From: Lumbricus terrestris
Lineage: Eukaryota; Annelida; Clitellata; Crassiclitellata; Lumbricidae
Assembly (NCBI GenBank): GCA_949752735.1
Contig: OX457047.1
Location: 6,638,266 to 6,702,265, forward strand
Length of the DNA: 64,000 nucleotides
Direction of reading: 5' to 3'
The notes below the pieces were generated by a model, which was not told where the DNA came from, did not search any database, and saw only the letters and a program-made list of their open reading frames with translations. Of this stretch, positions 1 to 64,000 are shown one piece after another. A program made the translations under genes and the position numbers. Numbering within the stretch: position 1 is the first letter of the stretch; each line of letters opens with the position of its first letter.

Positions 1-236
1 CTACTGCGTCGACGACTACTGTCGACGACTACTGTCGACGACTACTGACGTCGACGACTACTATCGACGACTACTGACGGTCGACTACTGTCGACGACTA
101 CTGACGGTCGACTACTGCGTCGACGACTACTGTCGACGACTAGTGTCGACGACTACTGACGTCGACGACTACTATCGACGACTACTGACGGTCGACTACT
201 GTCGACGACTACTGACGGTCGACTACTGACGACGGA
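1..236. repeat. GTCGAC-rich tandem satellite
   Basis: Built from variants of the 13-mer GTCGACGACTACT. The block starting at 1 recurs from about 113, so there are roughly two copies of a 112-bp higher-order unit. No coding content. Confidence 0.9.
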
Positions 237-1095
237 CGTCAGCGACTACCTTCTCGACCCACGGGTGGTGCCAGGACGCCTGACTGCGACAGTATGAAGG
301 ACTCTGGGCGCTATAGGGGTTGCTGCAGTCCATATCGAGTCCCTTCTCCAATCAGTACTGTTCTGTTGAATTTGCCTAGTTGCCTTTACCTTGCTATACA
401 TGTATGTTGTTGGAAGCCAATAAACGTTTTTAAGCCTATTCGGCTAGTTTTCAATCTACAGTTGAAGCCTTACCCTCGGACAAGAATGACGAGACCGTGA
501 CGACAGGGTTGGTGGTTCGGTTCCTGGTGGTTTTTGCCCAGCCCTAGTTCCGTTACATTATTATTGATGATGATAATTAATGCTGCTGCTGAAGATGATG
601 ATGATGATGATGATGATGACGGCGACGACGAGTTCTCTGCCCGAAGACAGGTTTCTTGGCTTTATGCCCTCTGAGTAGGAATGAGTGAGGTGATTTCGGT
701 CACAAGGTATCGAACTTTTCGCTTCACCACCGTTTCCCACGCATACGGTTGCTATGTAGTAACGTGAAATAAAATAAAATAAAAATAGAATACATAGGAA
801 TGGAGTTGCGATGACGAAGTATCATATCTAGAGCATGGGCAGAAAACTTTTCTGTTGTCTGAGTAAAAGTAATATGTTTGTATATTCGTTTAATTCAATA
901 AACAACAGACAGAACGCTGTAGGTTTACGTTAGCAAAATTAACAGTATGGCTGCTTAAAGCTTATGGTCAAAACAGTTAGTACATGTTAGTACATAATTA
1001 TAGACCTAACATCATGAAATTACTATCAACTGCTAAATAATCAGATGAACCGTTTGAATCAAAATTATTTATTATGTCGTCTATAGCATTTTTTT
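237..1095. other. No gene seen
   Basis: Unique-looking AT-rich sequence with a short GAT run at about 594-620. The 68-codon frame from 294 has no recognisable feature. Confidence 0.6.
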
Positions 1096-1119
1096 TTCAG
1101 TTATAATTATCTGTGCTCA

Positions 1120-1166
1120 AAATGTGATTAGCGTCGCCCTCCTCCTGTATGAATCTGTAGAATGGT
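1120..1166 (-). other. B-type element B1 (short)
   Basis: On + it reads GCGTCGCCCTCCTCCTG, the reverse of the B core. It lies about 90 nt downstream of promoter P2 in the matching orientation. Confidence 0.45.
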
Positions 1167-1196
1167 TGCTAGGGTGCGACCGTAAAAGCATGTCGC

Positions 1197-1234
1197 TTAG
1201 ACACCTGTAAATCTATTTCTACGAGTTCTAGATA
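1197..1234 (+). promoter_or_regulatory. PSE/TATA-like promoter P1
   Basis: Core TTAGACACCTGTAA; 19 nt later a weak slot CTAGATA, with TATAAT one step beyond. It faces P2 across the same slot. Confidence 0.4.
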
Positions 1235-1263
1235 TAATCCCAATATTAAAGGCAGGCGTCTAA
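1226..1263 (-). promoter_or_regulatory. PSE/TATA-like promoter P2
   Basis: Core on - is TTAGACGCCTGC (one change), slot TCTAGAA. B1 lies downstream on the same strand. Confidence 0.35.
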
Positions 1264-1264
1264 A

Positions 1265-1490
1265 ATTTACTGTTTTTACAATTATTACACTGGACAACAA
1301 ATTTTTACAAAAGTCATGTTACTGAAATGAAATTAGTCAGTTCTTATCAATTTTTATGTGCTGAACACTAATATGACAGTGACATTGCTTAATTGGCTCT
1401 AGTTTTTTTGTAATCTCAAATGAAGTAATTTTATATCGCACAATGCATTCCAATAGTGATACACTTACGGTTAATATTTGTAAAAACCAG
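1265..1490. other. No gene seen
   Basis: AT-rich spacer between P2 and the transposon-like ORF. Confidence 0.6.
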
Positions 1491-1491
1491 G

Positions 1492-2757
1492 TCATAGACT
1501 AGTTCTTAGATTTTTTGCCTGTCTCTTGTACAGCTGTTCGGTAGCATCTCTGCGGAGTGTCCAGCAGTAGTCAGCCAACATTGTAGTGGACCATTTTCCC
1601 TGGTACCTTTGCTCCATTGTTGCAATATCTTGATGAAAGCGTTCGCCATGTTCGTCACTAACCATACCACAGTTGTCAGGGAAGAAATCCAGATGGGAGT
1701 GAAGGAAATGCATCTTCAGCGACATATTGCAGCGAAATTTCTGGTACTGCTTGAGCATGTCTTCTACTAGTTCCTTGTATTTTTCTGCCCTAACATTCCC
1801 CAGAAAGTCTATAGACACTAGACGAAAAGCATTCCATGTTTGTTTCGCATCACCCTCCAGCAAGTTGTTGAAGCGGTCATCTTTGAAAAGTTCTCTAATC
1901 TGAGGACCCACGAAAACTCCTTCTTTAATCTTTGCTTCGCCGAGTCGAGGGAATTTTTCATGCAGGTATCGGAAAGCTGGCGAAGTGCGGTCCATGGCTT
2001 TCACGAAGTTCTTCACCAAACCTAGTTTGATGTGAAGGGGTGGTAGTAGGATTTTGTGAGCCTCGACCAGAGCTGGGTGCTGGATATTCTTCTGTCCAAC
2101 TGCCATGTTTTGTCTGGGAGTCCATTCCTTCCGCAGGTAGTGCAACTCTCTTGCCCGACTATCCCACTCACACATATATTTTGTATATCCTTGCTGCAGT
2201 CCCATTAAAATGGCAACTACCTTCAAATCACCGCACAGGTGCCATTTGTACCTGTTATAGTCAATGTAATGCAGTAGCTGTTTTAGGTTATCGTATGTCT
2301 CTTTCATGTGGACAGCATGCGCTAATGGAATAGATGGAAGACGGTTTCCATTGTGCAAAAGCACAGCCTTAAGACTCAGTGTCAAAGAGTCTACAAAGAG
2401 TCTCCATTCTTGTGGGTCATGAGTGATCTGTAAGGCATTCATGAGGTCGTCAATATTGGAACAGAATACCAGATTACCTTCCTTCATGAAGAAAGGTTCC
2501 AACTGCTGATGGCGCTTTCTATATGAAGTGATTGTGACATCTTCTTCTAGAATATTCCATTGTTGGAGTCTTGATCCTAGCAACTCTGCCTTGTTTTTGG
2601 ATAAGTCCAAATCACGAACAAGGTCATTTAGTTCTTCCTGTGTTATTCTGTGTGGGGTTGATGATGCACCACAGTGAAAATCGGGATCACTGCATGCTGA
2701 CGGACCAGGAGAAGAACATGTCGGTTCACCCTTGTCCTCATCAGACTGGCTGTACTT
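1492..2757 (-). CDS. Transposon-like repeated protein, 372+ aa, 5' end open
   Basis: A 372-codon frame runs from the ATG at 2610 to a stop at 1492. The same frame stays open 49 codons further upstream, to 2757, with a plausible serine- and acid-rich N-terminal stretch, so this may be one exon or an N-truncated copy. I recall the family as dispersed multicopy uncharacterised proteins in hydra, aphids and other animals. Motifs that suggest it are W-x2-CGDLKVV (residues 123-132), GYTKY followed by EWDSRA (141-153), KFPRLGEAKIKEG (219-231), HFLHSHLDFF (301-310), SDEHGERFHQDI (318-329) and YQGKW..MLADYCW (336-350). The His/Asp/Glu-rich block could be a decayed nuclease core, but that is a guess. 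No terminal repeats were found nearby. Function is unknown; I think it is transposon-derived and probably not a host gene. Confidence 0.6.
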   Translation of the reverse strand, partial: KYSQSDEDKGEPTCSSPGPSACSDPDFHCGASSTPHRITQEELNDLVRDLDLSKNKAELLGSRLQQWNILEEDVTITSYRKRHQQLEPFFMKEGNLVFCSNIDDLMNALQITHDPQEWRLFVDSLTLSLKAVLLHNGNRLPSIPLAHAVHMKETYDNLKQLLHYIDYNRYKWHLCGDLKVVAILMGLQQGYTKYMCEWDSRARELHYLRKEWTPRQNMAVGQKNIQHPALVEAHKILLPPLHIKLGLVKNFVKAMDRTSPAFRYLHEKFPRLGEAKIKEGVFVGPQIRELFKDDRFNNLLEGDAKQTWNAFRLVSIDFLGNVRAEKYKELVEDMLKQYQKFRCNMSLKMHFLHSHLDFFPDNCGMVSDEHGERFHQDIATMEQRYQGKWSTTMLADYCWTLRRDATEQLYKRQAKNLRTSL

Positions 2758-3552
2758 TTACATTGCATCAGAAAATGACGTAATGAAAAATCAACTGTGC
2801 ATGATGTGTCCATGATGGGATTATGCAATGAGGTGGAATATTACATCATTCCATAGGCGCAACCACCTTATGGGACATACGGGACGCGTTCCCCAACTTT
2901 TGAGTGGTCCCCTAACTTTTTTTATTATGGTCCCTCAACTTTTAGGACGTGATTCATTATGGTCCCCTCCAACTTTTAGGACGTGATTGCACCTAAGCAT
3001 CATTCTAGACTTATTTAGGATATTGTCGCATTTCTACTGCGTAAATTTACATGGTGAAACATAAGAAATGAACTATATGAAATATTTTCAAAACGAGAGC
3101 CAACAAAAACTTTTTATGGTTATATTCGTGTTCAGCACACCAAGATGCTATACATTAGGGCCTTTTCCAGTCAGTAACGATTTCTATGTTGACCAGTGTT
3201 ATTGGTTAGCTGAACGCAAACAACTTTAGTAGCCACAAGAATTCGATAGTGGCCATATTTTTCAAGAAATGCTAAGTGTTTAAAAAGATAATGTGGCCTA
3301 ACTTTTCTATAAATGTTTAGAAATATTATGTGTGCCTTTGAATAGGAATCAACGTCAGCATCTTTAGCAGCCAAAAGATGACAATACTGGAAGAGATGGT
3401 TGATTGTCGTAATCTTCCAGTCTTGGTGGAGAGCGGTGTTAAGATGAGCGGGAACGGCTAAGTCTTCGGGGTCTTGTCGCTCCTCTCGGCACGTGGGTTA
3501 TCGTTTAATCGCACAGAGCACCCGACACAGTTTTGAATCTTTCTTGTATTGA
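2758..3552. other. No gene seen; short internal duplication
   Basis: Contains a roughly 30-bp near-duplication around 2920-2990 (TTATGGTCCC..CAACTTTTAGGACG twice). Otherwise unrecognised. Confidence 0.55.
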
Positions 3553-4538
3553 TTAACCCTCAGGCTACCAAGCTTTTTTTGTAACACTGACTACCAAGGG
3601 GGGGTGGTTACCACCCCCCCCTGGATTTTGGGTTTGGTTTGAGATATCATAACTTGTAATACACTATTGGATTCAGCATTCATTTCTGCACAAAATGGTA
3701 TATTTAGGTTTAGAAAATATGAAGGCACCTCGAAATTATTAATTTTTTACCATGGGTACCCGTCGATTCCACAAAATGTATGTTACGCATAGGGAATATA
3801 TTAGATTCTGTGTGTTTTATACATGATTTATATATAAAAAGTAGTTTACATATAATAAAGTCCAATATTCAACTATAAAAACTAGTAATAAGTCTGTTTT
3901 ATGTTAAATGAAAACAAAAAAATATGTTTTAGCCGCTGAAAAACGTTTACGCACACATATCGGTTCGCGTTGCAAAAACCCCAACATTTTTATACATTTT
4001 AATTTATTTTGAGCACTTCCGGTCATCAAATTTTAAATTATTTAGTATTAAAAAATAGCCCTATATGCCCTCTACAGAATGGCATAGTTTATTTATATTA
4101 AAAAATAAATTATGGATAAGTTATAATAGAAAAAACTTGACAATTTTATAAAAATAAAACACCTTTATATATATTTTAATTTATTTTGAGCACTTCCGGT
4201 TGTCAAAAGACAACTCAATGAGCATGGAAATGTAGCCCCACATTCCCTCTATAGAATGGTATAATTTGTGTCTCTTAATATTAAGGGGCAGAAAAGTTAC
4301 AGACGATATTCTAGGGAAGGGTGGTGGTATCCACCCTCCCTGGTACCTTGGGTATATCGGGTGTAACTTTTGAACGGTAGGGGGCATCATCAAAACTTTT
4401 AGCTCAAAATGTGTCCCAATGAACCCTCTACAGCGACCAATTTTTTCAAAATTTTATTCCAGACGGAACGCGTTTGATTTGCGAAAAACCTAGGGGAGGG
4501 GTGGCAACCACTCCCCTCCTTGGTAGCCCGAGGGTTAA
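3553..4538. mobile_element. piggyBac-type MITE, copy 1
   Basis: Starts TTAACCCTCAGGCTACCAA and ends TTGGTAGCCCGAGGGTTAA, that is, inverted ends inside TTAA target duplications, the hallmark of piggyBac-superfamily elements. About 980 bp with no transposase frame. It carries three GGTGG-NN-CCACC palindromes, one near each end and one at about 4318-4342. It also contains TAAAACACCTTTAT, which resembles the PSE but has no TATA at the usual distance. Confidence 0.85.
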
Positions 4539-4978
4539 TTATCGATTTCTACGTATGTACATCGTTTTTACAAGCAAACTAGCGATACAGTTGTGATAAA
4601 ACTAACATCGATCTCGCAATCGCTTCAGGCCCTTATCTTTCCAAGTCCTCCGTTTAAGAGATGCTCTATAGCTCTTCGGGTGTTTACTGGCTTGTCCGCT
4701 GGCGAAATATCCCTTCGCGAATCTCCGGCGTACTCAATTCCGTGCTTGAGTAGGAAATGTCACAGGTTCAGCAAGGGTTACTGTGTTAACTTCCCATAAT
4801 TGTTTTATTTTGCACAGTGTTATTGCGTTTCTAAATATTTGACATCATCGGACGATTTTGAAACACGATGCCGTTAAAATGATGAATAAATACATCTTAT
4901 TGTTAGACAGCCCTATACGGAATTAAACATTTCCGAAGAAGTTGTTGCTAAAATTATCACCTTGTGGCTACTACTGGA
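4539..4978. other. No gene seen
   Basis: AT-rich spacer; nothing recognised. Confidence 0.55.
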
Positions 4979-4979
4979 T

Positions 4980-5017
4980 ATAGACACCTTTAAAACGTTC
5001 TTAAAGTACCGTATTTA
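4980..5017 (+). promoter_or_regulatory. PSE/TATA-like promoter P3
   Basis: Core TATAGACACCTTTAAA, slot GTATTTA at 19 nt. A1 begins about 50 nt past the slot on the same strand. Confidence 0.6.
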
Positions 5018-5063
5018 TTTTTAACTTTCATCACAAACGCAAGTTGTAGATATATCGCAAGAA

Positions 5064-5158
5064 GAAAGCTCTTAAGTGTTGTAATATGCCGAGCAAATTT
5101 CTGTCCAGGGTAACGGCCTCTGTTGTCATAGACCCTGGTCAAATCGGATCCATCCATC
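5064..5158 (+). ncRNA. A-type hairpin element A1
   Basis: Full A element in transcript sense. It starts with GCTCTTAAGTGTTGTAATA, then GCCGAGCAAATTTCTGT. The hairpin is CCAGGGT..ACCCTGG around the conserved AACGGCCTCTGTTGTC, and the tail is GGATCCATCC. Promoter P3 precedes it. AAATTTCTGT just before the stem loosely resembles an Sm site. RNA status is inferred. Confidence 0.5.
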
Positions 5159-5198
5159 CATCTCAAACTCGTCCGGAAGATCATTTAGCGCAAACGTC

Positions 5199-5236
5199 AA
5201 GAATATGAACTTTACCCATTCACCTAAGGCGTGTAA
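5199..5236 (-). promoter_or_regulatory. PSE/TATA-like promoter P4
   Basis: Core on - TTACACGCCTTA, slot TATTCTT (weak). It points back across A1. Confidence 0.35.
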
Positions 5237-5246
5237 AAATCGCAGA

Positions 5247-5284
5247 TAAATAAGGTCGTTTAGTCACGTTTTAGAGGTGTCTAT
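5247..5284 (-). promoter_or_regulatory. PSE/TATA-like promoter P5
   Basis: Core TATAGACACCTCTAA, slot TTATTTA at 19 nt. It lies 48 bp from P4 and is co-oriented with it. Confidence 0.5.
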
Positions 5285-5289
5285 AGGAG

Positions 5290-6050
5290 CTACGAGACCA
5301 TTTGACATAATGTACTACATTAATTTTTTCAAAGGTTTGTGATATATTCTGATCAGCCAAATATTAAATTTTATCTTATTCGTTAGCACAGCAGTATCTG
5401 GATGACAAAGTGAGCGTTGTTGTCATGCATTAAACAGTATCTGCATGACAAAGTGAGCGTTGTTGTCATGCATAAGAAGAGTTTGCAGTGACTATAGGAG
5501 GAGTGCTTACCTTAGACCTTATAATCCTTCCACGCGCTGGTAGCACATCGGTCGACGCAGCTCCTCAGCACCACTCTGTCCTCCGTAATCCTCTCAGCTT
5601 CTTCCCACGTCAAATAACCTATATACTAAAAGAGTTTTTTTTAAATAGTATTGTTTAACTATAATTATAAATAGTATTAGTAAATATATTACTGGTGTTG
5701 TTGCGATTGTCGTTGCTATTATCTTTGCTGTTGTCGTTGCTACTATCTATGTTATTGTTGTCGATGTCGTCGTTGTTGTTGTTGTCATGTGTAGTCGTTC
5801 GATTATTTTCATATCTTTCCGTTCAATTTATTTAAATACAATCAACGCTGAAAACAATATTGATGGTAATTGCATTAATTCAATCAATCAAATAATCAAT
5901 CATTCAATTTATTGAGAAAGTGAGTTTGGGAAATAACGTCACTTTAAACTAAACAAGAACTATCTTGGTCACAAAAGGGAACCGAGAATTGACTGCAGAG
6001 TCCCGCTGGTTATGGCCACATATAATTATATATTTTCTGATGCTATTATG
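5290..6050. other. No gene; 43-bp tandem duplication
   Basis: A 43-bp period repeat at 5392-5475 holds GTGAGCGTTGTTGTCATGC twice. GTTGTC-type simple sequence runs at about 5690-5790. Confidence 0.6.
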
Positions 6051-6057
6051 ACATCAG

Positions 6058-6112
6058 AGTCCGTTACCCTGGACAGAAATTTGCTCGGCATATTTTACAG
6101 CACTTAAGATTT
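6058..6112 (-). ncRNA. A-type element A2, distal part lost
   Basis: In - sense it keeps CTTAAGTGCTG, GCCGAGCAAATTTCTGT and CCAGGGTAACGG, then diverges, so the 3' stem arm is gone. P6 lies about 30 nt upstream. Confidence 0.45.
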
Positions 6113-6141
6113 TTGATTTGTTGAATGTCGATAATACGACA

Positions 6142-6179
6142 TATATAATGAAGAAAATTTACATTAAAAAGGTGTTTAA
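6142..6179 (-). promoter_or_regulatory. PSE/TATA-like promoter P6
   Basis: Core TTTAAACACCTTTTT, slot TTATATA at exactly 19 nt. A2 is downstream. Confidence 0.65.
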
Positions 6180-6655
6180 ATTTAATATCGCTTTCTTATT
6201 TTGCTTAGCTAAGCGAGCAATTTTGAACAATCATGCTCGTTTCCCTTCGTAAATGTAATTCAACAGACCACGATAATAAGGTGTCTAGTTCGACAAAAAC
6301 ATACAACGGTGAAAATCGTGTATAGTTTAACATTATTCTTCAAAATACCATTACAATTCAAATCAAAATCAGTTCATTTATTTGACAACCAAGAACAACA
6401 AAACAAAACAAATCAGGTATCAAGGAAACAAAGTTTGCCAATATAATAAAGCAGTATGCAAATGCATGTAGCGGTGTCAATGTTTATTCATTCAATTTAT
6501 GATAGCAACGCAGCTGTCTTCTTTAAACCCGGAAAAAAGTAAAAATGACACTAAATGGAATTAACATTTGCCATTACGTTACAGTAGATAATAGCATCGT
6601 TAAAATTCGCAAATAGGTCAATATAATAATATTCACATGGATTGCGGTGATCGCA

Positions 6656-6693
6656 ATAGACACCTCTTGAAGATGATTAAATGAAGGTACATA
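6656..6693 (+). promoter_or_regulatory. PSE/TATA-like promoter P7
   Basis: Core AATAGACACCTCTTGA, slot GTACATA. B2 lies about 90 nt further on. Confidence 0.45.
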
Positions 6694-6782
6694 AGCATTT
6701 TCGAATTTGAGAGCATCTACTTTCAGTAACATTACGCGAGAACGCTGAATTCATCAACAGTATAAGGGTACATTGTAAACCA

Positions 6783-6862
6783 CCAACGCCCCTCCTCAAC
6801 TGTTCACTCTCTGTCAGTACCAATCTGAAGTATAGATAAAGGAGGATGTCGAAGCTAAAGAT
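6783..6862 (+). other. B-type element B2, diverged
   Basis: Reads TTCACTCTCTGTCAGTACC, then ATAAAGGAGGATGTCG, matching B order (CACTCTGCCAGTGCC .. ATAAAGAAGGAGGGCGACG). Confidence 0.4.
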
Positions 6863-6884
6863 CTTTGATATCACACAGATATGA

Positions 6885-7020
6885 TCATGGGCGGAGACCT
6901 GGGGGGGTTCAGGGAAAGGTCCCCCCCAATGAAGGTGTTGGGGGACGGCCCATGCATTTGTCCCCTCTCCCAATCGTTGATCGTTGAGCGTCAAGACTAA
7001 AAAAAGGTCATCAACTTTTT
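6885..7020. mobile_element. Relic of a GGGCGGA-type hAT MITE
   Basis: ATGGGCGGAGACCTGGGGGG at one side and GACTAAAAAAAGGTCATC near the other match pieces of the element at 43637-44033. No intact ends. Confidence 0.4.
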
Positions 7021-7178
7021 GGCGGCGAAAATAGATCTACTGCTACAATACTCTACTCAATCACCTTACAAACATTGCCGTCATGAAAGTCTATTATACA
7101 AATTCCACAAAAAGTAAAGAAAAAATGAAGAAAGTAAAGACACAAACTGCGGAACATTTAAAAAAATTGAAATGAAAT

Positions 7179-7262
7179 ACATTAAACACTTTAACCCTTT
7201 ACCGACCGAGTGTATAGGATTTCCCGTACCATTTACTACACTTCGGTCGATAAAGAGTTGAA
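7179..7262. mobile_element. Short hairpin MITE relic
   Basis: TTAACCCTTTACCGACCGAG on the left pairs imperfectly with CTTCGGTCGATAAAGAGTT on the right. It lies right after a damaged PSE-like TTAAACACTTTAA at about 7169. Confidence 0.45.
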
Positions 7263-7294
7263 AATGTCAACAAACTTTTTGCTGTGAGATATCG

Positions 7295-8281
7295 TTTACC
7301 CTCGGGCAACCAAAGGGGGTGGGGTGGTTGCCACCCCCCTAGGCTTTTTCCAAATCAAACTTGTTCCATTTGGAATAAAATTTTGATGTTTTAGGTAGCT
7401 GTAGAGGGTTCATTGGCACACATTTTGAGCTAAAACATTTCATGATATACCATACCATTCAAAAGTTATACCCGATATACACAAGGCACCAGAGGGGGTG
7501 GATACCACCCCCCTAGATTATCGACTATAACTTTTGCGCCCTTTCATATTAAGAGACACAAATTATACCATTCTATAGAAGGAATGTGGGGCTACATTTC
7601 CGTGCTCAGCGAGTTGTCTTTTGACAACCGGAAGTGCTCAAAATAAAATAAAATTTTTATAAAGGTGTTTTATTTTCATAAAATTGTCATGCTTTTTCTA
7701 TTATAACTTATTCATAATTATTTTTTTATAGAAATAGATTATGCCATTCTGTAGAGGGCACTTAGGGTTATTTTCTAATACTAAATAGTTTGTCTTTTGA
7801 TAACCGGAAGTGCTCAAAATAAATTAAAATGTGTAAAAATGTTGGGTTTTTTACAACGCAAGCCGATATGTGTGCGTTGCAAACGTTTTTCAGTGTCTAT
7901 ACATGTAACATGTTTTTTTATGATTGAGCATAAAACAGACTTATTACTAGTTTTTATAGATGAAAATTGGACTTTATTATAAGTAAACTATTTTTTTTAA
8001 TATATAAATAATGTCTAAAACACACATAGTCTGATATATTCCCTATGCGTAAGTATACACTTTGTGGAATCGACGGGTACTCATGGTAAAAAATTCATAA
8101 TTTCGAGGAGCATTCATATTTTCTAAACCTAAATATACCATTTTGTGCAGAAATGAATGCTGAATCCAAAGGTGTATTACAAGTTATGATATCTCAAGCC
8201 AAACCCAAAATCCAGGGGGGTGGTAACCACCCCCCCTTGGTAGTCCGTGTTACAAAAAAAGCTTGGTAGCCTGAGGGTTAA
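7295..8281. mobile_element. piggyBac-type MITE, copy 2 (inverted)
   Basis: Same family as 3553-4538 in reverse. The right TTAA is intact (8278-8281); the left reads TTTA followed by CCCTCGGGCAACCAA. It carries the GGTGG-NN-CCACC palindromes near both ends and one inside. Confidence 0.8.
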
Positions 8282-8400
8282 ACTGCTGAATAATTGACAA
8301 TATCTATAGTTGGTGCTGTGGCCTCCCTTGGATAGTAAGGCTGCGAAATTCTTCAAAAACGGATTAACACGAGAGGAAATTAAATCTGCCCCTGCTTGCA

Positions 8401-8490
8401 TTCTTTACAGTGCCAGTCCCATGTTCGGAAGAACGAGGAGGGTGACGCTGATGAGCTTTGCAATCACACGGTAACGATATTGTTTCCATT
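8401..8490 (+). other. B-type element B3
   Basis: CAGTGCCAGTCCCATG, then GAGGAGGGTGACGCTGATG and ATCACACGGTAACG. It follows the MITE by 120 bp, and its promoter may have been separated by that insertion. Confidence 0.45.
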
Positions 8491-8599
8491 CGCATTCTCT
8501 CTGTTTTCTTGTGTATTATAAATTAACCGATGCAGCATATTACTTATGCATTCTGTAAGTCGCCGTCATCGTAACAGTAATCGTATTTTATTTATTTAT

Positions 8600-8815
8600 T
8601 TATTTATCCATTTCTACAGCGCCTCTTCAAGCTTTACTCAGAGACGCTCCCGACTACAGAATGGGCACTGCATCGGAGTTTCACGCCTAAACGCCCAAGC
8701 AATTGCGAGTGAATGACTTGCACAAGGTCCCTAAGCGGCTACTTGAGGTGGATTCGAACCTCACACCTTACCCCTTCAGGCAACGACGCCACCACTACAC
8801 CGCCGCGCCCCAATA
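8600..8815 (-). mobile_element. tRNA-headed SINE (family C)
   Basis: On - there is a head with box A-like GGTGTAGTGGTGG and box B-like GAGGTTCGAATCC, then a body GTGAAACTCCGATGCAGTG, then the tail GGGAGCGTCTCTGAGTAAAG. The tail is the motif found at the 3' ends of the CR1/L2-like LINE fragments here. Confidence 0.75.
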
Positions 8816-9369
8816 TTCAGTTGCAATAAGCAATTTGTAATTGCAACTACTATGATGATGATGACTATGGGTTGCAGTTGTAGTTGTGGTTATGTCTACG
8901 ACCAAGACCAGGATTATGATTACGATTACGAATACGACAATGCATTCCTATGACCTTGGATACCAAAATGCGCCATATAAAAGTACATGTGTAAAAGTAC
9001 ATAAATTTTTTTAAAACGCATGCGTTCATTTATATTCTTCGGAGTAAAATTGCTGGGTGTCATGAATTAATTATTCACAGAAATAAGAAGTAATTGCATG
9101 GTAAAGGTAACGCGATGGTAGAGATGACGTAATGCGAAGATAAAGTAAGGATTATGAGAGGGTAATGCGAAGGTAGAACGAAGGTAAAATATGATGGTCG
9201 ACCTCTGACAGATAGGCTAACTATTTTATGAATCATTTTTCATTGCGCTTGCACCGTGGTCCGATAAAGGCGGGCTTTCCTTGCGACGCCTATTTTAAAT
9301 GTGAATTTACCAAGTTAGAATGCCAGGAAAATCATTTTGATATTTTCACAGTTTAATTTCGAACTAGTA

Positions 9370-9480
9370 GTTCAGTTTAACGACAGTGTGATCATAGACG
9401 TCACCCTCCTCCGTCGCCCAGGCTTGGGACTGGCGCTACAAAGCACAACGCCACTGAAGTGCTCGGCACTGAACTGTTGC
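9370..9480 (-). other. B-type element B4
   Basis: In + reading: CAGTTTAACGACAGTGTG, GTCACCCTCCTCC, CAGGCTTGGGACTGGC. No clear promoter above it. Confidence 0.45.
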
Positions 9481-9587
9481 TCCTTGCTCCTTAGATTTTT
9501 ACGTTTTTAGTTTGCAATCACCATAACATCGTCTTCGTCAGTAGTTTTTATAGACTGAGAAATACGATTCGTCAAAAAACTCCGCCA

Positions 9588-9692
9588 CTGGTTGCACTCT
9601 GTCAGTGCCAGTGCCAAACCTGGATAACGGAGAAGGGCGTCGCTAATGGCCTTTGTTACCACACAGTGACGTTAAATTGCAAATACCACTGC
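9588..9692 (+). other. B-type element B5, well preserved
   Basis: Near-consensus B: GGTTGCACTCTGTCAGTGCC, AAACCTGGATAACGGAG, GGGCGTCGCTAATGGCC, TTACCACACAGTGACGTTAAA. The last 38 bp are nearly identical to 18421-18458. Confidence 0.55.
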
Positions 9693-9725
9693 CGACTCGT
9701 CGATAGCGAACAACTATTCTCCATT

Positions 9726-9763
9726 TTAAACACCTTTAAATTGATTTATTCATCGTCTATATA
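9726..9763 (+). promoter_or_regulatory. PSE/TATA-like promoter P8
   Basis: Core TTTTAAACACCTTTAA, slot CTATATA followed by AAA, at 19 nt. The nearest A element on this strand is A3, 390 nt on. Confidence 0.65.
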
Positions 9764-10150
9764 AAAAGCAACTTTTAATCTTTGAAACATTTCGATAGCA
9801 AATATACACGTGATTCACAAAACAAACGTTATCCTATAAATTATGTATATTTCATTGTAACACCGCCAAATATTGGGTTATGTCAACGAAATTTAAAGTG
9901 AAGATTGAAAAACGGAGAAAAACGAAGGAGTTATTTCTGAATATCAACAAAGTTAAAGTTTATGTTCGAATTTACCTTCTTGGGCGTTACGCATGCGCGA
10001 AGACGAGCACGCCACTGCTTGACTGCATCGATGATGCGCTGATACAATTCGTCCTATGTCTCTTTAAAGAAATTTCTATACAATATAACTAAAACTTGAA
10101 AGAAGTGCAAGTATAATTATTCAACTGAAACTTCAGTGTCAATAAATAAG

Positions 10151-10230
10151 AGCTGTATTATGCCAAACAATTTTTTTCCGAGGACAACGGCCTCTGTTGT
10201 CAAAAACCCTCGCCAAATCTGGATCCATCC
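10151..10230 (+). ncRNA. A-type hairpin element A3, variant stem
   Basis: GAGCTGTATTATGCCAAAC, then stem CGAGG..CCTCG in place of CCAGG..CCTGG, enclosing AACGGCCTCTGTTGTC. Tail GGATCCATCC. GACAAC..GTTGTC also forms an inner 6-bp stem. Confidence 0.5.
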
Positions 10231-10262
10231 ATTAAAGTGCTAACAGAGCCCTAAAAAGTCGT

Positions 10263-10378
10263 TGCAGTTTAAAGTCACTGTGTGAAATTAAAGACCACTA
10301 GAGTATTATACCCTCCTCCTCCTCTATCCAGACATGGGACTGGCACAGGCAGAACGCCACCAGTGGCGGAGATGAAAG
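10263..10378 (-). other. B-type element B6
   Basis: In + reading: CAGTTTAAAGTCACTGTGTG, CCCTCCTCCTCCTC, TATCCAGACATGGGACTGGC, ACCAGTGGCGG. Confidence 0.5.
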
Positions 10379-10538
10379 AGCCGTAAAAGTGATTTACTAT
10401 GCAAACAAATTATTTCTGTCTATTACAACTATCTCTGATGTCATAAGCTATCGACAAACACAGGATTCATCCATCTAAACTGTCATGTATTGATGAATTC
10501 ACTGCAGGAGCAAATGAGGTCGTGAGTTATGGTTGACG

Positions 10539-10576
10539 CTAAACACCTGTTTAACGTATACGCCTGATATTATTAT
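10539..10576 (+). promoter_or_regulatory. PSE/TATA-like promoter P9
   Basis: Core GCTAAACACCTGTTTAA, slot TTATTAT. A4 starts about 65 nt past the slot. Confidence 0.55.
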
Positions 10577-10641
10577 AACAACGCGCAACAGATTTTAGTA
10601 CATTGACCCTGAAAACCCACGACATCATAATCACAATCATT

Positions 10642-10736
10642 ACTGGTTCAGTACCTTGCTCTTAATTGCTGTAATATGCCGAGAAAATTTATGTCCAGGG
10701 TAACGGCCTCTGTTGTCAGAGACCCTAGTCAAATAA
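10642..10736 (+). ncRNA. A-type hairpin element A4
   Basis: ACTGGTTCAGTACCTTGCTC, then TGCTGTAATATGCCGAG, stem CCAGGGT..ACCCTAG (one C-A mismatch). The tail is cut after GTCAAAT. Confidence 0.5.
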
Positions 10737-10799
10737 TTTTTTTGAGAAGCAGTAAAGTGGCATGTCCTAAGTGGTCAGTAGACCTATAATTGCAAAAAA

Positions 10800-10935
10800 T
10801 CGAATGAGAATGACGATGATAATAATAATGATGACGATGACAGCGACGACGATGATGACTAAGGCGATAATGATGACAACGGCGACGACGACAACGACGA
10901 CGACGATGACGATGATGATGATGATGATGATCACG
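10800..10935. repeat. GAT/GAC microsatellite
   Basis: Degenerate GATGAC simple sequence ending in a pure GAT run. Confidence 0.9.
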
Positions 10936-11427
10936 ATTATCTGAACCCATTATATTTAACTCAACATTTTACTTACAAGTGCAATTTTCCATTTCAGAAC
11001 CAATGATCATTTCAGTGAATCGTTAAAACACTCACCAGCTGCAGTCATTCCGTGCAGATTGAAACCCCAACCGAATCCTCTCCCCCCCCCACATCCCCCG
11101 CCCCACGAACGATCAAACACCGGCAATCCTCCCCTCCAAAGAATAAGCATATTATGGCTTTTGAAGGCACAGGTGCGATTGAAAGTCCGGGTCCTCTTTG
11201 CGTTTGGACAATAATTGCCAGTAGTCGGATTGATCACCGTTTCCAAAGCCAATTACGGTCGATGAAACACGGTCATCAATTACTGGATAGACAACGGAGG
11301 AGGAAAAAGAAGAGGGACGTGAGAAAGAAAAGAAATGAGGGGTTGGAGAAGAAAAAAGAATACATCTTGCTAATCGACGCTTTCCGTCTTCTGCTACGAA
11401 AGCTTTCGTCAATGTGAAATCTTTGTC

Positions 11428-11543
11428 TCTTCTTTGTCTTCTTCTTCTTCTTTGTCTTCTTCTTCTTCTTCTTTGCCTTCTTCTTCTTCTTTGTCTTCTT
11501 CTTCTTCTTTGTCTTCTTCTTCTTCTTCTTCTTCTTCTTCTTG
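11428..11543. repeat. CTT microsatellite at a LINE 3' end
   Basis: CTTCTTCTT runs interrupted by TTTGTCTTC. On - it directly follows the LINE C-terminal coding remnant and may be its expanded tail. Confidence 0.85.
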
Positions 11544-11545
11544 GT

Positions 11546-11920
11546 TTCTCCTGCATGAGGTGTGCGTCAACGATGAGATCTCAACAGTATCTCTCATCTC
11601 CATGCTCTGCATCATTAGATTTTCTTTTATATTGTCTGTCCAACTGTTCGATTGTCTCCCTCGGCTTCTCTTTCCCTCCACATGCCCGCGCAGAGCTGCG
11701 GCTGGTAGCCTTTTGTCGTCCGTTCGCGTCAAGTGCCCGAATCGTGTGAGTCTTCTTTTTCTGATTCTTTCCTCCACTGTTTCTTTTGTCCCAGCTCCTC
11801 GCGAGTCACTTCGTCTCGGATTCTGTATAAACCGACTTCTACCCAAAATTATTCGCAGCCGACTCATAGTATTATCTGCAACTAGTTATCTTCTCTAGTC
11901 CTCTCTACGCATGCGCCAGC
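11546..11920 (-). pseudogene. LINE ORF2 C-terminal remnant
   Basis: Frame with ERIRKRRLTRFGHLTR, then LRGHVEGKRSRGRQ and WTDNIKENL, the R/K-rich FGH..GRP-type tail common to RTE-like non-LTR retrotransposons. The upstream part is frameshifted, and no reverse transcriptase core is present. Confidence 0.65.
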
Positions 11921-12000
11921 ACTCTGTGCTGTATACTAGGTTGCAATCACGGACGAGTCGTCAGTTATATAGGGATACGCGTGATTAGTCTAACGCCAAT

Positions 12001-12128
12001 TAAACCCTCGGGCTATTAAGGTTTTCCCAAATCGAACTTGTTTCGTATGGAATAAAATTTTGACATTTTAGTTCGCTGTATGGGGTTCATTTGGACACAT
12101 TTTTGAGGTAAAATCTGTGATGATACTG
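12001..12128. mobile_element. piggyBac MITE end fragment
   Basis: TTAAACCCTCGGGCTA, then AAATCGAACTTGTTTC, matches one end of the 980-bp family with the terminal palindrome deleted. Confidence 0.6.
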
Positions 12129-12154
12129 AAAATGCACGTCAGACACAATAAAGA

Positions 12155-12192
12155 TTGAACACCTTTAAGTCGTCTATTTATGCCATTGCCTA
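12155..12192 (+). promoter_or_regulatory. PSE-like core P10, TATA weak
   Basis: Core TTGAACACCTTTAAG. The slot is not TATA-like; P11 repeats the core 45 bp on. Confidence 0.35.
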
Positions 12193-12199
12193 TTTAAAT

Positions 12200-12237
12200 T
12201 TGAACACCTTAAAGTCATTGGTTTCTTAGGCTATATA
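12200..12237 (+). promoter_or_regulatory. PSE/TATA-like promoter P11
   Basis: Core TTGAACACCTTAAAG (one T short), slot CTATATA at 19 nt. Downstream TTCATTTGGTGAATAGTAG resembles the sequence after P15. Confidence 0.6.
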
Positions 12238-12540
12238 TGGCTCTTCATTCATTTGGTGAATAGTAGTTCACGAAAGACTGTTGTAAAAATATCGCTGTTC
12301 GGTAGGCGAATTCGTAGACCATACAGTGATACGAGTCGAAGCCCTGTCTTACCGTAAACTCATTGAGATCTATTATTAGGTGAACCAATGACATCTGACC
12401 CAATTATACTGGCGCGTTGCAGAGCAAAGAAAGGTCAGAGTAAGTAAGTTCGCAAGCTTTTAACTGATAACACGTATACTTTGGCAAAAGTAGTGGAGAG
12501 CGGAAAATTCTGTATGACTGTTAAGTATCTAATGACGACA

Positions 12541-12634
12541 CTAATCCTAACACTAACCCTAACCGACCCTAACCCTAACCCTAACCTTAACCCTAACCCT
12601 AACCCCAACCCTAACCCAAACCTTATCCTACTCG
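12541..12634. repeat. Interstitial telomere-like (CCCTAA)n
   Basis: About 15 hexamers, with CCCTAA dominant and CTAACA, CCTTAA, CCCCAA variants. Degenerate and flanked by ordinary sequence, so internal. Confidence 0.85.
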
Positions 12635-12832
12635 AACACACCAAGGTCTCCGATGCTCAAAATTTAACAATAAAGAACGCGAAAGTTAGCTATAATTACC
12701 TGTGCAAAGCGTTCGTCCATACATGAGGTCATTTTGTGAGAAAGTCTAGCCTAATAGCCAAACCAGAAACGTTTTATATTGCAATTCGTCCAAAATCGTT
12801 TTACCTTCCGCACATGTTGAGTTGTTGACACT

Positions 12833-13813
12833 TTAACCCTCAGGCTACCAAGCTTTTTTTGTAACACTGACTACCAAGGGGGGGTGGTTACCACCCCCCT
12901 GGATTTTGGGTTTGGTTTGAGATATCATAACTTGTAATACACCATTGGATTCAGCATTCATTTCTGCACAAAATGGTATATTTAGGTTTAGAAAATATGA
13001 AGGCACCTCGAAATTATGAATTTTTTACCATGGGTACCCGTCGATTCCACAAAATGTATGCTTACGCATAGGGAATATATTATATTCTGTGTGTTTTATA
13101 CATGATTTATAAATAAAAAGTAGTTTACATATAATAAAGTCCAATATTCAACTATAAAAACTAGTAATAAGTCTGTTTTATGTTAAATCAAAACAAAAAA
13201 ACATGTTTTAGCCGCTGAAAAACGTTTACGCACACATATCGGTTCGCGTTGCAAAAAACCCCAACATTTTTATACATTTTAATTTATTTTGAGCACTTCC
13301 GGTCATCAAATTTTAAATTATTTAGTATTAAAAAATAGCCCTAAATGCCCTCTACAGAATGGCCTCATTTATTTATATTAAAAAATAAATTATGGATAAG
13401 TTATAATAGAAAAAACATGACAATTTTATGAAAATAAAACACCTTTATATATATTTTAATTTATTTTGAGCACGTCCGGTTGTCAAAAGACAACTCAATG
13501 AGCATGGAAATGTAGCCCCACATTCCCTCTATAGAATGGTATAATTTGTGTCTCTTAATATTAAGGGGCGGAAAAGTTACAGACGATATTCTAGGGAAGG
13601 GGTGGTATCCACCCCCCCTGGTACCTTGGGTATATCGGGTGTAACTTTTGAACGGTAGGGGGCATCATCAAAACTTTTAGCTCAAAATGTGTCCCAATGA
13701 ACCCTTTACAGCTACCAATTTTTTCAAAATTTTATTCCAGACGGAACGCGTTTGATTTGCGAAAAACCTAGGGAGGGGTGGCAACCACCCCCCCTTGGTA
13801 GCCCGAGGGTTAA
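12833..13813. mobile_element. piggyBac-type MITE, copy 3
   Basis: Same orientation as copy 1 and very similar to it by eye. TTAA at 12833-12836 and 13810-13813, with ends CCCTCAGGCTACC and GGTAGCCCGAGGG. It sits 700 bp from the older fragment at 12001. Confidence 0.85.
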
Positions 13814-14499
13814 GAAAGGGATGGTGACTTTGGTGAGACAGCGTAAGTTGATTGATTGGGGTAAAAATAGATTCTAAAATCTGTATGAGTTTTACCAGGA
13901 AGTTTAACAGGGAAGTGAAGCCCTGCACTCGTATCACTGTATGGTCTACGAACTTGCGTTCGGTAGGTAAAATACAAAATCTCGCATGAGGATACTTCAT
14001 CGTTTATTGGTTAGTATTAGAAATGGAGTCAACAGAAATTACTGGAACAAATACACGTCAAGGGTCAAACTTAAAGATGGCCGACATTTGCGACGAAATA
14101 AAGCGTGTTTCGATAAGTTGATGTTAAGTCAAAGAAGACGAGATTACGTGAGAAATATTTCTTTAAGGAAATGTGAACAATTATTGTGCTATTGAAAATT
14201 ATAGCAGATGTGTCTTGATGTCTGAAATCCAGTATGGCGGCTATCAGACCGGTCACTGTCTTTAACCGCTTCATTATCACCGTAAGCTGTAAAAAATTGC
14301 ACATCTAAAATCTGTATCTTCTACATTTTCACTAAGCTAATAGGCCGACGAAAACACCGGTGGTCAAGGAGTTCATTATTTACAGTTGTGTGCTAACAGT
14401 GAATCACATTATTAGAATCACGTGGGTCATTTTCTGCCCAATCGATAAGAGGTATTAAGTAAAACATTTCAGAGTCGAGATCAACGACTTGTTAACACA

Positions 14500-14612
14500 A
14501 ACGATCGTCTCGACTTGCGAGTCTATTGAGTCGACGATATTTCGATCGACTCGACTTGACTTGACTTGACTTTAGTCGACACGACTTGGCCGGGTTACGA
14601 TCGATCGATCGA
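14500..14612. repeat. TCGA/CTTGA simple repeats
   Basis: TCGACTTGACTTGACTTGAC and GATCGATCGATCGA low-complexity stretch. Confidence 0.8.
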
Positions 14613-14773
14613 CTGCAGGATATAATTGGAATTATCGTAATGGATGATGCATCGTAGTTGAGTTGTTCGATTTGTTAAACTCTTGCAAGTATAAATATTC
14701 TGGATTAGAATATGCGATTCAAATCGCTGCAGAGTTTTCGCTAGCACTTGTTAATGTACTCAAATTGCCTCGC

Positions 14774-14811
14774 TTAGACACCCGCAAATCACTTTATCAT
14801 AATGCTAGAAA
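14774..14811 (+). promoter_or_regulatory. PSE-like promoter P12
   Basis: Core TTAGACACCCGCAAA, slot CTAGAAA (weak, same type as P1 and P39). Confidence 0.4.
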
Positions 14812-15039
14812 ACCAATAATCTTCGCGCAGTCTATAATTACCATTCCTTCTAGGGCATCGACTTTTTAGGTCAACGAAAACGCCTGCAGTATCCACAAGC
14901 TGTCCCTAGTGACAATGGCTGTTAAACAGATTATTTTCTCATCAACGGATTATTAATTCATCGAAGTCTGATGATGTGGGGAACGTTTTATCGAGGATCG
15001 AACGTAAAGAATCTGATCGAAGAAAATAATTCTTGCTAG

Positions 15040-15380
15040 GTTGAGTTGGATTAATTAAAAAGAATTCATGATTACATCGAAACTTAATTGATAAAAATAA
15101 TTCGTCCGAAAGCAGAATTTCGATTTACGAAAACAATTCACAATTAAATAGAAGCTGGATGGATGAAAATGGCCGTAGCTTAAACTGAAACTGAACTGAA
15201 GAAATGAATTCATTATTAAATGGAAGCTGGATTGAAGAAATCAATTCGTGCCAATATATAAGTTGGGCTGATGATAATAACTAATGAATAAGTGAGGCTC
15301 GCACGATGAAAAATAATTATTGCTAACACAGAAGTTGCGCTGAAGAAAAGAATTCATGACTAAGCAGAAGATGGATTTTA
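15040..15380. repeat. Diverged tandem repeat, roughly 50-bp period
   Basis: Several diverged copies of a GAAGAAAT..AATTCAT..GAAGCTGGA theme. No gene is visible between P12 and A5. Confidence 0.5.
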
Positions 15381-15740
15381 TACTGCCACTGAAAACCCAA
15401 ATTAGGCATTACGCTATAATAAAATAGAAAGATGTAAAGAGAAAGCTGTTCAAAATGATATAGATTCCTTGTTGCCACAAGTTGTAGGGGAGGGTGTCCC
15501 AAGGTGCCCCAAGACAAGTTGTGACGATTCAGTTTTCTCGCCGTCGTTTTGCTCGTTTATTTCTTATTATCATTCAATTAATAGACGATAATCTAGTCTT
15601 TGTGTGAACGAGTTTCAGTCTCTGTGTTGACAACATCCGACTTGCAGGTAATCATTTCGCTTTCAGCTACTAATCTTACGATTTTCGATTTTAAGTAATC
15701 ACTGTACGGACTCATTTAGAGATGAATTGTGTTTGGTGGT

Positions 15741-15824
15741 GGATCCGATTTGACCAGGGTCTATGACAACAGAGGCCGATACCCTGGACAGAAATTTGCT
15801 CGGCGTATTACGGCACTTGAGAGC
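15741..15824 (-). ncRNA. A-type hairpin element A5
   Basis: Complete A in - sense with stem CCAGGGT..ACCCTGG and loop TATCGGCCTCTGTTGTC. P13 lies 41 nt upstream. Confidence 0.5.
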
Positions 15825-15864
15825 TTAAACGTTAATTAATTAGAACGTTGGTTATCATGAACCA

Positions 15865-15902
15865 ATTTATTGCGTCGGACAATGCGATTAAAAGGTGTAT
15901 AA
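15865..15902 (-). promoter_or_regulatory. PSE/TATA-like promoter P13
   Basis: Core TTATACACCTTTTAAT, slot AATAAAT at 19 nt. About 45 bp here match P14, including sequence on both sides of the core. Confidence 0.6.
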
Positions 15903-15954
15903 TTCCGCCTATGATTTGTGTGCCCAAGACGGGACGTGTAAAGTGGTATGCTAT

Positions 15955-15996
15955 CATTGAAAAGTACTGTTGCTTCAGTTTAATGACACTGTGCCA
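15955..15996 (-). other. B-type element tail, separated by a SINE
   Basis: In + reading CTTCAGTTTAATGACACTGTG, the B distal end. Its proximal half is at 16338-16400, beyond the SINE at 16115. Confidence 0.4.
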
Positions 15997-16114
15997 TAGC
16001 AAACGATCAATTAATCAGATTCATAATCAATAATTACTTATTCTAGACTTCGGTCGGGTATCACTGTATATATAGTAAAATCGGTGTAAACGGACCGCTG
16101 CGTCTAATGGAAAC

Positions 16115-16310
16115 TGCAATTCGGTGGTGTAGTGGGTATGTTCGTTGCCTTGCAGCTGGATGGTTGCCTGTTCGAATCCACATCAAGTCGCCGCTTAGGG
16201 ACCTTGGACAAGTCTTTCACTTGCAATTGCTCAACGTTTCGTCGTGAAACTCCGATGCAGTGTCCGCTTTGTAGTGGGGAGCGCCTCTGAGTATAAATAT
16301 TGAAGGAGTG
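16115..16310 (+). mobile_element. tRNA-headed SINE (family C)
   Basis: Box A-like GGTGTAGTGGGTATG, box B-like TGTTCGAATCC, GAAACTCCGATGCAGTGTCC, tail GGGGAGCGCCTCTGAG. It is inserted between the two halves of a B element. Confidence 0.75.
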
Positions 16311-16337
16311 CTATAACAAGTGCACATACAAACAAAT

Positions 16338-16400
16338 AGTGTTGCTCTCCTCCGTTATCTAGTCATACGATTGGCACTGCGTGATGGGCGAGCAGTGTTG
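16338..16400 (-). other. B-type element B7, proximal half
   Basis: In + reading GCTCTCCTCCGTTATCTAG and GATTGGCACTGCG. P14 is 85 nt upstream in its sense. Confidence 0.4.
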
Positions 16401-16484
16401 AAGTTGCTGATCCGAGACGTGGGAATATTATAATGAGTGTCAGATACAACGTGTGAATCAGCTGCAATTAAGCCTAAACGACCT

Positions 16485-16522
16485 ACTTATTGCGTCGGAC
16501 AATACAATTAAAAGGTGTGTAA
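16485..16522 (-). promoter_or_regulatory. PSE/TATA-like promoter P14
   Basis: Core TTACACACCTTTTAAT, slot AATAAGT. Paralogue of P13. Confidence 0.55.
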
Positions 16523-16536
16523 TTCCGTCTATGATG

Positions 16537-16700
16537 TAAGTAAGTAAGTTACCAAGTATAGCCTTTATTACTCCATTGTGAAACTCACAATGGGACAAAC
16601 TGGAATAATACAATACAACACACGGAAGCAATAATAAAGAAAAGCAATATAGAAGGAAAGTAATGCAAAGCAAAGTTAATGTCAACATGTGCAAAGCATT
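16537..16700 (-). mobile_element. LINE 3' end, TTAC tail
   Basis: TTTATTACTCCATTGTGA and ACTCACAATGGGACA, with GTAAGTAAGTAAG outside, as in the LINE at 35117-35857. Confidence 0.6.
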
Positions 16701-16933
16701 CTAATAATGAATCCATTTAATGTTAATGCTTATTTAAAAAAATATTAGTGTAAGCATCTTGTGCATAACGACATCTTTTGGTTTCAAGAACCTCAAATTT
16801 AAACGATGTTTAAATTACCTTAACACGACAATAACAATTATCTTGCCTGTTCCAGATGTCCAAGCGGATGTGTCTTGAGGTGAAGCTGATAGACTTGTGA
16901 AGGACAGAGGTGAATGGAGATGATGCGTTAAGT

Positions 16934-16971
16934 TAGAACACCTTTAAGTCGTTAGTTTCTTAGGATATATA
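16934..16971 (+). promoter_or_regulatory. PSE/TATA-like promoter P15
   Basis: Core TTAGAACACCTTTAAG, slot ATATATA. Spacer GTCGTTAGTTTCTTAGG is close to that of P11, and so is the sequence that follows. Confidence 0.6.
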
Positions 16972-17383
16972 TATTCGTTAATTTGGTGAATAATGACTCA
17001 TAAAAGTTCATAGTCGGCCTGCCCGATTTGCAGACCTAGATTTACATGGAGAATGCTAAAGACTAATAACAAAATCGGAAGAAAAACTGCTATAAAAAAG
17101 AGATAAGGGTTAGCTTCTGCTTAGCATGGCTGTGTCATAAGAAGTATAATCATCGTTGCCGTTCTCAGTTCTTCATAATTCGGACTGTTACAAGCACATG
17201 AGCAAGATAGTAAGTAACCTATGTGTGATTTAACCGTCAGGCGATAGAAATATTGTTCCAGTATGTTGTTCATTTGGCCGTCTGGTTTGCAGCTAACAAT
17301 TTAATATAAATTATTTATGGACTAAAATGCATGACTTGGGCAGCAGCAAGGGGCTTCTACCAAATATTCCCATAGGCGCCGCA

Positions 17384-17421
17384 TTAAACACCTGCAAAAA
17401 TGACTTTTCTATTTTATTAAA
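17384..17421 (+). promoter_or_regulatory. PSE/TATA-like promoter P16
   Basis: Core TTAAACACCTGCAAAA, slot TATTAAA. A LINE fragment starts about 35 bp beyond. Confidence 0.5.
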
Positions 17422-17454
17422 TATTTGAGAACTGGTCAGTGAAGACTTTTGGAA

Positions 17455-17880
17455 TTGTAATTGTAATTGTAATTGTAATCGTACATTTATATAGCGCCAC
17501 TTCAAGAGAACTCCTCAGAGGCGCTCCCGACCTGACACCTAACCACAATCAAAGAGAATGGTTTTCAAACGTTTGCGGAAAAGGGGCAAAGAAATACAAA
17601 GAAGTTCATTGCGGAGACTAATAGGTAACTTATTCCAAAAAGACGGACCAACCATAGCAAAGCTACTATGAAGCACTGTGGAAGATCGAGCCCTAGGGAC
17701 AACCAGGTCACCATGCGTAGCAGAGCGAAGGAACCTACGGCCTGGGATGGACAGCACAGGTACACAGAGTTCCATAAGATAGATCGGAGCTTGGCATGCT
17801 AGGCAATTGCGCATGAACATTAAAATCTTAGACTCAATACGTTTTTGCATTGAAGACATAATGCGAATCCCTGTTTAAAA
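17455..17880 (-). pseudogene. CR1/L2-like LINE 3' end
   Basis: Codes on - for a C-terminal segment with RFLRSATHGDLVVPRARSS and GPSFWNKLPISLRN, typical of CR1/L2-type ORF2 ends. Then comes the UTR word GGGAGCGCCTCTGAGGAG and an (ATTACA)n tail at 17455-17480. Strongly 5' truncated. Confidence 0.75.
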
Positions 17881-17922
17881 CTGACATTATGCAGTCACCA
17901 ACACCAGTTGCTTGTATGTGCA

Positions 17923-17996
17923 TGGATGGATCCGATTTGACTAGGGTCTATGACAACAGAGGTCGTTACCCTGGACAGAAATTTGCTCGGCATATT
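17923..17996 (-). ncRNA. A-type element A6, promoter not found
   Basis: Stem CCAGGGT..ACCCTAG with the same C-A mismatch as A4. Proximal part lost after GCCGAGCAAAT. Confidence 0.4.
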
Positions 17997-18189
17997 TTTT
18001 CTTTTAATAAATGTACAAAATGATTACATGCAATTTACAAGATGGACTTGTATTCTCAGTGCAACATGTATGCACTGAAACGATGCACCACTAATTTAGA
18101 ATGTTCACATTGAGATTGTCAACACCGTGTCTTTTACGAAACGAAACTTTTTTCTTTTATTAAGAAATATTTACAGTGCCCACAGACTG

Positions 18190-18410
18190 CTTTTAGACAT
18201 GCAACAGTTCATTACTCATATGTATGTGCATGCTTTTAGACATGCGACAGTTCATTCCTCATATATTTATGTGCATGCTTTAGACATGCGACAGATCGTT
18301 AATCATATATTTATGTGCATGCTTTTAGACATGCGACAGATCGTTAATCATATATTTATGTGCATGCTTTTAGACATGCGACAGATCGTTAATCATATAT
18401 TTAAGTGCAA
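18190..18410. repeat. Minisatellite, 48-51-bp period
   Basis: About four and a half copies of a unit with TTTTAGACATGCGACAG and ATATATTTATGTGCATGC. The 130-codon frame over it is repeat-derived. Confidence 0.8.
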
Positions 18411-18419
18411 TATGCATAG

Positions 18420-18520
18420 TCTTTGTTACCACACAGTGACGTTAAATTGCAAATACTCATTCACTCCTATTCCTTTACCCAGGCTTGGGACAGGAACTGG
18501 CAGAGTGCAACCTGCATGAT
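18420..18520. other. B-type element B8, internally inverted
   Basis: Left half reads TTACCACACAGTGACGTTAAA (sense +), right half TTTACCCAGGCTTGGGACAGG (sense -). A7 and P17 lie to its right. Confidence 0.45.
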
Positions 18521-18521
18521 G

Positions 18522-18597
18522 TCCAGATTTGACGAGGGCCTATGACAACAGAGGCCGTTTACCTCGGAGCAAATTTGCTTAGCATAATACAGCTCTG
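18522..18597 (-). ncRNA. A-type hairpin element A7, variant stem
   Basis: In - sense: GAGCTGTATTATGC, then stem CGAGG..CCTCG around AACGGCCTCTGTTGTC. Same stem class as A3. Confidence 0.5.
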
Positions 18598-18613
18598 TGG
18601 CGAGGTTAAAGAA

Positions 18614-18651
18614 ATTTAGAGCCGTCTACCATTTGAATTAAAGGTGTGTAA
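18614..18651 (-). promoter_or_regulatory. PSE/TATA-like promoter P17
   Basis: Core TTACACACCTTTAAT, slot TCTAAAT. A7 then B8 follow on -. Confidence 0.55.
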
Positions 18652-18733
18652 AAGGACTGCGTTTCCCCGCATAAAATTTCAGTTTAGCTGACATCGTCAG
18701 TCAGCCATGGACTCGTTGTCGTCGTGACCATCC

Positions 18734-19017
18734 TCATTGCTGCGGATCGGGGATCAGAGTCGACGACGCCATCTTCCTCCATTGCTCTCTGTTCCTCGCG
18801 GTTCTCACACAGTCAGCCATCATCATCCCCGTCCATTCCTCTACGTCATCCATCCATCTTCTCCTCGGCCTTCCCCAAGCCCTTTTCCCGTCCAGATAGC
18901 CCTGACATATGAATGCCGGCAGCTTGTCTGCTCTGATCATGTGTCCGAAGTAGTTCAGCTTCCTTCCTTTCACCACCTCCAGCAGGCGCCGCTCCGGCTG
19001 CAGCTCTTCCAGTATTG
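18734..19017 (-). pseudogene. LINE ORF2 C-terminal remnant
   Basis: Frame with LEELQPERRLLEVVKGRK, NYFGHMIRADKLP and GKRAWGRPRRRWMDDVEEWTG, the C-terminus of an RTE-like non-LTR retrotransposon. No reverse transcriptase domain remains. Confidence 0.7.
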
Positions 19018-19315
19018 GGTCGTTTCATTTCGATTCATGGACTGGTGTCGGCATAATCTACTTTTGAACGTGCAATCTTATTTGGTTGAAATGATCCCTG
19101 AATGCTCGTTGTTACCGGTTGCGGACACAAACTCTCCTTCCTTTTCCCGATTCTAAATCTATCTATTAGTTTTGTAATAACTAATGCAAGTTTGCCATCA
19201 CTCACTTTGCAAATAACTGCTATGTCCATATTGGAGATTGAAAATGTAGAGATTGCTGAAAATATATAAATATTACATGGTTTTCTAAAAACATTCTTCT
19301 GTGAATCTATTCCTA

Positions 19316-19422
19316 TGGATGGATCCGATTTGACCAGGGTCTATGACAACAGAGGCCGTTACCCTGGACAGAAATTTGCTCGGCGTATTACAGCTCTTAA
19401 GAGCAGAGTACTAGACCAGTTA
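19316..19422 (-). ncRNA. A-type hairpin element A8, full length
   Basis: In - sense: ACTGGTCTAGTACTCTGCTC, TTAAGAGCTGTAATACGCCG, AGCAAATTTCTGT, stem CCAGGGT..ACCCTGG, then GGATCCATCC. P18 is 65 nt upstream. Confidence 0.55.
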
Positions 19423-19485
19423 TGTCCGTCATTTCTCTTTTACGTTTTTGAAGACGTCAGTACGATTACGAAGCGAAACTGGAAA

Positions 19486-19523
19486 CTATATGAAGCCGTT
19501 TTACCGTATATAAAGGTGTGTTA
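19486..19523 (-). promoter_or_regulatory. PSE/TATA-like promoter P18
   Basis: Core TAACACACCTTTATA, slot CATATAG at 19 nt. Confidence 0.6.
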
Positions 19524-19618
19524 AAATTGACTATGACTGTACTAAATGACTACATAGCGTTTAGCGACATTGTGCGGTGACCAAGGTTTTTGATTTATAA
19601 ATTGCAGCGTGTGAGAGA

Positions 19619-19655
19619 GACACCGACAGACAGACAGACAGACAGACAGACAGGT
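19619..19655. repeat. GACA microsatellite
   Basis: ACAGACAGACAGACAGACAG run. Confidence 0.9.
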
Positions 19656-19698
19656 GGACGGACCCAGGTAGAGACATGCAGCCAGTCAAATAGAAGGA

Positions 19699-20412
19699 AT
19701 CTAGGACGATTGATCACCGGACGATTGATCACTGCGGACGTTTGATCATCGACCGATTGATCACCGGACGATTGATCACCGGACGATTGATCACCGGTCT
19801 AGTGGTCGCTGCAATTTATTAAATGGGGATGAAAGAGATATGTCATAATTACCGCTAGTAGTAAACATCGTCGGTTTCTGTTAATTCTTAAATATGCACA
19901 CTGCAAATAGCACATCAGAAAAATATTATGTACGCATTCCAAATAGGCCTACACGTCTTTGTTCTTACGATTAAATGCCTATCGCAGTCCATCAAAGTGC
20001 TACGTCAAATTAGGCCTGATTGGCTTGTCTTATGCTTTACCCAAAACCCTCAGTTCTTGTTGTTGTATAAAAAGCGTTTTGTAAAAAGGATAAACAAATG
20101 CTCTTACTTAGCCTACTTGCGTTTAGTTGCAGATTTATCTGATTAGTTACCAGTTTAATAACGCTTGCCATTTCAGTATATTTTCGCATTTCACCCCTTA
20201 TAATTTCTCCACATATTACATTATGTGGTAGATTGACTCTGTGTCGTATCGTTTTATATAAATGTTTAATTGTTTATCTTTACTAGCGGCAATTACGACA
20301 TTTCTCTTTCATCCTTAGTTAATAAATTGCAATGACCACTAGACCGGTGATCAATAGTCCGGTGATCAAACGTCCGGTGATCAATCGTCCGGTGATCAAT
20401 CGTCCCCGCACC
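19699..20412. mobile_element. Foldback-like element with tandem-repeat ends
   Basis: The left end is several copies of a 14-15-mer, CCGGACGATTGATCA. The right end is the same in inverse orientation, ending at about 20407. The inverted homology continues inward (CTAGTGGTC and AATTTATTA). The direct repeat AATAGAAGGA lies at 19689-19698 and 20413-20422, possibly a target duplication. No transposase. Confidence 0.65.
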
Positions 20413-20691
20413 AATAGAAGGACAGCAGACTGACGAATGCTAATCAATAATTGTAGCATACGGTATCGCTCTTGTTATGTGCGTTTCAAGAGTATTGAAA
20501 CGACTAAGGCGGTATTTTATTTGCTTAAGGAACGTCATCGTTTGATGCTGTGTTCTTTAGATACGGTTGCCACGGAAGTAGCCAAGTACAATTACAATTA
20601 CAATAAAATAAATAGCGCGGTTTATGAGGCGGGCGGCGGTGCGCAGTACCCTGTTATGGGTCCCTCTCCGAGAAGTCGGAAGTCCACCGTA

Positions 20692-20752
20692 TAAGGCGCA
20701 TTAGCGTCGCTCTCCCTTTATTTCCAGGCTTGGGACTGGCACTTTCAAAGTG
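20692..20752 (-). other. B-type element B9
   Basis: In + reading GCATTAGCGTCGCTCTCCC, TTTCCAGGCTTGGGACTGGC. Confidence 0.5.
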
Positions 20753-20794
20753 CGAATAGTGGAAGAGAATATGGTTTGGATTTATGGACCTCGA

Positions 20795-20868
20795 GTGAAA
20801 CCATATCTTATGACAACAAAGGCCACTGCCGTCGTTAAAAATTTACTTTGTAACGTTACGGATATTGA
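20795..20868 (-). ncRNA. A-type element, degenerate
   Basis: TTATGACAACAAAGGCCAC keeps the loop word, but the stem is lost. It lies between B9 and A9. Confidence 0.3.
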
Positions 20869-20934
20869 ATGCGTGATAATCAACGCATTGCAAGCGCAGC
20901 TGGAAATTCAATCTTAGACAGATATTGGACCGAT

Positions 20935-21005
20935 CCAGATATTATGACGAGGGCTTATGACAACAGAGGCCGTTCACCTAAAAAAAGTAATGCATAATAC
21001 AGGTT
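20935..21005 (-). ncRNA. A-type element A9, stem weakened
   Basis: ACGAGGGCTTATGACAACAG keeps the loop and 3' arm; the 5' arm has decayed. P19 is 40 nt upstream, and B9 lies beyond it. Confidence 0.4.
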
Positions 21006-21042
21006 TTTGCAGATATTTGCAGATATTGAACCGAAATACTTT

Positions 21043-21080
21043 ATTTATAGCAAAGTATAATTCAATATAAAGGCATGTTA
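21043..21080 (-). promoter_or_regulatory. PSE/TATA-like promoter P19
   Basis: Core ATAACATGCCTTT (variant), slot TATAAAT. The order P19, A9, B9 is kept. Confidence 0.5.
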
Positions 21081-21490
21081 TTGTTAGCAGCATCATTGCA
21101 AGTCTAACTAGATAATACTATCAAGTAACGTTGTTGGGCTGGTGAGTTTTCATTTCGGGTGTCAAAATATACAGAATTAGTTTTTAAAATTTCGGAAATA
21201 GTTAGTTACAAGGGTTGAACCTTAAAAACCCTTTATAGCCTATGCCTATCTTTAATGGAAAATACACGGCTATCAAAATCTTATTTGGAAATAATATGTC
21301 AAATGCATTTGCAGAAGCAATTTCACGTTATAAAATGACACTTCCCAAATGAACTAAGTCTCAGACATAAACCAATGAAATCGCTTTCAATATTATTGAT
21401 TTTGCTCCTTTGAAAGATCTGAAGTGCACGCATAACCACGCAAATGAAGCAAGAAGATCAACGAAAATTAATAAGTTGTGTTTCACACAC

Positions 21491-21528
21491 TTTTATGCGT
21501 CAGTTGAAACCTTACTAAAGGTGTATAA
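21491..21528 (-). promoter_or_regulatory. PSE/TATA-like promoter P20
   Basis: Core GTTATACACCTTTAG, slot CATAAAA. Confidence 0.5.
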
Positions 21529-22190
21529 CAAAGAGCTTTCCGTTCAACATCATAATTTATTATTCCAAAGTTAAACGTAGGCAGTCTTGTGGTATTAAAG
21601 ATCGTTGACGACGATGCAGCAAATTTACAAAGCAATGAAAACAATAAACTTATGACGCCTGATCATCAAATTGTGTAAAAAAAAGAATTTTGCGTCATCA
21701 CTAAAATAATTTTTTTTTAAACACAAAATAATTAATCTGGCACACTTCATTTCATACATTGCATGACAGAAGAAACTTGAGGAAAATTAAAGCGCAATGA
21801 TTATTATTCCACAGCAATTTTTGGAACTAGCAAAGAATAAGAGTGAGGTTAACACAATTGCTTTTCACCATCATGATAATGTAAAAAAATGTGCCACCGA
21901 ATAAAATTCGATCAACTTCGCAACCGATTGAAATCTTTATGCGAAATTTTTCCAATTTGCAGGGGAATGAATTTCCAACAATCTCTGAAAGTTTCACTTC
22001 AAACTTGTCATGTTTGTGTTCTCTGGTGCCAACAAAATCTAGAGGATATTTGGTTTTTGTCTGCAATTTAGGGAATTTGGAAGGTAAATTTCTAAAAAAG
22101 GAATAAAAAGGGTCGTCATAAATTTTCCCCATCGTCGCATTTAGGCTTACTCGTTTTGGAAATTGGCGCCAGTCTTTCTGAACTTTTCTA

Positions 22191-22228
22191 GTTGACACCT
22201 AAGCAAGTGTAAGTATTCTCTAACATAA
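22191..22228 (+). promoter_or_regulatory. PSE/TATA-like promoter P21
   Basis: Core GTTGACACCTAAGC, slot AACATAA. Confidence 0.4.
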
Positions 22229-22461
22229 CCAGCTGCCAAACAACACTCTCAAAAACATGTATCGCAGTATAAAATTCAGACAAGACATCAAAAACAAATG
22301 ACTAAACCGACAATGAAGCTATAACTTGAGACCATAAGTGCGAATTTATTACTTTTATCACTTTTCTAAACTGGCGCAATATAAAAAACCACTGTTAAGA
22401 CGTCAAAAGAACGTAATGTGTAGAGTTAAGTAAACATTAAAAACAATGAAACCATTTTGCT

Positions 22462-22499
22462 TAAATAGCGTTGTTTATAACCAATTTGAAGGTGTTTAA
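22462..22499 (-). promoter_or_regulatory. PSE/TATA-like promoter P22
   Basis: Core ATTAAACACCTTCAA, slot CTATTTA at 19 nt. No A or B within 300 nt downstream. Confidence 0.6.
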
Positions 22500-22644
22500 T
22501 CAGAAATAGCACCGTTCGACGTCCGATGATTAAAAAACATCTAATGGCTTCCACCAGTTTTAAAGGCGACCTAAGTTACCTCAACAACAGTTGCTTTCAC
22601 CATAGCTTTCACTCTTAGGTTTGTTTGTTTTGCTTGTATACGCG

Positions 22645-22856
22645 CTTGTTATAGCGTCCCTTCAAGCTCACTACTCAGAGGCGCTCCCGACTACAGAGCG
22701 GACACTGCATCGGAGTTTCACGCCGAAGCTCTGAGCAATTGCGAATGAAGGACTTGCTCAAGGTCACTACGCGGCGGCTTGAGGTTGATTCGAATCTGCA
22801 ACCCTTTTCCTGCAAGGCGACGAACACACCCACTGCACCACCGCGCTGTAACCTAA
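22645..22856 (-). mobile_element. tRNA-headed SINE (family C)
   Basis: On -: box B-like GGTTGCAGATTCGAATC, GTGAAACTCCGATGCAGTG, tail GGGAGCGCCTCTGAGTAGTG. Confidence 0.7.
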
Positions 22857-23029
22857 ACGTTTGCATCGACTGTCATTCTTGCCATTTAAAAAATATGTTT
22901 TCATTTAGGGGATACGTTGAAATTAAGTTAAGGTCTTGATTGGTGTGTAAGACTGAGGTCGTCTGTTTAAATCGTCACCACGGCAGAATTTCTTGTTGAG
23001 ACTTCTGCAGATTTGATGTGTGAGCTACT

Positions 23030-23078
23030 TCATTTTCGGAGCATCTCTGAGTAGTTTCCTTGAAGAAATGCTATATAA
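23030..23078 (+). repeat. LINE/SINE tail fragment
   Basis: GGAGCATCTCTGAGTAG followed by GCTATATAAAT, the shared tail only. Confidence 0.5.
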
Positions 23079-23189
23079 ATACTTGAATCAATATTGTTAA
23101 TTGTGACGTTAGTAAATGTGAGTTCGATGTTCGTATTTGTGAAATACTCAAGATGAGCGCTCATTGCCAATGGAATTTTTGAATTCTAC

Positions 23190-23227
23190 TTAGACACCTG
23201 GAAATCGTTTATTTAATTAACTATAGA
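23190..23227 (+). promoter_or_regulatory. PSE/TATA-like promoter P23
   Basis: Core CTTAGACACCTGGAAA, slot CTATAGA at 19 nt. Confidence 0.6.
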
Positions 23228-23344
23228 TACATCATTTCAGCTTTGACAAGGTCGATAAGTTCCGCGTAGCAAGTTAGCAACAGTCGAAACGATGCATCTA
23301 TCTATTTATACAGAAGTTGTGTTTAATTATGTTTATTTATTTTT

Positions 23345-23640
23345 ATTTAAGAAAATTTATATGGCGCATCTTCAAGGTAGGCTACTCAGATGCGCTCCCG
23401 GCCCAGGCACGGCTAAATAAAACAGGTTTTAGGTTCTTAAGAAGTAGAGCGGAGTGACCCCTGGGAATTAAGCGCAGTGTAACAGAGAGACCATTCCAAG
23501 CTGTAGGACCTGCAACAGAGAATGAACGACGCTGTCGGATAGCAGTCCGTGAGCGGGGAACCAGAAGCTCAGCGTGGTTCGCCGATCGAAGGGTCGATCG
23601 ACGCTGAACACTCAATGTGGAACAACAGAGTTCTCGAAGA
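23345..23640 (-). pseudogene. CR1/L2-like LINE 3' end
   Basis: On - the frame with RSTLRSANHAELLVPRSRT and FSVAGPTAWNGLSVTLR is a short ORF2 C-terminus, followed by UTR GGGAGCGCATCTGAGTAG and GCGCCATATAAAT. Confidence 0.7.
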
Positions 23641-23756
23641 TATACAGTGGAGTTTACTTATATTTAAATTCAGTCACTACCCTAACTGAGGTATGCCAGA
23701 CCAAATCTTAATAAATGAGAAGGGAAACGATGCTTACGGCATAGTGCAGTTTGAGA

Positions 23757-23825
23757 TGGTGACGCATTGGATAACACATTTTGCATTGAGATCCGAGGAC
23801 CTGAGTTCGTTTCTCCAACCCCCCC
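23757..23825 (+). mobile_element. tRNA-like SINE head
   Basis: TGACGCATTGGATAACAC (box A-like) and GACCTGAGTTCGTTTCTCC (box B-like). It does not fold into a good tRNA by eye. Confidence 0.45.
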
Positions 23826-24127
23826 CCCGTTTTAATTGGATGCTGTTTATTCACCGCTTTCTAGCGTTTGAAGATTTGTCGCGGTGGCTGCGTTCGAAGA
23901 TCAATCTGACCAAAACAATTAATTTGAAGGAACTGTCAATTACTCTTTAAGTTAAAGGAAATGTCTGCTGAGATAGAAAAGTTAATTGCGAAGAATATAC
24001 GACCGGCGTCTACAACCTTGGCAACCAAGAGAAATCGCTATAGAATGTAAATTGCTAACCGCAATGTGTTGCTATGCTCAAAGATAGGAAGGAATAAACT
24101 AGCGACGAGTTTATTCAACTACTATAA

Positions 24128-24168
24128 TTAAACACCGCTTAAACGCAAGAAAACTAAGTGGTTTATTA
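24128..24168 (+). promoter_or_regulatory. PSE-like core P24, TATA off-register
   Basis: Core TTAAACACCGCTTAAA; TTTATTA lies about 22 nt on. It is 41 bp upstream of P25 in tandem. Confidence 0.35.
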
Positions 24169-24206
24169 TTAGACACCTTTAAGTTATAGATCAATAAACT
24201 ATAATA
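24169..24206 (+). promoter_or_regulatory. PSE/TATA-like promoter P25
   Basis: Consensus core TTAGACACCTTTAAG, slot TATAATA. Confidence 0.65.
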
Positions 24207-24524
24207 CCCTTAAACTTCTCTGAATCACTAATGAACGCTTGATTGTGTCTAATTATATTCCTCCACCTATCTTGAAAATCCAACTTGTTATGAGCTATCT
24301 CCCCATATTGATTTTTTGATTCAACGGAAAAAATGGGGAACTGGAAACGTTTTCCCGCTTTTTTCTTCTGGTACTATATCACGTTTTTCTTATAATTTCT
24401 TTATGAATTCAAAAAAATAACTATTTCTTTAGCTTGTAGATCCAAAATACACAAGAACGATGTTTTCAACTATTGCGAACCCTGACTACATTAAGATCAA
24501 TCTTAACAATCAATCAATTATTGA

Positions 24525-24782
24525 TAATTTATATAGCGCCCTTCAAGGTACCTACTCAGAGGAGGCGATCCCGGCCGAGATAAAGCGAAAAATCTTCAAG
24601 CAGTTTGTGAAATTGAGACCAACACTAATAGAACAGACATCTTGCAATACAACGGCGTTAGTGACTGCCTAAAATGCAAGTCTACACCACGTGGCTCCCG
24701 GATTGTGGAATTGAACTCAGATGGTCTTACATGTACATTATATCTCCATGACAAATGATTATCCAATGCGCCACCGGGCGCT
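24525..24782 (-). mobile_element. tRNA-headed SINE, second family
   Basis: On -: GGTGGCGCATTGGATAATC (box A-like), TGAGTTCAATTCC (box B-like), and a tail ending CTCTGAGTAGGTACC plus GGGCGCTATATAAAT. The 70-codon + frame at 24460-24672 runs across it and is not a gene. Confidence 0.6.
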
Positions 24783-24969
24783 TTGACTATAATTATAGGG
24801 AGCTGATATGGGATAGGCGCCGTTGTTGGCTGACAGTTTTATTCGTTGCCTGTATTTTTAATTTTTAAGTAACCTTAGTCTGGATGTGGTGTGCCATCGA
24901 GGTTAACAAAATAGAAGAGGATTGTGTAATGCAGCGTAAAATGGCGTTAATCACTGGACACTAGGACTA

Positions 24970-25030
24970 ATAAAACCTTGGATCGCCTCTAAGTAGTTTC
25001 CTCAAGAGGCGCTATATAAATATTTAGTGA
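24970..25030 (+). repeat. LINE/SINE tail fragment
   Basis: GATCGCCTCTAAGTAG, then GAGGCGCTATATAAATATT. Confidence 0.5.
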
Positions 25031-25051
25031 ATATATGAATGTGGTTCATTG

Positions 25052-25089
25052 TTAGACACCTTTAAGTTATTGCTATTAAAAATATATAC
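25052..25089 (+). promoter_or_regulatory. PSE/TATA-like promoter P26
   Basis: Core TTAGACACCTTTAAG, slot TATATAC. The core is identical to P25. Confidence 0.65.
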
Positions 25090-25254
25090 AAATATTTTTC
25101 GTTTAATCGTTAATCATCGCCATGTACTCGTTAAGCATAGTCATTGTGAACAGCGCTGGCAGACATAATAAATAAATAAATAATTATACCCTTATAGGCC
25201 TAAGTCACTGACTATGCATTAACAAAATTGTCCGTCTGCATTTGTTTGTTTGTA

Positions 25255-25425
25255 TGTGCACTTGTTATAGCGCCCCTTTAAGCATTCTACTCAGAGGCGC
25301 TCCCGACTGCAGAGCGGACACTGCATCGGTTTCACGCCGAAGCGCTGAGCAATTGAGAGTGAAGGACTTGCCCAAGGTCCTTAGTACGCGGCGACTTGAG
25401 GTGCCATATCTGTCCGGACGCGAGG
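25255..25425 (-). mobile_element. SINE (family C), head replaced
   Basis: Tail GGGAGCGCCTCTGAGTAG and body as in family C; the head side abuts the LINE fragment at 25426. Confidence 0.6.
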
Positions 25426-25590
25426 AACACACTGTGCGAGCATCTAAGAGGACGCAACCATGTGGCAGAGAGGGGACGAATCCTAAGATCACAATGATAC
25501 TTCGGACCGAATTGAAACTTAAGAACCAACAAAAGAAACTTCCATTGTACACAAGCAAAGGGATGGAGACATTGAAGTCGTTCAGTCATG
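25426..25590 (-). pseudogene. LINE ORF2 fragment
   Basis: MTERLQCLHPFACVQWKF and PLSATWLRPLRCSHS match, by eye, the C-terminal segment of the intact-looking CR1-like copy at 30600-31595. Confidence 0.6.
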
Positions 25591-25679
25591 GATGTAGAGA
25601 TACGGGAGAATCAATGAAGACGTCTAATAGACAGTTCACAGCAGGAACATTGAGCATAGATTTGCTGAACTGATGCACA

Positions 25680-26140
25680 TAGCGCCCTTTCCTTCGACCT
25701 TCGTTCGGCGCTCTAAATAGCATCCCTTTATTTTATTATATTTTTTTAAATTTATTCTCAAATTGATGGGTTGACCGTATTTAAGCGGTCTCTCCTACAT
25801 AGCAAGGGCTTACTAGGGAATAACCTATGCCAGAGGCCCGGCAGGGTATGCTCTATGACTAGCATTAAGGAATACTATAAAACTGGTAGACTACATAGTC
25901 ATTAAGAATAAACTTACTCTAAGTCTAACAGTACATAATTATTATTGTCTCACTTTGACCTTACCCATAATACCGACAAGCAATAATACCTCAGATTTTC
26001 TGATGGTTATAATAGGGTCTGTTTGACGCACTAAAGAAGTATCTAACGAGATCAACAAAATGACGAGTGTTTAGCTCAATTTACGGCAGAAAGAACTTTT
26101 GAATTTGAACGTAAACGTGCCCTGCTATTTTGCCTAATTA
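25680..26140. other. No gene seen
   Basis: AT-rich; CTTTCCTTCGACCTTCGTTC at about 25690 has a diverged relative at about 26430. Confidence 0.5.
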
Positions 26141-26147
26141 ACGCGGT

Positions 26148-26185
26148 ACATTTTAAGCAGTTTATAAAGCACAAAAGGTATGTTA
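26148..26185 (-). promoter_or_regulatory. PSE-like core P27, weak
   Basis: Core TATAACATACCTTTT (variant like P19), slot AAAATGT. Confidence 0.3.
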
Positions 26186-26869
26186 TACGCAAAAGTATAG
26201 AATGCTCCCTGTCTTATCTGTGTTGAAAATTGACGTGATACTGGCGCCATTAAGTCCAGCGGCAAGGTTGGTAAACGTAGTTGGTAAATCAGTAAAGCTT
26301 GCAATCAGCATATTCAAAAAAAGTTGTTCAGTCTTGAATGCAGAGCATTGGGAGAATCAAGGAAGACGTATATAGCAGCAGCATTGAATAAATATAATAT
26401 TTATTATTTGGTCGACTGATGCATATCAGTCATTCGACATTTGTTCGTCGCTCTACATAGCGTCATTTTATTTTATTTTCGACTATTAGACTGATCAGCC
26501 GGTGAGAGAGCATTTTGGAGATATGTGTCGTACGCATACTGCTGTAGTTGAACTCCAAAGTGATTAGTTATAGGTCTGGTTGGGAAAGTCGAGACTGTAA
26601 ATAATAAATGACAGATGACAGATCCCTGTTTAATAATAACTGATCCATCACCAATATATTATATGCCTTCACGTAGATGTTTTCAGGACCAAGATTCTTA
26701 ACTTTTACCTTTCTAATAAAGAATGTTGTTGAGTCTAATGTTGAGTCAGTAATGTAATCTAATAATTGTGATAATTATGCTCACAACATTCATGCCGTAC
26801 GTTGGATGTCGTTAAACAGTGGACACACACCCTTGTTCGAAGTGAATTATTGAATAAGTCTGTTGGCAA

Positions 26870-26907
26870 TTACACACCTCTTATATATTGATCAACTAAA
26901 TTATATA
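26870..26907 (+). promoter_or_regulatory. PSE/TATA-like promoter P28
   Basis: Core ATTACACACCTCTTAT, slot TTATATA at 19 nt. B10 lies about 265 nt on. Confidence 0.6.
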
Positions 26908-27169
26908 AATGTCGGAAGATATATTTATGACTTGAGTTACACCAGAATATTATGCTGATGTTCCTGAAATAATAATTGCATAATTATTTGGATGTGAATG
27001 AGCTGAACTATCCACACCATGCATTCTGGTCTCCACCGGAATCAATCCGCGAGATCAGGCTTCTAATAATTATGCGCAATCGTTGCATAAATAAAATGAA
27101 ATTAAAAATGATCAAGATTATTCATTTTGAGCGAGCGTGTCGATATCTCATCCACTTTATCGTCTTAAG

Positions 27170-27350
27170 ATGATGCCAGTCCTAAGGCAAACGTTGCGAA
27201 AGAAGGAGGGCGACCCAATTATTATCGTCATTAATGGAACAGCAGCTAAGCATCATTAAACCAGATTCGCGAATTCGTATTTATCTGTATTTATATCCGC
27301 ACTCAGGTAGCGCCAATACAAAAGAATTCGAAGAGAAGTAGGGCGACATC
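27170..27350 (+). other. B-type elements B10a and B10b in tandem
   Basis: GATGCCAGTCCTAAGGC, GAAAGAAGGAGGGCGACCC at 27170-27225, and a more diverged copy (GGTAGCGCCAATAC, AGTAGGGCGACATC) at 27298-27350. Confidence 0.45.
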
Positions 27351-27394
27351 AACCCCCAACCACACTTAGTGATTGGTTAAAAGTAAACAGAATG

Positions 27395-27432
27395 TTAAAC
27401 ACCGTCAAAAGTTTCTATTTTATGTTATATTA
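27395..27432 (+). promoter_or_regulatory. PSE/TATA-like promoter P29
   Basis: Core TTAAACACCGTCAAAA, slot TATATTA. Confidence 0.5.
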
Positions 27433-27729
27433 ATTTCTATTGATTTTGTTTATTTATATCTCACTATAAGTACGATGGCGTAAACTGAAGCACACGATTG
27501 ATATGTTTGACCTTCGTGTATGCATCCTATCTACTTAGAACACCACAAGTGGATACATTGTAGCCTTCCGGATAGAAAATGCATAAGAAATAAAACACGT
27601 TCTGTCAAATGGATTCGCAGAAAATACTTGCCGTTTTAGCAGACACAGTGAAGCATTATTTTGTATTCTTTGAAATTCACGGGTAGGCTAATGTAGATAT
27701 TGGGATTTCAAACTGCAATTACATCAGAA

Positions 27730-27860
27730 GACCACAGTCCAAGTTGACGAAGTCGGTTGAGTCGATCGTCGGAGAAGCGACGTCGATCGAGTTGTCGAGA
27801 GGTCGGCGAGTCGACGAAGTCAATCGAGTCGATCGAAGCGCACGACTCGATCGCCTGCGG
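27730..27860. repeat. TCGA-rich low complexity
   Basis: CGAGTCGATCG variants; the frame over it is an artefact. Confidence 0.7.
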
Positions 27861-28119
27861 GGCATAGCTACTACGTGAGTCGAGGGATAAGACTTATACA
27901 TGGCGCTATCGTAGGACTATGAAGTGGAGGTGATTTCAACACGCACACTGAATTATTCATGGTGAAATTTCATTGAGTTTTCACAAAATTCTGCCCCTTT
28001 TAGATTTTCTTTATTTTGTGTTGCGCCCTACGAGGTAATAATGGAAATCATTTCAAGGTGTGAGCTACCGTGGTAATAGATTTAACTATAGCTGACCTTT
28101 AGCTATCGACTTTGTGTCA

Positions 28120-28195
28120 TAACAAAGATGACTGGCGTCGCCCTCCTCTTTTCATCAGCCTCATGACTGGCACCATCGGAAAACGAAGCGGATGA
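28120..28195 (-). other. B-type element B11
   Basis: In + reading GACTGGCGTCGCCCTCCTC, CATGACTGGCACC. A degenerate A loop word TTGACAACAGAATTTG at 28370 and P30 lie to the right, so the order P30, A, B holds. Confidence 0.45.
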
Positions 28196-28453
28196 AAATA
28201 ATATTCATTAAAGTGCTAAATTTATTACTGTTGAACTTTAATTAGTTTTAATTGTTACAACAAGTAATTCCGTTCAGACTTTGTTTACGTTGTTTAGCGA
28301 CATCTTTAGATAGATACAAGAACGAGTACTGTACATAGTTGAGCGACATTTGTTGACAACAGAATTTGATGCAATTGATATAAATTAGTTTCCTTCGTTA
28401 ATTACTTAATTGTAATAGAATGTCGACGAAATCAGTCTTGATACAATCGCGTA

Positions 28454-28491
28454 TATATAGCAATGTTGAAGTTCGCTTTAAAGGGGTTTAA
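28454..28491 (-). promoter_or_regulatory. PSE/TATA-like promoter P30
   Basis: Core TTTAAACCCCTTTAAA (A to C change), slot CTATATA at 19 nt. Confidence 0.55.
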
Positions 28492-28508
28492 AACTGTCGA
28501 TCTAGGCC

Positions 28509-28540
28509 AGTGTTGTCCAACCTGCGGCCCGCGGGCTCTT
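28509..28540 (+). mobile_element. hAT-type terminal fragment
   Basis: CAGTGTTGTCCAACCTGCGG is the terminal sequence style of hAT elements. The interior is interrupted by a LINE. Confidence 0.45.
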
Positions 28541-28912
28541 TGACTTTGACTAATGTGCCTACTTTAGGAATATTTAAAAAAGAACTTAAAAAGCATCTAA
28601 TTGGATTGGAATGAAGAAATTTTGACAGTTGTTGATATAACTTTGAAGATATTTTGATTGCTGTTTGTTCATCTTTGCTACCTACTTAAATTCAGTGAAA
28701 TTTCAAACTGGGTTCCCTTGCAGCGGGGCATTGCTGCTCCTTTAGGGATGACCCTTTGGCACCAAAACTTGCGGGTAGACACTGTTAGTTTGTTTTCTTT
28801 TTGAATTTAGTTTAAAACTGCTTTAATCTATTGATGCTGTGATGCTTTGTTGTTACTGGTGGTGTCAATAAAAAGTCTTGATTGATTGATTGATTGATTG
28901 ATTGATTTTAAG
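28541..28912 (+). pseudogene. LINE 3' end with (TTGA)n tail
   Basis: Last ORF codons VPTLGIFKKELKKHLIG then stop, a 3' UTR, and a GATTGATTGATTGATT tail at 28885-28910. Confidence 0.6.
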
Positions 28913-29089
28913 TGGCGCGCTAAGCTAGTGTTTTTTCTCCAATTTTTGGGGAAAATTATGTGAGACATGTCTCAAACCTGCTTGCATAGTCATAAATTCG
29001 TATCTTAGCTTATTTTTTGACAATGTGAGTACAAAATCCAGCACCGATTACGTATTGATTATAATAATTGCGTAGAAAATTTTAATATA

Positions 29090-29165
29090 GCTGATACAAT
29101 TTTTATTATAATTATTATAATTTTTATTATAATTATTATAATTTATATTGTAATTATTATGATTG
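29090..29165. repeat. ATT-rich simple repeat
   Basis: TTATAATTATTATAATTT repeated. Confidence 0.8.
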
Positions 29166-29388
29166 TTGCGCTTTTGAGTTCACGGGAGCGACCTTCATCT
29201 GGTAAATATCCACTGTCAAATAAATATATAATTTCAACTCACTCACCTTTGTTATGATGAATCGTCCTCAAACTGAAACTATCAATCAATCAACCAATCA
29301 ATCAGACTCCACCCAATTACCCACCAACCACTTTAGCGGCCATAACATGACGTCCAATACTCGATTCAATAATAATGTTATCATTTGC

Positions 29389-29426
29389 TAAGACACCTTT
29401 TAATTGGTGACATACATTTTATAAAT
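29389..29426 (+). promoter_or_regulatory. PSE/TATA-like promoter P31
   Basis: Core CTAAGACACCTTTTAA, slot TATAAAT. Confidence 0.6.
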
Positions 29427-29992
29427 ATTTTGGATGTCTCTTGTTGGCAGTTGATTAATTTCTAGTCGGGTCAATCTACGAAATAACTTCGGTGGAGGTA
29501 AAAAAAAAATTGCAAGAAAGCGTTCCAAGATGATTTTCTGGTGTCATAGGTTGGATGTACCTTTCCCCATATTTTTCTTCCAAATTGCAACTTTAATGGA
29601 AATAATAACTGACACTAAACAAATAAATAAAGTTACACAAAAACAAAATGCGGAATAAAACGATAGGAAACAGACTTTTAGGCAAAAGTAAAAAAACGAG
29701 TTTTTGTTAAACAACTAAGAAAGCCAGTATTAAATAGGTTTTATAAGATAATAAGTTGGATAGGCAATATAATTTCAGAGGTCTTGTCTCAAGTTTTAAA
29801 ATGACAAAAAATTTATTGCTCTGGCCTTATAATTATAAGCAATCATTTCAAGTACAATATGTAAATTATTAAGTTACGCATCTACTGTATTGTCTTCTGC
29901 CTAGATTTTAATTACGTTATTTCGATCATCATGACTTTGTCTTTGTATGAACGATGGACGGTGACGATTGGAGAAAATGCAAAGGCCTACTT

Positions 29993-30060
29993 CAGTGGTT
30001 CCCAACCTTTCTTGACTAGCGGGCCACTTTTTCAAAGTTGGAGGTCACGACGGTCACTTT
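29993..30060 (+). mobile_element. hAT-type terminal fragment
   Basis: CAGTGGTTCCCAACCTTTC, typical of hAT ends. No matching right end found. Confidence 0.5.
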
Positions 30061-30475
30061 TTCTTAGTTGAAGGATTCTTATTGTTCTACACTTGTCGAA
30101 GCTATTGAGATAGTCACAAGATATTGATAAAGTAATACCCAGTAATTGATCATTAATATCAATTGTCTTGCTATCAATATACATTGTTCCTGCTACATTC
30201 ATATTTTTTTAGTTGTTGCTAAATGCTTAGCATTCCTGTGTGCGTGTGCGCATGTGCAGGTTTTATCACGCCGCCGCTTTTCGTGCTATTGCAGTGCCAG
30301 CAGCAAGCCAAGCGCCGGTGAATAAGCTGTTGTCTCTGATATGTCTTTTGTGGGCACTGAGAAGATACTTAGGCTACGTTACATTTACAGAGATAGGCTA
30401 CTTGAAGGGGTCGTAAATCATATTTTGCAACGGTTCAGCGTCGTTTAGAATTGTTTCATAGTTTAAATGGATTGC

Positions 30476-30540
30476 CATGCGTCTGCCGCTATTCGTGTGG
30501 TGCCAGTCCCAAGTTTGGTTCAATGAGGAAGACACCAGAC
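30476..30540 (+). other. B-type element B12
   Basis: GTGGTGCCAGTCCCAAGTTT, CAATGAGGAAGACACC. No promoter close by. Confidence 0.4.
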
Positions 30541-30599
30541 ATTCATCTTTCTTATACGACGCAGCATCGTTACAGATAGTGGCTTAATTGGATTCTTAA

Positions 30600-31595
30600 T
30601 TAATCAGATGTTTAATTTGATAGATGCGTATTATTGGTCTCTTCTTTAGACCGGAAAGCGGAATGATTGGAGCTAATACGTTGTACGGAAGGTTGGTTAT
30701 TCACCGACAAAACTTGAACGCTCAGGCTCCTCGAATGGAAGATGTGGATGTCGTCCAATCGTCTTTCTTTGAACTCTTCCAAAACCCAGTTGATTTGGTT
30801 TGGCACTCCTAAGCAGCTTCAAAAACTCGACTACACACTGCTCTCTCAAACTTTTCCTCACTTTAACTTCTCCTCCAGTGTTCGAGACCTAGGTGTCACC
30901 CTTGATAGTTCTCTTACCTTCACTGAGCACATTGCCAATCTTACTCGCTCTTCCTACTTCCAGCTAAGGCGTCTCAGGGCTATTCGCAAATCTGTCTCAT
31001 CTTCGATCTTTACCTCAATTGTGCATGCTTTTGTATGTTCTCGGATCGACTATTGCAATTCTGTCCTTATTGGCTTGCCTAAGGTTCGCCTAGCTCCTCT
31101 GCAATCTGTACTCAATGCCGCTGCTAGGCTCATTGCCCGTCTTCCTCGATTCTCTCACATTTCTACATTCATGACTGAGCAACTTCACTGGCTTCCACTC
31201 TCGGCCCGTATTCAATTTAAAGTCCTGATTTTGGTCCTTAAGTCTCAAATGGGTCTTGCTCCGAGGTATCTGTGCGATCAGTTACATCGCCCCCTTTCTG
31301 CCACTTCGCTGCGTCCTCTTAGGTCCTCTGATCGGCTTGATCTCTTTGTCCCCCGAGTCAGGACTGCCATGGCTCAATCCAGATCATTTGGCTCCATGGG
31401 TTGGTTTGCCCTATGGAATGGGCTTCCCCCATCAGCTCGCTCTGCCACCCTCTCTGGTAGTGTATCATCGTCTTTCTCTCGTCTAAAAACTTGCCTTTTT
31501 TTCTCGGAGTTAAACGCTCTGGGAGCGCTTCTGAAGGGCTCCTGATGCGAGAAGCGCTTTATAAATGGTCAGATAAGATAAGATAAGATATAGCT
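30600..31595 (+). pseudogene. CR1/L2-like LINE, 5'-truncated, 267-aa C-terminus
   Basis: The open frame 30742-31545 carries the post-reverse-transcriptase region of a CR1/L2-type ORF2: MWMSSNRLSLNSSKTQ (start), VRDLGVTLDSSLTFTEHI, then SRIDYCNSVLIGLP (about 94-108), AARLIARLPRFSHIS and LHWLPLSARIQFKV. It ends with RLKTCLFFSELNALG. The upstream reverse transcriptase is missing or shifted. The 3' UTR has GGGAGCGCTTCTGAAGG and GCGCTTTATAAATGG, then a GATAAGATAAGATAAG tail at 31568-31590. That tail layout is the same one that ends the SINEs here, so this lineage is a good candidate for their mobilising partner. Confidence 0.8.
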
Positions 31596-32065
31596 GTCCG
31601 CTCATTTCCATCGCAATTGGAGCATATACTTTCTAACTATAATTATTGCAACGCATCTGAAATTAGTTGTTGGACCTCTAAACTGAAACCGATTTAGCGC
31701 AAGTTATTAAGATTGCGATGCCATTAATTAGTCGATCTGCAATGGCGCTACATCATCTAAATCTGCGTAGAATGTCGGCGTGTGATTGATGGGTTGATGT
31801 AACTGGAAGAGGTCTGGATTTTCCAGAGGGTTTTCTAGAGTTTTTGACGCGAGGTGCCTTTCCTCTGTCAGTAATTCAATTGTTGAGGAGTTGATTGTTA
31901 TATATCCGATAATAATTATAATTATTAAGAGCGTTGCTACGCTATTGACATCGAGATTTGAATTGACAGTCACAATTAAATTAACGAGTATCGTCGAGTA
32001 TAATTATCTTCATGGAAATCTGGTCATTTCCATGCAAATTAAATTCGATAGCAACTGATTTGACT
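31596..32065. other. No gene seen
   Basis: AT-rich spacer with TAATAATTATAATTATTAAG at about 31910. Confidence 0.5.
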
Positions 32066-32070
32066 GCTCC

Positions 32071-32108
32071 TTACACACCTTTTAAATGGTTTAAACTGCT
32101 GCTATAAT
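32071..32108 (+). promoter_or_regulatory. PSE/TATA-like promoter P32
   Basis: Core TTACACACCTTTTAA, slot CTATAAT at 19 nt. Confidence 0.6.
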
Positions 32109-32831
32109 AATCATGGAGTTCGCATGAACGACGAAATCAACGCAGCTGTCATAACGTCATGACACGTCACCATCACCCCAACAGTAAAAATTCAATTTTC
32201 GTTTAATCAAGACTTTCTCATGGCAGTACGCAGCCTGTTTCAAATTAACAAATTAAGCTGCAATTGCTATTGCTATTTCCGCGATGAGTCGAACAGTTGC
32301 TTTCGACTGAGTGAGTATTAGGTAATGTCATCGGGCCTCTTACAATTCAAAAATCGAACTGGATGCTAGAAGTGATTGCTTCAAGCCCACTCTTTTTAAA
32401 CAAAGTCAGCTAATATTATTTTATGCCCGAGCCACGTGATCGCATCACTATAAGGCAGCCTATAGCACTGATTGTATGCAGAACGAACATTCGTCCAATG
32501 CAAACAGCCTTTGAATGTCAGCCCACTGAATCGTTGCCGTTGTTTGTTGCTATTGCAACACTGTGTTTGGGCATTAAGATTATTGCAAAGAGATTCTCGC
32601 GTTGTGTGTTGTCCGTTTGCTGTGGATTGGCCTTTCTAAACTCGCTCACAGATCTTATCTGAAGGCACTACTGTTTCTGCCCGTTGACCTATAAGAAATT
32701 TAGCTTTTGCAGGATGCTTCGTACTGGGAGCGCTTCTGCGCAGGTTATATGGAAGGTGCGCTGTATGAAAATTAATGGTACTAATTGCACCGAATTCCTG
32801 GGTGCTCTAGAGTCTAGATAACGGTGACGAC

Positions 32832-32912
32832 CCGTCAAAAGAGCGCCGACAAAGAGCGCCGACAAAAGAGCGACCCGACAAAAGAGCGCCTGACAAAGAA
32901 GCGCCTTCTTAA
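32832..32912. repeat. AAAGAGCGCC tandem repeat
   Basis: About six imperfect copies of AAAAGAGCGCCGAC. Similar in style to the ends of the foldback element; no inverted partner was found. The rest of 32110-33360 shows no gene. Confidence 0.6.
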
Positions 32913-33370
32913 TTGAAGTCTGTCTACGTACCTGACTTGGCGACTAGAAAACGAATTCTTACGAAAAATGTACAAACTGTTTTTAATCTTAGTGGTTCAA
33001 TGTAAAAACATTTCTTTATTCAGAGTTTTACGTCGTCCTGGGATATAATATTATTGTCGCTTTGCCAGACAGATTATTTATATTTCAGTGCAGTGAAAAG
33101 GTTATTTATAGTTACCAAAGAATGCCATTATGAAAGGTATCATATGCTCAGTTGCAGACCCCCGCATTCCAAGTTTAAAACAACGTTATATACAAGCATG
33201 TCCATTAATGGGCAGAAATAATCAGAATATAGCACACGAGTAATGAACTTTCTTAGCGCAATCGAAGCAAATAATGCGTTGTCTGCCCTTGAGAAGGCTA
33301 CAGCTGCTCAAAGATGGGGTATCCTTTTAGGGACATATATCCCATCCGACATTGTCGGTTAACTTTAAGA

Positions 33371-34750
33371 CAGCGGTTCTCAACCTGTGGGTCGCGATCC
33401 CCACGGGGGTCGCCTGACGATTTCCCAGGGGTCGCCTGGACCCTTCAGAATTTTGCAAAAGATGTAGGCCTACACATGGAATAGCAATTACAACGCTATC
33501 CACTATGCTATAGCAACCTAATATAAATCTATTCATATGCTTTTGCTATGAATTATTAATTTTATAGATTGCGACAGCTTATTTAAATTTTGCCATTCTA
33601 GTTTAAAATGCAAATTTCCCATTTACTATCTTAGAAATTGGGCTGACCGCTAGTTAGGCCTATAACATGGGCGGACACATTGGGAAACCGTAAGACGGTC
33701 CCCCGAAAGATGACAGCTTAAAATGCTACCATTAGTGTAAAAGGGTAAAACAAATTAAACAATGGAAGGGGACATTTATTGAAGTCTCAACCATGTCTTT
33801 CAGCACTGAAATTATGAGAACAAATTGATGAGATTATATCTTTCCGTGTGACCATTGCAGTGTGATTTTTTTAAAATTATGCAATGGGAGGACACTTTTT
33901 AAAGATATTAAACCACGACTATCAACACGGAAATGCCGAGCAATTTCGTTTAAACGACAGCAAGAAATGATATCACTGCAATGTGGAAATTCAAAAAGTC
34001 GTCGACAATTGGGCAATCCTCTCCTCAAAGCTCGGAAATGGCGAGCAATTTCGTTTAAACGACAGCATGAAATCATATAACTGCAGTGTGGAAATTCAAA
34101 AAGTCGTCGACAATTGGGCAATCCTCTCCTCAAACCTTTCCCCCTGTTCGGGGCATTCCTAAAAGAGCACAAGTACGGTTCATGAAATCGATCGCATCCT
34201 TAAATGAATCAGGTAGGCCTTTAAGTGAAAAGAGTGTTAAGAACTTTGGACCATGCAATTCTCAGAGTAGCCTATTGCTTAGCTTTTTACCTACGTTTTA
34301 TCGGTCGATTCGATGAAACCCAACAACTAAACTGATGCGCCATTCGGATGCTAAACATCCTAACTAAGCAGGAAAGCATGATCAGTATTTTTAGGGAAAA
34401 ACTGATCACTCCGAGAAGACACAGTTGAGAATGGTGGGGGCGAGTTTGGGAGCCTCCAGCAGCAAGACGTGGCAGTTGATGATGCGCCACAAACTGAATA
34501 GATTTGTGAAACCTCAACTTCAAACTGCCGAATAGATAGCTCTCAGAATCGCCATCACGACCCAGGAAACCACACACAATTGCCAAAAGCAGTTTCGAAT
34601 TTTGAAGTGTACAGGTAAAGGTTTAACAATGGACAATGGTAAAAAATGCAGTGACGGCGGGGTAACTTGATACATTTTGTTATTGGGGGTCGTCACAACT
34701 ATCAAAATCTTACCAAGGGGTCGCCGCACTAAAAAGGTTGAGAACCGCTG
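33371..34750. mobile_element. Non-autonomous hAT-type element, 1380 bp
   Basis: Inverted ends CAGCGGTTCTCAACC and GGTTGAGAACCGCTG, flanked by an 8-bp target duplication CTTTAAGA at 33363-33370 and 34751-34758, as expected for hAT transposition. Inside are GTCGCGATCCCCACGGGGG and two copies of a roughly 114-bp repeat (about 33935-34130) with AATTCAAAAAGTCGTCGAC. No transposase frame. Confidence 0.85.
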
Positions 34751-34821
34751 CTTTAAGACATCCTGCAGCCTTCTTCGAACACCAGCACCAGCAAATTAGC
34801 CTTAACGATAAGCCTGTAGAC

Positions 34822-34850
34822 GTAGTTCATTCGACACTGTATGATTCACA
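34822..34850 (-). other. B-type tail remnant
   Basis: In - sense AATCATACAGTGTCGAATG, like the B distal end. About 150 nt downstream of P33. Confidence 0.3.
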
Positions 34851-34999
34851 CGCCGTGACAGCAGTATCTAATGCAAATTTATCAAAAGCATTATTCCACA
34901 TAAATTGTTTCAAAAGTAACACAACAACAATATTAATAATGTTTTCATATTATTTCATCACAGCGGCCATAGCCCATTGATTTTTGACGCTTCTTAAAC

Positions 35000-35037
35000 C
35001 TATATTACCTCGAAGTCATCAGTTTGAAGGTGTTCAA
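35000..35037 (-). promoter_or_regulatory. PSE/TATA-like promoter P33
   Basis: Core CTTGAACACCTTCAA, slot AATATAG at 19 nt. Confidence 0.6.
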
Positions 35038-35116
35038 GCACAGTGTTTTGTTGGTCGAAAAATTACACGCGTTTAAAGCTTTATAATTATAAGCAACCAT
35101 GGTCGTTGACTTATGC

Positions 35117-35857
35117 GCGTCTTCTGCTTTCAGAATGTAAGTAAGTAAAAGTAAGTATTTTCTTTATTACTCCACTTGCAAACGCACAATGGGACACAGA
35201 ACATCATTATAATACATAGAAGTACTAATAGGTAATAAAAATGTGCAAATTATAATCAAAAGTTAAATATAATATAATTACTAAACTATCATCGACAAAC
35301 AAGCTAACTATATAACATTCTGGTGATAAATCCCTTTGCAATCAACGAATCACAACGTGGTATTTCAAGATTGTGTGATCGGGGCCTAAGGGAGTAACCA
35401 GTTACACGTTCAGGTGGAAGAAGATAATGGAGGACATGCCCGGGGTCACAGAGGATAGAAGAAAAGAGGGATACATCTGCCTTAGAACATAACATGTCAA
35501 AAGTAGGGGTGTTAGAGGGCAAAAAACCATGTCTTATCAACTTTCTAATAATAGCGGACAGACGACTCCTCTGACCCTCATTTGCAAAACCCCACCATGC
35601 TGGTGAAGAATAAAGCATTCGCGCAACAGTGGTGGAACGCACAACATCATGGAGTCGGCTGCCTGTCAAACCATGTGAAACAAGGACACGAAGTGCATAA
35701 AATGACTGCTTTGCTTTACAGACAATGTTATCAATGTGCTCAGAAAAACCCAATCTATATGGAAGCGTAATACCCAGAACCTTGACTGCATTAACTCGTT
35801 CAATCCCTGTAATGGGGGAGGGCAATCAGAAGTTTTGGAACGGGGACACAGAGTCAA
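35117..35857 (-). pseudogene. LINE 3' end, 173-aa C-terminus
   Basis: The frame 35304-35825 holds TGIERVNAVKVLGITL, HVLHYLLPPERVTGYSLRPR and AKGFITRMLYS, the C-terminal region of a non-LTR ORF2 with a family signature LLPP..YxLRPRxHN. The frame breaks upstream near 35825 (SKTSDCPPP). The 3' UTR TTTATTACTCCACTTGCAA and GTAAGTAAGTAAAAGTAAG tail match fragments at 16537 and 53836. Confidence 0.7.
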
Positions 35858-36298
35858 TTACAGCTGCATAGATGAATTCAATGGCGATTTGAATTTCTAA
35901 CATAATAATATTGTGGATGACCATTAGAATCCCAAGAAACTTCATTTTCGTTGTTTCAATTTCAAATGCCTATAGATCAAGAAATGATTGTCTGATTAAT
36001 TGAAATACAGATTTTGGAAGCCGAGATATACTTTATTTTCACAAATACTCCTTTATTATCCAACTCTATTCGTCATGCTGCATGGTTGTTTGGGCTTCTA
36101 ACTGCTCCTCTCAACTTCCATGACTACTCTCGTTATATCACAAAAGAGCTGCATAAATTCTCATGGGATTTCGAAACATTCTGATCTTCAACTCCTGTTA
36201 TCTTACAAAGAGTCATCAACCTCGAACAGTTGGTTTAGATTAAGAAGCTTTCAGCCGTCAAATTTTGTCAAACACTCGATACTACGAGTCAACTTCAT

Positions 36299-36336
36299 TT
36301 AGACACCTTTAATTTGTTTAAGAAGAGGTCTTAGCT
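36299..36336 (+). promoter_or_regulatory. PSE-like core P34, TATA displaced
   Basis: Consensus core TTAGACACCTTTAAT. No TATA at 19 nt; TTATAG lies at 36344, just before the LINE fragment. Confidence 0.4.
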
Positions 36337-36349
36337 GCAATTATTATAG

Positions 36350-37240
36350 AGGACATGAAAAACGGCAAGGCAGAAGGAATTGATAACATCCCAATAGAAA
36401 TGCTGAGTAACCTAGGAGACAAAGCTATGAATGAAGTGGTGCAACTATGCCAGGACATATATGACACAGGAGAATGGCCAGAGGACTTTCTACAGACCAT
36501 AGTTATACCACTACAGAAGAAAAGGAATGCAATAAACTGTGAGGACCATCGTACTATAAGTCTCCTTACACACGCATCAAAGATACTGCTAAGGATAATA
36601 ACAAAAAGACTGCAGACAAAAGCGGAAACGGATAAGTGCTTAGGAGAGGAACAATATGGGTTCAGGAAGGGCAGAGGGACAAGAGATGTAGTGGCAGCGC
36701 TGAGAGTAATAGCAGAAAGAAGCATTCAGCATGGACAAGATATTTACATCTGCTTCGTCGACTACGAAAAAGCTTTTGACAGAGTGGACTGGAAGAAATT
36801 GATGGGAATACTGAGACGAATAGGGGTGGACTGGCGAGAAAGAAGATTGATAGGCAATCTATACATGGGGCAAAGAGTAAAGATGGAGAATTCTCAGAGC
36901 CGGCAAAAATAGGAAGAGGAGTGAGGCAATGATGCCCACTGTCACCAATTCTATTCAACATCTATATTGAAGAAATTGTCAGAGAAACGCTGGAGGAGCT
37001 GGAGGAGGGGGTAAAAGTGGGTGGGAAAATGGTGCAAGCATTGAGATTTGCAGACGACCCCAGGCGATGTTGGCAGGCAGTCAAGAGGGTCTACAAATGA
37101 TGATGGACCGCTTAAATAGAATATCGCTGAACTACGACATGAAAATTAACATAAAGAAAACAAAGGTGATGAAGATAAGTAAGAGAGGAGAAGAAACGGT
37201 AGACATAACATTAAATGGTAGACCTGCGTGAGAGGGGTCG
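36350..37240 (+). pseudogene. LINE reverse transcriptase fragment, frameshifted
   Basis: The frame 36355-36912 carries KNGKAEGIDNIPIEML (finger region), CEDHRTISLLTHASKIL (62-78), QYGFRKGRGTRD (100-111) and FVDYEKAFDRVDW (134-146), reverse transcriptase blocks of an RTE-like non-LTR element. After a frame change it continues GVRQ-stop-CPLSPILFNIYIEEI, ALRFADD with a further shift just after it, and MKINIKKTKVMKISKR. Both ends are missing and there are at least two frame breaks and one stop. Confidence 0.8.
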
Positions 37241-37324
37241 TATATCGGTAAGTTATTTTATTCCAACAAACTGCATATTGTTTTCGACAAATTGATTCCA
37301 ATGCATGGGTTAGAAAAGTTTCGA

Positions 37325-37362
37325 TTTATAAAACCAAAACTAACATATTTGAAGGTGTCTAA
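37325..37362 (-). promoter_or_regulatory. PSE/TATA-like promoter P35
   Basis: Core ATTTAGACACCTTCAA, slot TTATAAA at 19 nt. The LINE fragment lies where an A element would be expected. Confidence 0.6.
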
Positions 37363-37699
37363 ATATACGCAATAATTGTAATTGCTTTAACATGCGTTAC
37401 GAAAACCGATCAAATTAATAATACAATTTCTCATTTTGTCATATCTGGCATTTCTTCCCGAAACATTTATTTCTCTTTAACGAATTAACAACTAAGCTAG
37501 GTTCTTTCTAATGATAATATTAGGCCTATAGCTCTCTCTTTATCAGAGCTGTGCTGGTAAATCTTGAGGTCAGTACTGTACACGCTGACCGGGAGAAAAG
37601 TCGACCTTTTTTGTCATCCGCCGAGAAATTTCCCCGTTTTCTCTGTCGGAAATATCTGAGAACCTTTTTTTAGTCTTTCGATCCGAATTACGTGAAAAT

Positions 37700-37865
37700 A
37701 CACCTGAATATCCTCTGCCTTTCTCGCGCGTATACCCACACGCTCTTTGTGAGGTGAGTATACGCTGTATACCCGCGTATACCCTGGTTTTTCTGCGGTG
37801 AGTATACGATGCCGTTTTTATCCCGGAGGTAAGTATACGCCGTATACCCGCGTATACCCTTGAAT
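37700..37865. repeat. GTATACCCGCGTATACCC repeat
   Basis: Three diverged copies of GTGAGTATACGCYGTATAC plus CCGCGTATACCC, with a period near 60 bp. Confidence 0.7.
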
Positions 37866-37894
37866 GCAGCCCTGCTCTTTATCACATTTTGACT

Positions 37895-37990
37895 GTTGTT
37901 CAACGACACTGCGTCATAGAAAACATATGCTTTGCCTTCTCTTTGTCCAGGCTTTGGATTGGCAATGCCGCAGGTAGGGCAGATGTTTTA
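37895..37990 (-). other. B-type element B13
   Basis: In + reading TTCAACGACACTGCGTC, GTCCAGGCTTTGGATTGGC. Confidence 0.4.
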
Positions 37991-38267
37991 TCTCTCCATA
38001 AGGTATTTCATTCATGCAAACCACACTTTGCAAGTTTATTCTGACTCAGTTGAGATATTGAATTTGGATCATAATAGCTTACGAAACAATTGATTTTAAA
38101 CAAAGGTTTTAATGAGGTACTGGTGAGAAATTTTAAATGTCTAGTTCGAACAATGACGACGTTGTTCAATTCTTGTTCCATCAAAATCATGATGGCAACA
38201 TACCTAATCATCAAGTCTGGGCTGAGTCATACTTGCGATTGTAGTAGGCTAATTATAGTAATTGCAT

Positions 38268-38365
38268 TTTATTGTCACTGTGTGGTAACAAAGTCCATTA
38301 AGCGATGCCCTCCTTCTTTATCCAGGCTTGGGACTGGCACTGGCAGAGTTCAACCAGCGTCGGAG
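38268..38365 (-). other. B-type element B14, well preserved
   Basis: In + reading TTGTCACTGTGTGGTAACA, AAGTCCATTAAGCGATGCCC, TATCCAGGCTTGGGACTGGC, ACTGGCAGAGTTCAACCAGC. P36 begins 9 bp to its right. Confidence 0.55.
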
Positions 38366-38373
38366 TTAATGTG

Positions 38374-38411
38374 CGATTGGCTACGTAAAAAATGATTTCA
38401 AAGGTGTTTTA
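38374..38411 (-). promoter_or_regulatory. PSE-like core P36, no TATA
   Basis: Core ATAAAACACCTTTG; slot CCAATCG. B14 follows at once, so no A fits between. Confidence 0.4.
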
Positions 38412-38502
38412 TTCGCAATCGTACTATAACGCGCATATTAAGCCACTGATAAACGACAGCTTTTGACAACAGAGTTCGTGCTTTGTCCACTTATTTATCT
38501 AA

Positions 38503-38545
38503 TTACTAGCTGGGGAACCCGGCGTTGCCCGGGAAATTTAGGATT
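38503..38545 (+). repeat. CTAGCTGGGG..GGCGTTGCCCGG repeat start
   Basis: CTAGCTGGGGAACCCGGCG, also at 46573. The paired downstream segment (38940-39260) recurs at 54410-54740. Family not identified. Confidence 0.55.
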
Positions 38546-38639
38546 CGATCCGCTCCGGCCACAACCCCAACACACAACACACCACCACACTCCGACCTCT
38601 ACCAGTACGCCATCGGAGAAATTTGGGTTTGAAGAAAAT

Positions 38640-38862
38640 TTACACCACATCCTACCCCCACCCCTTCCACCCCACCCCTCCCACCCCACCACCCCACTCC
38701 ACCCCACCCCCACTCCACCCCCCTCCACCCCACAACTCCACCCCAACCCCACTCCACTCCACCCCACCCCCCACCCATCCCCAACCCCACCCCTCGACCC
38801 CCTACGCCACCCCACCCCACCACCTCCACCCCTCACCTCCATCCCACACCTCCACCTTCACC
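38640..38862. repeat. CCCCAC polypyrimidine-like tract
   Basis: About 220 bp of CCACCCC-type sequence with almost no G on +, so - is G-rich and could form quadruplexes. All frames over it are artefacts. Confidence 0.9.
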
Positions 38863-38867
38863 TAACT

Positions 38868-38907
38868 TTAGACACCTTTAAAACGGTTAAAATTATTGCT
38901 TTTATAC
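38868..38907 (+). promoter_or_regulatory. PSE/TATA-like promoter P37
   Basis: Core TTAGACACCTTTAAAA, TTTATAC at 20-21 nt. Embedded in the unclassified repeat; the copy at 54410 lacks this part. Confidence 0.55.
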
Positions 38908-38939
38908 GTGGCAAGCGACTGAAAATTTCTAGCGAAAAT

Positions 38940-39262
38940 CAGTGTTTTTGACCCCCGCACCCTGGCCCCCTGGTGGTAGAGATTTTCCAACCACTTATCC
39001 GGGGGGTTCTGATGGACCTCTATCTAGGAAAAAAAATTCAAATCAATAGCTGAAATTTTTTGAAAAAAATGGGGGTTTCGTTCCCCACCCTGGCCCCCAT
39101 GGTGGTAGAGAATCGCCAACCCCTCGACTTTGCGTCTCGTGCCGAGACCTACACAGTAGTGAAGGTTTGGAGTGAAAAGCTCAAAAACTGTGAGCGTGCA
39201 TTCTGGGCAAAGTCCGGCCGCCACCCACATAGCCAAGTCCTTTCTATAGATATAGATTATGA
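38940..39262 (+). repeat. Unclassified dispersed repeat, copy 1
   Basis: CCCTGGCCCCCTGGTGGTAG, GGGGGTTTCGTTCCCCACCC, GAGTGAAAAGCTCAAAAACT, AGCCAAGTCCTTTCTATAG. The second copy is at 54410-54740. Confidence 0.7.
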
Positions 39263-39382
39263 GCATTTAAACTTGTTTTATTTTTGTTTCTGTAGAATTC
39301 ATCCAAATCTGAATCGGCTTAAGTGTGCTTGATTGTGATCGTCGAACCAATACGGTTCAAGTTGCCTTGCCTTGCCTTGCCC

Positions 39383-39600
39383 TCAACCATCCTCGACACG
39401 AGGGTTGGTCGCATTTTGGACAGTTCTTCTCCATCCTCTCCTGTCTTCGGTTGCTCTCAACAATTGCTCTGTTGATAATCCCGTCCATTCACACATGTTG
39501 TCCCACCACCTCTTCCTAGGTCTTCCTCTTGATCTTGCTCCCGGAACCGTTCCTTGCATAATCTCCTTCTCCACGGTTCAAGTAGCACAAGATATCGCTA
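39383..39600 (-). pseudogene. LINE ORF2 C-terminal remnant
   Basis: VEKEIMQGTVPGARSRGRPR, KRWWDNMCEWTGLS, the GRPRKRW-type C-terminus. No reverse transcriptase. Confidence 0.65.
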
Positions 39601-39758
39601 TACTTGCTACATCCGCCCTCTCTAGCAACCTGATATTTATGCGATTGATATATCTGGACAAACCATCTTACTAGAGTACTAGACGCAGCGCTCGTGAAAA
39701 AGCTGGTGCATGCCATAATCCCGTCCATTCACACATGTTGTCCCACCACCTCTTGCTA
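39476..39758. repeat. 44-bp direct duplication
   Basis: CCCGTCCATTCACACATGTT and its flanks occur at 39480 and again at 39720, the second copy joined to the MITE-like segment that follows. Confidence 0.75.
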
Positions 39759-39759
39759 C

Positions 39760-40320
39760 CCCAAGCATGTTCATCGTATATTTTTTTCATACTTGTGAAG
39801 TCGCTGCAACCTTAATATTTCATGTAATTGTTTGCTTTTATGCCAGGGTGCTTTTCCTGAAAAAGTTTTTAAAAAACACGGTGCAAAAGTTTTAATGATT
39901 TTTTCTTCTGGGTCCATGGGACCCCCAATTTTTTTTTTTTTGATTGTAAGTAGCGTTTATTAAATTAATGTTCTACGATTATAATGACAAAATACTAATC
40001 ACTCGCCGCATCTTAAAAAAATAACCGTTGACATAATACCTTTAGAACGTATCTTACAGTGCTATATATTTAATAAAACGCGTTTAATTTTTGCTCACCG
40101 TTTTCTTGAACTCATTAACCCTCAACAGCTAAGCTGGGGTCCATGCGGACCCCAGGCATGTTCATTGTATATTTTTTCATACTTGTGAAGTCGCTGCAAC
40201 CTTAATATTTCATGTAATTGTTTGCTTTTATGCCAGGGTGCTTTTCCTGAAAAAGTTTTTAAAAAACACGGTGCAAAAGTTTTAATGATTTTTTTCTTCT
40301 GGGTCCATGGGACCCCAAAA
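39760..40320. mobile_element. Second piggyBac-like MITE family, duplicated
   Basis: TTAACCCTCAACAGCTAAGC at 40116, followed by the palindrome TGGGGTCCATGCGGACCCCA. The 175-bp internal segment (CTTGTGAAGTCGCTGCAACC onward) occurs at 39780 and 40170. Both copies end with a GGGTCCATGGGACCC palindrome. Confidence 0.6.
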
Positions 40321-40377
40321 ATTACGTGTGATTTTCATAAGTTTTTTTTCCCAAATTTCAATATCAAAAATGTAAAA

Positions 40378-40912
40378 ACAGACTGACAGACAGACGGATA
40401 GAAAGACAGATGGACAGACATACAGAGACAGAGAGAGGGGAGAGAATGAAAACGAGAGAGACAGGGAGACAGAAAACTGACAGACGGACGGGTGGACAAG
40501 CAGACAGACAGGCAGGCAGGCAGGCAGACAAAAAGACCGACCGACAGACAGACAGAGAAAGACACAGAGAGAGAAAGAGACAGAGATAGACAGGGAGAGG
40601 GAGAGATAATGAAAGAGAGACAGACAGAGCGATACATACAGGAGACAGAAGACTGACCAGCAGACAAGCAGACAGACAGTCAGGCAGGCAGGCAGACAGA
40701 CAGACAGACGGACGGACAGAGACAGATAGACAGGCAGACGACGGACAGACAGACAAATAGACAGACAGACAGGCAAACACGCAGACAGACAGACGTACAG
40801 TCAGACAGATAGACAGACAGAAGACTGACAGACGGACGGACGGACTGACAAGCAGACAAGCAGACAGACAGACAGACAAGCAGGCAGACAGACAGACGGA
40901 CTATCTGTCTGT
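40378..40912. repeat. ACAG-type simple repeat, T-poor strand
   Basis: About 530 bp of GACAGACAGACAGG and GAGAGA variants with very little T on +. Overlapping C/S-rich frames are artefacts. Confidence 0.95.
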
Positions 40913-41302
40913 CTGTTGACTACTGCAAAGTGGTGCTCCCGTGCGATGTGGACTCCATGCAAACAATTTCTATTGACCATGATATTATACATTTTGCTCA
41001 ATCCGCAACGACACTAAATTCAAACATTTTCTTTGCTTATAATTATAGTGAGTCTGCTATGACTTATGACGATCGAAGGATTTTTTGAAACGCAGAGTTA
41101 GTGTCTTAAGAAAGTATACTAATATATTGGCTTCGGGGAACGCGATGCAAAGGTGAATAAACCAAATCATAATTAATTAGTTTCCCGATTATCATTGCTT
41201 AACAACGTCTTTGACCGCCAAGCAAAAGCTATTGACACCGATCTCAATGTAAAGTTTAGGAGAGGAAACCGTTCCAGACAAGTGAAAAACTTACTAATAT
41301 TT

Positions 41303-41340
41303 TTATATAGCATCGGTATATACGAAATAAAGGTATCTAA
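41303..41340 (-). promoter_or_regulatory. PSE/TATA-like promoter P38
   Basis: Core CTTAGATACCTTTAT (one change), slot TATATAA. Confidence 0.5.
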
Positions 41341-41598
41341 GCAGATAAAAATTGCATTGTAAATTATTATGTAGAAGCCGTTTACGTTTCCTCCATGTAG
41401 GCCCACATCTTAGAAGGCTATAAGATAAGATAAGAATAGTCTTTAATGGACCAATTGTATCCGCATTTTGGTATACAGGCATGTTATAATAAGCAAACGT
41501 GCATCATTTCTATATCCATTCAATGCCAAAATGTAATGTTTTAAAATAGCACAAAATCCAAAAATCAATATAAATATGTTAATCAATACAAATAAATA

Positions 41599-41692
41599 GC
41601 TGCTCTTAAGTGCTGCAATACGCCGAGCAAATTTCTCTCCAGGGTAACGGCCTCTGTTGTCACAGACCCTGGTCAAATCGTATCCATCCACC
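41599..41692 (+). ncRNA. A-type hairpin element A10, promoter missing
   Basis: GCTCTTAAGTGCTGCAATAC, GCCGAGCAAATTTCTCT, stem CCAGGGT..ACCCTGG, tail ATCCATCC. A GATAAGATAAG LINE-type tail at 41420 lies where a promoter might have been. Confidence 0.45.
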
Positions 41693-41792
41693 AAATATGT
41701 TACAGCGGAATTTGGGACTAGCCTATTGATCAGTGACGTTGGTAGTGGGCAGGATTATCACACACTTGTCACTCCTCCTTTATACTGGTTTA

Positions 41793-41905
41793 GGATGGAT
41801 GCATCCGATTTGACCAGGGTCTATGACAACAGAGGCCGTTACCCTGGACAGAAATTTGCTCGGCATATTACAGCACTTAAGAGCAAGGTACTGAACCAGG
41901 TCACG
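41793..41905 (-). ncRNA. A-type hairpin element A11, full length
   Basis: In - sense ACCTGGTTCAGTACCTTGC, TCTTAAGTGCTGTAATATGC, AGCAAATTTCTGT, stem CCAGGGT..ACCCTGG. A diverged B-like CACTCCTCCTTTATACTGG is at 41766. P39 is 34 nt upstream. Confidence 0.55.
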
Positions 41906-41938
41906 ATAATAACTGGTTTAGGATTTGAACTGTCGGTT

Positions 41939-41976
41939 GATCTAGAATGTGATGCGCAGAAATAAAAGGTGTGTCC
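41939..41976 (-). promoter_or_regulatory. PSE-like promoter P39
   Basis: Core GGACACACCTTTTAT, slot CTAGATC (weak). Drives toward A11. Confidence 0.45.
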
Positions 41977-42094
41977 TAACAAACACAATAATATTATTCG
42001 ACGCACATCATCAGCGGCTTGTTTAAATAAGGTGCTTTTTCTTTTTTTCCTTTTTTTCCTTATTTATTTTCTATTTCTTTGGTTTTGAGAACTG

Positions 42095-42171
42095 TTACTA
42101 CAGTATTATTATGACAAACAAACTTGTTTCGAGGGCAGCGGCCTCTGTTGTCGTAAGCCCTCGTCAAATTT
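42095..42171 (+). ncRNA. A-type hairpin element A12, compensated stem
   Basis: CAGTATTATTATGACAAAC, then stem CGAGGGC..GCCCTCG, 7 bp and fully paired, in place of CCAGGGT..ACCCTGG. Three pairs differ on both arms. Loop AGCGGCCTCTGTTGTC. Confidence 0.55.
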
Positions 42172-42269
42172 GCAAAAAAGAAATACACGCGGAAGCGGTT
42201 TTTTGGACATTTTTAAATTTGGGGGATACAATTAATATGGGGGATACTCTATTTCGTGACAACGGAACT

Positions 42270-42660
42270 AAAATTGAACGAATGTTGAACCGCACGCAAC
42301 GACTTGGATGTCTTCCCGAACATACAGAAGCTAGCTGCTGGAGCAGATGCTGGGCTGCTTCGTAATGCAATGCCAAATGTCAATCACGTCCTGAAGAACC
42401 TTTTCTCACCTCCAGCAAAAACCACCTATAACATACGCCCCAGACTGCATCCTTTTGTCCTACCATGTCCCAGCACCGTGCCATTGCCAATGTAGGTCCC
42501 TCTATGTGGAAAGATCTCCCCACCGCTATCCGCAGTAAAATCTTTTTGGGGGGTGTCATCGTCAGCCTTTCGCTACTTGAAGTCTTTTTTATTTTCTTGG
42601 AACTTTCACGCTGAGAGCGCCTCCGAATAGCTATTCTGTAAGAGGCGCTTTATACTGATA
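42270..42660 (+). pseudogene. CR1/L2-like LINE 3' end, broken
   Basis: YNIRPRLHPFVLPCPSTV, then another frame resembling NVGPSMWKDLPTAIRS, UTR GAGAGCGCCTCCGAATAG and GAGGCGCTTTATA. At least one frame break. Confidence 0.6.
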
Positions 42661-42699
42661 TGCTTATATACAATGCAATTATTATTCCAGCGTGCAAAG

Positions 42700-42740
42700 T
42701 CATCCTTTGACAACAAGTATGCAGTGCGTTACTTTACAAA
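42700..42740 (-). ncRNA. A-type element, core remnant
   Basis: TTTGACAACAAGTATGC, the A loop word only, 40 nt downstream of P40. Confidence 0.25.
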
Positions 42741-42772
42741 CATCAGTCAACAAATTGACCTCGCTTGGTTTT

Positions 42773-42810
42773 ATTTATTTCATTTATATATTCGTAAAAG
42801 AGGTGTTTAA
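42773..42810 (-). promoter_or_regulatory. PSE/TATA-like promoter P40
   Basis: Core CTTAAACACCTCT, slot AATAAAT. Confidence 0.5.
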
Positions 42811-43336
42811 GAGAAGTTGTTTTGCATCCAACGTGCCTACCCAATTTACCTATTTGAATTTTGGTAGACGGCATATCAATAACGATTCTCGGCAAAATAA
42901 CGGGATCTGGCGAGATTCACCAAAGGCCACTTTGGAAATAAGTAAACTGTCGGTGTCGGTACATCAAAGGTATTAGCGGTGTTGATCAAAGGATCAGCCA
43001 ACCTCAAAGGCGTCGCGACTTAATTACGAAGATCACGCGTCGCCTTTCGATGACGTAATCAGTTGTAATTAAAGCGGAAGATTCTGCGCATGGAATGAAA
43101 ACATTGAAGGAGGCAGAGAGACAGAAACAGAGAGACAGAGACAGAGACAGACAGACAGACAGACAGAAAAACAACAGAGACAAACAACAAAATTCTTCAA
43201 TAGTCTGTTATTATTTAGACTTCAAGTTCACACGGCCATGTATGACTACAGATTTCGCTCCAGACATCTGGTTTCCATGGAAACTGGATCTCAATTTGAC
43301 TCCACGGAAAAACCTAACGACACTTAATTTTTTTTT

Positions 43337-43450
43337 TAAATTCGCTATCCTCTTTTCTCCAGGCACTGCAAAAATACGCGCTCCGAATGGCATATTGTTG
43401 CTAATTATATTCATCATAGGCCATAGCTCATAATTACAGTTGACCCGTGT
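43337..43450 (-). repeat. Paralogous block, copy 1 (with B-like word)
   Basis: TTCGCTATCCTCTTTTCTCC and TAATTATATTCATCATAGGC match 44110-44212 (copy 2). The first word resembles the B core. Confidence 0.55.
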
Positions 43451-43548
43451 TCATTGATAGCAGCCTTTGTGTGTGTTTCAGTTAAATAATATGACATGCA
43501 GATTAGACAAATAATTCAACATTAATTTAAAATTCAAAGCTATAAATT

Positions 43549-43586
43549 TTTATTAAGCCAGGAGAACCTGATTTTGAGGTGTGCAA
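43549..43586 (-). promoter_or_regulatory. PSE/TATA-like promoter P41
   Basis: Core GTTGCACACCTCAA, slot TAATAAA at 19 nt. The block at 43337 lies 100 nt downstream. Confidence 0.45.
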
Positions 43587-43636
43587 CGGGAGATCATTAA
43601 TATCGGACTATAAGTCTAGAATAATATTTAACTGCA

Positions 43637-43837
43637 CAGGGGCGGATCCAGGGGGGGCCAATCCGGCCATGGCCCCCCATTTAAAAATTGCATGGAACGT
43701 GGCCCCCCATTTGGTTTCAAAAACATGTAGTGGGAGAGAAAAACAGGACATCTGGCCCCCCCTATTAGAAAATCGTACGGGACGTGGCTCCCCGTTCGGA
43801 AATGGCATCTCCTTTTCCCGAAAAATTGGTCAATGAC

Positions 43838-43868
<31 letters not shown>

Positions 43869-44033
43869 TCATCAACTTTTTTTGGCGGATAAGTTGGTAT
43901 CTTTTTCCCGAAAAATTGGTCGATGACTAAAAAAACAAAAAAAAAAAAGGTCATCAACTTTTTTAAATTTTCTACTGTCTCACAACACCAAAAATTTTGG
44001 CCCCCCCTTCGAAAATTCCTGTATCCGCCCTTG
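43637..44033. mobile_element. hAT-type MITE, 397 bp
   Basis: Ends CAGGGGCGGATCCAGG and CCTGTATCCGCCCTTG, target duplication TAACTGCA at 43629-43636 and 44034-44041. Contains a poly-A run and two copies of GAAAAATTGGTCRATGAC..AAGGTCATCAAC. Confidence 0.85.
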
Positions 44034-44231
44034 TAACTGCATACATTATATGTTGAACATATAATTTCACCTTGGTTTGTCAAATACTCTTCGATAACAC
44101 TTTGATTTCATTCAATTTCGCTCTCCTCTTTCCTGCACGCTTAGGTGTCTTATTGCTGCTAATTATATTCGTCATAGGCCATAGTTCCTAATTACAATTA
44201 ACCGTGATAATTAATACGTAACCTTTGTAGG

Positions 44232-44345
44232 TGTTTTAGTTTAAGGTTACTGTGTGATGGCAAACATCATTAGCGTATCCCTTCTCTTTGTTCGGCTTTG
44301 GACTGGTACTGCCAAGATGTGAGAAGTGTGAATGCTCATCAGCAT
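44232..44345 (-). other. B-type element B15
   Basis: In + reading TTTAAGGTTACTGTGTGATG, ATTAGCGTATCCCTTCTC, TTGGACTGGTACTGCC. The A remnant follows at 44408. Confidence 0.4.
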
Positions 44346-44407
44346 CACCGATTGACTGTTTATGTTTTTTCTCACCAATCTGTCATTTCTTCGTGTGACA
44401 CCAGGAT

Positions 44408-44455
44408 TGATGGATCCAGAGTTTTACGACAGCTTATGACAAACAGTGAGTAAAG
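44408..44455 (-). ncRNA. A-type element A13, degenerate
   Basis: GGATCCAGAGTTTTACGAC and CTTATGACAAACAGTG; stem lost. P42 lies 700 bp away, beyond the hairpin and GAT tract. Confidence 0.3.
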
Positions 44456-44560
44456 GTCTACAGTCATACTAAATACAGTTTGAAAGTTACGGGAAAGCTG
44501 AAATAGTTGGATAGATTTCGGATCTCAGATGTCTTCTCAAAGAATCACTGACTACCTGAC

Positions 44561-44605
44561 TCTGACCTCCTCTGTGCATCAGATCGATGCACAGAGGAGG
44601 TCAGA
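44561..44605. repeat. Perfect hairpin, 19-bp arms, 7-nt loop
   Basis: Arms 44561-44579 and 44587-44605 (TCTGACCTCCTCTGTGCAT and its reverse complement), loop CAGATCG. Confidence 0.95.
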
Positions 44606-44685
44606 CGACCCAACCGAAAATATTCAATTTGGTTTGGTGTTCAGTTATGAATTTGGAAGCGACGATCGAGTAGAATTTATATTAC

Positions 44686-45048
<363 letters not shown>

Positions 45049-45153
45049 AAATGTTTTGCAATTATTAGAGTTTACAGCTTGTGGATCCTATGATAAGTAA
45101 CGTCGACACAATTTCAATGCCAATAGAATTTCACATTTGAACGAAAATACACT

Positions 45154-45191
45154 TTTATTGTGATGATAGACTCTTATTTAGGGGTGTCTAA
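45154..45191 (-). promoter_or_regulatory. PSE/TATA-like promoter P42
   Basis: Core TATTAGACACCCCTA, slot CAATAAA. Confidence 0.5.
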
Positions 45192-45267
45192 TAAGAGATC
45201 ATTGTATCTGGCAACCTGTGATGAATTGCATCAAAAATATATCAATATTTCTACACATTGGTTGGTT

Positions 45268-45385
45268 AACTACAATGTAACGATACTGTGACAGTAAAAA
45301 GTGTGCTACCGTCGCCCTCCTTCTGTCCCCAAACTTGGGACTGGCAATGCCAATGTATGCGAACTAATGCGCAGTGTTGGAGGAA
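45268..45385 (-). other. B-type element B16, no promoter found
   Basis: In + reading GTAACGATACTGTGACAG, ACCGTCGCCCTCCTTCTG, AACTTGGGACTGGCAATGCC. Confidence 0.45.
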
Positions 45386-45389
45386 TTAC

Positions 45390-46085
45390 TGTTCAAGATA
45401 TTCATCATACCATTCGTATAATACACCAACTGTAGGATATTACCGTCGTAATCACAATCATTCGCAACTGTCGCATTTCATTTACCTGCTCGCCGTCACT
45501 GTCTTTAAAGAGTTTGCGTGCTGTTTAAGGGTTTATAATTGTGGAGCCAAGAATGAATCTGATTGGTGAAAGGTTGCTGATGGTCAGGTTAAGGACAGGC
45601 CACTTAATTTGATATGTTACTGAAGTCTAATCAATCAACCATAAACTTTAATTACAATTTCTTCGTTATGACCCACAGATCCTCGAATACATCTACTACG
45701 AAAAACAGTACATAAGTTATTTCTGCGTTGTTAGCTACGGTCATGAAATCCTAGCGACTATAATAATATTTAATTAGCATCAGCAATGTAGTTCCAACTG
45801 TGAAGTTGAGTGGACAATCGTCTTCCTCGCCATCTGAGCTCCCGGCCGCCGTCAACGATTATTTAATTGTCATAAATATCTGAGTTGTCTATTTTGTCTA
45901 AGGGTTCAGATGGAACAAGAATCTCGACACAATTTTCAACCCAATAGCAGTGACAGAAGCGTCTGGATGTGCGGTCCAGTTCGACGATTAAGCTTAATAC
46001 TCGATGGATTAATAATTATTCATTTTGTCGGTATGGGACGATTGAGTAGTTGTGAGGACACGTCACTTAATAGGATAAGGGGTAA
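45390..46085. other. No gene seen
   Basis: AT-rich spacer; short frames have no recognisable features. Confidence 0.5.
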
Positions 46086-46089
46086 AGAG

Positions 46090-46245
46090 TAGATCTGCCA
46101 GAAACACTGTGACGAGAAAGGTTACAACTGAGTTGACCATGCAGATGCTCGTGTGAAGCATTATTTCTGTCCTGGTAGGATTTGAACCCTGAACTCTAGT
46201 TTGACATTCCAGCATGCTAGAAACAGAATTAGAAAACGATTGGCA
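46090..46245 (-). mobile_element. tRNA-headed SINE, third family
   Basis: On -: TTCTAGCATGCTGGAATG (box A-like) and GAGTTCAGGGTTCAAATCC (box B-like), tail side TGCATGGTCAACTCAG. Confidence 0.5.
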
Positions 46246-46437
46246 ACGTGGCTAAACTTAGATACAACAGCTTGAAGTGATCTTTGAAGCCATCTTCCGA
46301 AAACTCACGATTTCCGACATAACTCGTTATTGCTCCAAGACCTTCAATGGTAATCTGCATAGAGACCTTTATATCGTATTTTACGATGCCTATTAGTTAG
46401 TTTTTATCTGTTTGCCCAGACTAACTTCAGCACCTGC

Positions 46438-46490
46438 CTTTGGTTCCCAATCCGTGGCCCGCGGGCCAATAGTCTCCCACCAGGCTTAAA
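46438..46490 (+). mobile_element. hAT-type terminal fragment
   Basis: GGTTCCCAATCCGTGGCCC, GCGGGCC. No partner end found. Confidence 0.4.
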
Positions 46491-46572
46491 AAATGACCCT
46501 CATCTCTCAAATAATCAGCAGAAATATACATTGACAATTTGGACAGGGTAGAACATATAATTATTTCCTACT

Positions 46573-46690
46573 AGCTGGGGTACCCGGCGTTGCCCGGTAA
46601 TTTTAAGATTCGTCCCGTTCCCACTCTCCCTCGCACTCCCCTCCCCTCCCCTCCCAACCCTCCCTCCCTCCCACCCCTCCGGGGCGACCG
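46573..46690 (+). repeat. CTAGCTGGGG..GGCGTTGCCCGG repeat, copy 2
   Basis: Same start as 38503, then a CCCTCC-rich tract. Confidence 0.6.
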
Positions 46691-46694
46691 AATT

Positions 46695-47210
46695 TTGTTT
46701 TTTGCCTAAACCCGACGCGCCATAAATAATGTCTAGATAGTGTATGTACGACTAAACGGTAGGAAATATTTATTGCCGGTATTTCGTGTCATTGTTTTGT
46801 CCAAACTTGCGATCGGTCTTTCATAATATCAGTGCTTTTATTATTATTTTGCGAACCGGTTACAGTATACAATAATGCAGTTATCTTAATCGACATCAAT
46901 CTTAACTACTAACAGAACAGAAAGCCTTCAATACAATACAAGGATGCTGATAGCAGCCTACAAAGAACGTCTACCCTACTTAGATGGGAGCATTCATTTA
47001 TCGAACTCAGCTCCACTGATCTTCATTCTAATGTGTTATCCAACGCACCACCGCCCCTCCCCCCACTCTTATTCGGAGCTAATGGGTTGATTCATCGCCA
47101 CGTATAGCTTAAAAGAAGGGTAGAATATCACGCAGACAACGGCAGACATATTCTCGTTTTATATTCGAGATAGGCCTAATTTTTCTAGTGGTCTAATTAG
47201 CAGCACGTTC
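46695..47210. other. No gene seen
   Basis: AT-rich spacer before P43. Confidence 0.5.
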
Positions 47211-47213
47211 AAG

Positions 47214-47251
47214 TTAAACACCTTTAAATGAGGTGAAACTTAAGCTATATA
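47214..47251 (+). promoter_or_regulatory. PSE/TATA-like promoter P43
   Basis: Core TTAAACACCTTTAAA, slot CTATATA at 19 nt, one of the best matches. Confidence 0.65.
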
Positions 47252-47421
47252 AGTAACATTCATATGCGGCTAGCAATTATTAAAAAAACCTCATGTTGAT
47301 CTCAATGTCAACGGCCGTCAATGGGCGTCTGAAAATTTTGCTAAGCTAAAAACATAATGGCGATACCCAGCTTACTGCATACGGTATGCCTATACCAGGC
47401 TTTTATTTGTGCGTTATCGTC

Positions 47422-47459
47422 GCAATCGCATGTTTCAACAACGTTGTGAAGGTGTATAA
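47422..47459 (-). promoter_or_regulatory. PSE-like core P44, no TATA
   Basis: Core ATTTATACACCTTC; the slot is not AT-rich. Confidence 0.25.
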
Positions 47460-47555
47460 ATTGAAAGCCCTAGGATTACACTTATTTGTAGCAGTCACAA
47501 ATTCTTATAATCGTGCTATTTCGAAACGTTTAAAAGGTATTTTGACAGTAGTCCT

Positions 47556-47593
47556 TTATGTGCCATGAAGCCCGTTTGCAAAAAGGTGTTGGA
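47556..47593 (-). promoter_or_regulatory. PSE/TATA-like promoter P45
   Basis: Core CCAACACCTTTT, slot CACATAA. It diverges from P46 across the 85-bp palindrome. Confidence 0.45.
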
Positions 47594-47627
47594 AGAGTTT
47601 CTCACTTCCAATCAGTAGAATCAGCAC

Positions 47628-47712
47628 AAATTGAAATCGATTAACTTACAGCCATCATCAATGCTTATATTATAAGCATTGATGATGGCTGTAAGTTAAT
47701 CGATTTCAATTT
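47628..47712. repeat. Perfect palindrome, 42-bp arms, 1-nt centre
   Basis: Arms 47628-47669 and 47671-47712 are exact reverse complements by eye. The similarity continues outward with one mismatch (GCA-C-AAATT vs AATTT-C-TGC). Confidence 0.95.
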
Positions 47713-47716
47713 CTGC

Positions 47717-47754
47717 TAAGACACCTCTAAAGCATTTTTCAATAAAATATAAAA
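47717..47754 (+). promoter_or_regulatory. PSE/TATA-like promoter P46
   Basis: Core CTAAGACACCTCTAAA, slot TATAAAA. Starts 5 bp after the palindrome; P47 faces it 110 bp on. Confidence 0.6.
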
Positions 47755-47827
47755 ATCTCTGTCTCAAACCGAATTCACTTTTGGACGTTTCGCCAATTTT
47801 TTCAGATATTATCAAAGACACTTATCG

Positions 47828-47865
47828 AATATAGGGCAATTTGGTAATGGTTTATAGGTGTCTAA
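47828..47865 (-). promoter_or_regulatory. PSE/TATA-like promoter P47
   Basis: Core TTTAGACACCTATA, slot CTATATT. Convergent with P46. Confidence 0.6.
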
Positions 47866-47919
47866 AATGAGTGCTCTCACTGACGAACGGATTGATGAAC
47901 ATAGCAATAGTGATGCTCA

Positions 47920-47990
47920 ATCAATCAATCAATCGTAATTTATATAGTGCCCCTTCAAGGCACCTACTCAGAGGCGCTCCCAGCCGATTG
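47920..47990 (-). repeat. LINE/SINE tail, (ATTG)n end
   Basis: On - GGGAGCGCCTCTGAGTAGG, then GGGGCACTATATAAAT and GATTGATTGATTG. Confidence 0.6.
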
Positions 47991-47995
47991 CTAAT

Positions 47996-48110
47996 AATAA
48001 TCGTCGTCATCATCGCTGACGTCGTCGACGCCGTCGTCGTCATCGTCGTCATCATATCATCACCATCACCATCATCATCATCATCGTCGTCGTCGTCATC
48101 GTCGTACATG
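47996..48110. repeat. CAT/CGT microsatellite
   Basis: GTCGTCATCATC variants. Confidence 0.9.
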
Positions 48111-48170
48111 TAGGTGCCGCATTTGCATGTTGTCAAATCCTAAGATTCTGAACCTTTATTTGCGTTCTCC

Positions 48171-48208
48171 TTGCACACCTCCATAACAGGTTTAACGAAT
48201 GCTATATA
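48171..48208 (+). promoter_or_regulatory. PSE/TATA-like promoter P48
   Basis: Core TTGCACACCTCCATAA, slot CTATATA followed by AAA, at 19 nt. A dead LINE follows. Confidence 0.5.
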
Positions 48209-48229
48209 AAACCACGCGTCGCGAAACAA

Positions 48230-49260
48230 TCTCGTTTTCCTTGAGCATATTATAAACCCAAAATAACATTATCAACACAAAATTATCAAAATGACGCATT
48301 TCTACAAGTATTGGATTAGGAATATCTGATGAAATCAAAGCAAACTTTCTTTTAAAATCTCTAACATTTGACAAGGAACTGTTTCTTGAGAAATTCATGC
48401 CATCGTCACTTATCGAATAACTTGGACTCAGTGAAACCTCCACAGAGGAAATTATCCGACCTGGGCACTCCATTAATTGTTCACACGGTAAAGGGATTGA
48501 TGACATTGATCATAGCATTGCACATCTAACACTACCCTCTATTGCTCACCTATCATCAGGCATAATAAACTGTTCTTTTAGCACTTGGGTTTTCCCCATC
48601 ATTAAAACTTGATAAAGTGGTTCAAGTTTATACAAAAATTTGGTTAAAGACGATGTAACAAATTGTAATTGAAACATTTTATATAGTGCCGCTCACAAAT
48701 TCAGTGGCGGCAAACTACAGACCTATTTCAGTACTACCATTTTTCTCTAAATTTGTTGAAAAAGCAATGAATGAACGTCTCAATAATCTAATTTCTAAAG
48801 TAAATGTCCTCTTCCATTCCCAACATGGATTCTAATCCTGACACTCTACCTACATGCCCTTGATGAGTATGCAGCACAAAATTTCCAATGCAATTGAAAA
48901 TAATACGTATGCAATAGGGATTTAATACCGTTAATCATGATATCCTACTAAATTAATTAAGCATTCATGGTATCTGGAGTACCCAATTAAGTTTGTTGTT
49001 AAGTTATTTTACAAACCGATCCCAATTGGTTTCCTGCAATGGCGCTATATCTAATCTACGGTAAATTACCTTTGGAGTTCCCCAGGGGTCTATTCTAGGT
49101 ACCTTACTGTTTCTAATCTATGTCAATGATATCTAAAATGCGTCTTCTCTATTGTACTTTATACTCTTCGCTAATGACACCAATGTATTTTACTTCAACT
49201 CATCTCTTGAAACCATGATGTTCTGATAAAGATGTACTCGAAAGAATAAATGCCGATGTT
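48230..49260 (+). pseudogene. Degenerate CR1/Jockey-like reverse transcriptase
   Basis: Fragments across frames in the right order: NYRPISVLPFFSKFVEKAM (about 48718), NVLFHSQHGF, NRSQLVSCNGAISNLR, GVPQGSILGTLLFLIYVNDI (about 49074) and FANDTNVFYF, where the catalytic ADD has become AND. Many stops and shifts; long dead. The 104-codon - frame at 48192-48506 is a shadow. Confidence 0.7.
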
Positions 49261-49710
49261 ATACTATTGCCACGATATTCATAATAAAAGATGATGAATG
49301 TTGTAATATGCGTATAATTATATTAGTCCAATGCTGCAGCTCGACAGTGAAACTCTTGGATGACGACGTGGTTATTCGTTGTCAACACACAAGCGATTAT
49401 TATGCAGTAGATGAAAGCGTCTACTAATGCACAAGCATCTTCTGTGTTAAGTGATCGTCGAAAGATCGGAGCTGACGGAGATGATGGCCACAGAGACGAC
49501 ATTATTATGTTGTTCTACATGTAGTGTCTAGCGACGTCTTGTGACAAGTGGGGCAGTTTAAAAGTCTCATCTCTATCCCGCACAATTATCTGTTCTATTT
49601 TAGTAAAGTATTTTTTTTAAATTTACAGCATGACAGTGCCTTCAAAATCACTTACATGTATGTTACCATTTTATTACTTTTGACAGATTGTCTTTGCAAG
49701 ATCTACACCG

Positions 49711-49748
49711 AAGAAATTCATCTTACAGCCGACAGCAGGGGTGTATAA
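49711..49748 (-). promoter_or_regulatory. PSE-like core P49, weak
   Basis: Core ATTTATACACCCCT; no TATA. In tandem 35 bp from P50. Confidence 0.25.
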
Positions 49749-49783
49749 ATAGCATTTTCCCCCTATGTTTTAAGGGTGTCTAA
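49746..49783 (-). promoter_or_regulatory. PSE/TATA-like promoter P50
   Basis: Core TATTAGACACCCTTA, slot CTATTTA at 19 nt. The slot overlaps the P49 core. Confidence 0.5.
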
Positions 49784-50099
49784 TAATCGACGGAAAACTC
49801 GTCCAGCTTTGAATTGCTCTTGCATAGCAACATTTTGTGGTTTGCAATTTCCACTATAGCGAAATCTTTTGGCCGCCAGGGTTGTTGACGCCCACCGAAA
49901 CATTTCGTGCTATTTTGTGATCAAACTCTATGTGAATTATTGCAAAGTTTAGTAAAAAAATGAAATGGCAAAAATATTTGAAATTATATTCACTGTTGAC
50001 AAGACGCAACTTGTTGAGATGAGATATTGAACATTGTTGAAGAAAAGTCGTTATTCTGGCATATTGGCAACTCTATTGAACATTGTAGGTTGGTTGTTT

Positions 50100-50200
50100 C
50101 AGCTTAACGACACTGTGTGGTAACATAATTATGTCATTGGCGTCGCCCTCCTCTTTGAAAATGCTTGGGACTGGCGCTACTAGGACCCGAGCACTGGCGG
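50100..50200 (-). other. B-type element B17
   Basis: In + reading CAGCTTAACGACACTGTGTG, TTGGCGTCGCCCTCCTC, TGCTTGGGACTGGCGC. Confidence 0.5.
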
Positions 50201-50309
50201 TGATCGACTGCGTTTTAAGGTTTTTATTTTTTAACGCAGTTTATGCGTTCATTATCATATTCAAAAGTTATAATAATCTTACATTAGTTTCATTCATTCA
50301 TTCATTTAA

Positions 50310-50365
50310 GACATTTATATAGCGCGTCTTCGAGAGTATCTACCCAGAAGCGCTCCCGACCCAAC
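50310..50365 (-). repeat. LINE/SINE tail, (ATGA)n end
   Basis: On - GGGAGCGCTTCTGGGTAG, GCGCTATATAAATGTC, then AATGAATGAATGA. Confidence 0.6.
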
Positions 50366-50649
50366 CACGGCTAGTGAAAACAGTCTAAAGAGCATCATAG
50401 AGTAGAACGTTGACCCAAAGGCTTTAGACGTAGTTTCACAGTCCACATACGTGTGTCCCAGAAAAGGTTCGACGCTGCGTAATATTTGCGTATATTTGCG
50501 GTTTTAGTTATTAGTGACATCTTTTTGTCGCTAACGATCTTAACGTTGACTCTACTTTGTTGTTTGAATATTCGTGTGATAGGAAACACTTAATAGGTTC
50601 AACAAACATAATAAATGTTGGCCACTATAATTATTATAGCCGTTTACGT

Positions 50650-50690
50650 TGACCAGCGTCCTGTCAAGGGCTCCAAATCTAACCAGTAAT
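50650..50690 (-). ncRNA. A-type element, degenerate
   Basis: TTGACCAGCGTCCTGTCAAG resembles the A loop and 3' arm. Between P51 and B17. Confidence 0.25.
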
Positions 50691-50717
50691 CATGAGTGTT
50701 TGTTCATTGATTGTGAT

Positions 50718-50755
50718 CTTATATCATTCGTCGGAAGTGATTTGCAGGTGTCTAC
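50718..50755 (-). promoter_or_regulatory. PSE/TATA-like promoter P51
   Basis: Core CGTAGACACCTGCA, slot ATATAAG. Confidence 0.5.
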
Positions 50756-51009
50756 GCGATATACGTTTAAGAACATTAATTGGCAAACATCCTGCAGCAA
50801 ATAATATTTCCTATAATATTTAAGCCTCCAGCAGGTTAACCAACTGGCTCGAAATAATATACATTAGAAACCAGTACTGTTGCCTTAATTATTAATAAAA
50901 CGCAAATAAGACTCAAAACCTAAGATTTTATAAACCGTTAACGCAGAGGTCGGTTTTAGACCTATCCTTAAGAATTTGTGTGCCTCTGAACTTTTCTGAA
51001 GTTCTTTTA

Positions 51010-51995
51010 GTTAATATTTAATATAGTTTCATACTTGTGTAACCAGAGTTGAACGTGCAATAAAGTATAAAGAGTTTTGTGTGGTGACCAAAAGAGGCTA
51101 GTTGATGACTTCAGTGATTGAAGGAAAGTTTCAACATTTAAAAAAAATGTTTTAAGACCGAATATATTCGGTTCACGGCTATGACCAAGAAATGGGAAGA
51201 AACCTCCATGGTGCATTCTTTTCAACGTGAGGTGGTGGTTGATAACACTTCCGGTGTTCATTTCAAGGTGTGGTGTCGTCCGTACTACGGAGACCCTGTT
51301 AGGCAGTGACAGGCGTTTTAGTAGTCTACATTGCGTGTACAACTTTGCATCTGGAGAACACTAAACTTCATGAAAGCGGAAGGTGAAGATAGCGTTTCAA
51401 ACGTTTCCTTTAGTCTAATTTCTTTGTATTGACATACCTGTAGAGTCACATGTGTGATCATTCAACTGCTTGTTATAATTTGAGTGATAGGTTGGATGCA
51501 TTTGTAGAAATTAATTTAATCCTCTTTATCAAAGTACTGTTGAGAAAGAGTGAAAAACCATAGAAAACTAACACATTGGGTGTTTGAATATGCTTTAATC
51601 AACCGATAAACTTTTATCTTTATCAAGTTCAACAACAGCATGGCAGCACTTCATACAGATAGAAATTTATATAAAACACGAATTCACTTTTAGAGTTATT
51701 CGTGACAACCTTTCTTCACCAATTTGCAATTGCTCTTTCTGAAAAAATGCGTTTTGCCAACGGCAAGTATATCGTTTCAGAATATTTCTTGATATTTCGT
51801 CTAGTTTAGCTCTGAATTAAATCACAGGGAATTCGCTGAAAAAGAGCAGGAAATATACTGTTTGCGTCAACAATTCTTGCGGCAAAAATTTGTCGAAATA
51901 GAATGGAAATTGTTAGCCAAAAGTACTGCCAATCAAGAACCATTCAACCATTAAAAGTCGGGAGATAATAAGCTACTGACAAGATCCTCGGTCGG
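51010..51995. other. No gene seen
   Basis: Unique-looking spacer; the 111-codon - frame at 51007-51342 has no recognisable domain. Confidence 0.5.
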
Positions 51996-51998
51996 CTA

Positions 51999-52036
51999 CT
52001 AAACACCTTTAATATGCAAGCATCAGATACTATTCA
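51999..52036 (+). promoter_or_regulatory. PSE/TATA-like promoter P52
   Basis: Core CTAAACACCTTTAA, slot CTATTCA. A LINE separates it from B18. Confidence 0.5.
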
Positions 52037-52044
52037 TTCGCCGA

Positions 52045-53145
52045 TTGACTTACTTGACTTATGGCCCTGGCGAAGCTTTCGCCCGCATCAGCCGCTCCTT
52101 TATGGATAGCCTCCAGTCATCCCTGTCCTGCGCTCTCCGCGTCGCCTCTCCCACGGTTAGTCCCATCTCCTGGCAATCCTCTTCTGCCACATCTATCCAT
52201 CGCTTCCTGGGTCTGCCTCTTCTCCTCTTCCCATGCACATATCCCTGCAATGCCACCTTTGGATATCTTCCACTTTTCATTCTGACGACATGTCCAAAGT
52301 ACCGCATTCTTCTGATCTGGATCTGTCCACGATGTCTCGTTGTATCTTCAGTCTGCTGTGTATTTCCGTGTTTCGTATCCTTTCCCTCCTTGTGATCCCT
52401 TCTATCCTTCGCAAGCACGTCATTTCGAATACCCTCAACCGTCTTTTCTGTGTCTCCTTCAGCGTCCACGTCTCTGAGTTGTATAACAGTACGCTCAGCA
52501 CCAAAGTCTCGTATATTCGCACCTTGGTGGTCTTACTAATTTCCTTTGATCTCCAGATCCTATGCAATCTCTGCAATATTCCTCGAGCAAGCCCAATTCT
52601 TCTTTCAACGTCCTTTTCTGATCCCCCGTTGGCATCGATAAGACCTCCCAGATACACGAAACTCTCCTTTTGCTCCAGTATCTGACCATCCACATTCAAT
52701 GCAAGCCGTGTCCCTTCTCTCCCAATGTATTGACATTCCGTTTTTTGAACGTTGATGCACATACCCATTTTTTTGCCTACCTGCACAACTCTCGTTAACG
52801 AATCCTGCAAACCCTCCTCCTTCTCCCCCAGTAGCGCAATGTCGTCTGCAAATCTGAGATCGCTAATCAGTTCTCCTCCTATCACCGCTCCCTCCTCTGT
52901 CCCCTCCAATGCCATGGCCATTATCAGCTCCAAGAAGATGTTGAACAAAAGTGGCGACAGAACACATCCCTGCAGTACTCCTACGATAGTCCTGAACCAT
53001 TCTGACAGGTCCCCGTCTACTCTCACGGCGCTAAAAGTATCTCTGTACGCGCTTTCCAACAGTCTCACTATCTTCTCCGGGTATCCGTAATGTCTCATTA
53101 CTCTCCACAACCCCTTCCTCCACACGCTGTCAAAAGCCTTTACTC
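52045..53145 (-). pseudogene. RTE-like LINE, 5'-truncated, frameshifted
   Basis: The frame 52277-53125 (282 codons) carries the reverse transcriptase palm: KAFDSVW just upstream, GVLQGCVLSPLLFN (49-62) and FADDIALL (92-99), then KAEC-type spacing to FVYLGGLIDANGGSEKDVER, and RRLRVFEMTCLRRIEGITRR. A frameshift near 52330 moves the C-terminus to the frame with RRMRYFGHVVRMKSGRYP and GKRRRGRPRKRWIDVAEEDC. The element stops abruptly at about 53145, so no endonuclease. Inserted between P52 and B18. Confidence 0.8.
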
Positions 53146-53164
53146 AAAGTTTTTGCTCACTTTT

Positions 53165-53282
53165 GATTAATTAACTCCGCCACTGGTTGCACTCTGCAAG
53201 TGCCAGTCCCACGTCTGAATAAAGGGGGAGGGCGTCGCTAATGGTCTCTGTTACCACACAGTGACTTTAAGGAACTGTCAAC
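53165..53282 (+). other. B-type element B18, well preserved
   Basis: ACTCCGCCACTGGTTGCACT, GCAAGTGCCAGTCCCACG, GAGGGCGTCGCTAATGG, TTACCACACAGTGACTTTAA. Confidence 0.55.
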
Positions 53283-53350
53283 GATATTCTTTTTGCTGAT
53301 ATTGATTAGCTATTTCTTATGTCGTTGCATCTACCACACGGTAGAAACAA

Positions 53351-53389
53351 GCAATACAATGTGATGCTTCGAGCATCACATTGTATTGC
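53351..53389. repeat. Perfect hairpin, 18-bp arms, 3-nt loop
   Basis: GCAATACAATGTGATGCT and its reverse complement around TCG. The right arm is the seed of the minisatellite that follows. Confidence 0.95.
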
Positions 53390-53605
53390 ATCGAATTGCA
53401 TTTACTTGCACCCATCGCATAGTATTGCATCACATTGCATGGTATCGAATTGATCCATTGTATTGCATCGAAGTGCATCACATTGTATTGCATCGAAGTG
53501 CATCACATTGTATTGCATCGAAGTGCATCACATTGTATTGCATCGAAGTGCATCACATTGCATTTTGTCGAATTGCATCACATTCAATTGTATCGCATCG
53601 CATTT
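53390..53605. repeat. TTGCATCGAAGTGCATCACA minisatellite, 25-bp period
   Basis: At least four near-perfect 25-bp units at 53458-53560 inside looser TTGCATCG sequence. Confidence 0.9.
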
Positions 53606-53664
53606 GGTCGTAACCATCGCCATCGAAGTTATAGTCTCATGAACTGATGATTGTGGCTGTGGTG

Positions 53665-53830
53665 AGGAGGATGATGATGATGATGACGATAACGACGGCG
53701 ACGGCGACGACGACGATGATGACGACGATGATGATGATTGATGATAATGGTGATGACGATAATGCCGACGACGATGATGATGATGACAATATTGGCCATG
53801 TTAATGATGACTATTAAGATTATCATGAAA
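53665..53830. repeat. GAT/GAC microsatellite
   Basis: GATGATGACGACGATG variants. Confidence 0.9.
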
Positions 53831-53835
53831 ATGAT

Positions 53836-54080
53836 GTTAAGTACGTAAGTATGTACTTCCTTTATTACTCCACTTGCAAACGCACAATGGGAGATAGAAC
53901 ATCATTATGATATACATCGAAGTAATAATAGGTGATAAAACGTGCAAATTAAAATCGCAACTAAATATAATAATTATAATTACTAAACTATCAACGTCAA
54001 ACAAGTCATCCATATAACATTCTGGTGATGAATCCCTTTCCATTCAACGAATCACATCGCGTGATCTTTAGATTATGTGC
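53836..54080 (-). mobile_element. LINE 3' end, same family as 35117
   Basis: TTTATTACTCCACTTGCAA, CGCACAATGGGA, ATAACATTCTGGTGATGA. Confidence 0.7.
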
Positions 54081-54145
54081 ACGATGATTATGACAACCCG
54101 TTTCGTGATGGGCAACTTACCTATATACGTGATGCGTCCTAAGTT

Positions 54146-54183
54146 TATATAGTAAGAGTTGATCAGGTTTAATAGGTGTTTAA
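54146..54183 (-). promoter_or_regulatory. PSE/TATA-like promoter P53
   Basis: Core CTTAAACACCTAT, slot CTATATA at 19 nt. Tandem with P54, 86 bp apart. Confidence 0.6.
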
Positions 54184-54231
54184 GGTAACTGCTCTCTAGT
54201 GTTTTAATAATGGTTTTGCGCGTTTTGTCCT

Positions 54232-54269
54232 TATATAGCACCGTGTGACAACGTTATAAAAGTGTCTAA
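54232..54269 (-). promoter_or_regulatory. PSE/TATA-like promoter P54
   Basis: Core CTTAGACACTTTT (one change), slot CTATATA at 19 nt. Confidence 0.55.
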
Positions 54270-54294
54270 GACGAACGCGCAACAATAATATACG

Positions 54295-54362
54295 TTCATT
54301 CATTCATTCATTCGAGAATTTATACAGCGCCTCTTCAAGGAAACTACTCAGAGGCGCTCCCA
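54295..54362 (-). repeat. LINE/SINE tail, (ATGA)n end
   Basis: On - GGGAGCGCCTCTGAGTAG, GCGCTGTATAAATTC, GAATGAATGAATGAATG. Confidence 0.6.
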
Positions 54363-54409
54363 TCTCCAGTACGCACAAACAGAACAGTTTTTAAGTGCTT
54401 ATAGAATGT

Positions 54410-54740
54410 GTCAGAGAGTGACCCTCCGCGCCCTGGCCCCCCTGGTGATAGAGATATTCCAACCACTGATCCGGGGGCTTCTGATGGACCTCTACCTAGG
54501 AAAAAATTTCAAACCAATAGCTGCGCTTTTTGAAAAAAAAATGGGGGTTTCGCTCCCCACCCAGGCCCCCATGGTGGTAGAGAATCGCCTACCCCTCGCC
54601 TTTGAGTCTCGTGCCGAGACCTACACAGTAGTGAAGGTTTGGAGTGAAAAGCTCAAAAACTCTGAGCGTGCATTCTGGACAAATATACATACATACAAAC
54701 ATATATACAAACATAGCCAAGTCCTTTCTTATATATATAG
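54410..54740 (+). repeat. Unclassified dispersed repeat, copy 2
   Basis: Aligns with 38940-39262; ends AGCCAAGTCCTTTCTTATAT. Confidence 0.7.
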
Positions 54741-54808
54741 ATATATCATATTTATATATGATATATATCCTATGTATATTATAAAACATATAATATATAT
54801 GGTATTAT

Positions 54809-54839
<31 letters not shown>

Positions 54840-55125
54840 CATATATATCATATCGTATATATCATATTCATTTAGCGATAGCATATATATCTACATATCC
54901 ATACATTATATATATCATGTATATATATATATATATGATAAATATATACATCACCTATATCATATAGATATATTATAAATATCATATATTTCATTATATA
55001 ACATATATCATATATATCATATGTATCATATATATGACATATATGATATATATACGATATATATATCCTATACATATGATACATATCATATCATATATAT
55101 ACATATATATATGTATATTATGTAT
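54735..55125. repeat. ATAT-rich simple sequence
   Basis: CATATATAT variants; I/Y/H-rich frames over it are artefacts. Confidence 0.95.
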
Positions 55126-55205
55126 GATATTTATTAATGATTTTGAAACGAGAAATCGATCGAGTGATGCATAAAAATAGTTTATTGGTAGATGGAACTA
55201 CAGAA

Positions 55206-55243
55206 TTAGACACCTCAGAATAGGTTGATGATCATGTTATATT
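55206..55243 (+). promoter_or_regulatory. PSE/TATA-like promoter P55
   Basis: Core TTAGACACCTCAGAA, slot TTATATT. Confidence 0.55.
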
Positions 55244-55510
55244 AGCCTGCACTTACAGATTAATAATACTTCGTAAGTTCCCCTCTAAAAGTGAGTCGCT
55301 TGTCGCAAAAATAAATCTTGTGAAGAGGATCGCATAAAAATCTCCAATTGCAGAATGGAAAAAAATCACAGATGATGGGGTGCATCTAAGATATCGCTAT
55401 TTACGGGTTAATGTAAGCTAAATATAATCGACGTTAGCGACTTTGGAGCGGAAAGATATGGGTAAACACAATACACTAGCATTAATCATTAACATTACAA
55501 CAGTGCCCTT

Positions 55511-55548
55511 CAAGACACCTTTTAATTTTATTCTACGATGCAATATAG
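55511..55548 (+). promoter_or_regulatory. PSE/TATA-like promoter P56
   Basis: Core CAAGACACCTTTTAA, slot AATATAG at 19 nt. No A or B follows before 56 kb. Confidence 0.55.
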
Positions 55549-55549
55549 A

Positions 55550-56085
55550 TAATGTTTTCGCAAAATTGTTTCAATTATCAAATTGCCTTTCATTTCTCAA
55601 TCTCCATAATTTTGACGCTTTATATTTACACAGGTGGGATTAGTTGGTGCAAGCATCTTGTTTCCATGCAATGATGGCTCTAGGCCTAATTTGTCAACAC
55701 AAGCGAAAATTGAAATTTCATAAAGAAAAGATCAGCAATCGCTAAATTGAAAGAAAATCGGTGCGAAATAGTTCTCAAAATATCTATTAACTTTTTGATT
55801 GAAGTTTTAATTTCCTAAAGAAATAATTAATTAATTAATTGCTCATTAGACGGGTTATCGCAAGGTAGATTGCAAAACTTCTTAATTAATTAGTGACACA
55901 GGAACTGTTGTGCTTCGTTGAACGCTTGTGCCATTAATGTTTTTGACTTTCTTCCAATTTAAGATCAAATTGTACCTGGACTGATCCAGATTTCAAATCG
56001 GTAAACACGAAATTAAATATTGTTCTGAAAAATAAACTTGTCTAAAGCTTATTGTTACTAGAGGGACGCAGGTGAAAAATTAAGG
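55550..56085. other. No gene seen
   Basis: AT-rich spacer. Confidence 0.5.
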
Positions 56086-56091
56086 AATTGG

Positions 56092-56195
56092 ATGGATCCG
56101 ATTTGACCAAGGTCTATGACAACAGAGGTCGTTACCCTGGACAGAAATTTGCTTGGCGTATTACAGCACTTAACAGCAAGGTACTAGACCAGTTT
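56092..56195 (-). ncRNA. A-type hairpin element A14, wobble pair
   Basis: Stem CCAGGGT..ACCTTGG, where a G-C pair has become G-U and pairing is kept. ACTGGTCTAGTACCTTGC at its start. P57 is 33 nt upstream. Confidence 0.55.
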
Positions 56196-56227
56196 TTTGT
56201 AATTAAGGAATTAAGCGCGTTTGCCAA

Positions 56228-56265
56228 ATATACAACAAAGTTGACAACATTTTAAAGGTGTCGTA
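56228..56265 (-). promoter_or_regulatory. PSE/TATA-like promoter P57
   Basis: Core TACGACACCTTTAA, slot TGTATAT. Confidence 0.5.
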
Positions 56266-56371
56266 CATCAGCTATTTTTAAGCTGCCGCGAGTAATTAGT
56301 GTTTTAATTCCTTCAATATCATGTACCACAAATACCCAAAAAACGATAATTGAAGCTAATGGCATTCACCA

Positions 56372-56500
56372 GCTATTACTACTACTACTGCTACTGCTAC
56401 TGCTACTGCTACTGCTACTGCTACTACTACTACTGCTACTGCTACTGCCGCTGCTGCTGCTACCGCCGATGCTACCTCAACCGCTACCACTACTGCTACT
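56372..56500. repeat. CTACTG microsatellite
   Basis: TACTGCTACTGC runs, ending at the hAT insertion. Confidence 0.9.
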
Positions 56501-56505
56501 ACAAC

Positions 56506-59114
56506 CAGTGGCGGATCCAGAACGTTTCGAAGGGGGGGGCCAAAAAATTTTGGGGCTGGGGTCGGAAATTTTTTTGTTGATCTTTCGCTGGAAATCTGAT
56601 TAACTATTTTAGTCGTTTTTGGCGGAACCAGAGTTTAATTTAGCCCTCACCTCAAGGGGGATTGAGGTTTCCGGAGGGTTACATAATTCACCGTCTTAAG
56701 ACAATCATGAGGCGCGCAGCGCCGAGAGTGGTAGGGGAGGGGTGTGGGGAGGGGATATGCCCCTCCCCACCAGAAACTTTTTGAATTTTCACATTGCAAT
56801 GGTAGCATTTTAAGCTGTTCTCTTAACAAAATAGCTGTACTTTTCAGTGCTTATAAGAGTGCCATAAGATCTCAATAAAATTAATATTGACTTTACTTAA
56901 AAACTTCTTTCCCGAAAACTAGATTTTTTTAAGTAATCCGCCGGAAATCTTCAAAAAGGGTGTTCAATTTTCCTTCCCAAAAAACCGATGACATTTTTTG
57001 ATCATCCGTGCGAAATCTTAAAAGAGGTGTTTAATTTTTCGTCTAAAAAGAGTGATATGACTTTTTAGTCTTTCGTGCGAAATTTTTAAAAAAAGGTGTT
57101 TAATTTCGCATCCCAAAAAACTGATGACTTTTTGTAGTCATCTGTGCTAAATCTTAAAAAAGGTGTTTAATTTTTCGTCTAAAAAGAGTGATGACTTTTT
57201 ATTCTTCAGTGTGAAATTTTCAAAAAAGGGTGTTCAATTTAGCATCCCAATAAACTGATAACTTTTTGTAGTCATCCGTGCTAAATCTTTAAAAAAGGTG
57301 TTTAATTTTTCGTCTAAAAAGAGTGATGACGTTTTAGTCTTCCGTGCGAAATTTTCAAAAAAAGGTGTTCAATTTAGCATCGCAAAAAACTGATAACTTT
57401 TTGTAGTCATGCGTGCGAAATCTTAAAAAAGGTGTTTAATTGTTCGTCTAATAAGAGTGATGACGTTTTAGTCTTCCGTGCGAAATTTTCAAAAAAGGTG
57501 TTTAATTTCGCATCCCAAAAACTAATGACTTTTTGTAGTCATCCGTGCTAAATCTTTAAAAAAGGTGTTTAATTTTTCGTCTAAAAAGAGTGATGACTTT
57601 TTATTCTTTCGTGCGAAATTTTCAAAAAAGGTGTTTAATTTAGCATCCCAAAAAACTGATGACTTTTTGTAGTCATGTGTGCGAAATCTTAAAAAAGGTG
57701 TTTAATTTTTCGTCTAAAAAGAGTGATGACTTTTTATTCTTCAGTGTGAAATTTTCAAAAAAGCGTGTTCAATTTAGCATCGCAAAAAACTGATAACTTT
57801 TTGTAGTCATGCGTGCGAAATCTTTAAAAAAGGTGTTTAATTTTTCGTCTAAAAAGAGTGATGACGTTTTAGTCTTCCGTGCGAAATTTTCAAAAAAAGG
57901 TGTTCAATTTAGCATCGCAAAAAACTGATAACTTTTTGTAGTCATGCGTGCGAAATCTTAAAAAAGGTGTTTAATTGTTCGTGTAATAAGAGTGATGACG
58001 TTTTAGTCTTCCGTGCGAAATTTTCAAAAAAGGTGTTTAATTTCGCATCCCAAAAACTAATGACTTTTGTAGTCATCCGTGCTAAATCTTTAAAAAAGGT
58101 GTTTAATTTTTCGTCTAAAAAGAGTGATGACTTTTTATTCTTTCGTGCGAAATTTTCAAATAAGGTGTTTAATTTAGCATCCCAAAAAACTGATGACTTT
58201 TTGTAGTCATCTGTGCTAAATCTTAAAAAAGGTGTTTAATTTTTTGTCTAGAAAGAGTGATGACTTTTTATTCCTCCGTGCGAAATTTTCAAAAAAAGGT
58301 GTTCAATTTAGCATCCCAATAAACTGATGACTTTTTGTAGTCATCCGTGCGAAATCTTAAAAAAGGTGTTTAATTTTTCGTCTAAAAAGAGTGATGACCT
58401 TTTACTCTTCCGTGCGAAATTTTCAAAAAAAGGTGTTCAATTTAGCATCGCAAAAAACTGATAACTTTTTGTAGTCATGCGTGCGAAATCTTAAAAAAGG
58501 TGTTTAATTTTTCGTCTAAAAAGAGTGATGACGTTTTAAGGCTAAAATAAATAAAATACTCCCACTGCTGAATGAAATATAGTAAGATATAAATAAAAAC
58601 AAGGAGTAAACATGTGTTATCATTCACCGCACTTTCTTGCACATGTAGACTACACTAAAAACTTAACATGTTTCGCCCTGAAATTTTTTGGCATCTGCAA
58701 AAAATAAATTACATCCCAAACACTGTTGTTCGTGTTAACTTGATTTGTAATTAATAGTTAGTTGTACTTAGTTATACTTGTGTTTATTTGTGTTAATGTT
58801 TTTAAAATTTACTACGAATATATACACGATTGACTTACATTGTATGCCATAAATCATAGTTGGATACTGTTATAAGATTGTTTCATTTCGTTGCTTTATA
58901 TTAAGACAATGCAATTGCGTGAGAGACTTAGATTACATTTATATATATTATTTCTATTATAGATTTTAATTACATTTATACATTAATTCTCCTGTGCATG
59001 ACTGACACCCTGATTTTTTTTTTCGTCCACCATGAATGGGGGGGGCCACGTCCCATGGTGATTTGAAATGGGGGGGGCCATGGCCGGATTGGCCCCCCCC
59101 TGGATCCGCCCCTG
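56506..59114. mobile_element. Non-auton. hAT-type element, 2.6 kb, with array
   Basis: Ends CAGTGGCGGATCCAG and CTGGATCCGCCCCTG. The target duplication ACTACAAC lies at 56498-56505 and 59115-59122. Same family as 43637-44033 (shared GGCCAATCCGGCCATGGCCC near one end). Most of the interior is a tandem array. No transposase frame. Confidence 0.85.
56935..58540. repeat. Higher-order tandem array
   Basis: Two alternating units of about 67 bp form a dimer of about 133 bp. One has AATTTTTCGTCTAAAAAGAG, the other AATTTAGCATCCCAAAAAAC. The variant TTCGTCTAATAAGAGTG at 57443 recurs at 57975, so four dimers (about 532 bp) form a higher-order repeat. Each first unit opens with AAAGGTGTTTAA, the PSE core in the - sense, but no TATA word lies 19 nt away. 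Confidence 0.9.
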
Positions 59115-59518
59115 ACTACAACTACAACTACTACTGCCACAATTGTTGGCTGTGATAAACTTCCATTCACGGGTTATGTTATATCAACCTGATATTAGGG
59201 GAGTTTGCATTGCACTCTGGTGATTATACACTAAGCATGCAAGCTGTTTTTTACATGACTTATCAAAAGTCACTGCGAATGATATTCTGCATGACTGTCA
59301 CAGTGGGATAGAGTTCCGAAATACGTTTATTATCATTGCATCCTTGTAAATATTGTATTTCTTAATTGCTAGTGTTTGTTTGTTATTCGTTGCCAGTTCT
59401 TGGAAGGCTGCGAAAGGTGGCGATTAATAAAATAAGAAATCGATTCGCAGTTATTGAATTTTAAAGATTAAATTTGTTAATAATGATTTCTGAAAGTCAA
59501 CTGTAATTATTATGCATC

Positions 59519-59589
59519 TAAAAAGTAAATTCTGTCGTTGACAACGGCCTCTGTTGTCAAAACCTGTCGTTAGACCTTCGATCCATCCA
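59519..59589 (+). ncRNA. A-type element A15, inner stem only
   Basis: GACAACGGCCTCTGTTGTC forms a perfect 6-bp inner hairpin; the outer stem is lost. Tail GATCCATCC. B19 follows 30 nt on; no promoter found. Confidence 0.4.
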
Positions 59590-59619
59590 GCAAAAAATTA
59601 GCGCACCCGAGAGCCACTG

Positions 59620-59690
59620 TTAGTAAAGGCCAGTCAAAAGGTTGGATGAAGGAGGAGAGCGACGACAATGCACCTTGCTATCATACTGCA
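59620..59690 (+). other. B-type element B19
   Basis: AAAGGCCAGTCAAAAGG, GAAGGAGGAGAGCGACGAC. Confidence 0.45.
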
Positions 59691-59782
59691 TGCATGTTCT
59701 TTGTAGTAACTAACCATCGGCCACTGAGAATAAACTTACTAGCTTGGGTTATTCCAGAGAAACGATAACGATTTCCTCAAAT

Positions 59783-59820
59783 TTAGACACCGCTTTTAAG
59801 TTTGATATTTTAAAAATAAA
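59783..59820 (+). promoter_or_regulatory. PSE/TATA-like promoter P58
   Basis: Core TTAGACACCGCTTTTAA, slot AAATAAA. B20 lies 130 nt on. Confidence 0.45.
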
Positions 59821-59949
59821 AACGAACTGGCCGAGCGGTCTTATATTCGCGCTCTCGACCCTACTCAACTTCAAATCGATAGAAGCGAGTATCTGTATCC
59901 TAAGTTACTCTCAATCGTTTGCAATTCGTCACGTTTGGGAAAATAGTCC

Positions 59950-60012
59950 CAATCAGTGCTAGTTGTAACCCTGGATAAAGAAGGAGAGCGACGTTCATGG
60001 TCCTTGCCATTA
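59950..60012 (+). other. B-type element B20
   Basis: GTAACCCTGGATAAAGAAGG, AGAGCGACGTTCATGG. Confidence 0.45.
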
Positions 60013-60069
60013 CACGTTGTCCATAAATAGAAACTATTTACTACGTTGAATTCACAATGACTACGTCAC

Positions 60070-60150
60070 TCACAATGCCAGTCTCAAGTAATGGAAAAGG
60101 GAGGGCAACATTAATCTATATTAGACTAATGTTGCCCACAACATTATGCT
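60070..60150 (+). other. B-type element B21 with hairpin
   Basis: AATGCCAGTCTCAAGTAATG, then an inverted repeat GGGCAACATTA / TAATGTTGCCC (60103-60113, 60127-60137). Confidence 0.4.
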
Positions 60151-60363
60151 ATAAATAAATGTTCAATTACAATTACAATTAATCATCTTACTCTGATATA
60201 ACCAATTGTTTTACATCACTGAGCGCTCAGTCGTAATGTTACGGATACAATATTTTTTAATCCTAGTGCATTTCTGTTTCTTTGTAGCAAATAAAATTGT
60301 TAAAAATTATGCTTAATTAAAAAGTGCCTCTTTTCGTTTTCGCATAAGCCGTTCTCTTAATAT

Positions 60364-60811
60364 TGTTGGGTTCACTGGCTCTAGTCTAGAAGATGATGAG
60401 TAATACTCAGGTCCGTAATGTAAAATAACATCGATTTATTCAATAACAGAGCAGTCTGACAAGGAGTAGGTTAACGTTACCCAAAGCTGACATGAAGTAC
60501 GACCGATACAGCTGATTCGACAGAGCTGACGTGAAGACACACCAGGCTAACGGAGCCCAAAGGAAGACGGATGTAGGCCAGTTCACCAACGAGGTGGGAC
60601 GGCAATCGAAGAAGACAAACGTCGTAGAACACGAACCACACGCCACGCTCAACAGGAGTCGAACACACACCACAGAGTAGACCCACGACAAGAAGCAAGC
60701 CCCCACAGTAGTAGCCCTTTAAATAGGCCCTGCCCTTCCCTCAACTCCCACATAGTCAAGGAGAGTCCAAGTAAGGAAGCCCAGAGGGGTAATAGGTAGC
60801 TAACACTCACA
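60364..60811 (-). mobile_element. 3' LTR of gypsy-type retrotransposon
   Basis: On - the LTR runs TGTGAGTGTTAG..CCCAACA, with TGT..ACA ends, 448 bp. A TATA-like TATTTAAAGG lies at 60717-60726 and AATAAA at 60435-60440 on -. It is preceded by a polypurine tract GGTGGGGGGG at 60814-60823. The 5' LTR is outside the window, so the target duplication cannot be checked. Confidence 0.8.
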
Positions 60812-61214
60812 TACCCCCCCACCAGAACATGAGGAGTCCAACGGGGACGACGAACTATACGAACAATACTACGCCTAAATGCAAAATCACTCAGTACAAG
60901 CCATTACACGTACTAAGCAATTCAGCAAGACTTAACTAAATAATGCATCGCACTCATAAATAACGTAAGAGTCCGATATAATCATGATCTGAATACACAA
61001 ACTTCATATAACCCAAATCATCAGTTCACACGTAATCACGATATATATACATACACATCAATAGTTCAAATGTCCAAAAAACTATATCTGAAACACAAGA
61101 AAAAATTTGGACACCAACTGGTGTATCAAAAATGAACCAAAATGTATAATGGTCATCGGCACAAGCCACCCTACACTACAGACACACTGAAGAGTTCATT
61201 GCCGAAGAATTCCG

Positions 61215-61395
61215 TGCTTTCCTTTTATGACAGAACGTTCCATTGAAACTGTTTCTGGACAGTGTTTGACTTTTCATGACAGAATGTTCCATTGAAACTG
61301 TTTCTGGACAGTGTTTGACTTTTCATGACAGAATGTTCCATTGAAACTGTTTCTGGACAGTGTTTGACTTTTCATGACAGAATGTTCCATTGACA
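61215..61395. repeat. 49-bp tandem repeat in the retrotransposon 3' UTR
   Basis: Three full units and a partial one, each with TGACAGAATGTTCCATTGAA and TTCTGGACAGTGTTTGAC, between pol and the polypurine tract. Confidence 0.9.
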
Positions 61396-61507
61396 TACGA
61401 CGAGGATAGACGTACCAGAGAGCATCTCTAGCACGCCCGACGACTCCGCTGTGAGGAGACAAGTGGAGACACTGATTGACGTGTGCCCTCACCCGCTCCC
61501 ACTCACA

Positions 61508-64000
61508 TTACGCAGATGGACGACTCAGAATGTCCGGCAGAACATTCCATTCGCCTGGACGATGTCTAATGTCCAAGTTGTACTGTTCAAGCTCCAAACT
61601 CCATCGCAAGAGCTTCATATTTTTGTTCGCCATCTGATGGATGAACTGCAAAGGTTTATGATCGGTGAACACCAGGACGACTGCGGATCCAAAGTAGACA
61701 CTAAAGGCCCGCAAGGCGACCATCAGTGCCAGCGCTTCCTTCTCTATGGTCGAATAGCGAATCTCCTGCGGCAGCAGCTTCCGACTCAAATAGCAGATCG
61801 GGTGTTCCAATCCATCCTTCATCTGAAACAAGCACGCTCCCAGACAGAATTGAGAAGCATCAACACCCACACAAAACTGTTTAGTAAAGTCAGGAGGTAT
61901 TAAGATAGGTCTAGAAGCCAGACGAGATTTTAGATCAAGAAAAGCAACCTCCGCTTCCTCATTCCATCTAAAAGGAATCCCTTTCTTTGTCAAAGCCGTG
62001 AGCGGCAAAGTAATATCAGAGAAATGAGGCAAGTACCTCTGATAGTATCCCGCTAATCCTAAGAAAGATTGCACCTGTTTTTTAGTAGCAGGCCTAGGAA
62101 ATTTCAACACCGCTTCCACCTTCTTCAACCTTGGCTGAACTCCGTCAATCCCAATGTGATGACCCAAGAAATCCACAGACGCATTAGCAAAGACACATTT
62201 AGCCAGATTCAGAGTTAAACAAGCATCAGCTATTCGAGATAACACTTTTCGCAAATGAACCAAATGATCCGACCATGCTAAGCTGAAAATGATGATGTCG
62301 TCTAAATAAGCATCACAAAACTCATTCAATCCATTCAGCACTTTCGTAATTAACCTTGAGAACGAAGCCGGAGCATTCTTCAGGCCAAAACTCATGTATT
62401 TCCATTGGTAATGCCCTTTCGGGGTGACAAACGCAGTTAACGGAACTGACTCCGGATGCATCGGGATCTGCCAGTAACCTTTAGTCATATCCAGCTTTGT
62501 TATAAACCGTGACTGACCCACTCGATCAATTAACACCCCTACCCGTGGCATAGGAAATGGATCCGGAACAGATAATCCATTCAGTTTCCTGAAATCTGTA
62601 CAAAGACGATCTGTACCGTTTGGCTTAGGCACCAAGACAATCGGAGCTGCCCACGGACTCTCGGACTCCTCGATTATCCCCGCTTCCAACAACTGATTCA
62701 CCTCTTTATCCACCCTCGCCATTTTCTCAGGATTTAACCTGTAAGGGTTTTGTCGAACAGGGCGAGCACCTTCAACCAAATCAATTCTATGAGACACCAT
62801 AGATGTTTTACCCGGTACTTCACTAAACACATGTGCAAAGTCATGCAAAACATCCCGCAATTCCGCACGACATTCAGCAGACACTTCACATTGTAAGACC
62901 TTATCCTCTAAAGTCACATCATTCATCCTCACATCCGGATTTACCACCAACACAGAAGCCACCACCTCCTCATTCGGTCGCTCATACACCACATCCATAC
63001 GATCCACATATCGCTTCATCAGATTCACATGTACCACCCGTTCCGTTTTTCTTCGATCCGGGGTACTCACTAAATAATCGACCGGACCAAGTCGACGTAC
63101 AACCACATACGGTCCACAATATTTGGTCTGTAAAGGTTTACCCACCAACGGAATCAAGAGTAAAACCTTTTCACCTTCCTCAAAAGACACAGCACGTGAC
63201 TGCTTATCATACAGTTGCTTCGATTTACTTTTCGCATCAACCGCATTTTCACCAGCAAGTTTCAATCCAACACGCATACGTTCACGTAATTGTAAAACAT
63301 AGTCAATCACGTTCTTGCCAGACACTTCATGTACAACATCTTTCGCCAACCATTCTTCCTTCATCAATTGCAACATGCCACGCACATCTCTGCCATACAT
63401 CAAATCAAAAGCAGAAAAGCCAGTACCCTGTACCGGAACCTCTCTATATGCAAACAAGATCCACGGCAACATTGCATCCCAAGAACCCGGATATGTTTCA
63501 GCCAACGCCTTCAACATATCTTTCATAGTACGATGAAAGCGTTCGCACGAGCCATTCGTTTGTGGTCTATAAGGACTAGTTTTCAACTGCACCATACCAC
63601 ATTCATGCGCAAACACTTGCATCAAATCAGACATGAATTCTGAGCCACAATCAGATAACAATTCTTTCGGAAATCCGAAAAGCGAAAAAACTTCACACAA
63701 ACATTTAGCCACATCCTGCGCCGTATGATTCTTCAACGGAAACGCAAATGGAAAATGAGAAGCCAAATCAATGACCGTGAGAATAAACCTATTCCCCGTT
63801 CCCTCACATACACTCAATGGGCCTACGATATCCATTGCCAAGCGTTGAAACACTTCCTCCATTACAGGCATACTGACCATGGGCGCCCTATAATTTCTGT
63901 TTCCTTTGCCTAAGCGTTGACACACATCACATGAACGACAATACTCACGAACGTCTCGATTCACATGAGGCCACCAGAAATGCTTCGTCAACCGATCCAA
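61508..64000 (-). CDS. pol: Ty3/gypsy pol, integrase before RT (Gmr1-like), partial
   Basis: 830 uninterrupted codons enter from the window edge (first full codon TTG, so the true start lies outside) and end at a stop at 61508. Order: integrase zinc finger C-terminal half (CRSCDVCQ, 21-28); integrase core with D57 (MDIVGPL), D117 (SDCGSEF) and E153 (SCERFHR), a DD35E spacing; GPY/F-like KYCGPYVVVRRLG (294-304); reverse transcriptase with LDMTKGYWQ (503-511) and YLDD (565-568); RNase H with D714 (GVDAS), E753 (IEKEA), D780 (FTDH) and D823. In most Ty3/gypsy elements integrase follows RNase H. Integrase first is the known layout of Gmr1-like elements. All catalytic residues I can check are present, so the copy may be young. 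Gag, protease and the 5' LTR are beyond the window. Confidence 0.9.
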   Translation of the reverse strand: MDRLTKHFWWPHVNRDVREYCRSCDVCQRLGKGNRNYRAPMVSMPVMEEVFQRLAMDIVGPLSVCEGTGNRFILTVIDLASHFPFAFPLKNHTAQDVAKCLCEVFSLFGFPKELLSDCGSEFMSDLMQVFAHECGMVQLKTSPYRPQTNGSCERFHRTMKDMLKALAETYPGSWDAMLPWILFAYREVPVQGTGFSAFDLMYGRDVRGMLQLMKEEWLAKDVVHEVSGKNVIDYVLQLRERMRVGLKLAGENAVDAKSKSKQLYDKQSRAVSFEEGEKVLLLIPLVGKPLQTKYCGPYVVVRRLGPVDYLVSTPDRRKTERVVHVNLMKRYVDRMDVVYERPNEEVVASVLVVNPDVRMNDVTLEDKVLQCEVSAECRAELRDVLHDFAHVFSEVPGKTSMVSHRIDLVEGARPVRQNPYRLNPEKMARVDKEVNQLLEAGIIEESESPWAAPIVLVPKPNGTDRLCTDFRKLNGLSVPDPFPMPRVGVLIDRVGQSRFITKLDMTKGYWQIPMHPESVPLTAFVTPKGHYQWKYMSFGLKNAPASFSRLITKVLNGLNEFCDAYLDDIIIFSLAWSDHLVHLRKVLSRIADACLTLNLAKCVFANASVDFLGHHIGIDGVQPRLKKVEAVLKFPRPATKKQVQSFLGLAGYYQRYLPHFSDITLPLTALTKKGIPFRWNEEAEVAFLDLKSRLASRPILIPPDFTKQFCVGVDASQFCLGACLFQMKDGLEHPICYLSRKLLPQEIRYSTIEKEALALMVALRAFSVYFGSAVVLVFTDHKPLQFIHQMANKNMKLLRWSLELEQYNLDIRHRPGEWNVLPDILSRPSA

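Follow-up and report, generated by a model that had tools for sequence, protein, structure and literature searches.

The window analysed here, a 64-kb stretch of earthworm DNA, carries on both strands a dense population of two-part motifs, each consisting of a PSE-type word followed by a TATA-like box, and this motif is genuine and above chance. The exact word ACACCTTTAA occurs 12 times (10 on the plus and 2 on the minus strand), every time outside the 57-kb array (satellite, 56944..58538), compared with 0, 0, 3, 1 and 0 occurrences in five order-3 Markov simulations, in agreement with the excess of this 10-mer reported in the initial annotation. With up to one mismatch it was found 36 times outside the array versus 6-19 times in the simulations, and with up to two mismatches 137 times in the whole window, array included; simulations that left the array out gave 95-110, and looser matching to ACACCTTTAA is accordingly mainly background. 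The TATA box was checked without bias on 33 core-only sites (no more than one mismatch to the core word, excluding the array as well as three copies of a single repeat): exact TATAWA was present at +25..+32 in 9 of these, against 0.6 expected. Offsets such as +27/28 are counted from the A of ACACC.

Sites were modelled using a two-block weight matrix, which was seeded from the core word alone and trained on the same window; an earlier, free-running refinement of the matrix was given up after straying into AT-rich sequence. The matrix gave 58 sites at a threshold where 1 false positive is expected and 64 where 5 are expected. Removal of the repeat copies at 4159, 13439 and 7668, of 24132 (overlapping with 24173) and of eight sites scoring below 15.4 left 52 non-redundant sites, 25 on the plus and 27 on the minus strand, close to the roughly 58 (28 and 30) counted previously. 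The TATA box starts 27-28 nt past the A of ACACC, equivalent to 17-18 nt past the ACACCTTTAA word, near the spacing of about 19 nt first proposed. Chance AT-rich words as the source of the motif are ruled out by the simulations, the core-only TATA check and the out-of-sample and genome-wide counts given below.

The PSE-TATA sites on the plus strand, with their matrix scores, are +1201 (1197..1234, score 25.8), +9730 (9726..9763, 30.9), +12159 (12155..12192, 16.5), +12204 (12200..12237, 21.6), +14778 (14774..14811, 20.5), +16938 (16934..16971, 21.7), +17388 (17384..17421, 19.0), +23194 (23190..23227, 25.3), +24173 (24169..24206, 22.4), +25056 (25052..25089, 20.7), +26874 (26870..26907, 20.0), +29393 (29389..29426, 23.5), +32075 (32071..32108, 28.4), +38872 (38868..38905, 28.9), +46363 (46359..46396, 21.6), +47218 (47214..47251, 27.8), +47721 (47717..47754, 21.4), +48175 (48171..48208, 22.5), +52003 (51999..52036, 22.8), +55210 (55206..55243, 21.2), +55515 (55511..55548, 18.4) and +59787 (59783..59820, 15.7). 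Those on the minus strand are -5280 (5247..5284, 22.3), -16518 (16485..16522, 24.4), -21524 (21491..21528, 19.0), -22495 (22462..22499, 27.4), -26042 (26009..26046, 15.5), -28487 (28454..28491, 22.5), -35033 (35000..35037, 17.7), -37358 (37325..37362, 23.8), -41156 (41123..41160, 17.4), -41336 (41303..41340, 21.3), -42806 (42773..42810, 19.7), -43582 (43549..43586, 21.0), -45187 (45154..45191, 20.8), -47455 (47422..47459, 18.9), -47540 (47507..47544, 17.9), -47861 (47828..47865, 20.8), -49779 (49746..49783, 24.4), -50751 (50718..50755, 21.9), -54179 (54146..54183, 21.6) and -54265 (54232..54269, 24.2). Sites adjoining element A, and two without a TATA box in place, are described further on. 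The satellite has a 67/134-bp unit with the PSE word on the minus strand and the TATA mostly out of place; it yields 23 PSE-model hits above 5, the best scoring 18.9, with a median of 18.9 for the minus-strand sites.

Promoter architecture and downstream sequence

The same PSE word lies upstream of U snRNA genes of this genome, namely 9 of 10 fetched U1 genes, 12 of 14 fetched U2 genes and, by matrix, 4 of 7 high-scoring U6 genes with 2 more recognized by eye, which supports the SNAPc-type reading of the initial annotation, for which an unrelated PSE in these genes would have been fatal. Box position distinguishes the classes. The T of the cluster TATA lies at +27/28 in 84 of 101 sites (range allowed, +26..+35), as does the second box in all 12 PSE-bearing U2 genes; the four PSE-bearing U6 genes have their TATA at +33..+35, 5-8 nt further downstream than the cluster. 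U1 boxes are weak and scattered over +22..+30, and U1 therefore lends weaker support to Pol II snRNA-type spacing. The TATA had been taken as a Pol III feature; at a distance like that of U2 (less clearly U1) and not U6, it is no sign of Pol III, and by TATA position the cluster sites fit promoters of Pol II snRNA type. The cluster shares with U1 and U2 the PSE, the box distance (clearest in U2) and the expected start distance, and differs from them in its stronger box (TATATAA), in having no known RNA body and in the 3' half of the PSE, which reads TTTAAAWCG in the cluster versus TTTTTATT or TTTATTT in U1/U2. With U6 it has in common the 5' half of the PSE and the presence of a TATA box.

On the favoured reading, each site would be a core promoter of SNAPc type, spaced as in Pol II snRNA genes: a TTARACACCTTTAAAWCGTTT-like PSE, about 21 bp long, is followed by a GCTATATAA-like box whose T stands 27-28 nt downstream of the ACACC A, and transcription would be expected to start 57-58 nt past that A, as in U1 and U2 of the same genome. 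The alternative that these are type-3 (U6-like) promoters producing many short Pol III RNAs is unlikely: it is favoured by the clear TATA box and by a first look in which the first downstream TTTT seemed late (median 152 vs 94), and opposed by the TATA position; in a later test on 46 sites, neither TTTT depletion nor a terminator pattern differed significantly from random places.

Around this fixed word and spacing, the flanks and downstream sequences of the window sites are mostly unrelated, as the initial annotation had described. At the expected start no initiator (YR or YRNT) was present in 101 sites, the A/T bias at +58 was weak, and neither an upstream DSE nor a downstream 3' box was found at the sites. 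Two downstream candidates were rejected: a TTGTCAAA-like motif, apparently enriched relative to 6 controls, was reached by 1-2 of 30 controls, and TAATAATT was not significant once corrected for multiple testing. Nothing was found to support structured RNA products: the window gave no Rfam match at gathering level and, element A and other repeats aside, no common downstream body was found among the sites. The same two results speak against the idea that a single family of structured RNA genes, of snRNA or snoRNA kind, has expanded over a long time and that its bodies have diverged beyond recognition; we consider this highly improbable, the point in its favour being that some neighbouring tandem copies (L016 and L002), read by eye, have common downstream sequence. 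Sites -15898 and -16518 are 89% alike over -17..+37, the promoter module alone being common to both.

Element A at the expected transcription start

Element A is a short, SINE-like repeat with an ATCC-type tail, variable 5' ends and target site duplications (TSDs), as expected of a retroelement mobilized by TPRT. Among 17 tested model hits in the window (21 listed minus the four weakest), 9 have an upstream site in sense, and at the same score none has a site on the other strand; the remaining 8 have no upstream site, which counts against targeting. Clear TSDs, all within +42..+60, were seen in four of the nine PSE-linked copies: 5054..5167 (plus strand, nhmmer 6.7e-37) downstream of +4984 (4980..5017, score 20.5; TSD +45..+54, one mismatch); the diverged copy 20934..21017 (minus, 5e-11) at -21076 (21043..21080, 16.1; TSD +42..+56); 41784..41903 (minus, 6e-37) at the weak site -41972, which is outside the 52 (41939..41976, 12.2; TSD +48..+60); and 56079..56196 (minus, 2.2e-34) at -56261 (56228..56265, 19.4; TSD +49..+60). 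The other five, without clear TSDs, are 10639..10734 (plus, 2.7e-28) downstream of +10543 (10539..10576, 22.2), 6046..6120 (minus, 1.4e-20) of -6175 (6142..6179, 22.4), 15726..15840 (minus, 3e-34) of -15898 (15865..15902, 24.0), the diverged 18517..18621 (minus, 2.1e-26) of -18647 (18614..18651, 17.6) and 19302..19423 (minus, 3.2e-38) of -19519 (19486..19523, 20.9). The copy at 41579..41707 (plus) has its own TSD and no upstream PSE site. The TSD placement at the expected start has a permutation p of 0.00035 over the nine copies.

Genome-wide, the exact word ACACCTT precedes element A in sense at start-site distance 247+223 = 470 times; at a distant gap the count is 53, and in antisense it is 15. 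The 53 indicate that part of the 470 is due to local density of the PSE word, and the 18-mer of element A has as many as 2,032 copies; both points weigh against targeting, as do the copies without an upstream word below. Of five copies from the similarity list, two have a PSE-like word upstream (9.2 and 12.1) and three do not, and of four more at fetched loci (L004, L014, L015, L050) three have one (17.2, 7.6, 19.3) and one does not. Judged from this placement, many sites carry a sense insertion of element A at their predicted start. When direct repeats of any kind were sought at +38..+75 of 53 sites, they were no more frequent there than at other offsets, so element A alone is shown as inserted there.

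That the motif itself derives from a transposon family, as its terminus or as a fragment carried along, has very little to recommend it. A look-alike does occur in the three copies of one repeat (4159, 13439, 7668) and element A adjoins many sites. Against this, the sites have mostly unrelated flanks and no paired terminal orientation, spacers between site and element are unrelated even though A copies are 92-98% alike, TSDs part A from the promoter in four copies, and the PSE is common to U1, U2 and U6; no sign of a transposon end was found, and transposon terminus was rejected as the identity of the motif. Mobile elements whose insertion is linked to small-RNA genes or to the promoters of such genes are familiar from the yeast Ty3 and Dictyostelium TRE elements and, in excerpts of the literature on them, from Utopia and Dada; element A differs from all four in being short and SINE-like and in lying, in sense, where many unrelated units are expected to start, not inside one conserved gene. 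Landing at the start of snRNA-type promoters would be a form of targeting new for a retroelement, and the presence of element A there suggests that the promoters are accessible in cells passing on DNA.

Chromosomal domains and comparison with nematode piRNA loci

An out-of-sample scan of the contig of the window (C13; matrix score >15) was run on 10-kb pieces: the eight at 4.5-8.5 Mb together contained 39 sites, one of the eight having none, and the twelve elsewhere contained 1. Across the genome, where the initial annotation had proposed such a scan, the strict pattern TTARACACCTTTAAN{14,24}TATAWA has 720+1040 = 1,760 matches (overlapping TATA ends being counted more than once) versus 7+4 = 11 for the backward pattern; a further genome-wide count gave 119 versus 0. 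Among the matches listed, the places are chiefly in megabase domains toward chromosome ends, with many domains on many chromosomes, and the window is part of these domains of snRNA-type promoters, each facing different DNA.

A rather unlikely explanation is that promoter modules or SNAPc-binding sequences have spread by local duplication with no useful product, forming a noise or selfish promoter array. Pairs alike in the promoter module alone, tandem pairs, the PSE-bearing satellite and the lack of a conserved transcript are all in keeping with it; PSE and spacing that stay fixed while flanks have decayed, the very large number of sites and the insertion of element A at the predicted start, suggesting accessible sites, are not.

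We favour, with a probability of about 0.55, the reading that the sites are thousands of independent SNAPc/Pol II genes for short non-coding RNAs, working like nematode type-I piRNA loci, membership of that class not being claimed. Each promoter in the megabase domains would make its own short transcript, unrelated and freely varying in sequence, and the likeliest role would be a one-promoter-per-small-RNA system. Occupancy by SNAPc and Pol II, and the output, length and function of the RNAs, we infer from the DNA; the domains have the look of a small-RNA factory, with many products, of a kind not described before.

To our knowledge, nematode piRNA loci are the sole described case of snRNA promoters turned into thousands of single small-RNA genes. 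In excerpts of two studies, type-I (21U) loci comprise thousands of independent promoters on both strands, whose motif is akin to the SNAPc element of snRNA genes, and which show megabase domains and unrelated downstream sequences (PMC6436959, PMC11262695), and the Pol II loci have no TATA box (PMC6436959). The earthworm cluster resembles them in its very many independent SNAPc-related promoters, megabase domains, use of both strands and unrelated downstream sequence, and differs in its phylum, its many domains on many chromosomes, its full PSE with a TATA-like box, the absence of a YRNT initiator and in being known from DNA sequence alone. The TATA present and YRNT absent depart from two nematode type-I features and are counted against the proposed explanation, as are the lack of a DSE and a 3' box among the sites, the weak and scattered U1 boxes, and excerpts describing the piRNAs of Capitella (PMC8915122) and earthworm (PMC6085071) as ordinary transposon- or locus-derived. 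No published report of an annelid system of this kind was found among the matches listed.

A broader scenario, which we consider less likely than not, is that snRNA promoters gave rise in an annelid, independently of nematodes, to a similar system with one promoter per small RNA. It would number some ten thousand SNAPc/Pol II units or more, grouped in megabase domains toward chromosome ends, and would be parasitised by a SINE that has no evident promoter; this SINE would insert in sense at the starts, use the host promoter for its transcription and take along a 5' leader from its parent locus. If true, the earthworm would provide another phylum with a case of its own, the origin of such systems would become open to testing, and much of these chromosomes that is otherwise obscure would be explained.

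Two sites without a TATA in place adjoin other elements: +36303 (36299..36336, score 24.6) leads into a reverse-transcriptase ORF fragment, and about 35 nt downstream of -38407 (38374..38411, 17.5) a twister element begins. Viral-contig and genome-contig searches gave no matches for element A, twister element B or two reverse transcriptases. The PSE word lies 40-70 nt upstream of element B at 94 places in the genome, a raw count, and many of these places are equal in length and so may represent one repeat subfamily.

Promoter-like sites in the window

The initial annotation described a dense set of promoters with a PSE followed by a TATA-like box, and its count of the core word was reproduced: the window contains 12 exact copies of ACACCTTTAA (10 +, 2 -) versus 0-3 in five order-3 Markov simulations. 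With at most one mismatch there are 36 occurrences outside the 67/134-bp satellite array at 56944-58538, versus 6-19 simulated, and with two mismatches 137 (array included) versus 95-110, the two-mismatch matches being mostly background. Counting from the A of ACACC, an exact TATAWA lies at +25 to +32 in 9 of 33 core-only sites, versus 0.6 expected. A two-block weight matrix (PSE and TATA blocks) trained on the window output 64 sites, of which 12 were removed (three copies of one repeat, one overlap and eight low scorers), leaving 52 (25 +, 27 -). The repeat, at 4159 (+), 13439 (+) and 7668 (-), combines a PSE look-alike with a GTTGTCAAAAGACAAC hairpin, its three copies being 87-97% alike over 450 bp. 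In the array units a - strand PSE word reaches full matrix strength (23 hits >5, best 18.9), mostly without a TATA in place.

As had also been claimed, the sequences around the sites are for the most part unrelated, and some close pairs have the promoter module alone in common. No significant common motif was found up- or downstream of the sites, no initiator at the expected start (+57/58) and, downstream, no Pol III terminator pattern that reached significance; an Rfam search gave no match at gathering level, and +58 carries a weak A/T bias (80/101 sites). A dispersed repeat, TATAGCGCC...CTCAGAGGCGCTCCC, lies about 80-260 nt downstream of sites 17388, 47721, 25056 and 16518.

snRNA-type promoters arranged in domains

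The PSE is common to 9/10 U1, 12/14 U2 and 4/7 U6 genes checked in the same genome. In the nine U1 genes the A of ACACC stands 57-58 nt upstream of +1 (search confined to 45-70 nt); a wider search scored best at that position in 8/10, and the U1 boxes are weak and spread over +22 to +30. Twelve U2 genes have ACACCTTTT 55-58 nt upstream of +1, each with the T of its best box at +27/28; the two exceptions were sampled from a tandem array on contig C9 and have ACTACCCCGATTTTC upstream instead of a PSE. Many U2 matches are concentrated at C9:29.54-29.81 Mb. Four U6 genes have ACACC 60 nt upstream of +1, and the T of their TATA lies at +33 to +35; by eye, two others have weaker ACACC look-alikes and one has none. 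The TATA T of the cluster sites (n=101, +26 to +35 allowed) falls at +27 in 21 and at +28 in 63, and their spacing therefore matches the Pol II gene U2 rather than U6.

Genome-wide counts were taken over an assembly of 331 contigs and 1,056,305,194 bases, in which the window is C13:6638266-6702265; PMC10799228 describes the Lumbricus terrestris assembly as 1,056.5 Mb in 18 pseudomolecules. The pattern TTARACACCTTTAAN{14,24}TATAWA gave 1,760 matches versus 11 when reversed, in line with the motif's proposed non-random occurrence, and a narrower form 119 versus 0. Among the matches listed for both strict patterns, the main places include C1 1.7-7.0 Mb (of 98.9), C4 3-9 and 69-76 Mb, C6 64-65 Mb (of 69.6), C8 4-14 Mb (of 61.7), C10 53-54 Mb (of 55.8), C13 5.8-8.2 and 42-45 Mb (of 46.9), C14 8-12 and 38-46 Mb, and C15 4.8-8.7 and 33-43 Mb (of 46.3), with strays at C2 12.3 Mb, C4 33.5 Mb and C13 0.9 Mb. 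A contig end is at most 14 Mb away, a loose bound on shorter contigs, for 49/49 narrow-pattern places on contigs of known size, drawn from 90 unique places among the matches listed. Out-of-sample 10-kb pieces of C13 held 7, 4, 8 and 7 sites at 4.5, 5.5, 6.0 and 6.4 Mb and 4, 3, 0 and 6 at 6.8, 7.2, 7.7 and 8.5 Mb; the remaining twelve pieces (0.5 to 40 Mb) held 1 altogether. The sites are snRNA-type promoters with Pol II-like spacing, arranged in domains. Scaled by the ratio seen over 144 kb, 4 strict sites to 91 model sites, a very uncertain factor, the genome total would reach an order of magnitude of ten thousand or more.

Element A at the predicted starts

Element A is a SINE-like repeat ~110 bp long; it has an ATCC-type tail and contains a stem, one pair of which is altered on both sides in 4/14 sequences and another in 1. 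A sense site lies upstream of A in 9/17 model hits tested, the weakest scoring 7.5, versus 0/17 on the opposite strand at equal score. Clear target-site duplications (TSDs) were seen in four of these nine copies, at +45..+54 and +42..+56 (one mismatch each), +48..+60 and +49..+60, and in none of the other five; for TSD position in the nine copies, permutation p = 0.00035. Genome-wide, an exact A 18-mer occurs 2,032 times, preceded by sense ACACCTT in 247 cases at a gap of 40-69 and 223 at 70-100, versus controls of 53 (sense, 170-200) and 15 (antisense, 70-100); the median distance is 76.5 (quartiles 67 and 82) for 200 matches among those listed. Of the 100 first-listed A copies, which reach 41 Mb of C1, 85 lie in the PSE domain at 1.7-7.4 Mb. 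By TSD positions, sense gap counts and domain placement, A therefore tends to lie, in sense orientation, at or just past the expected start, and start positions are marked by this retroelement. In some copies 8 to about 20 nt of unrelated sequence separates the TSD from the A body, which may be a 5' leader derived from the parent locus's promoter. All five U6 matches fetched from C14 (L036-L040) are U6 fragments fused to antisense A with the ATCC-type tail kept, probably a template-switch chimera later multiplied.

Possible products and other features

We infer that each promoter would produce its own short RNA. The same logic is found in nematode type-I piRNA genes, for which PMC6436959 describes a motif derived from that of SNAPc and Pol II loci that lack a TATA box; the earthworm sites may, by analogy, work like them. 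They have a TATA-like box and lack YRNT, however, and are therefore not filed as members of the nematode class. Earthworm piRNAs are reported as 29-30 nt and biased to 5'-U (PMC6085071), and a phylum-wide system is somewhat disfavoured because the piRNA loci of the annelid Capitella, as presented in PMC8915122, are ordinary.

Five type-P1 twister ribozyme matches (E 3e-8 to 0.8, all under the Rfam gathering score) lie at 38303-38372 (-), 53168-53237 (+), 9573-9642 (+), 10310-10378 (-) and 20705-20771 (-), within element B, a dispersed repeat that also has more diverged copies; at one fetched locus (L006) a B copy begins about 55 nt past a PSE. A sub-gathering MIR8706 match at 47624-47716 (+) (E 1e-8, 55.8 bits versus a cut-off of 95) adjoins an inverted duplication between sites +47721 and -47861. 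The 421-aa ORF at 1492-2757 (-), which has no Pfam match and 2,689 relatives, one protein being 97% identical, likely encodes a mobile-element protein. About 120 almost perfect tandem ATG units occupy 44686-45044.
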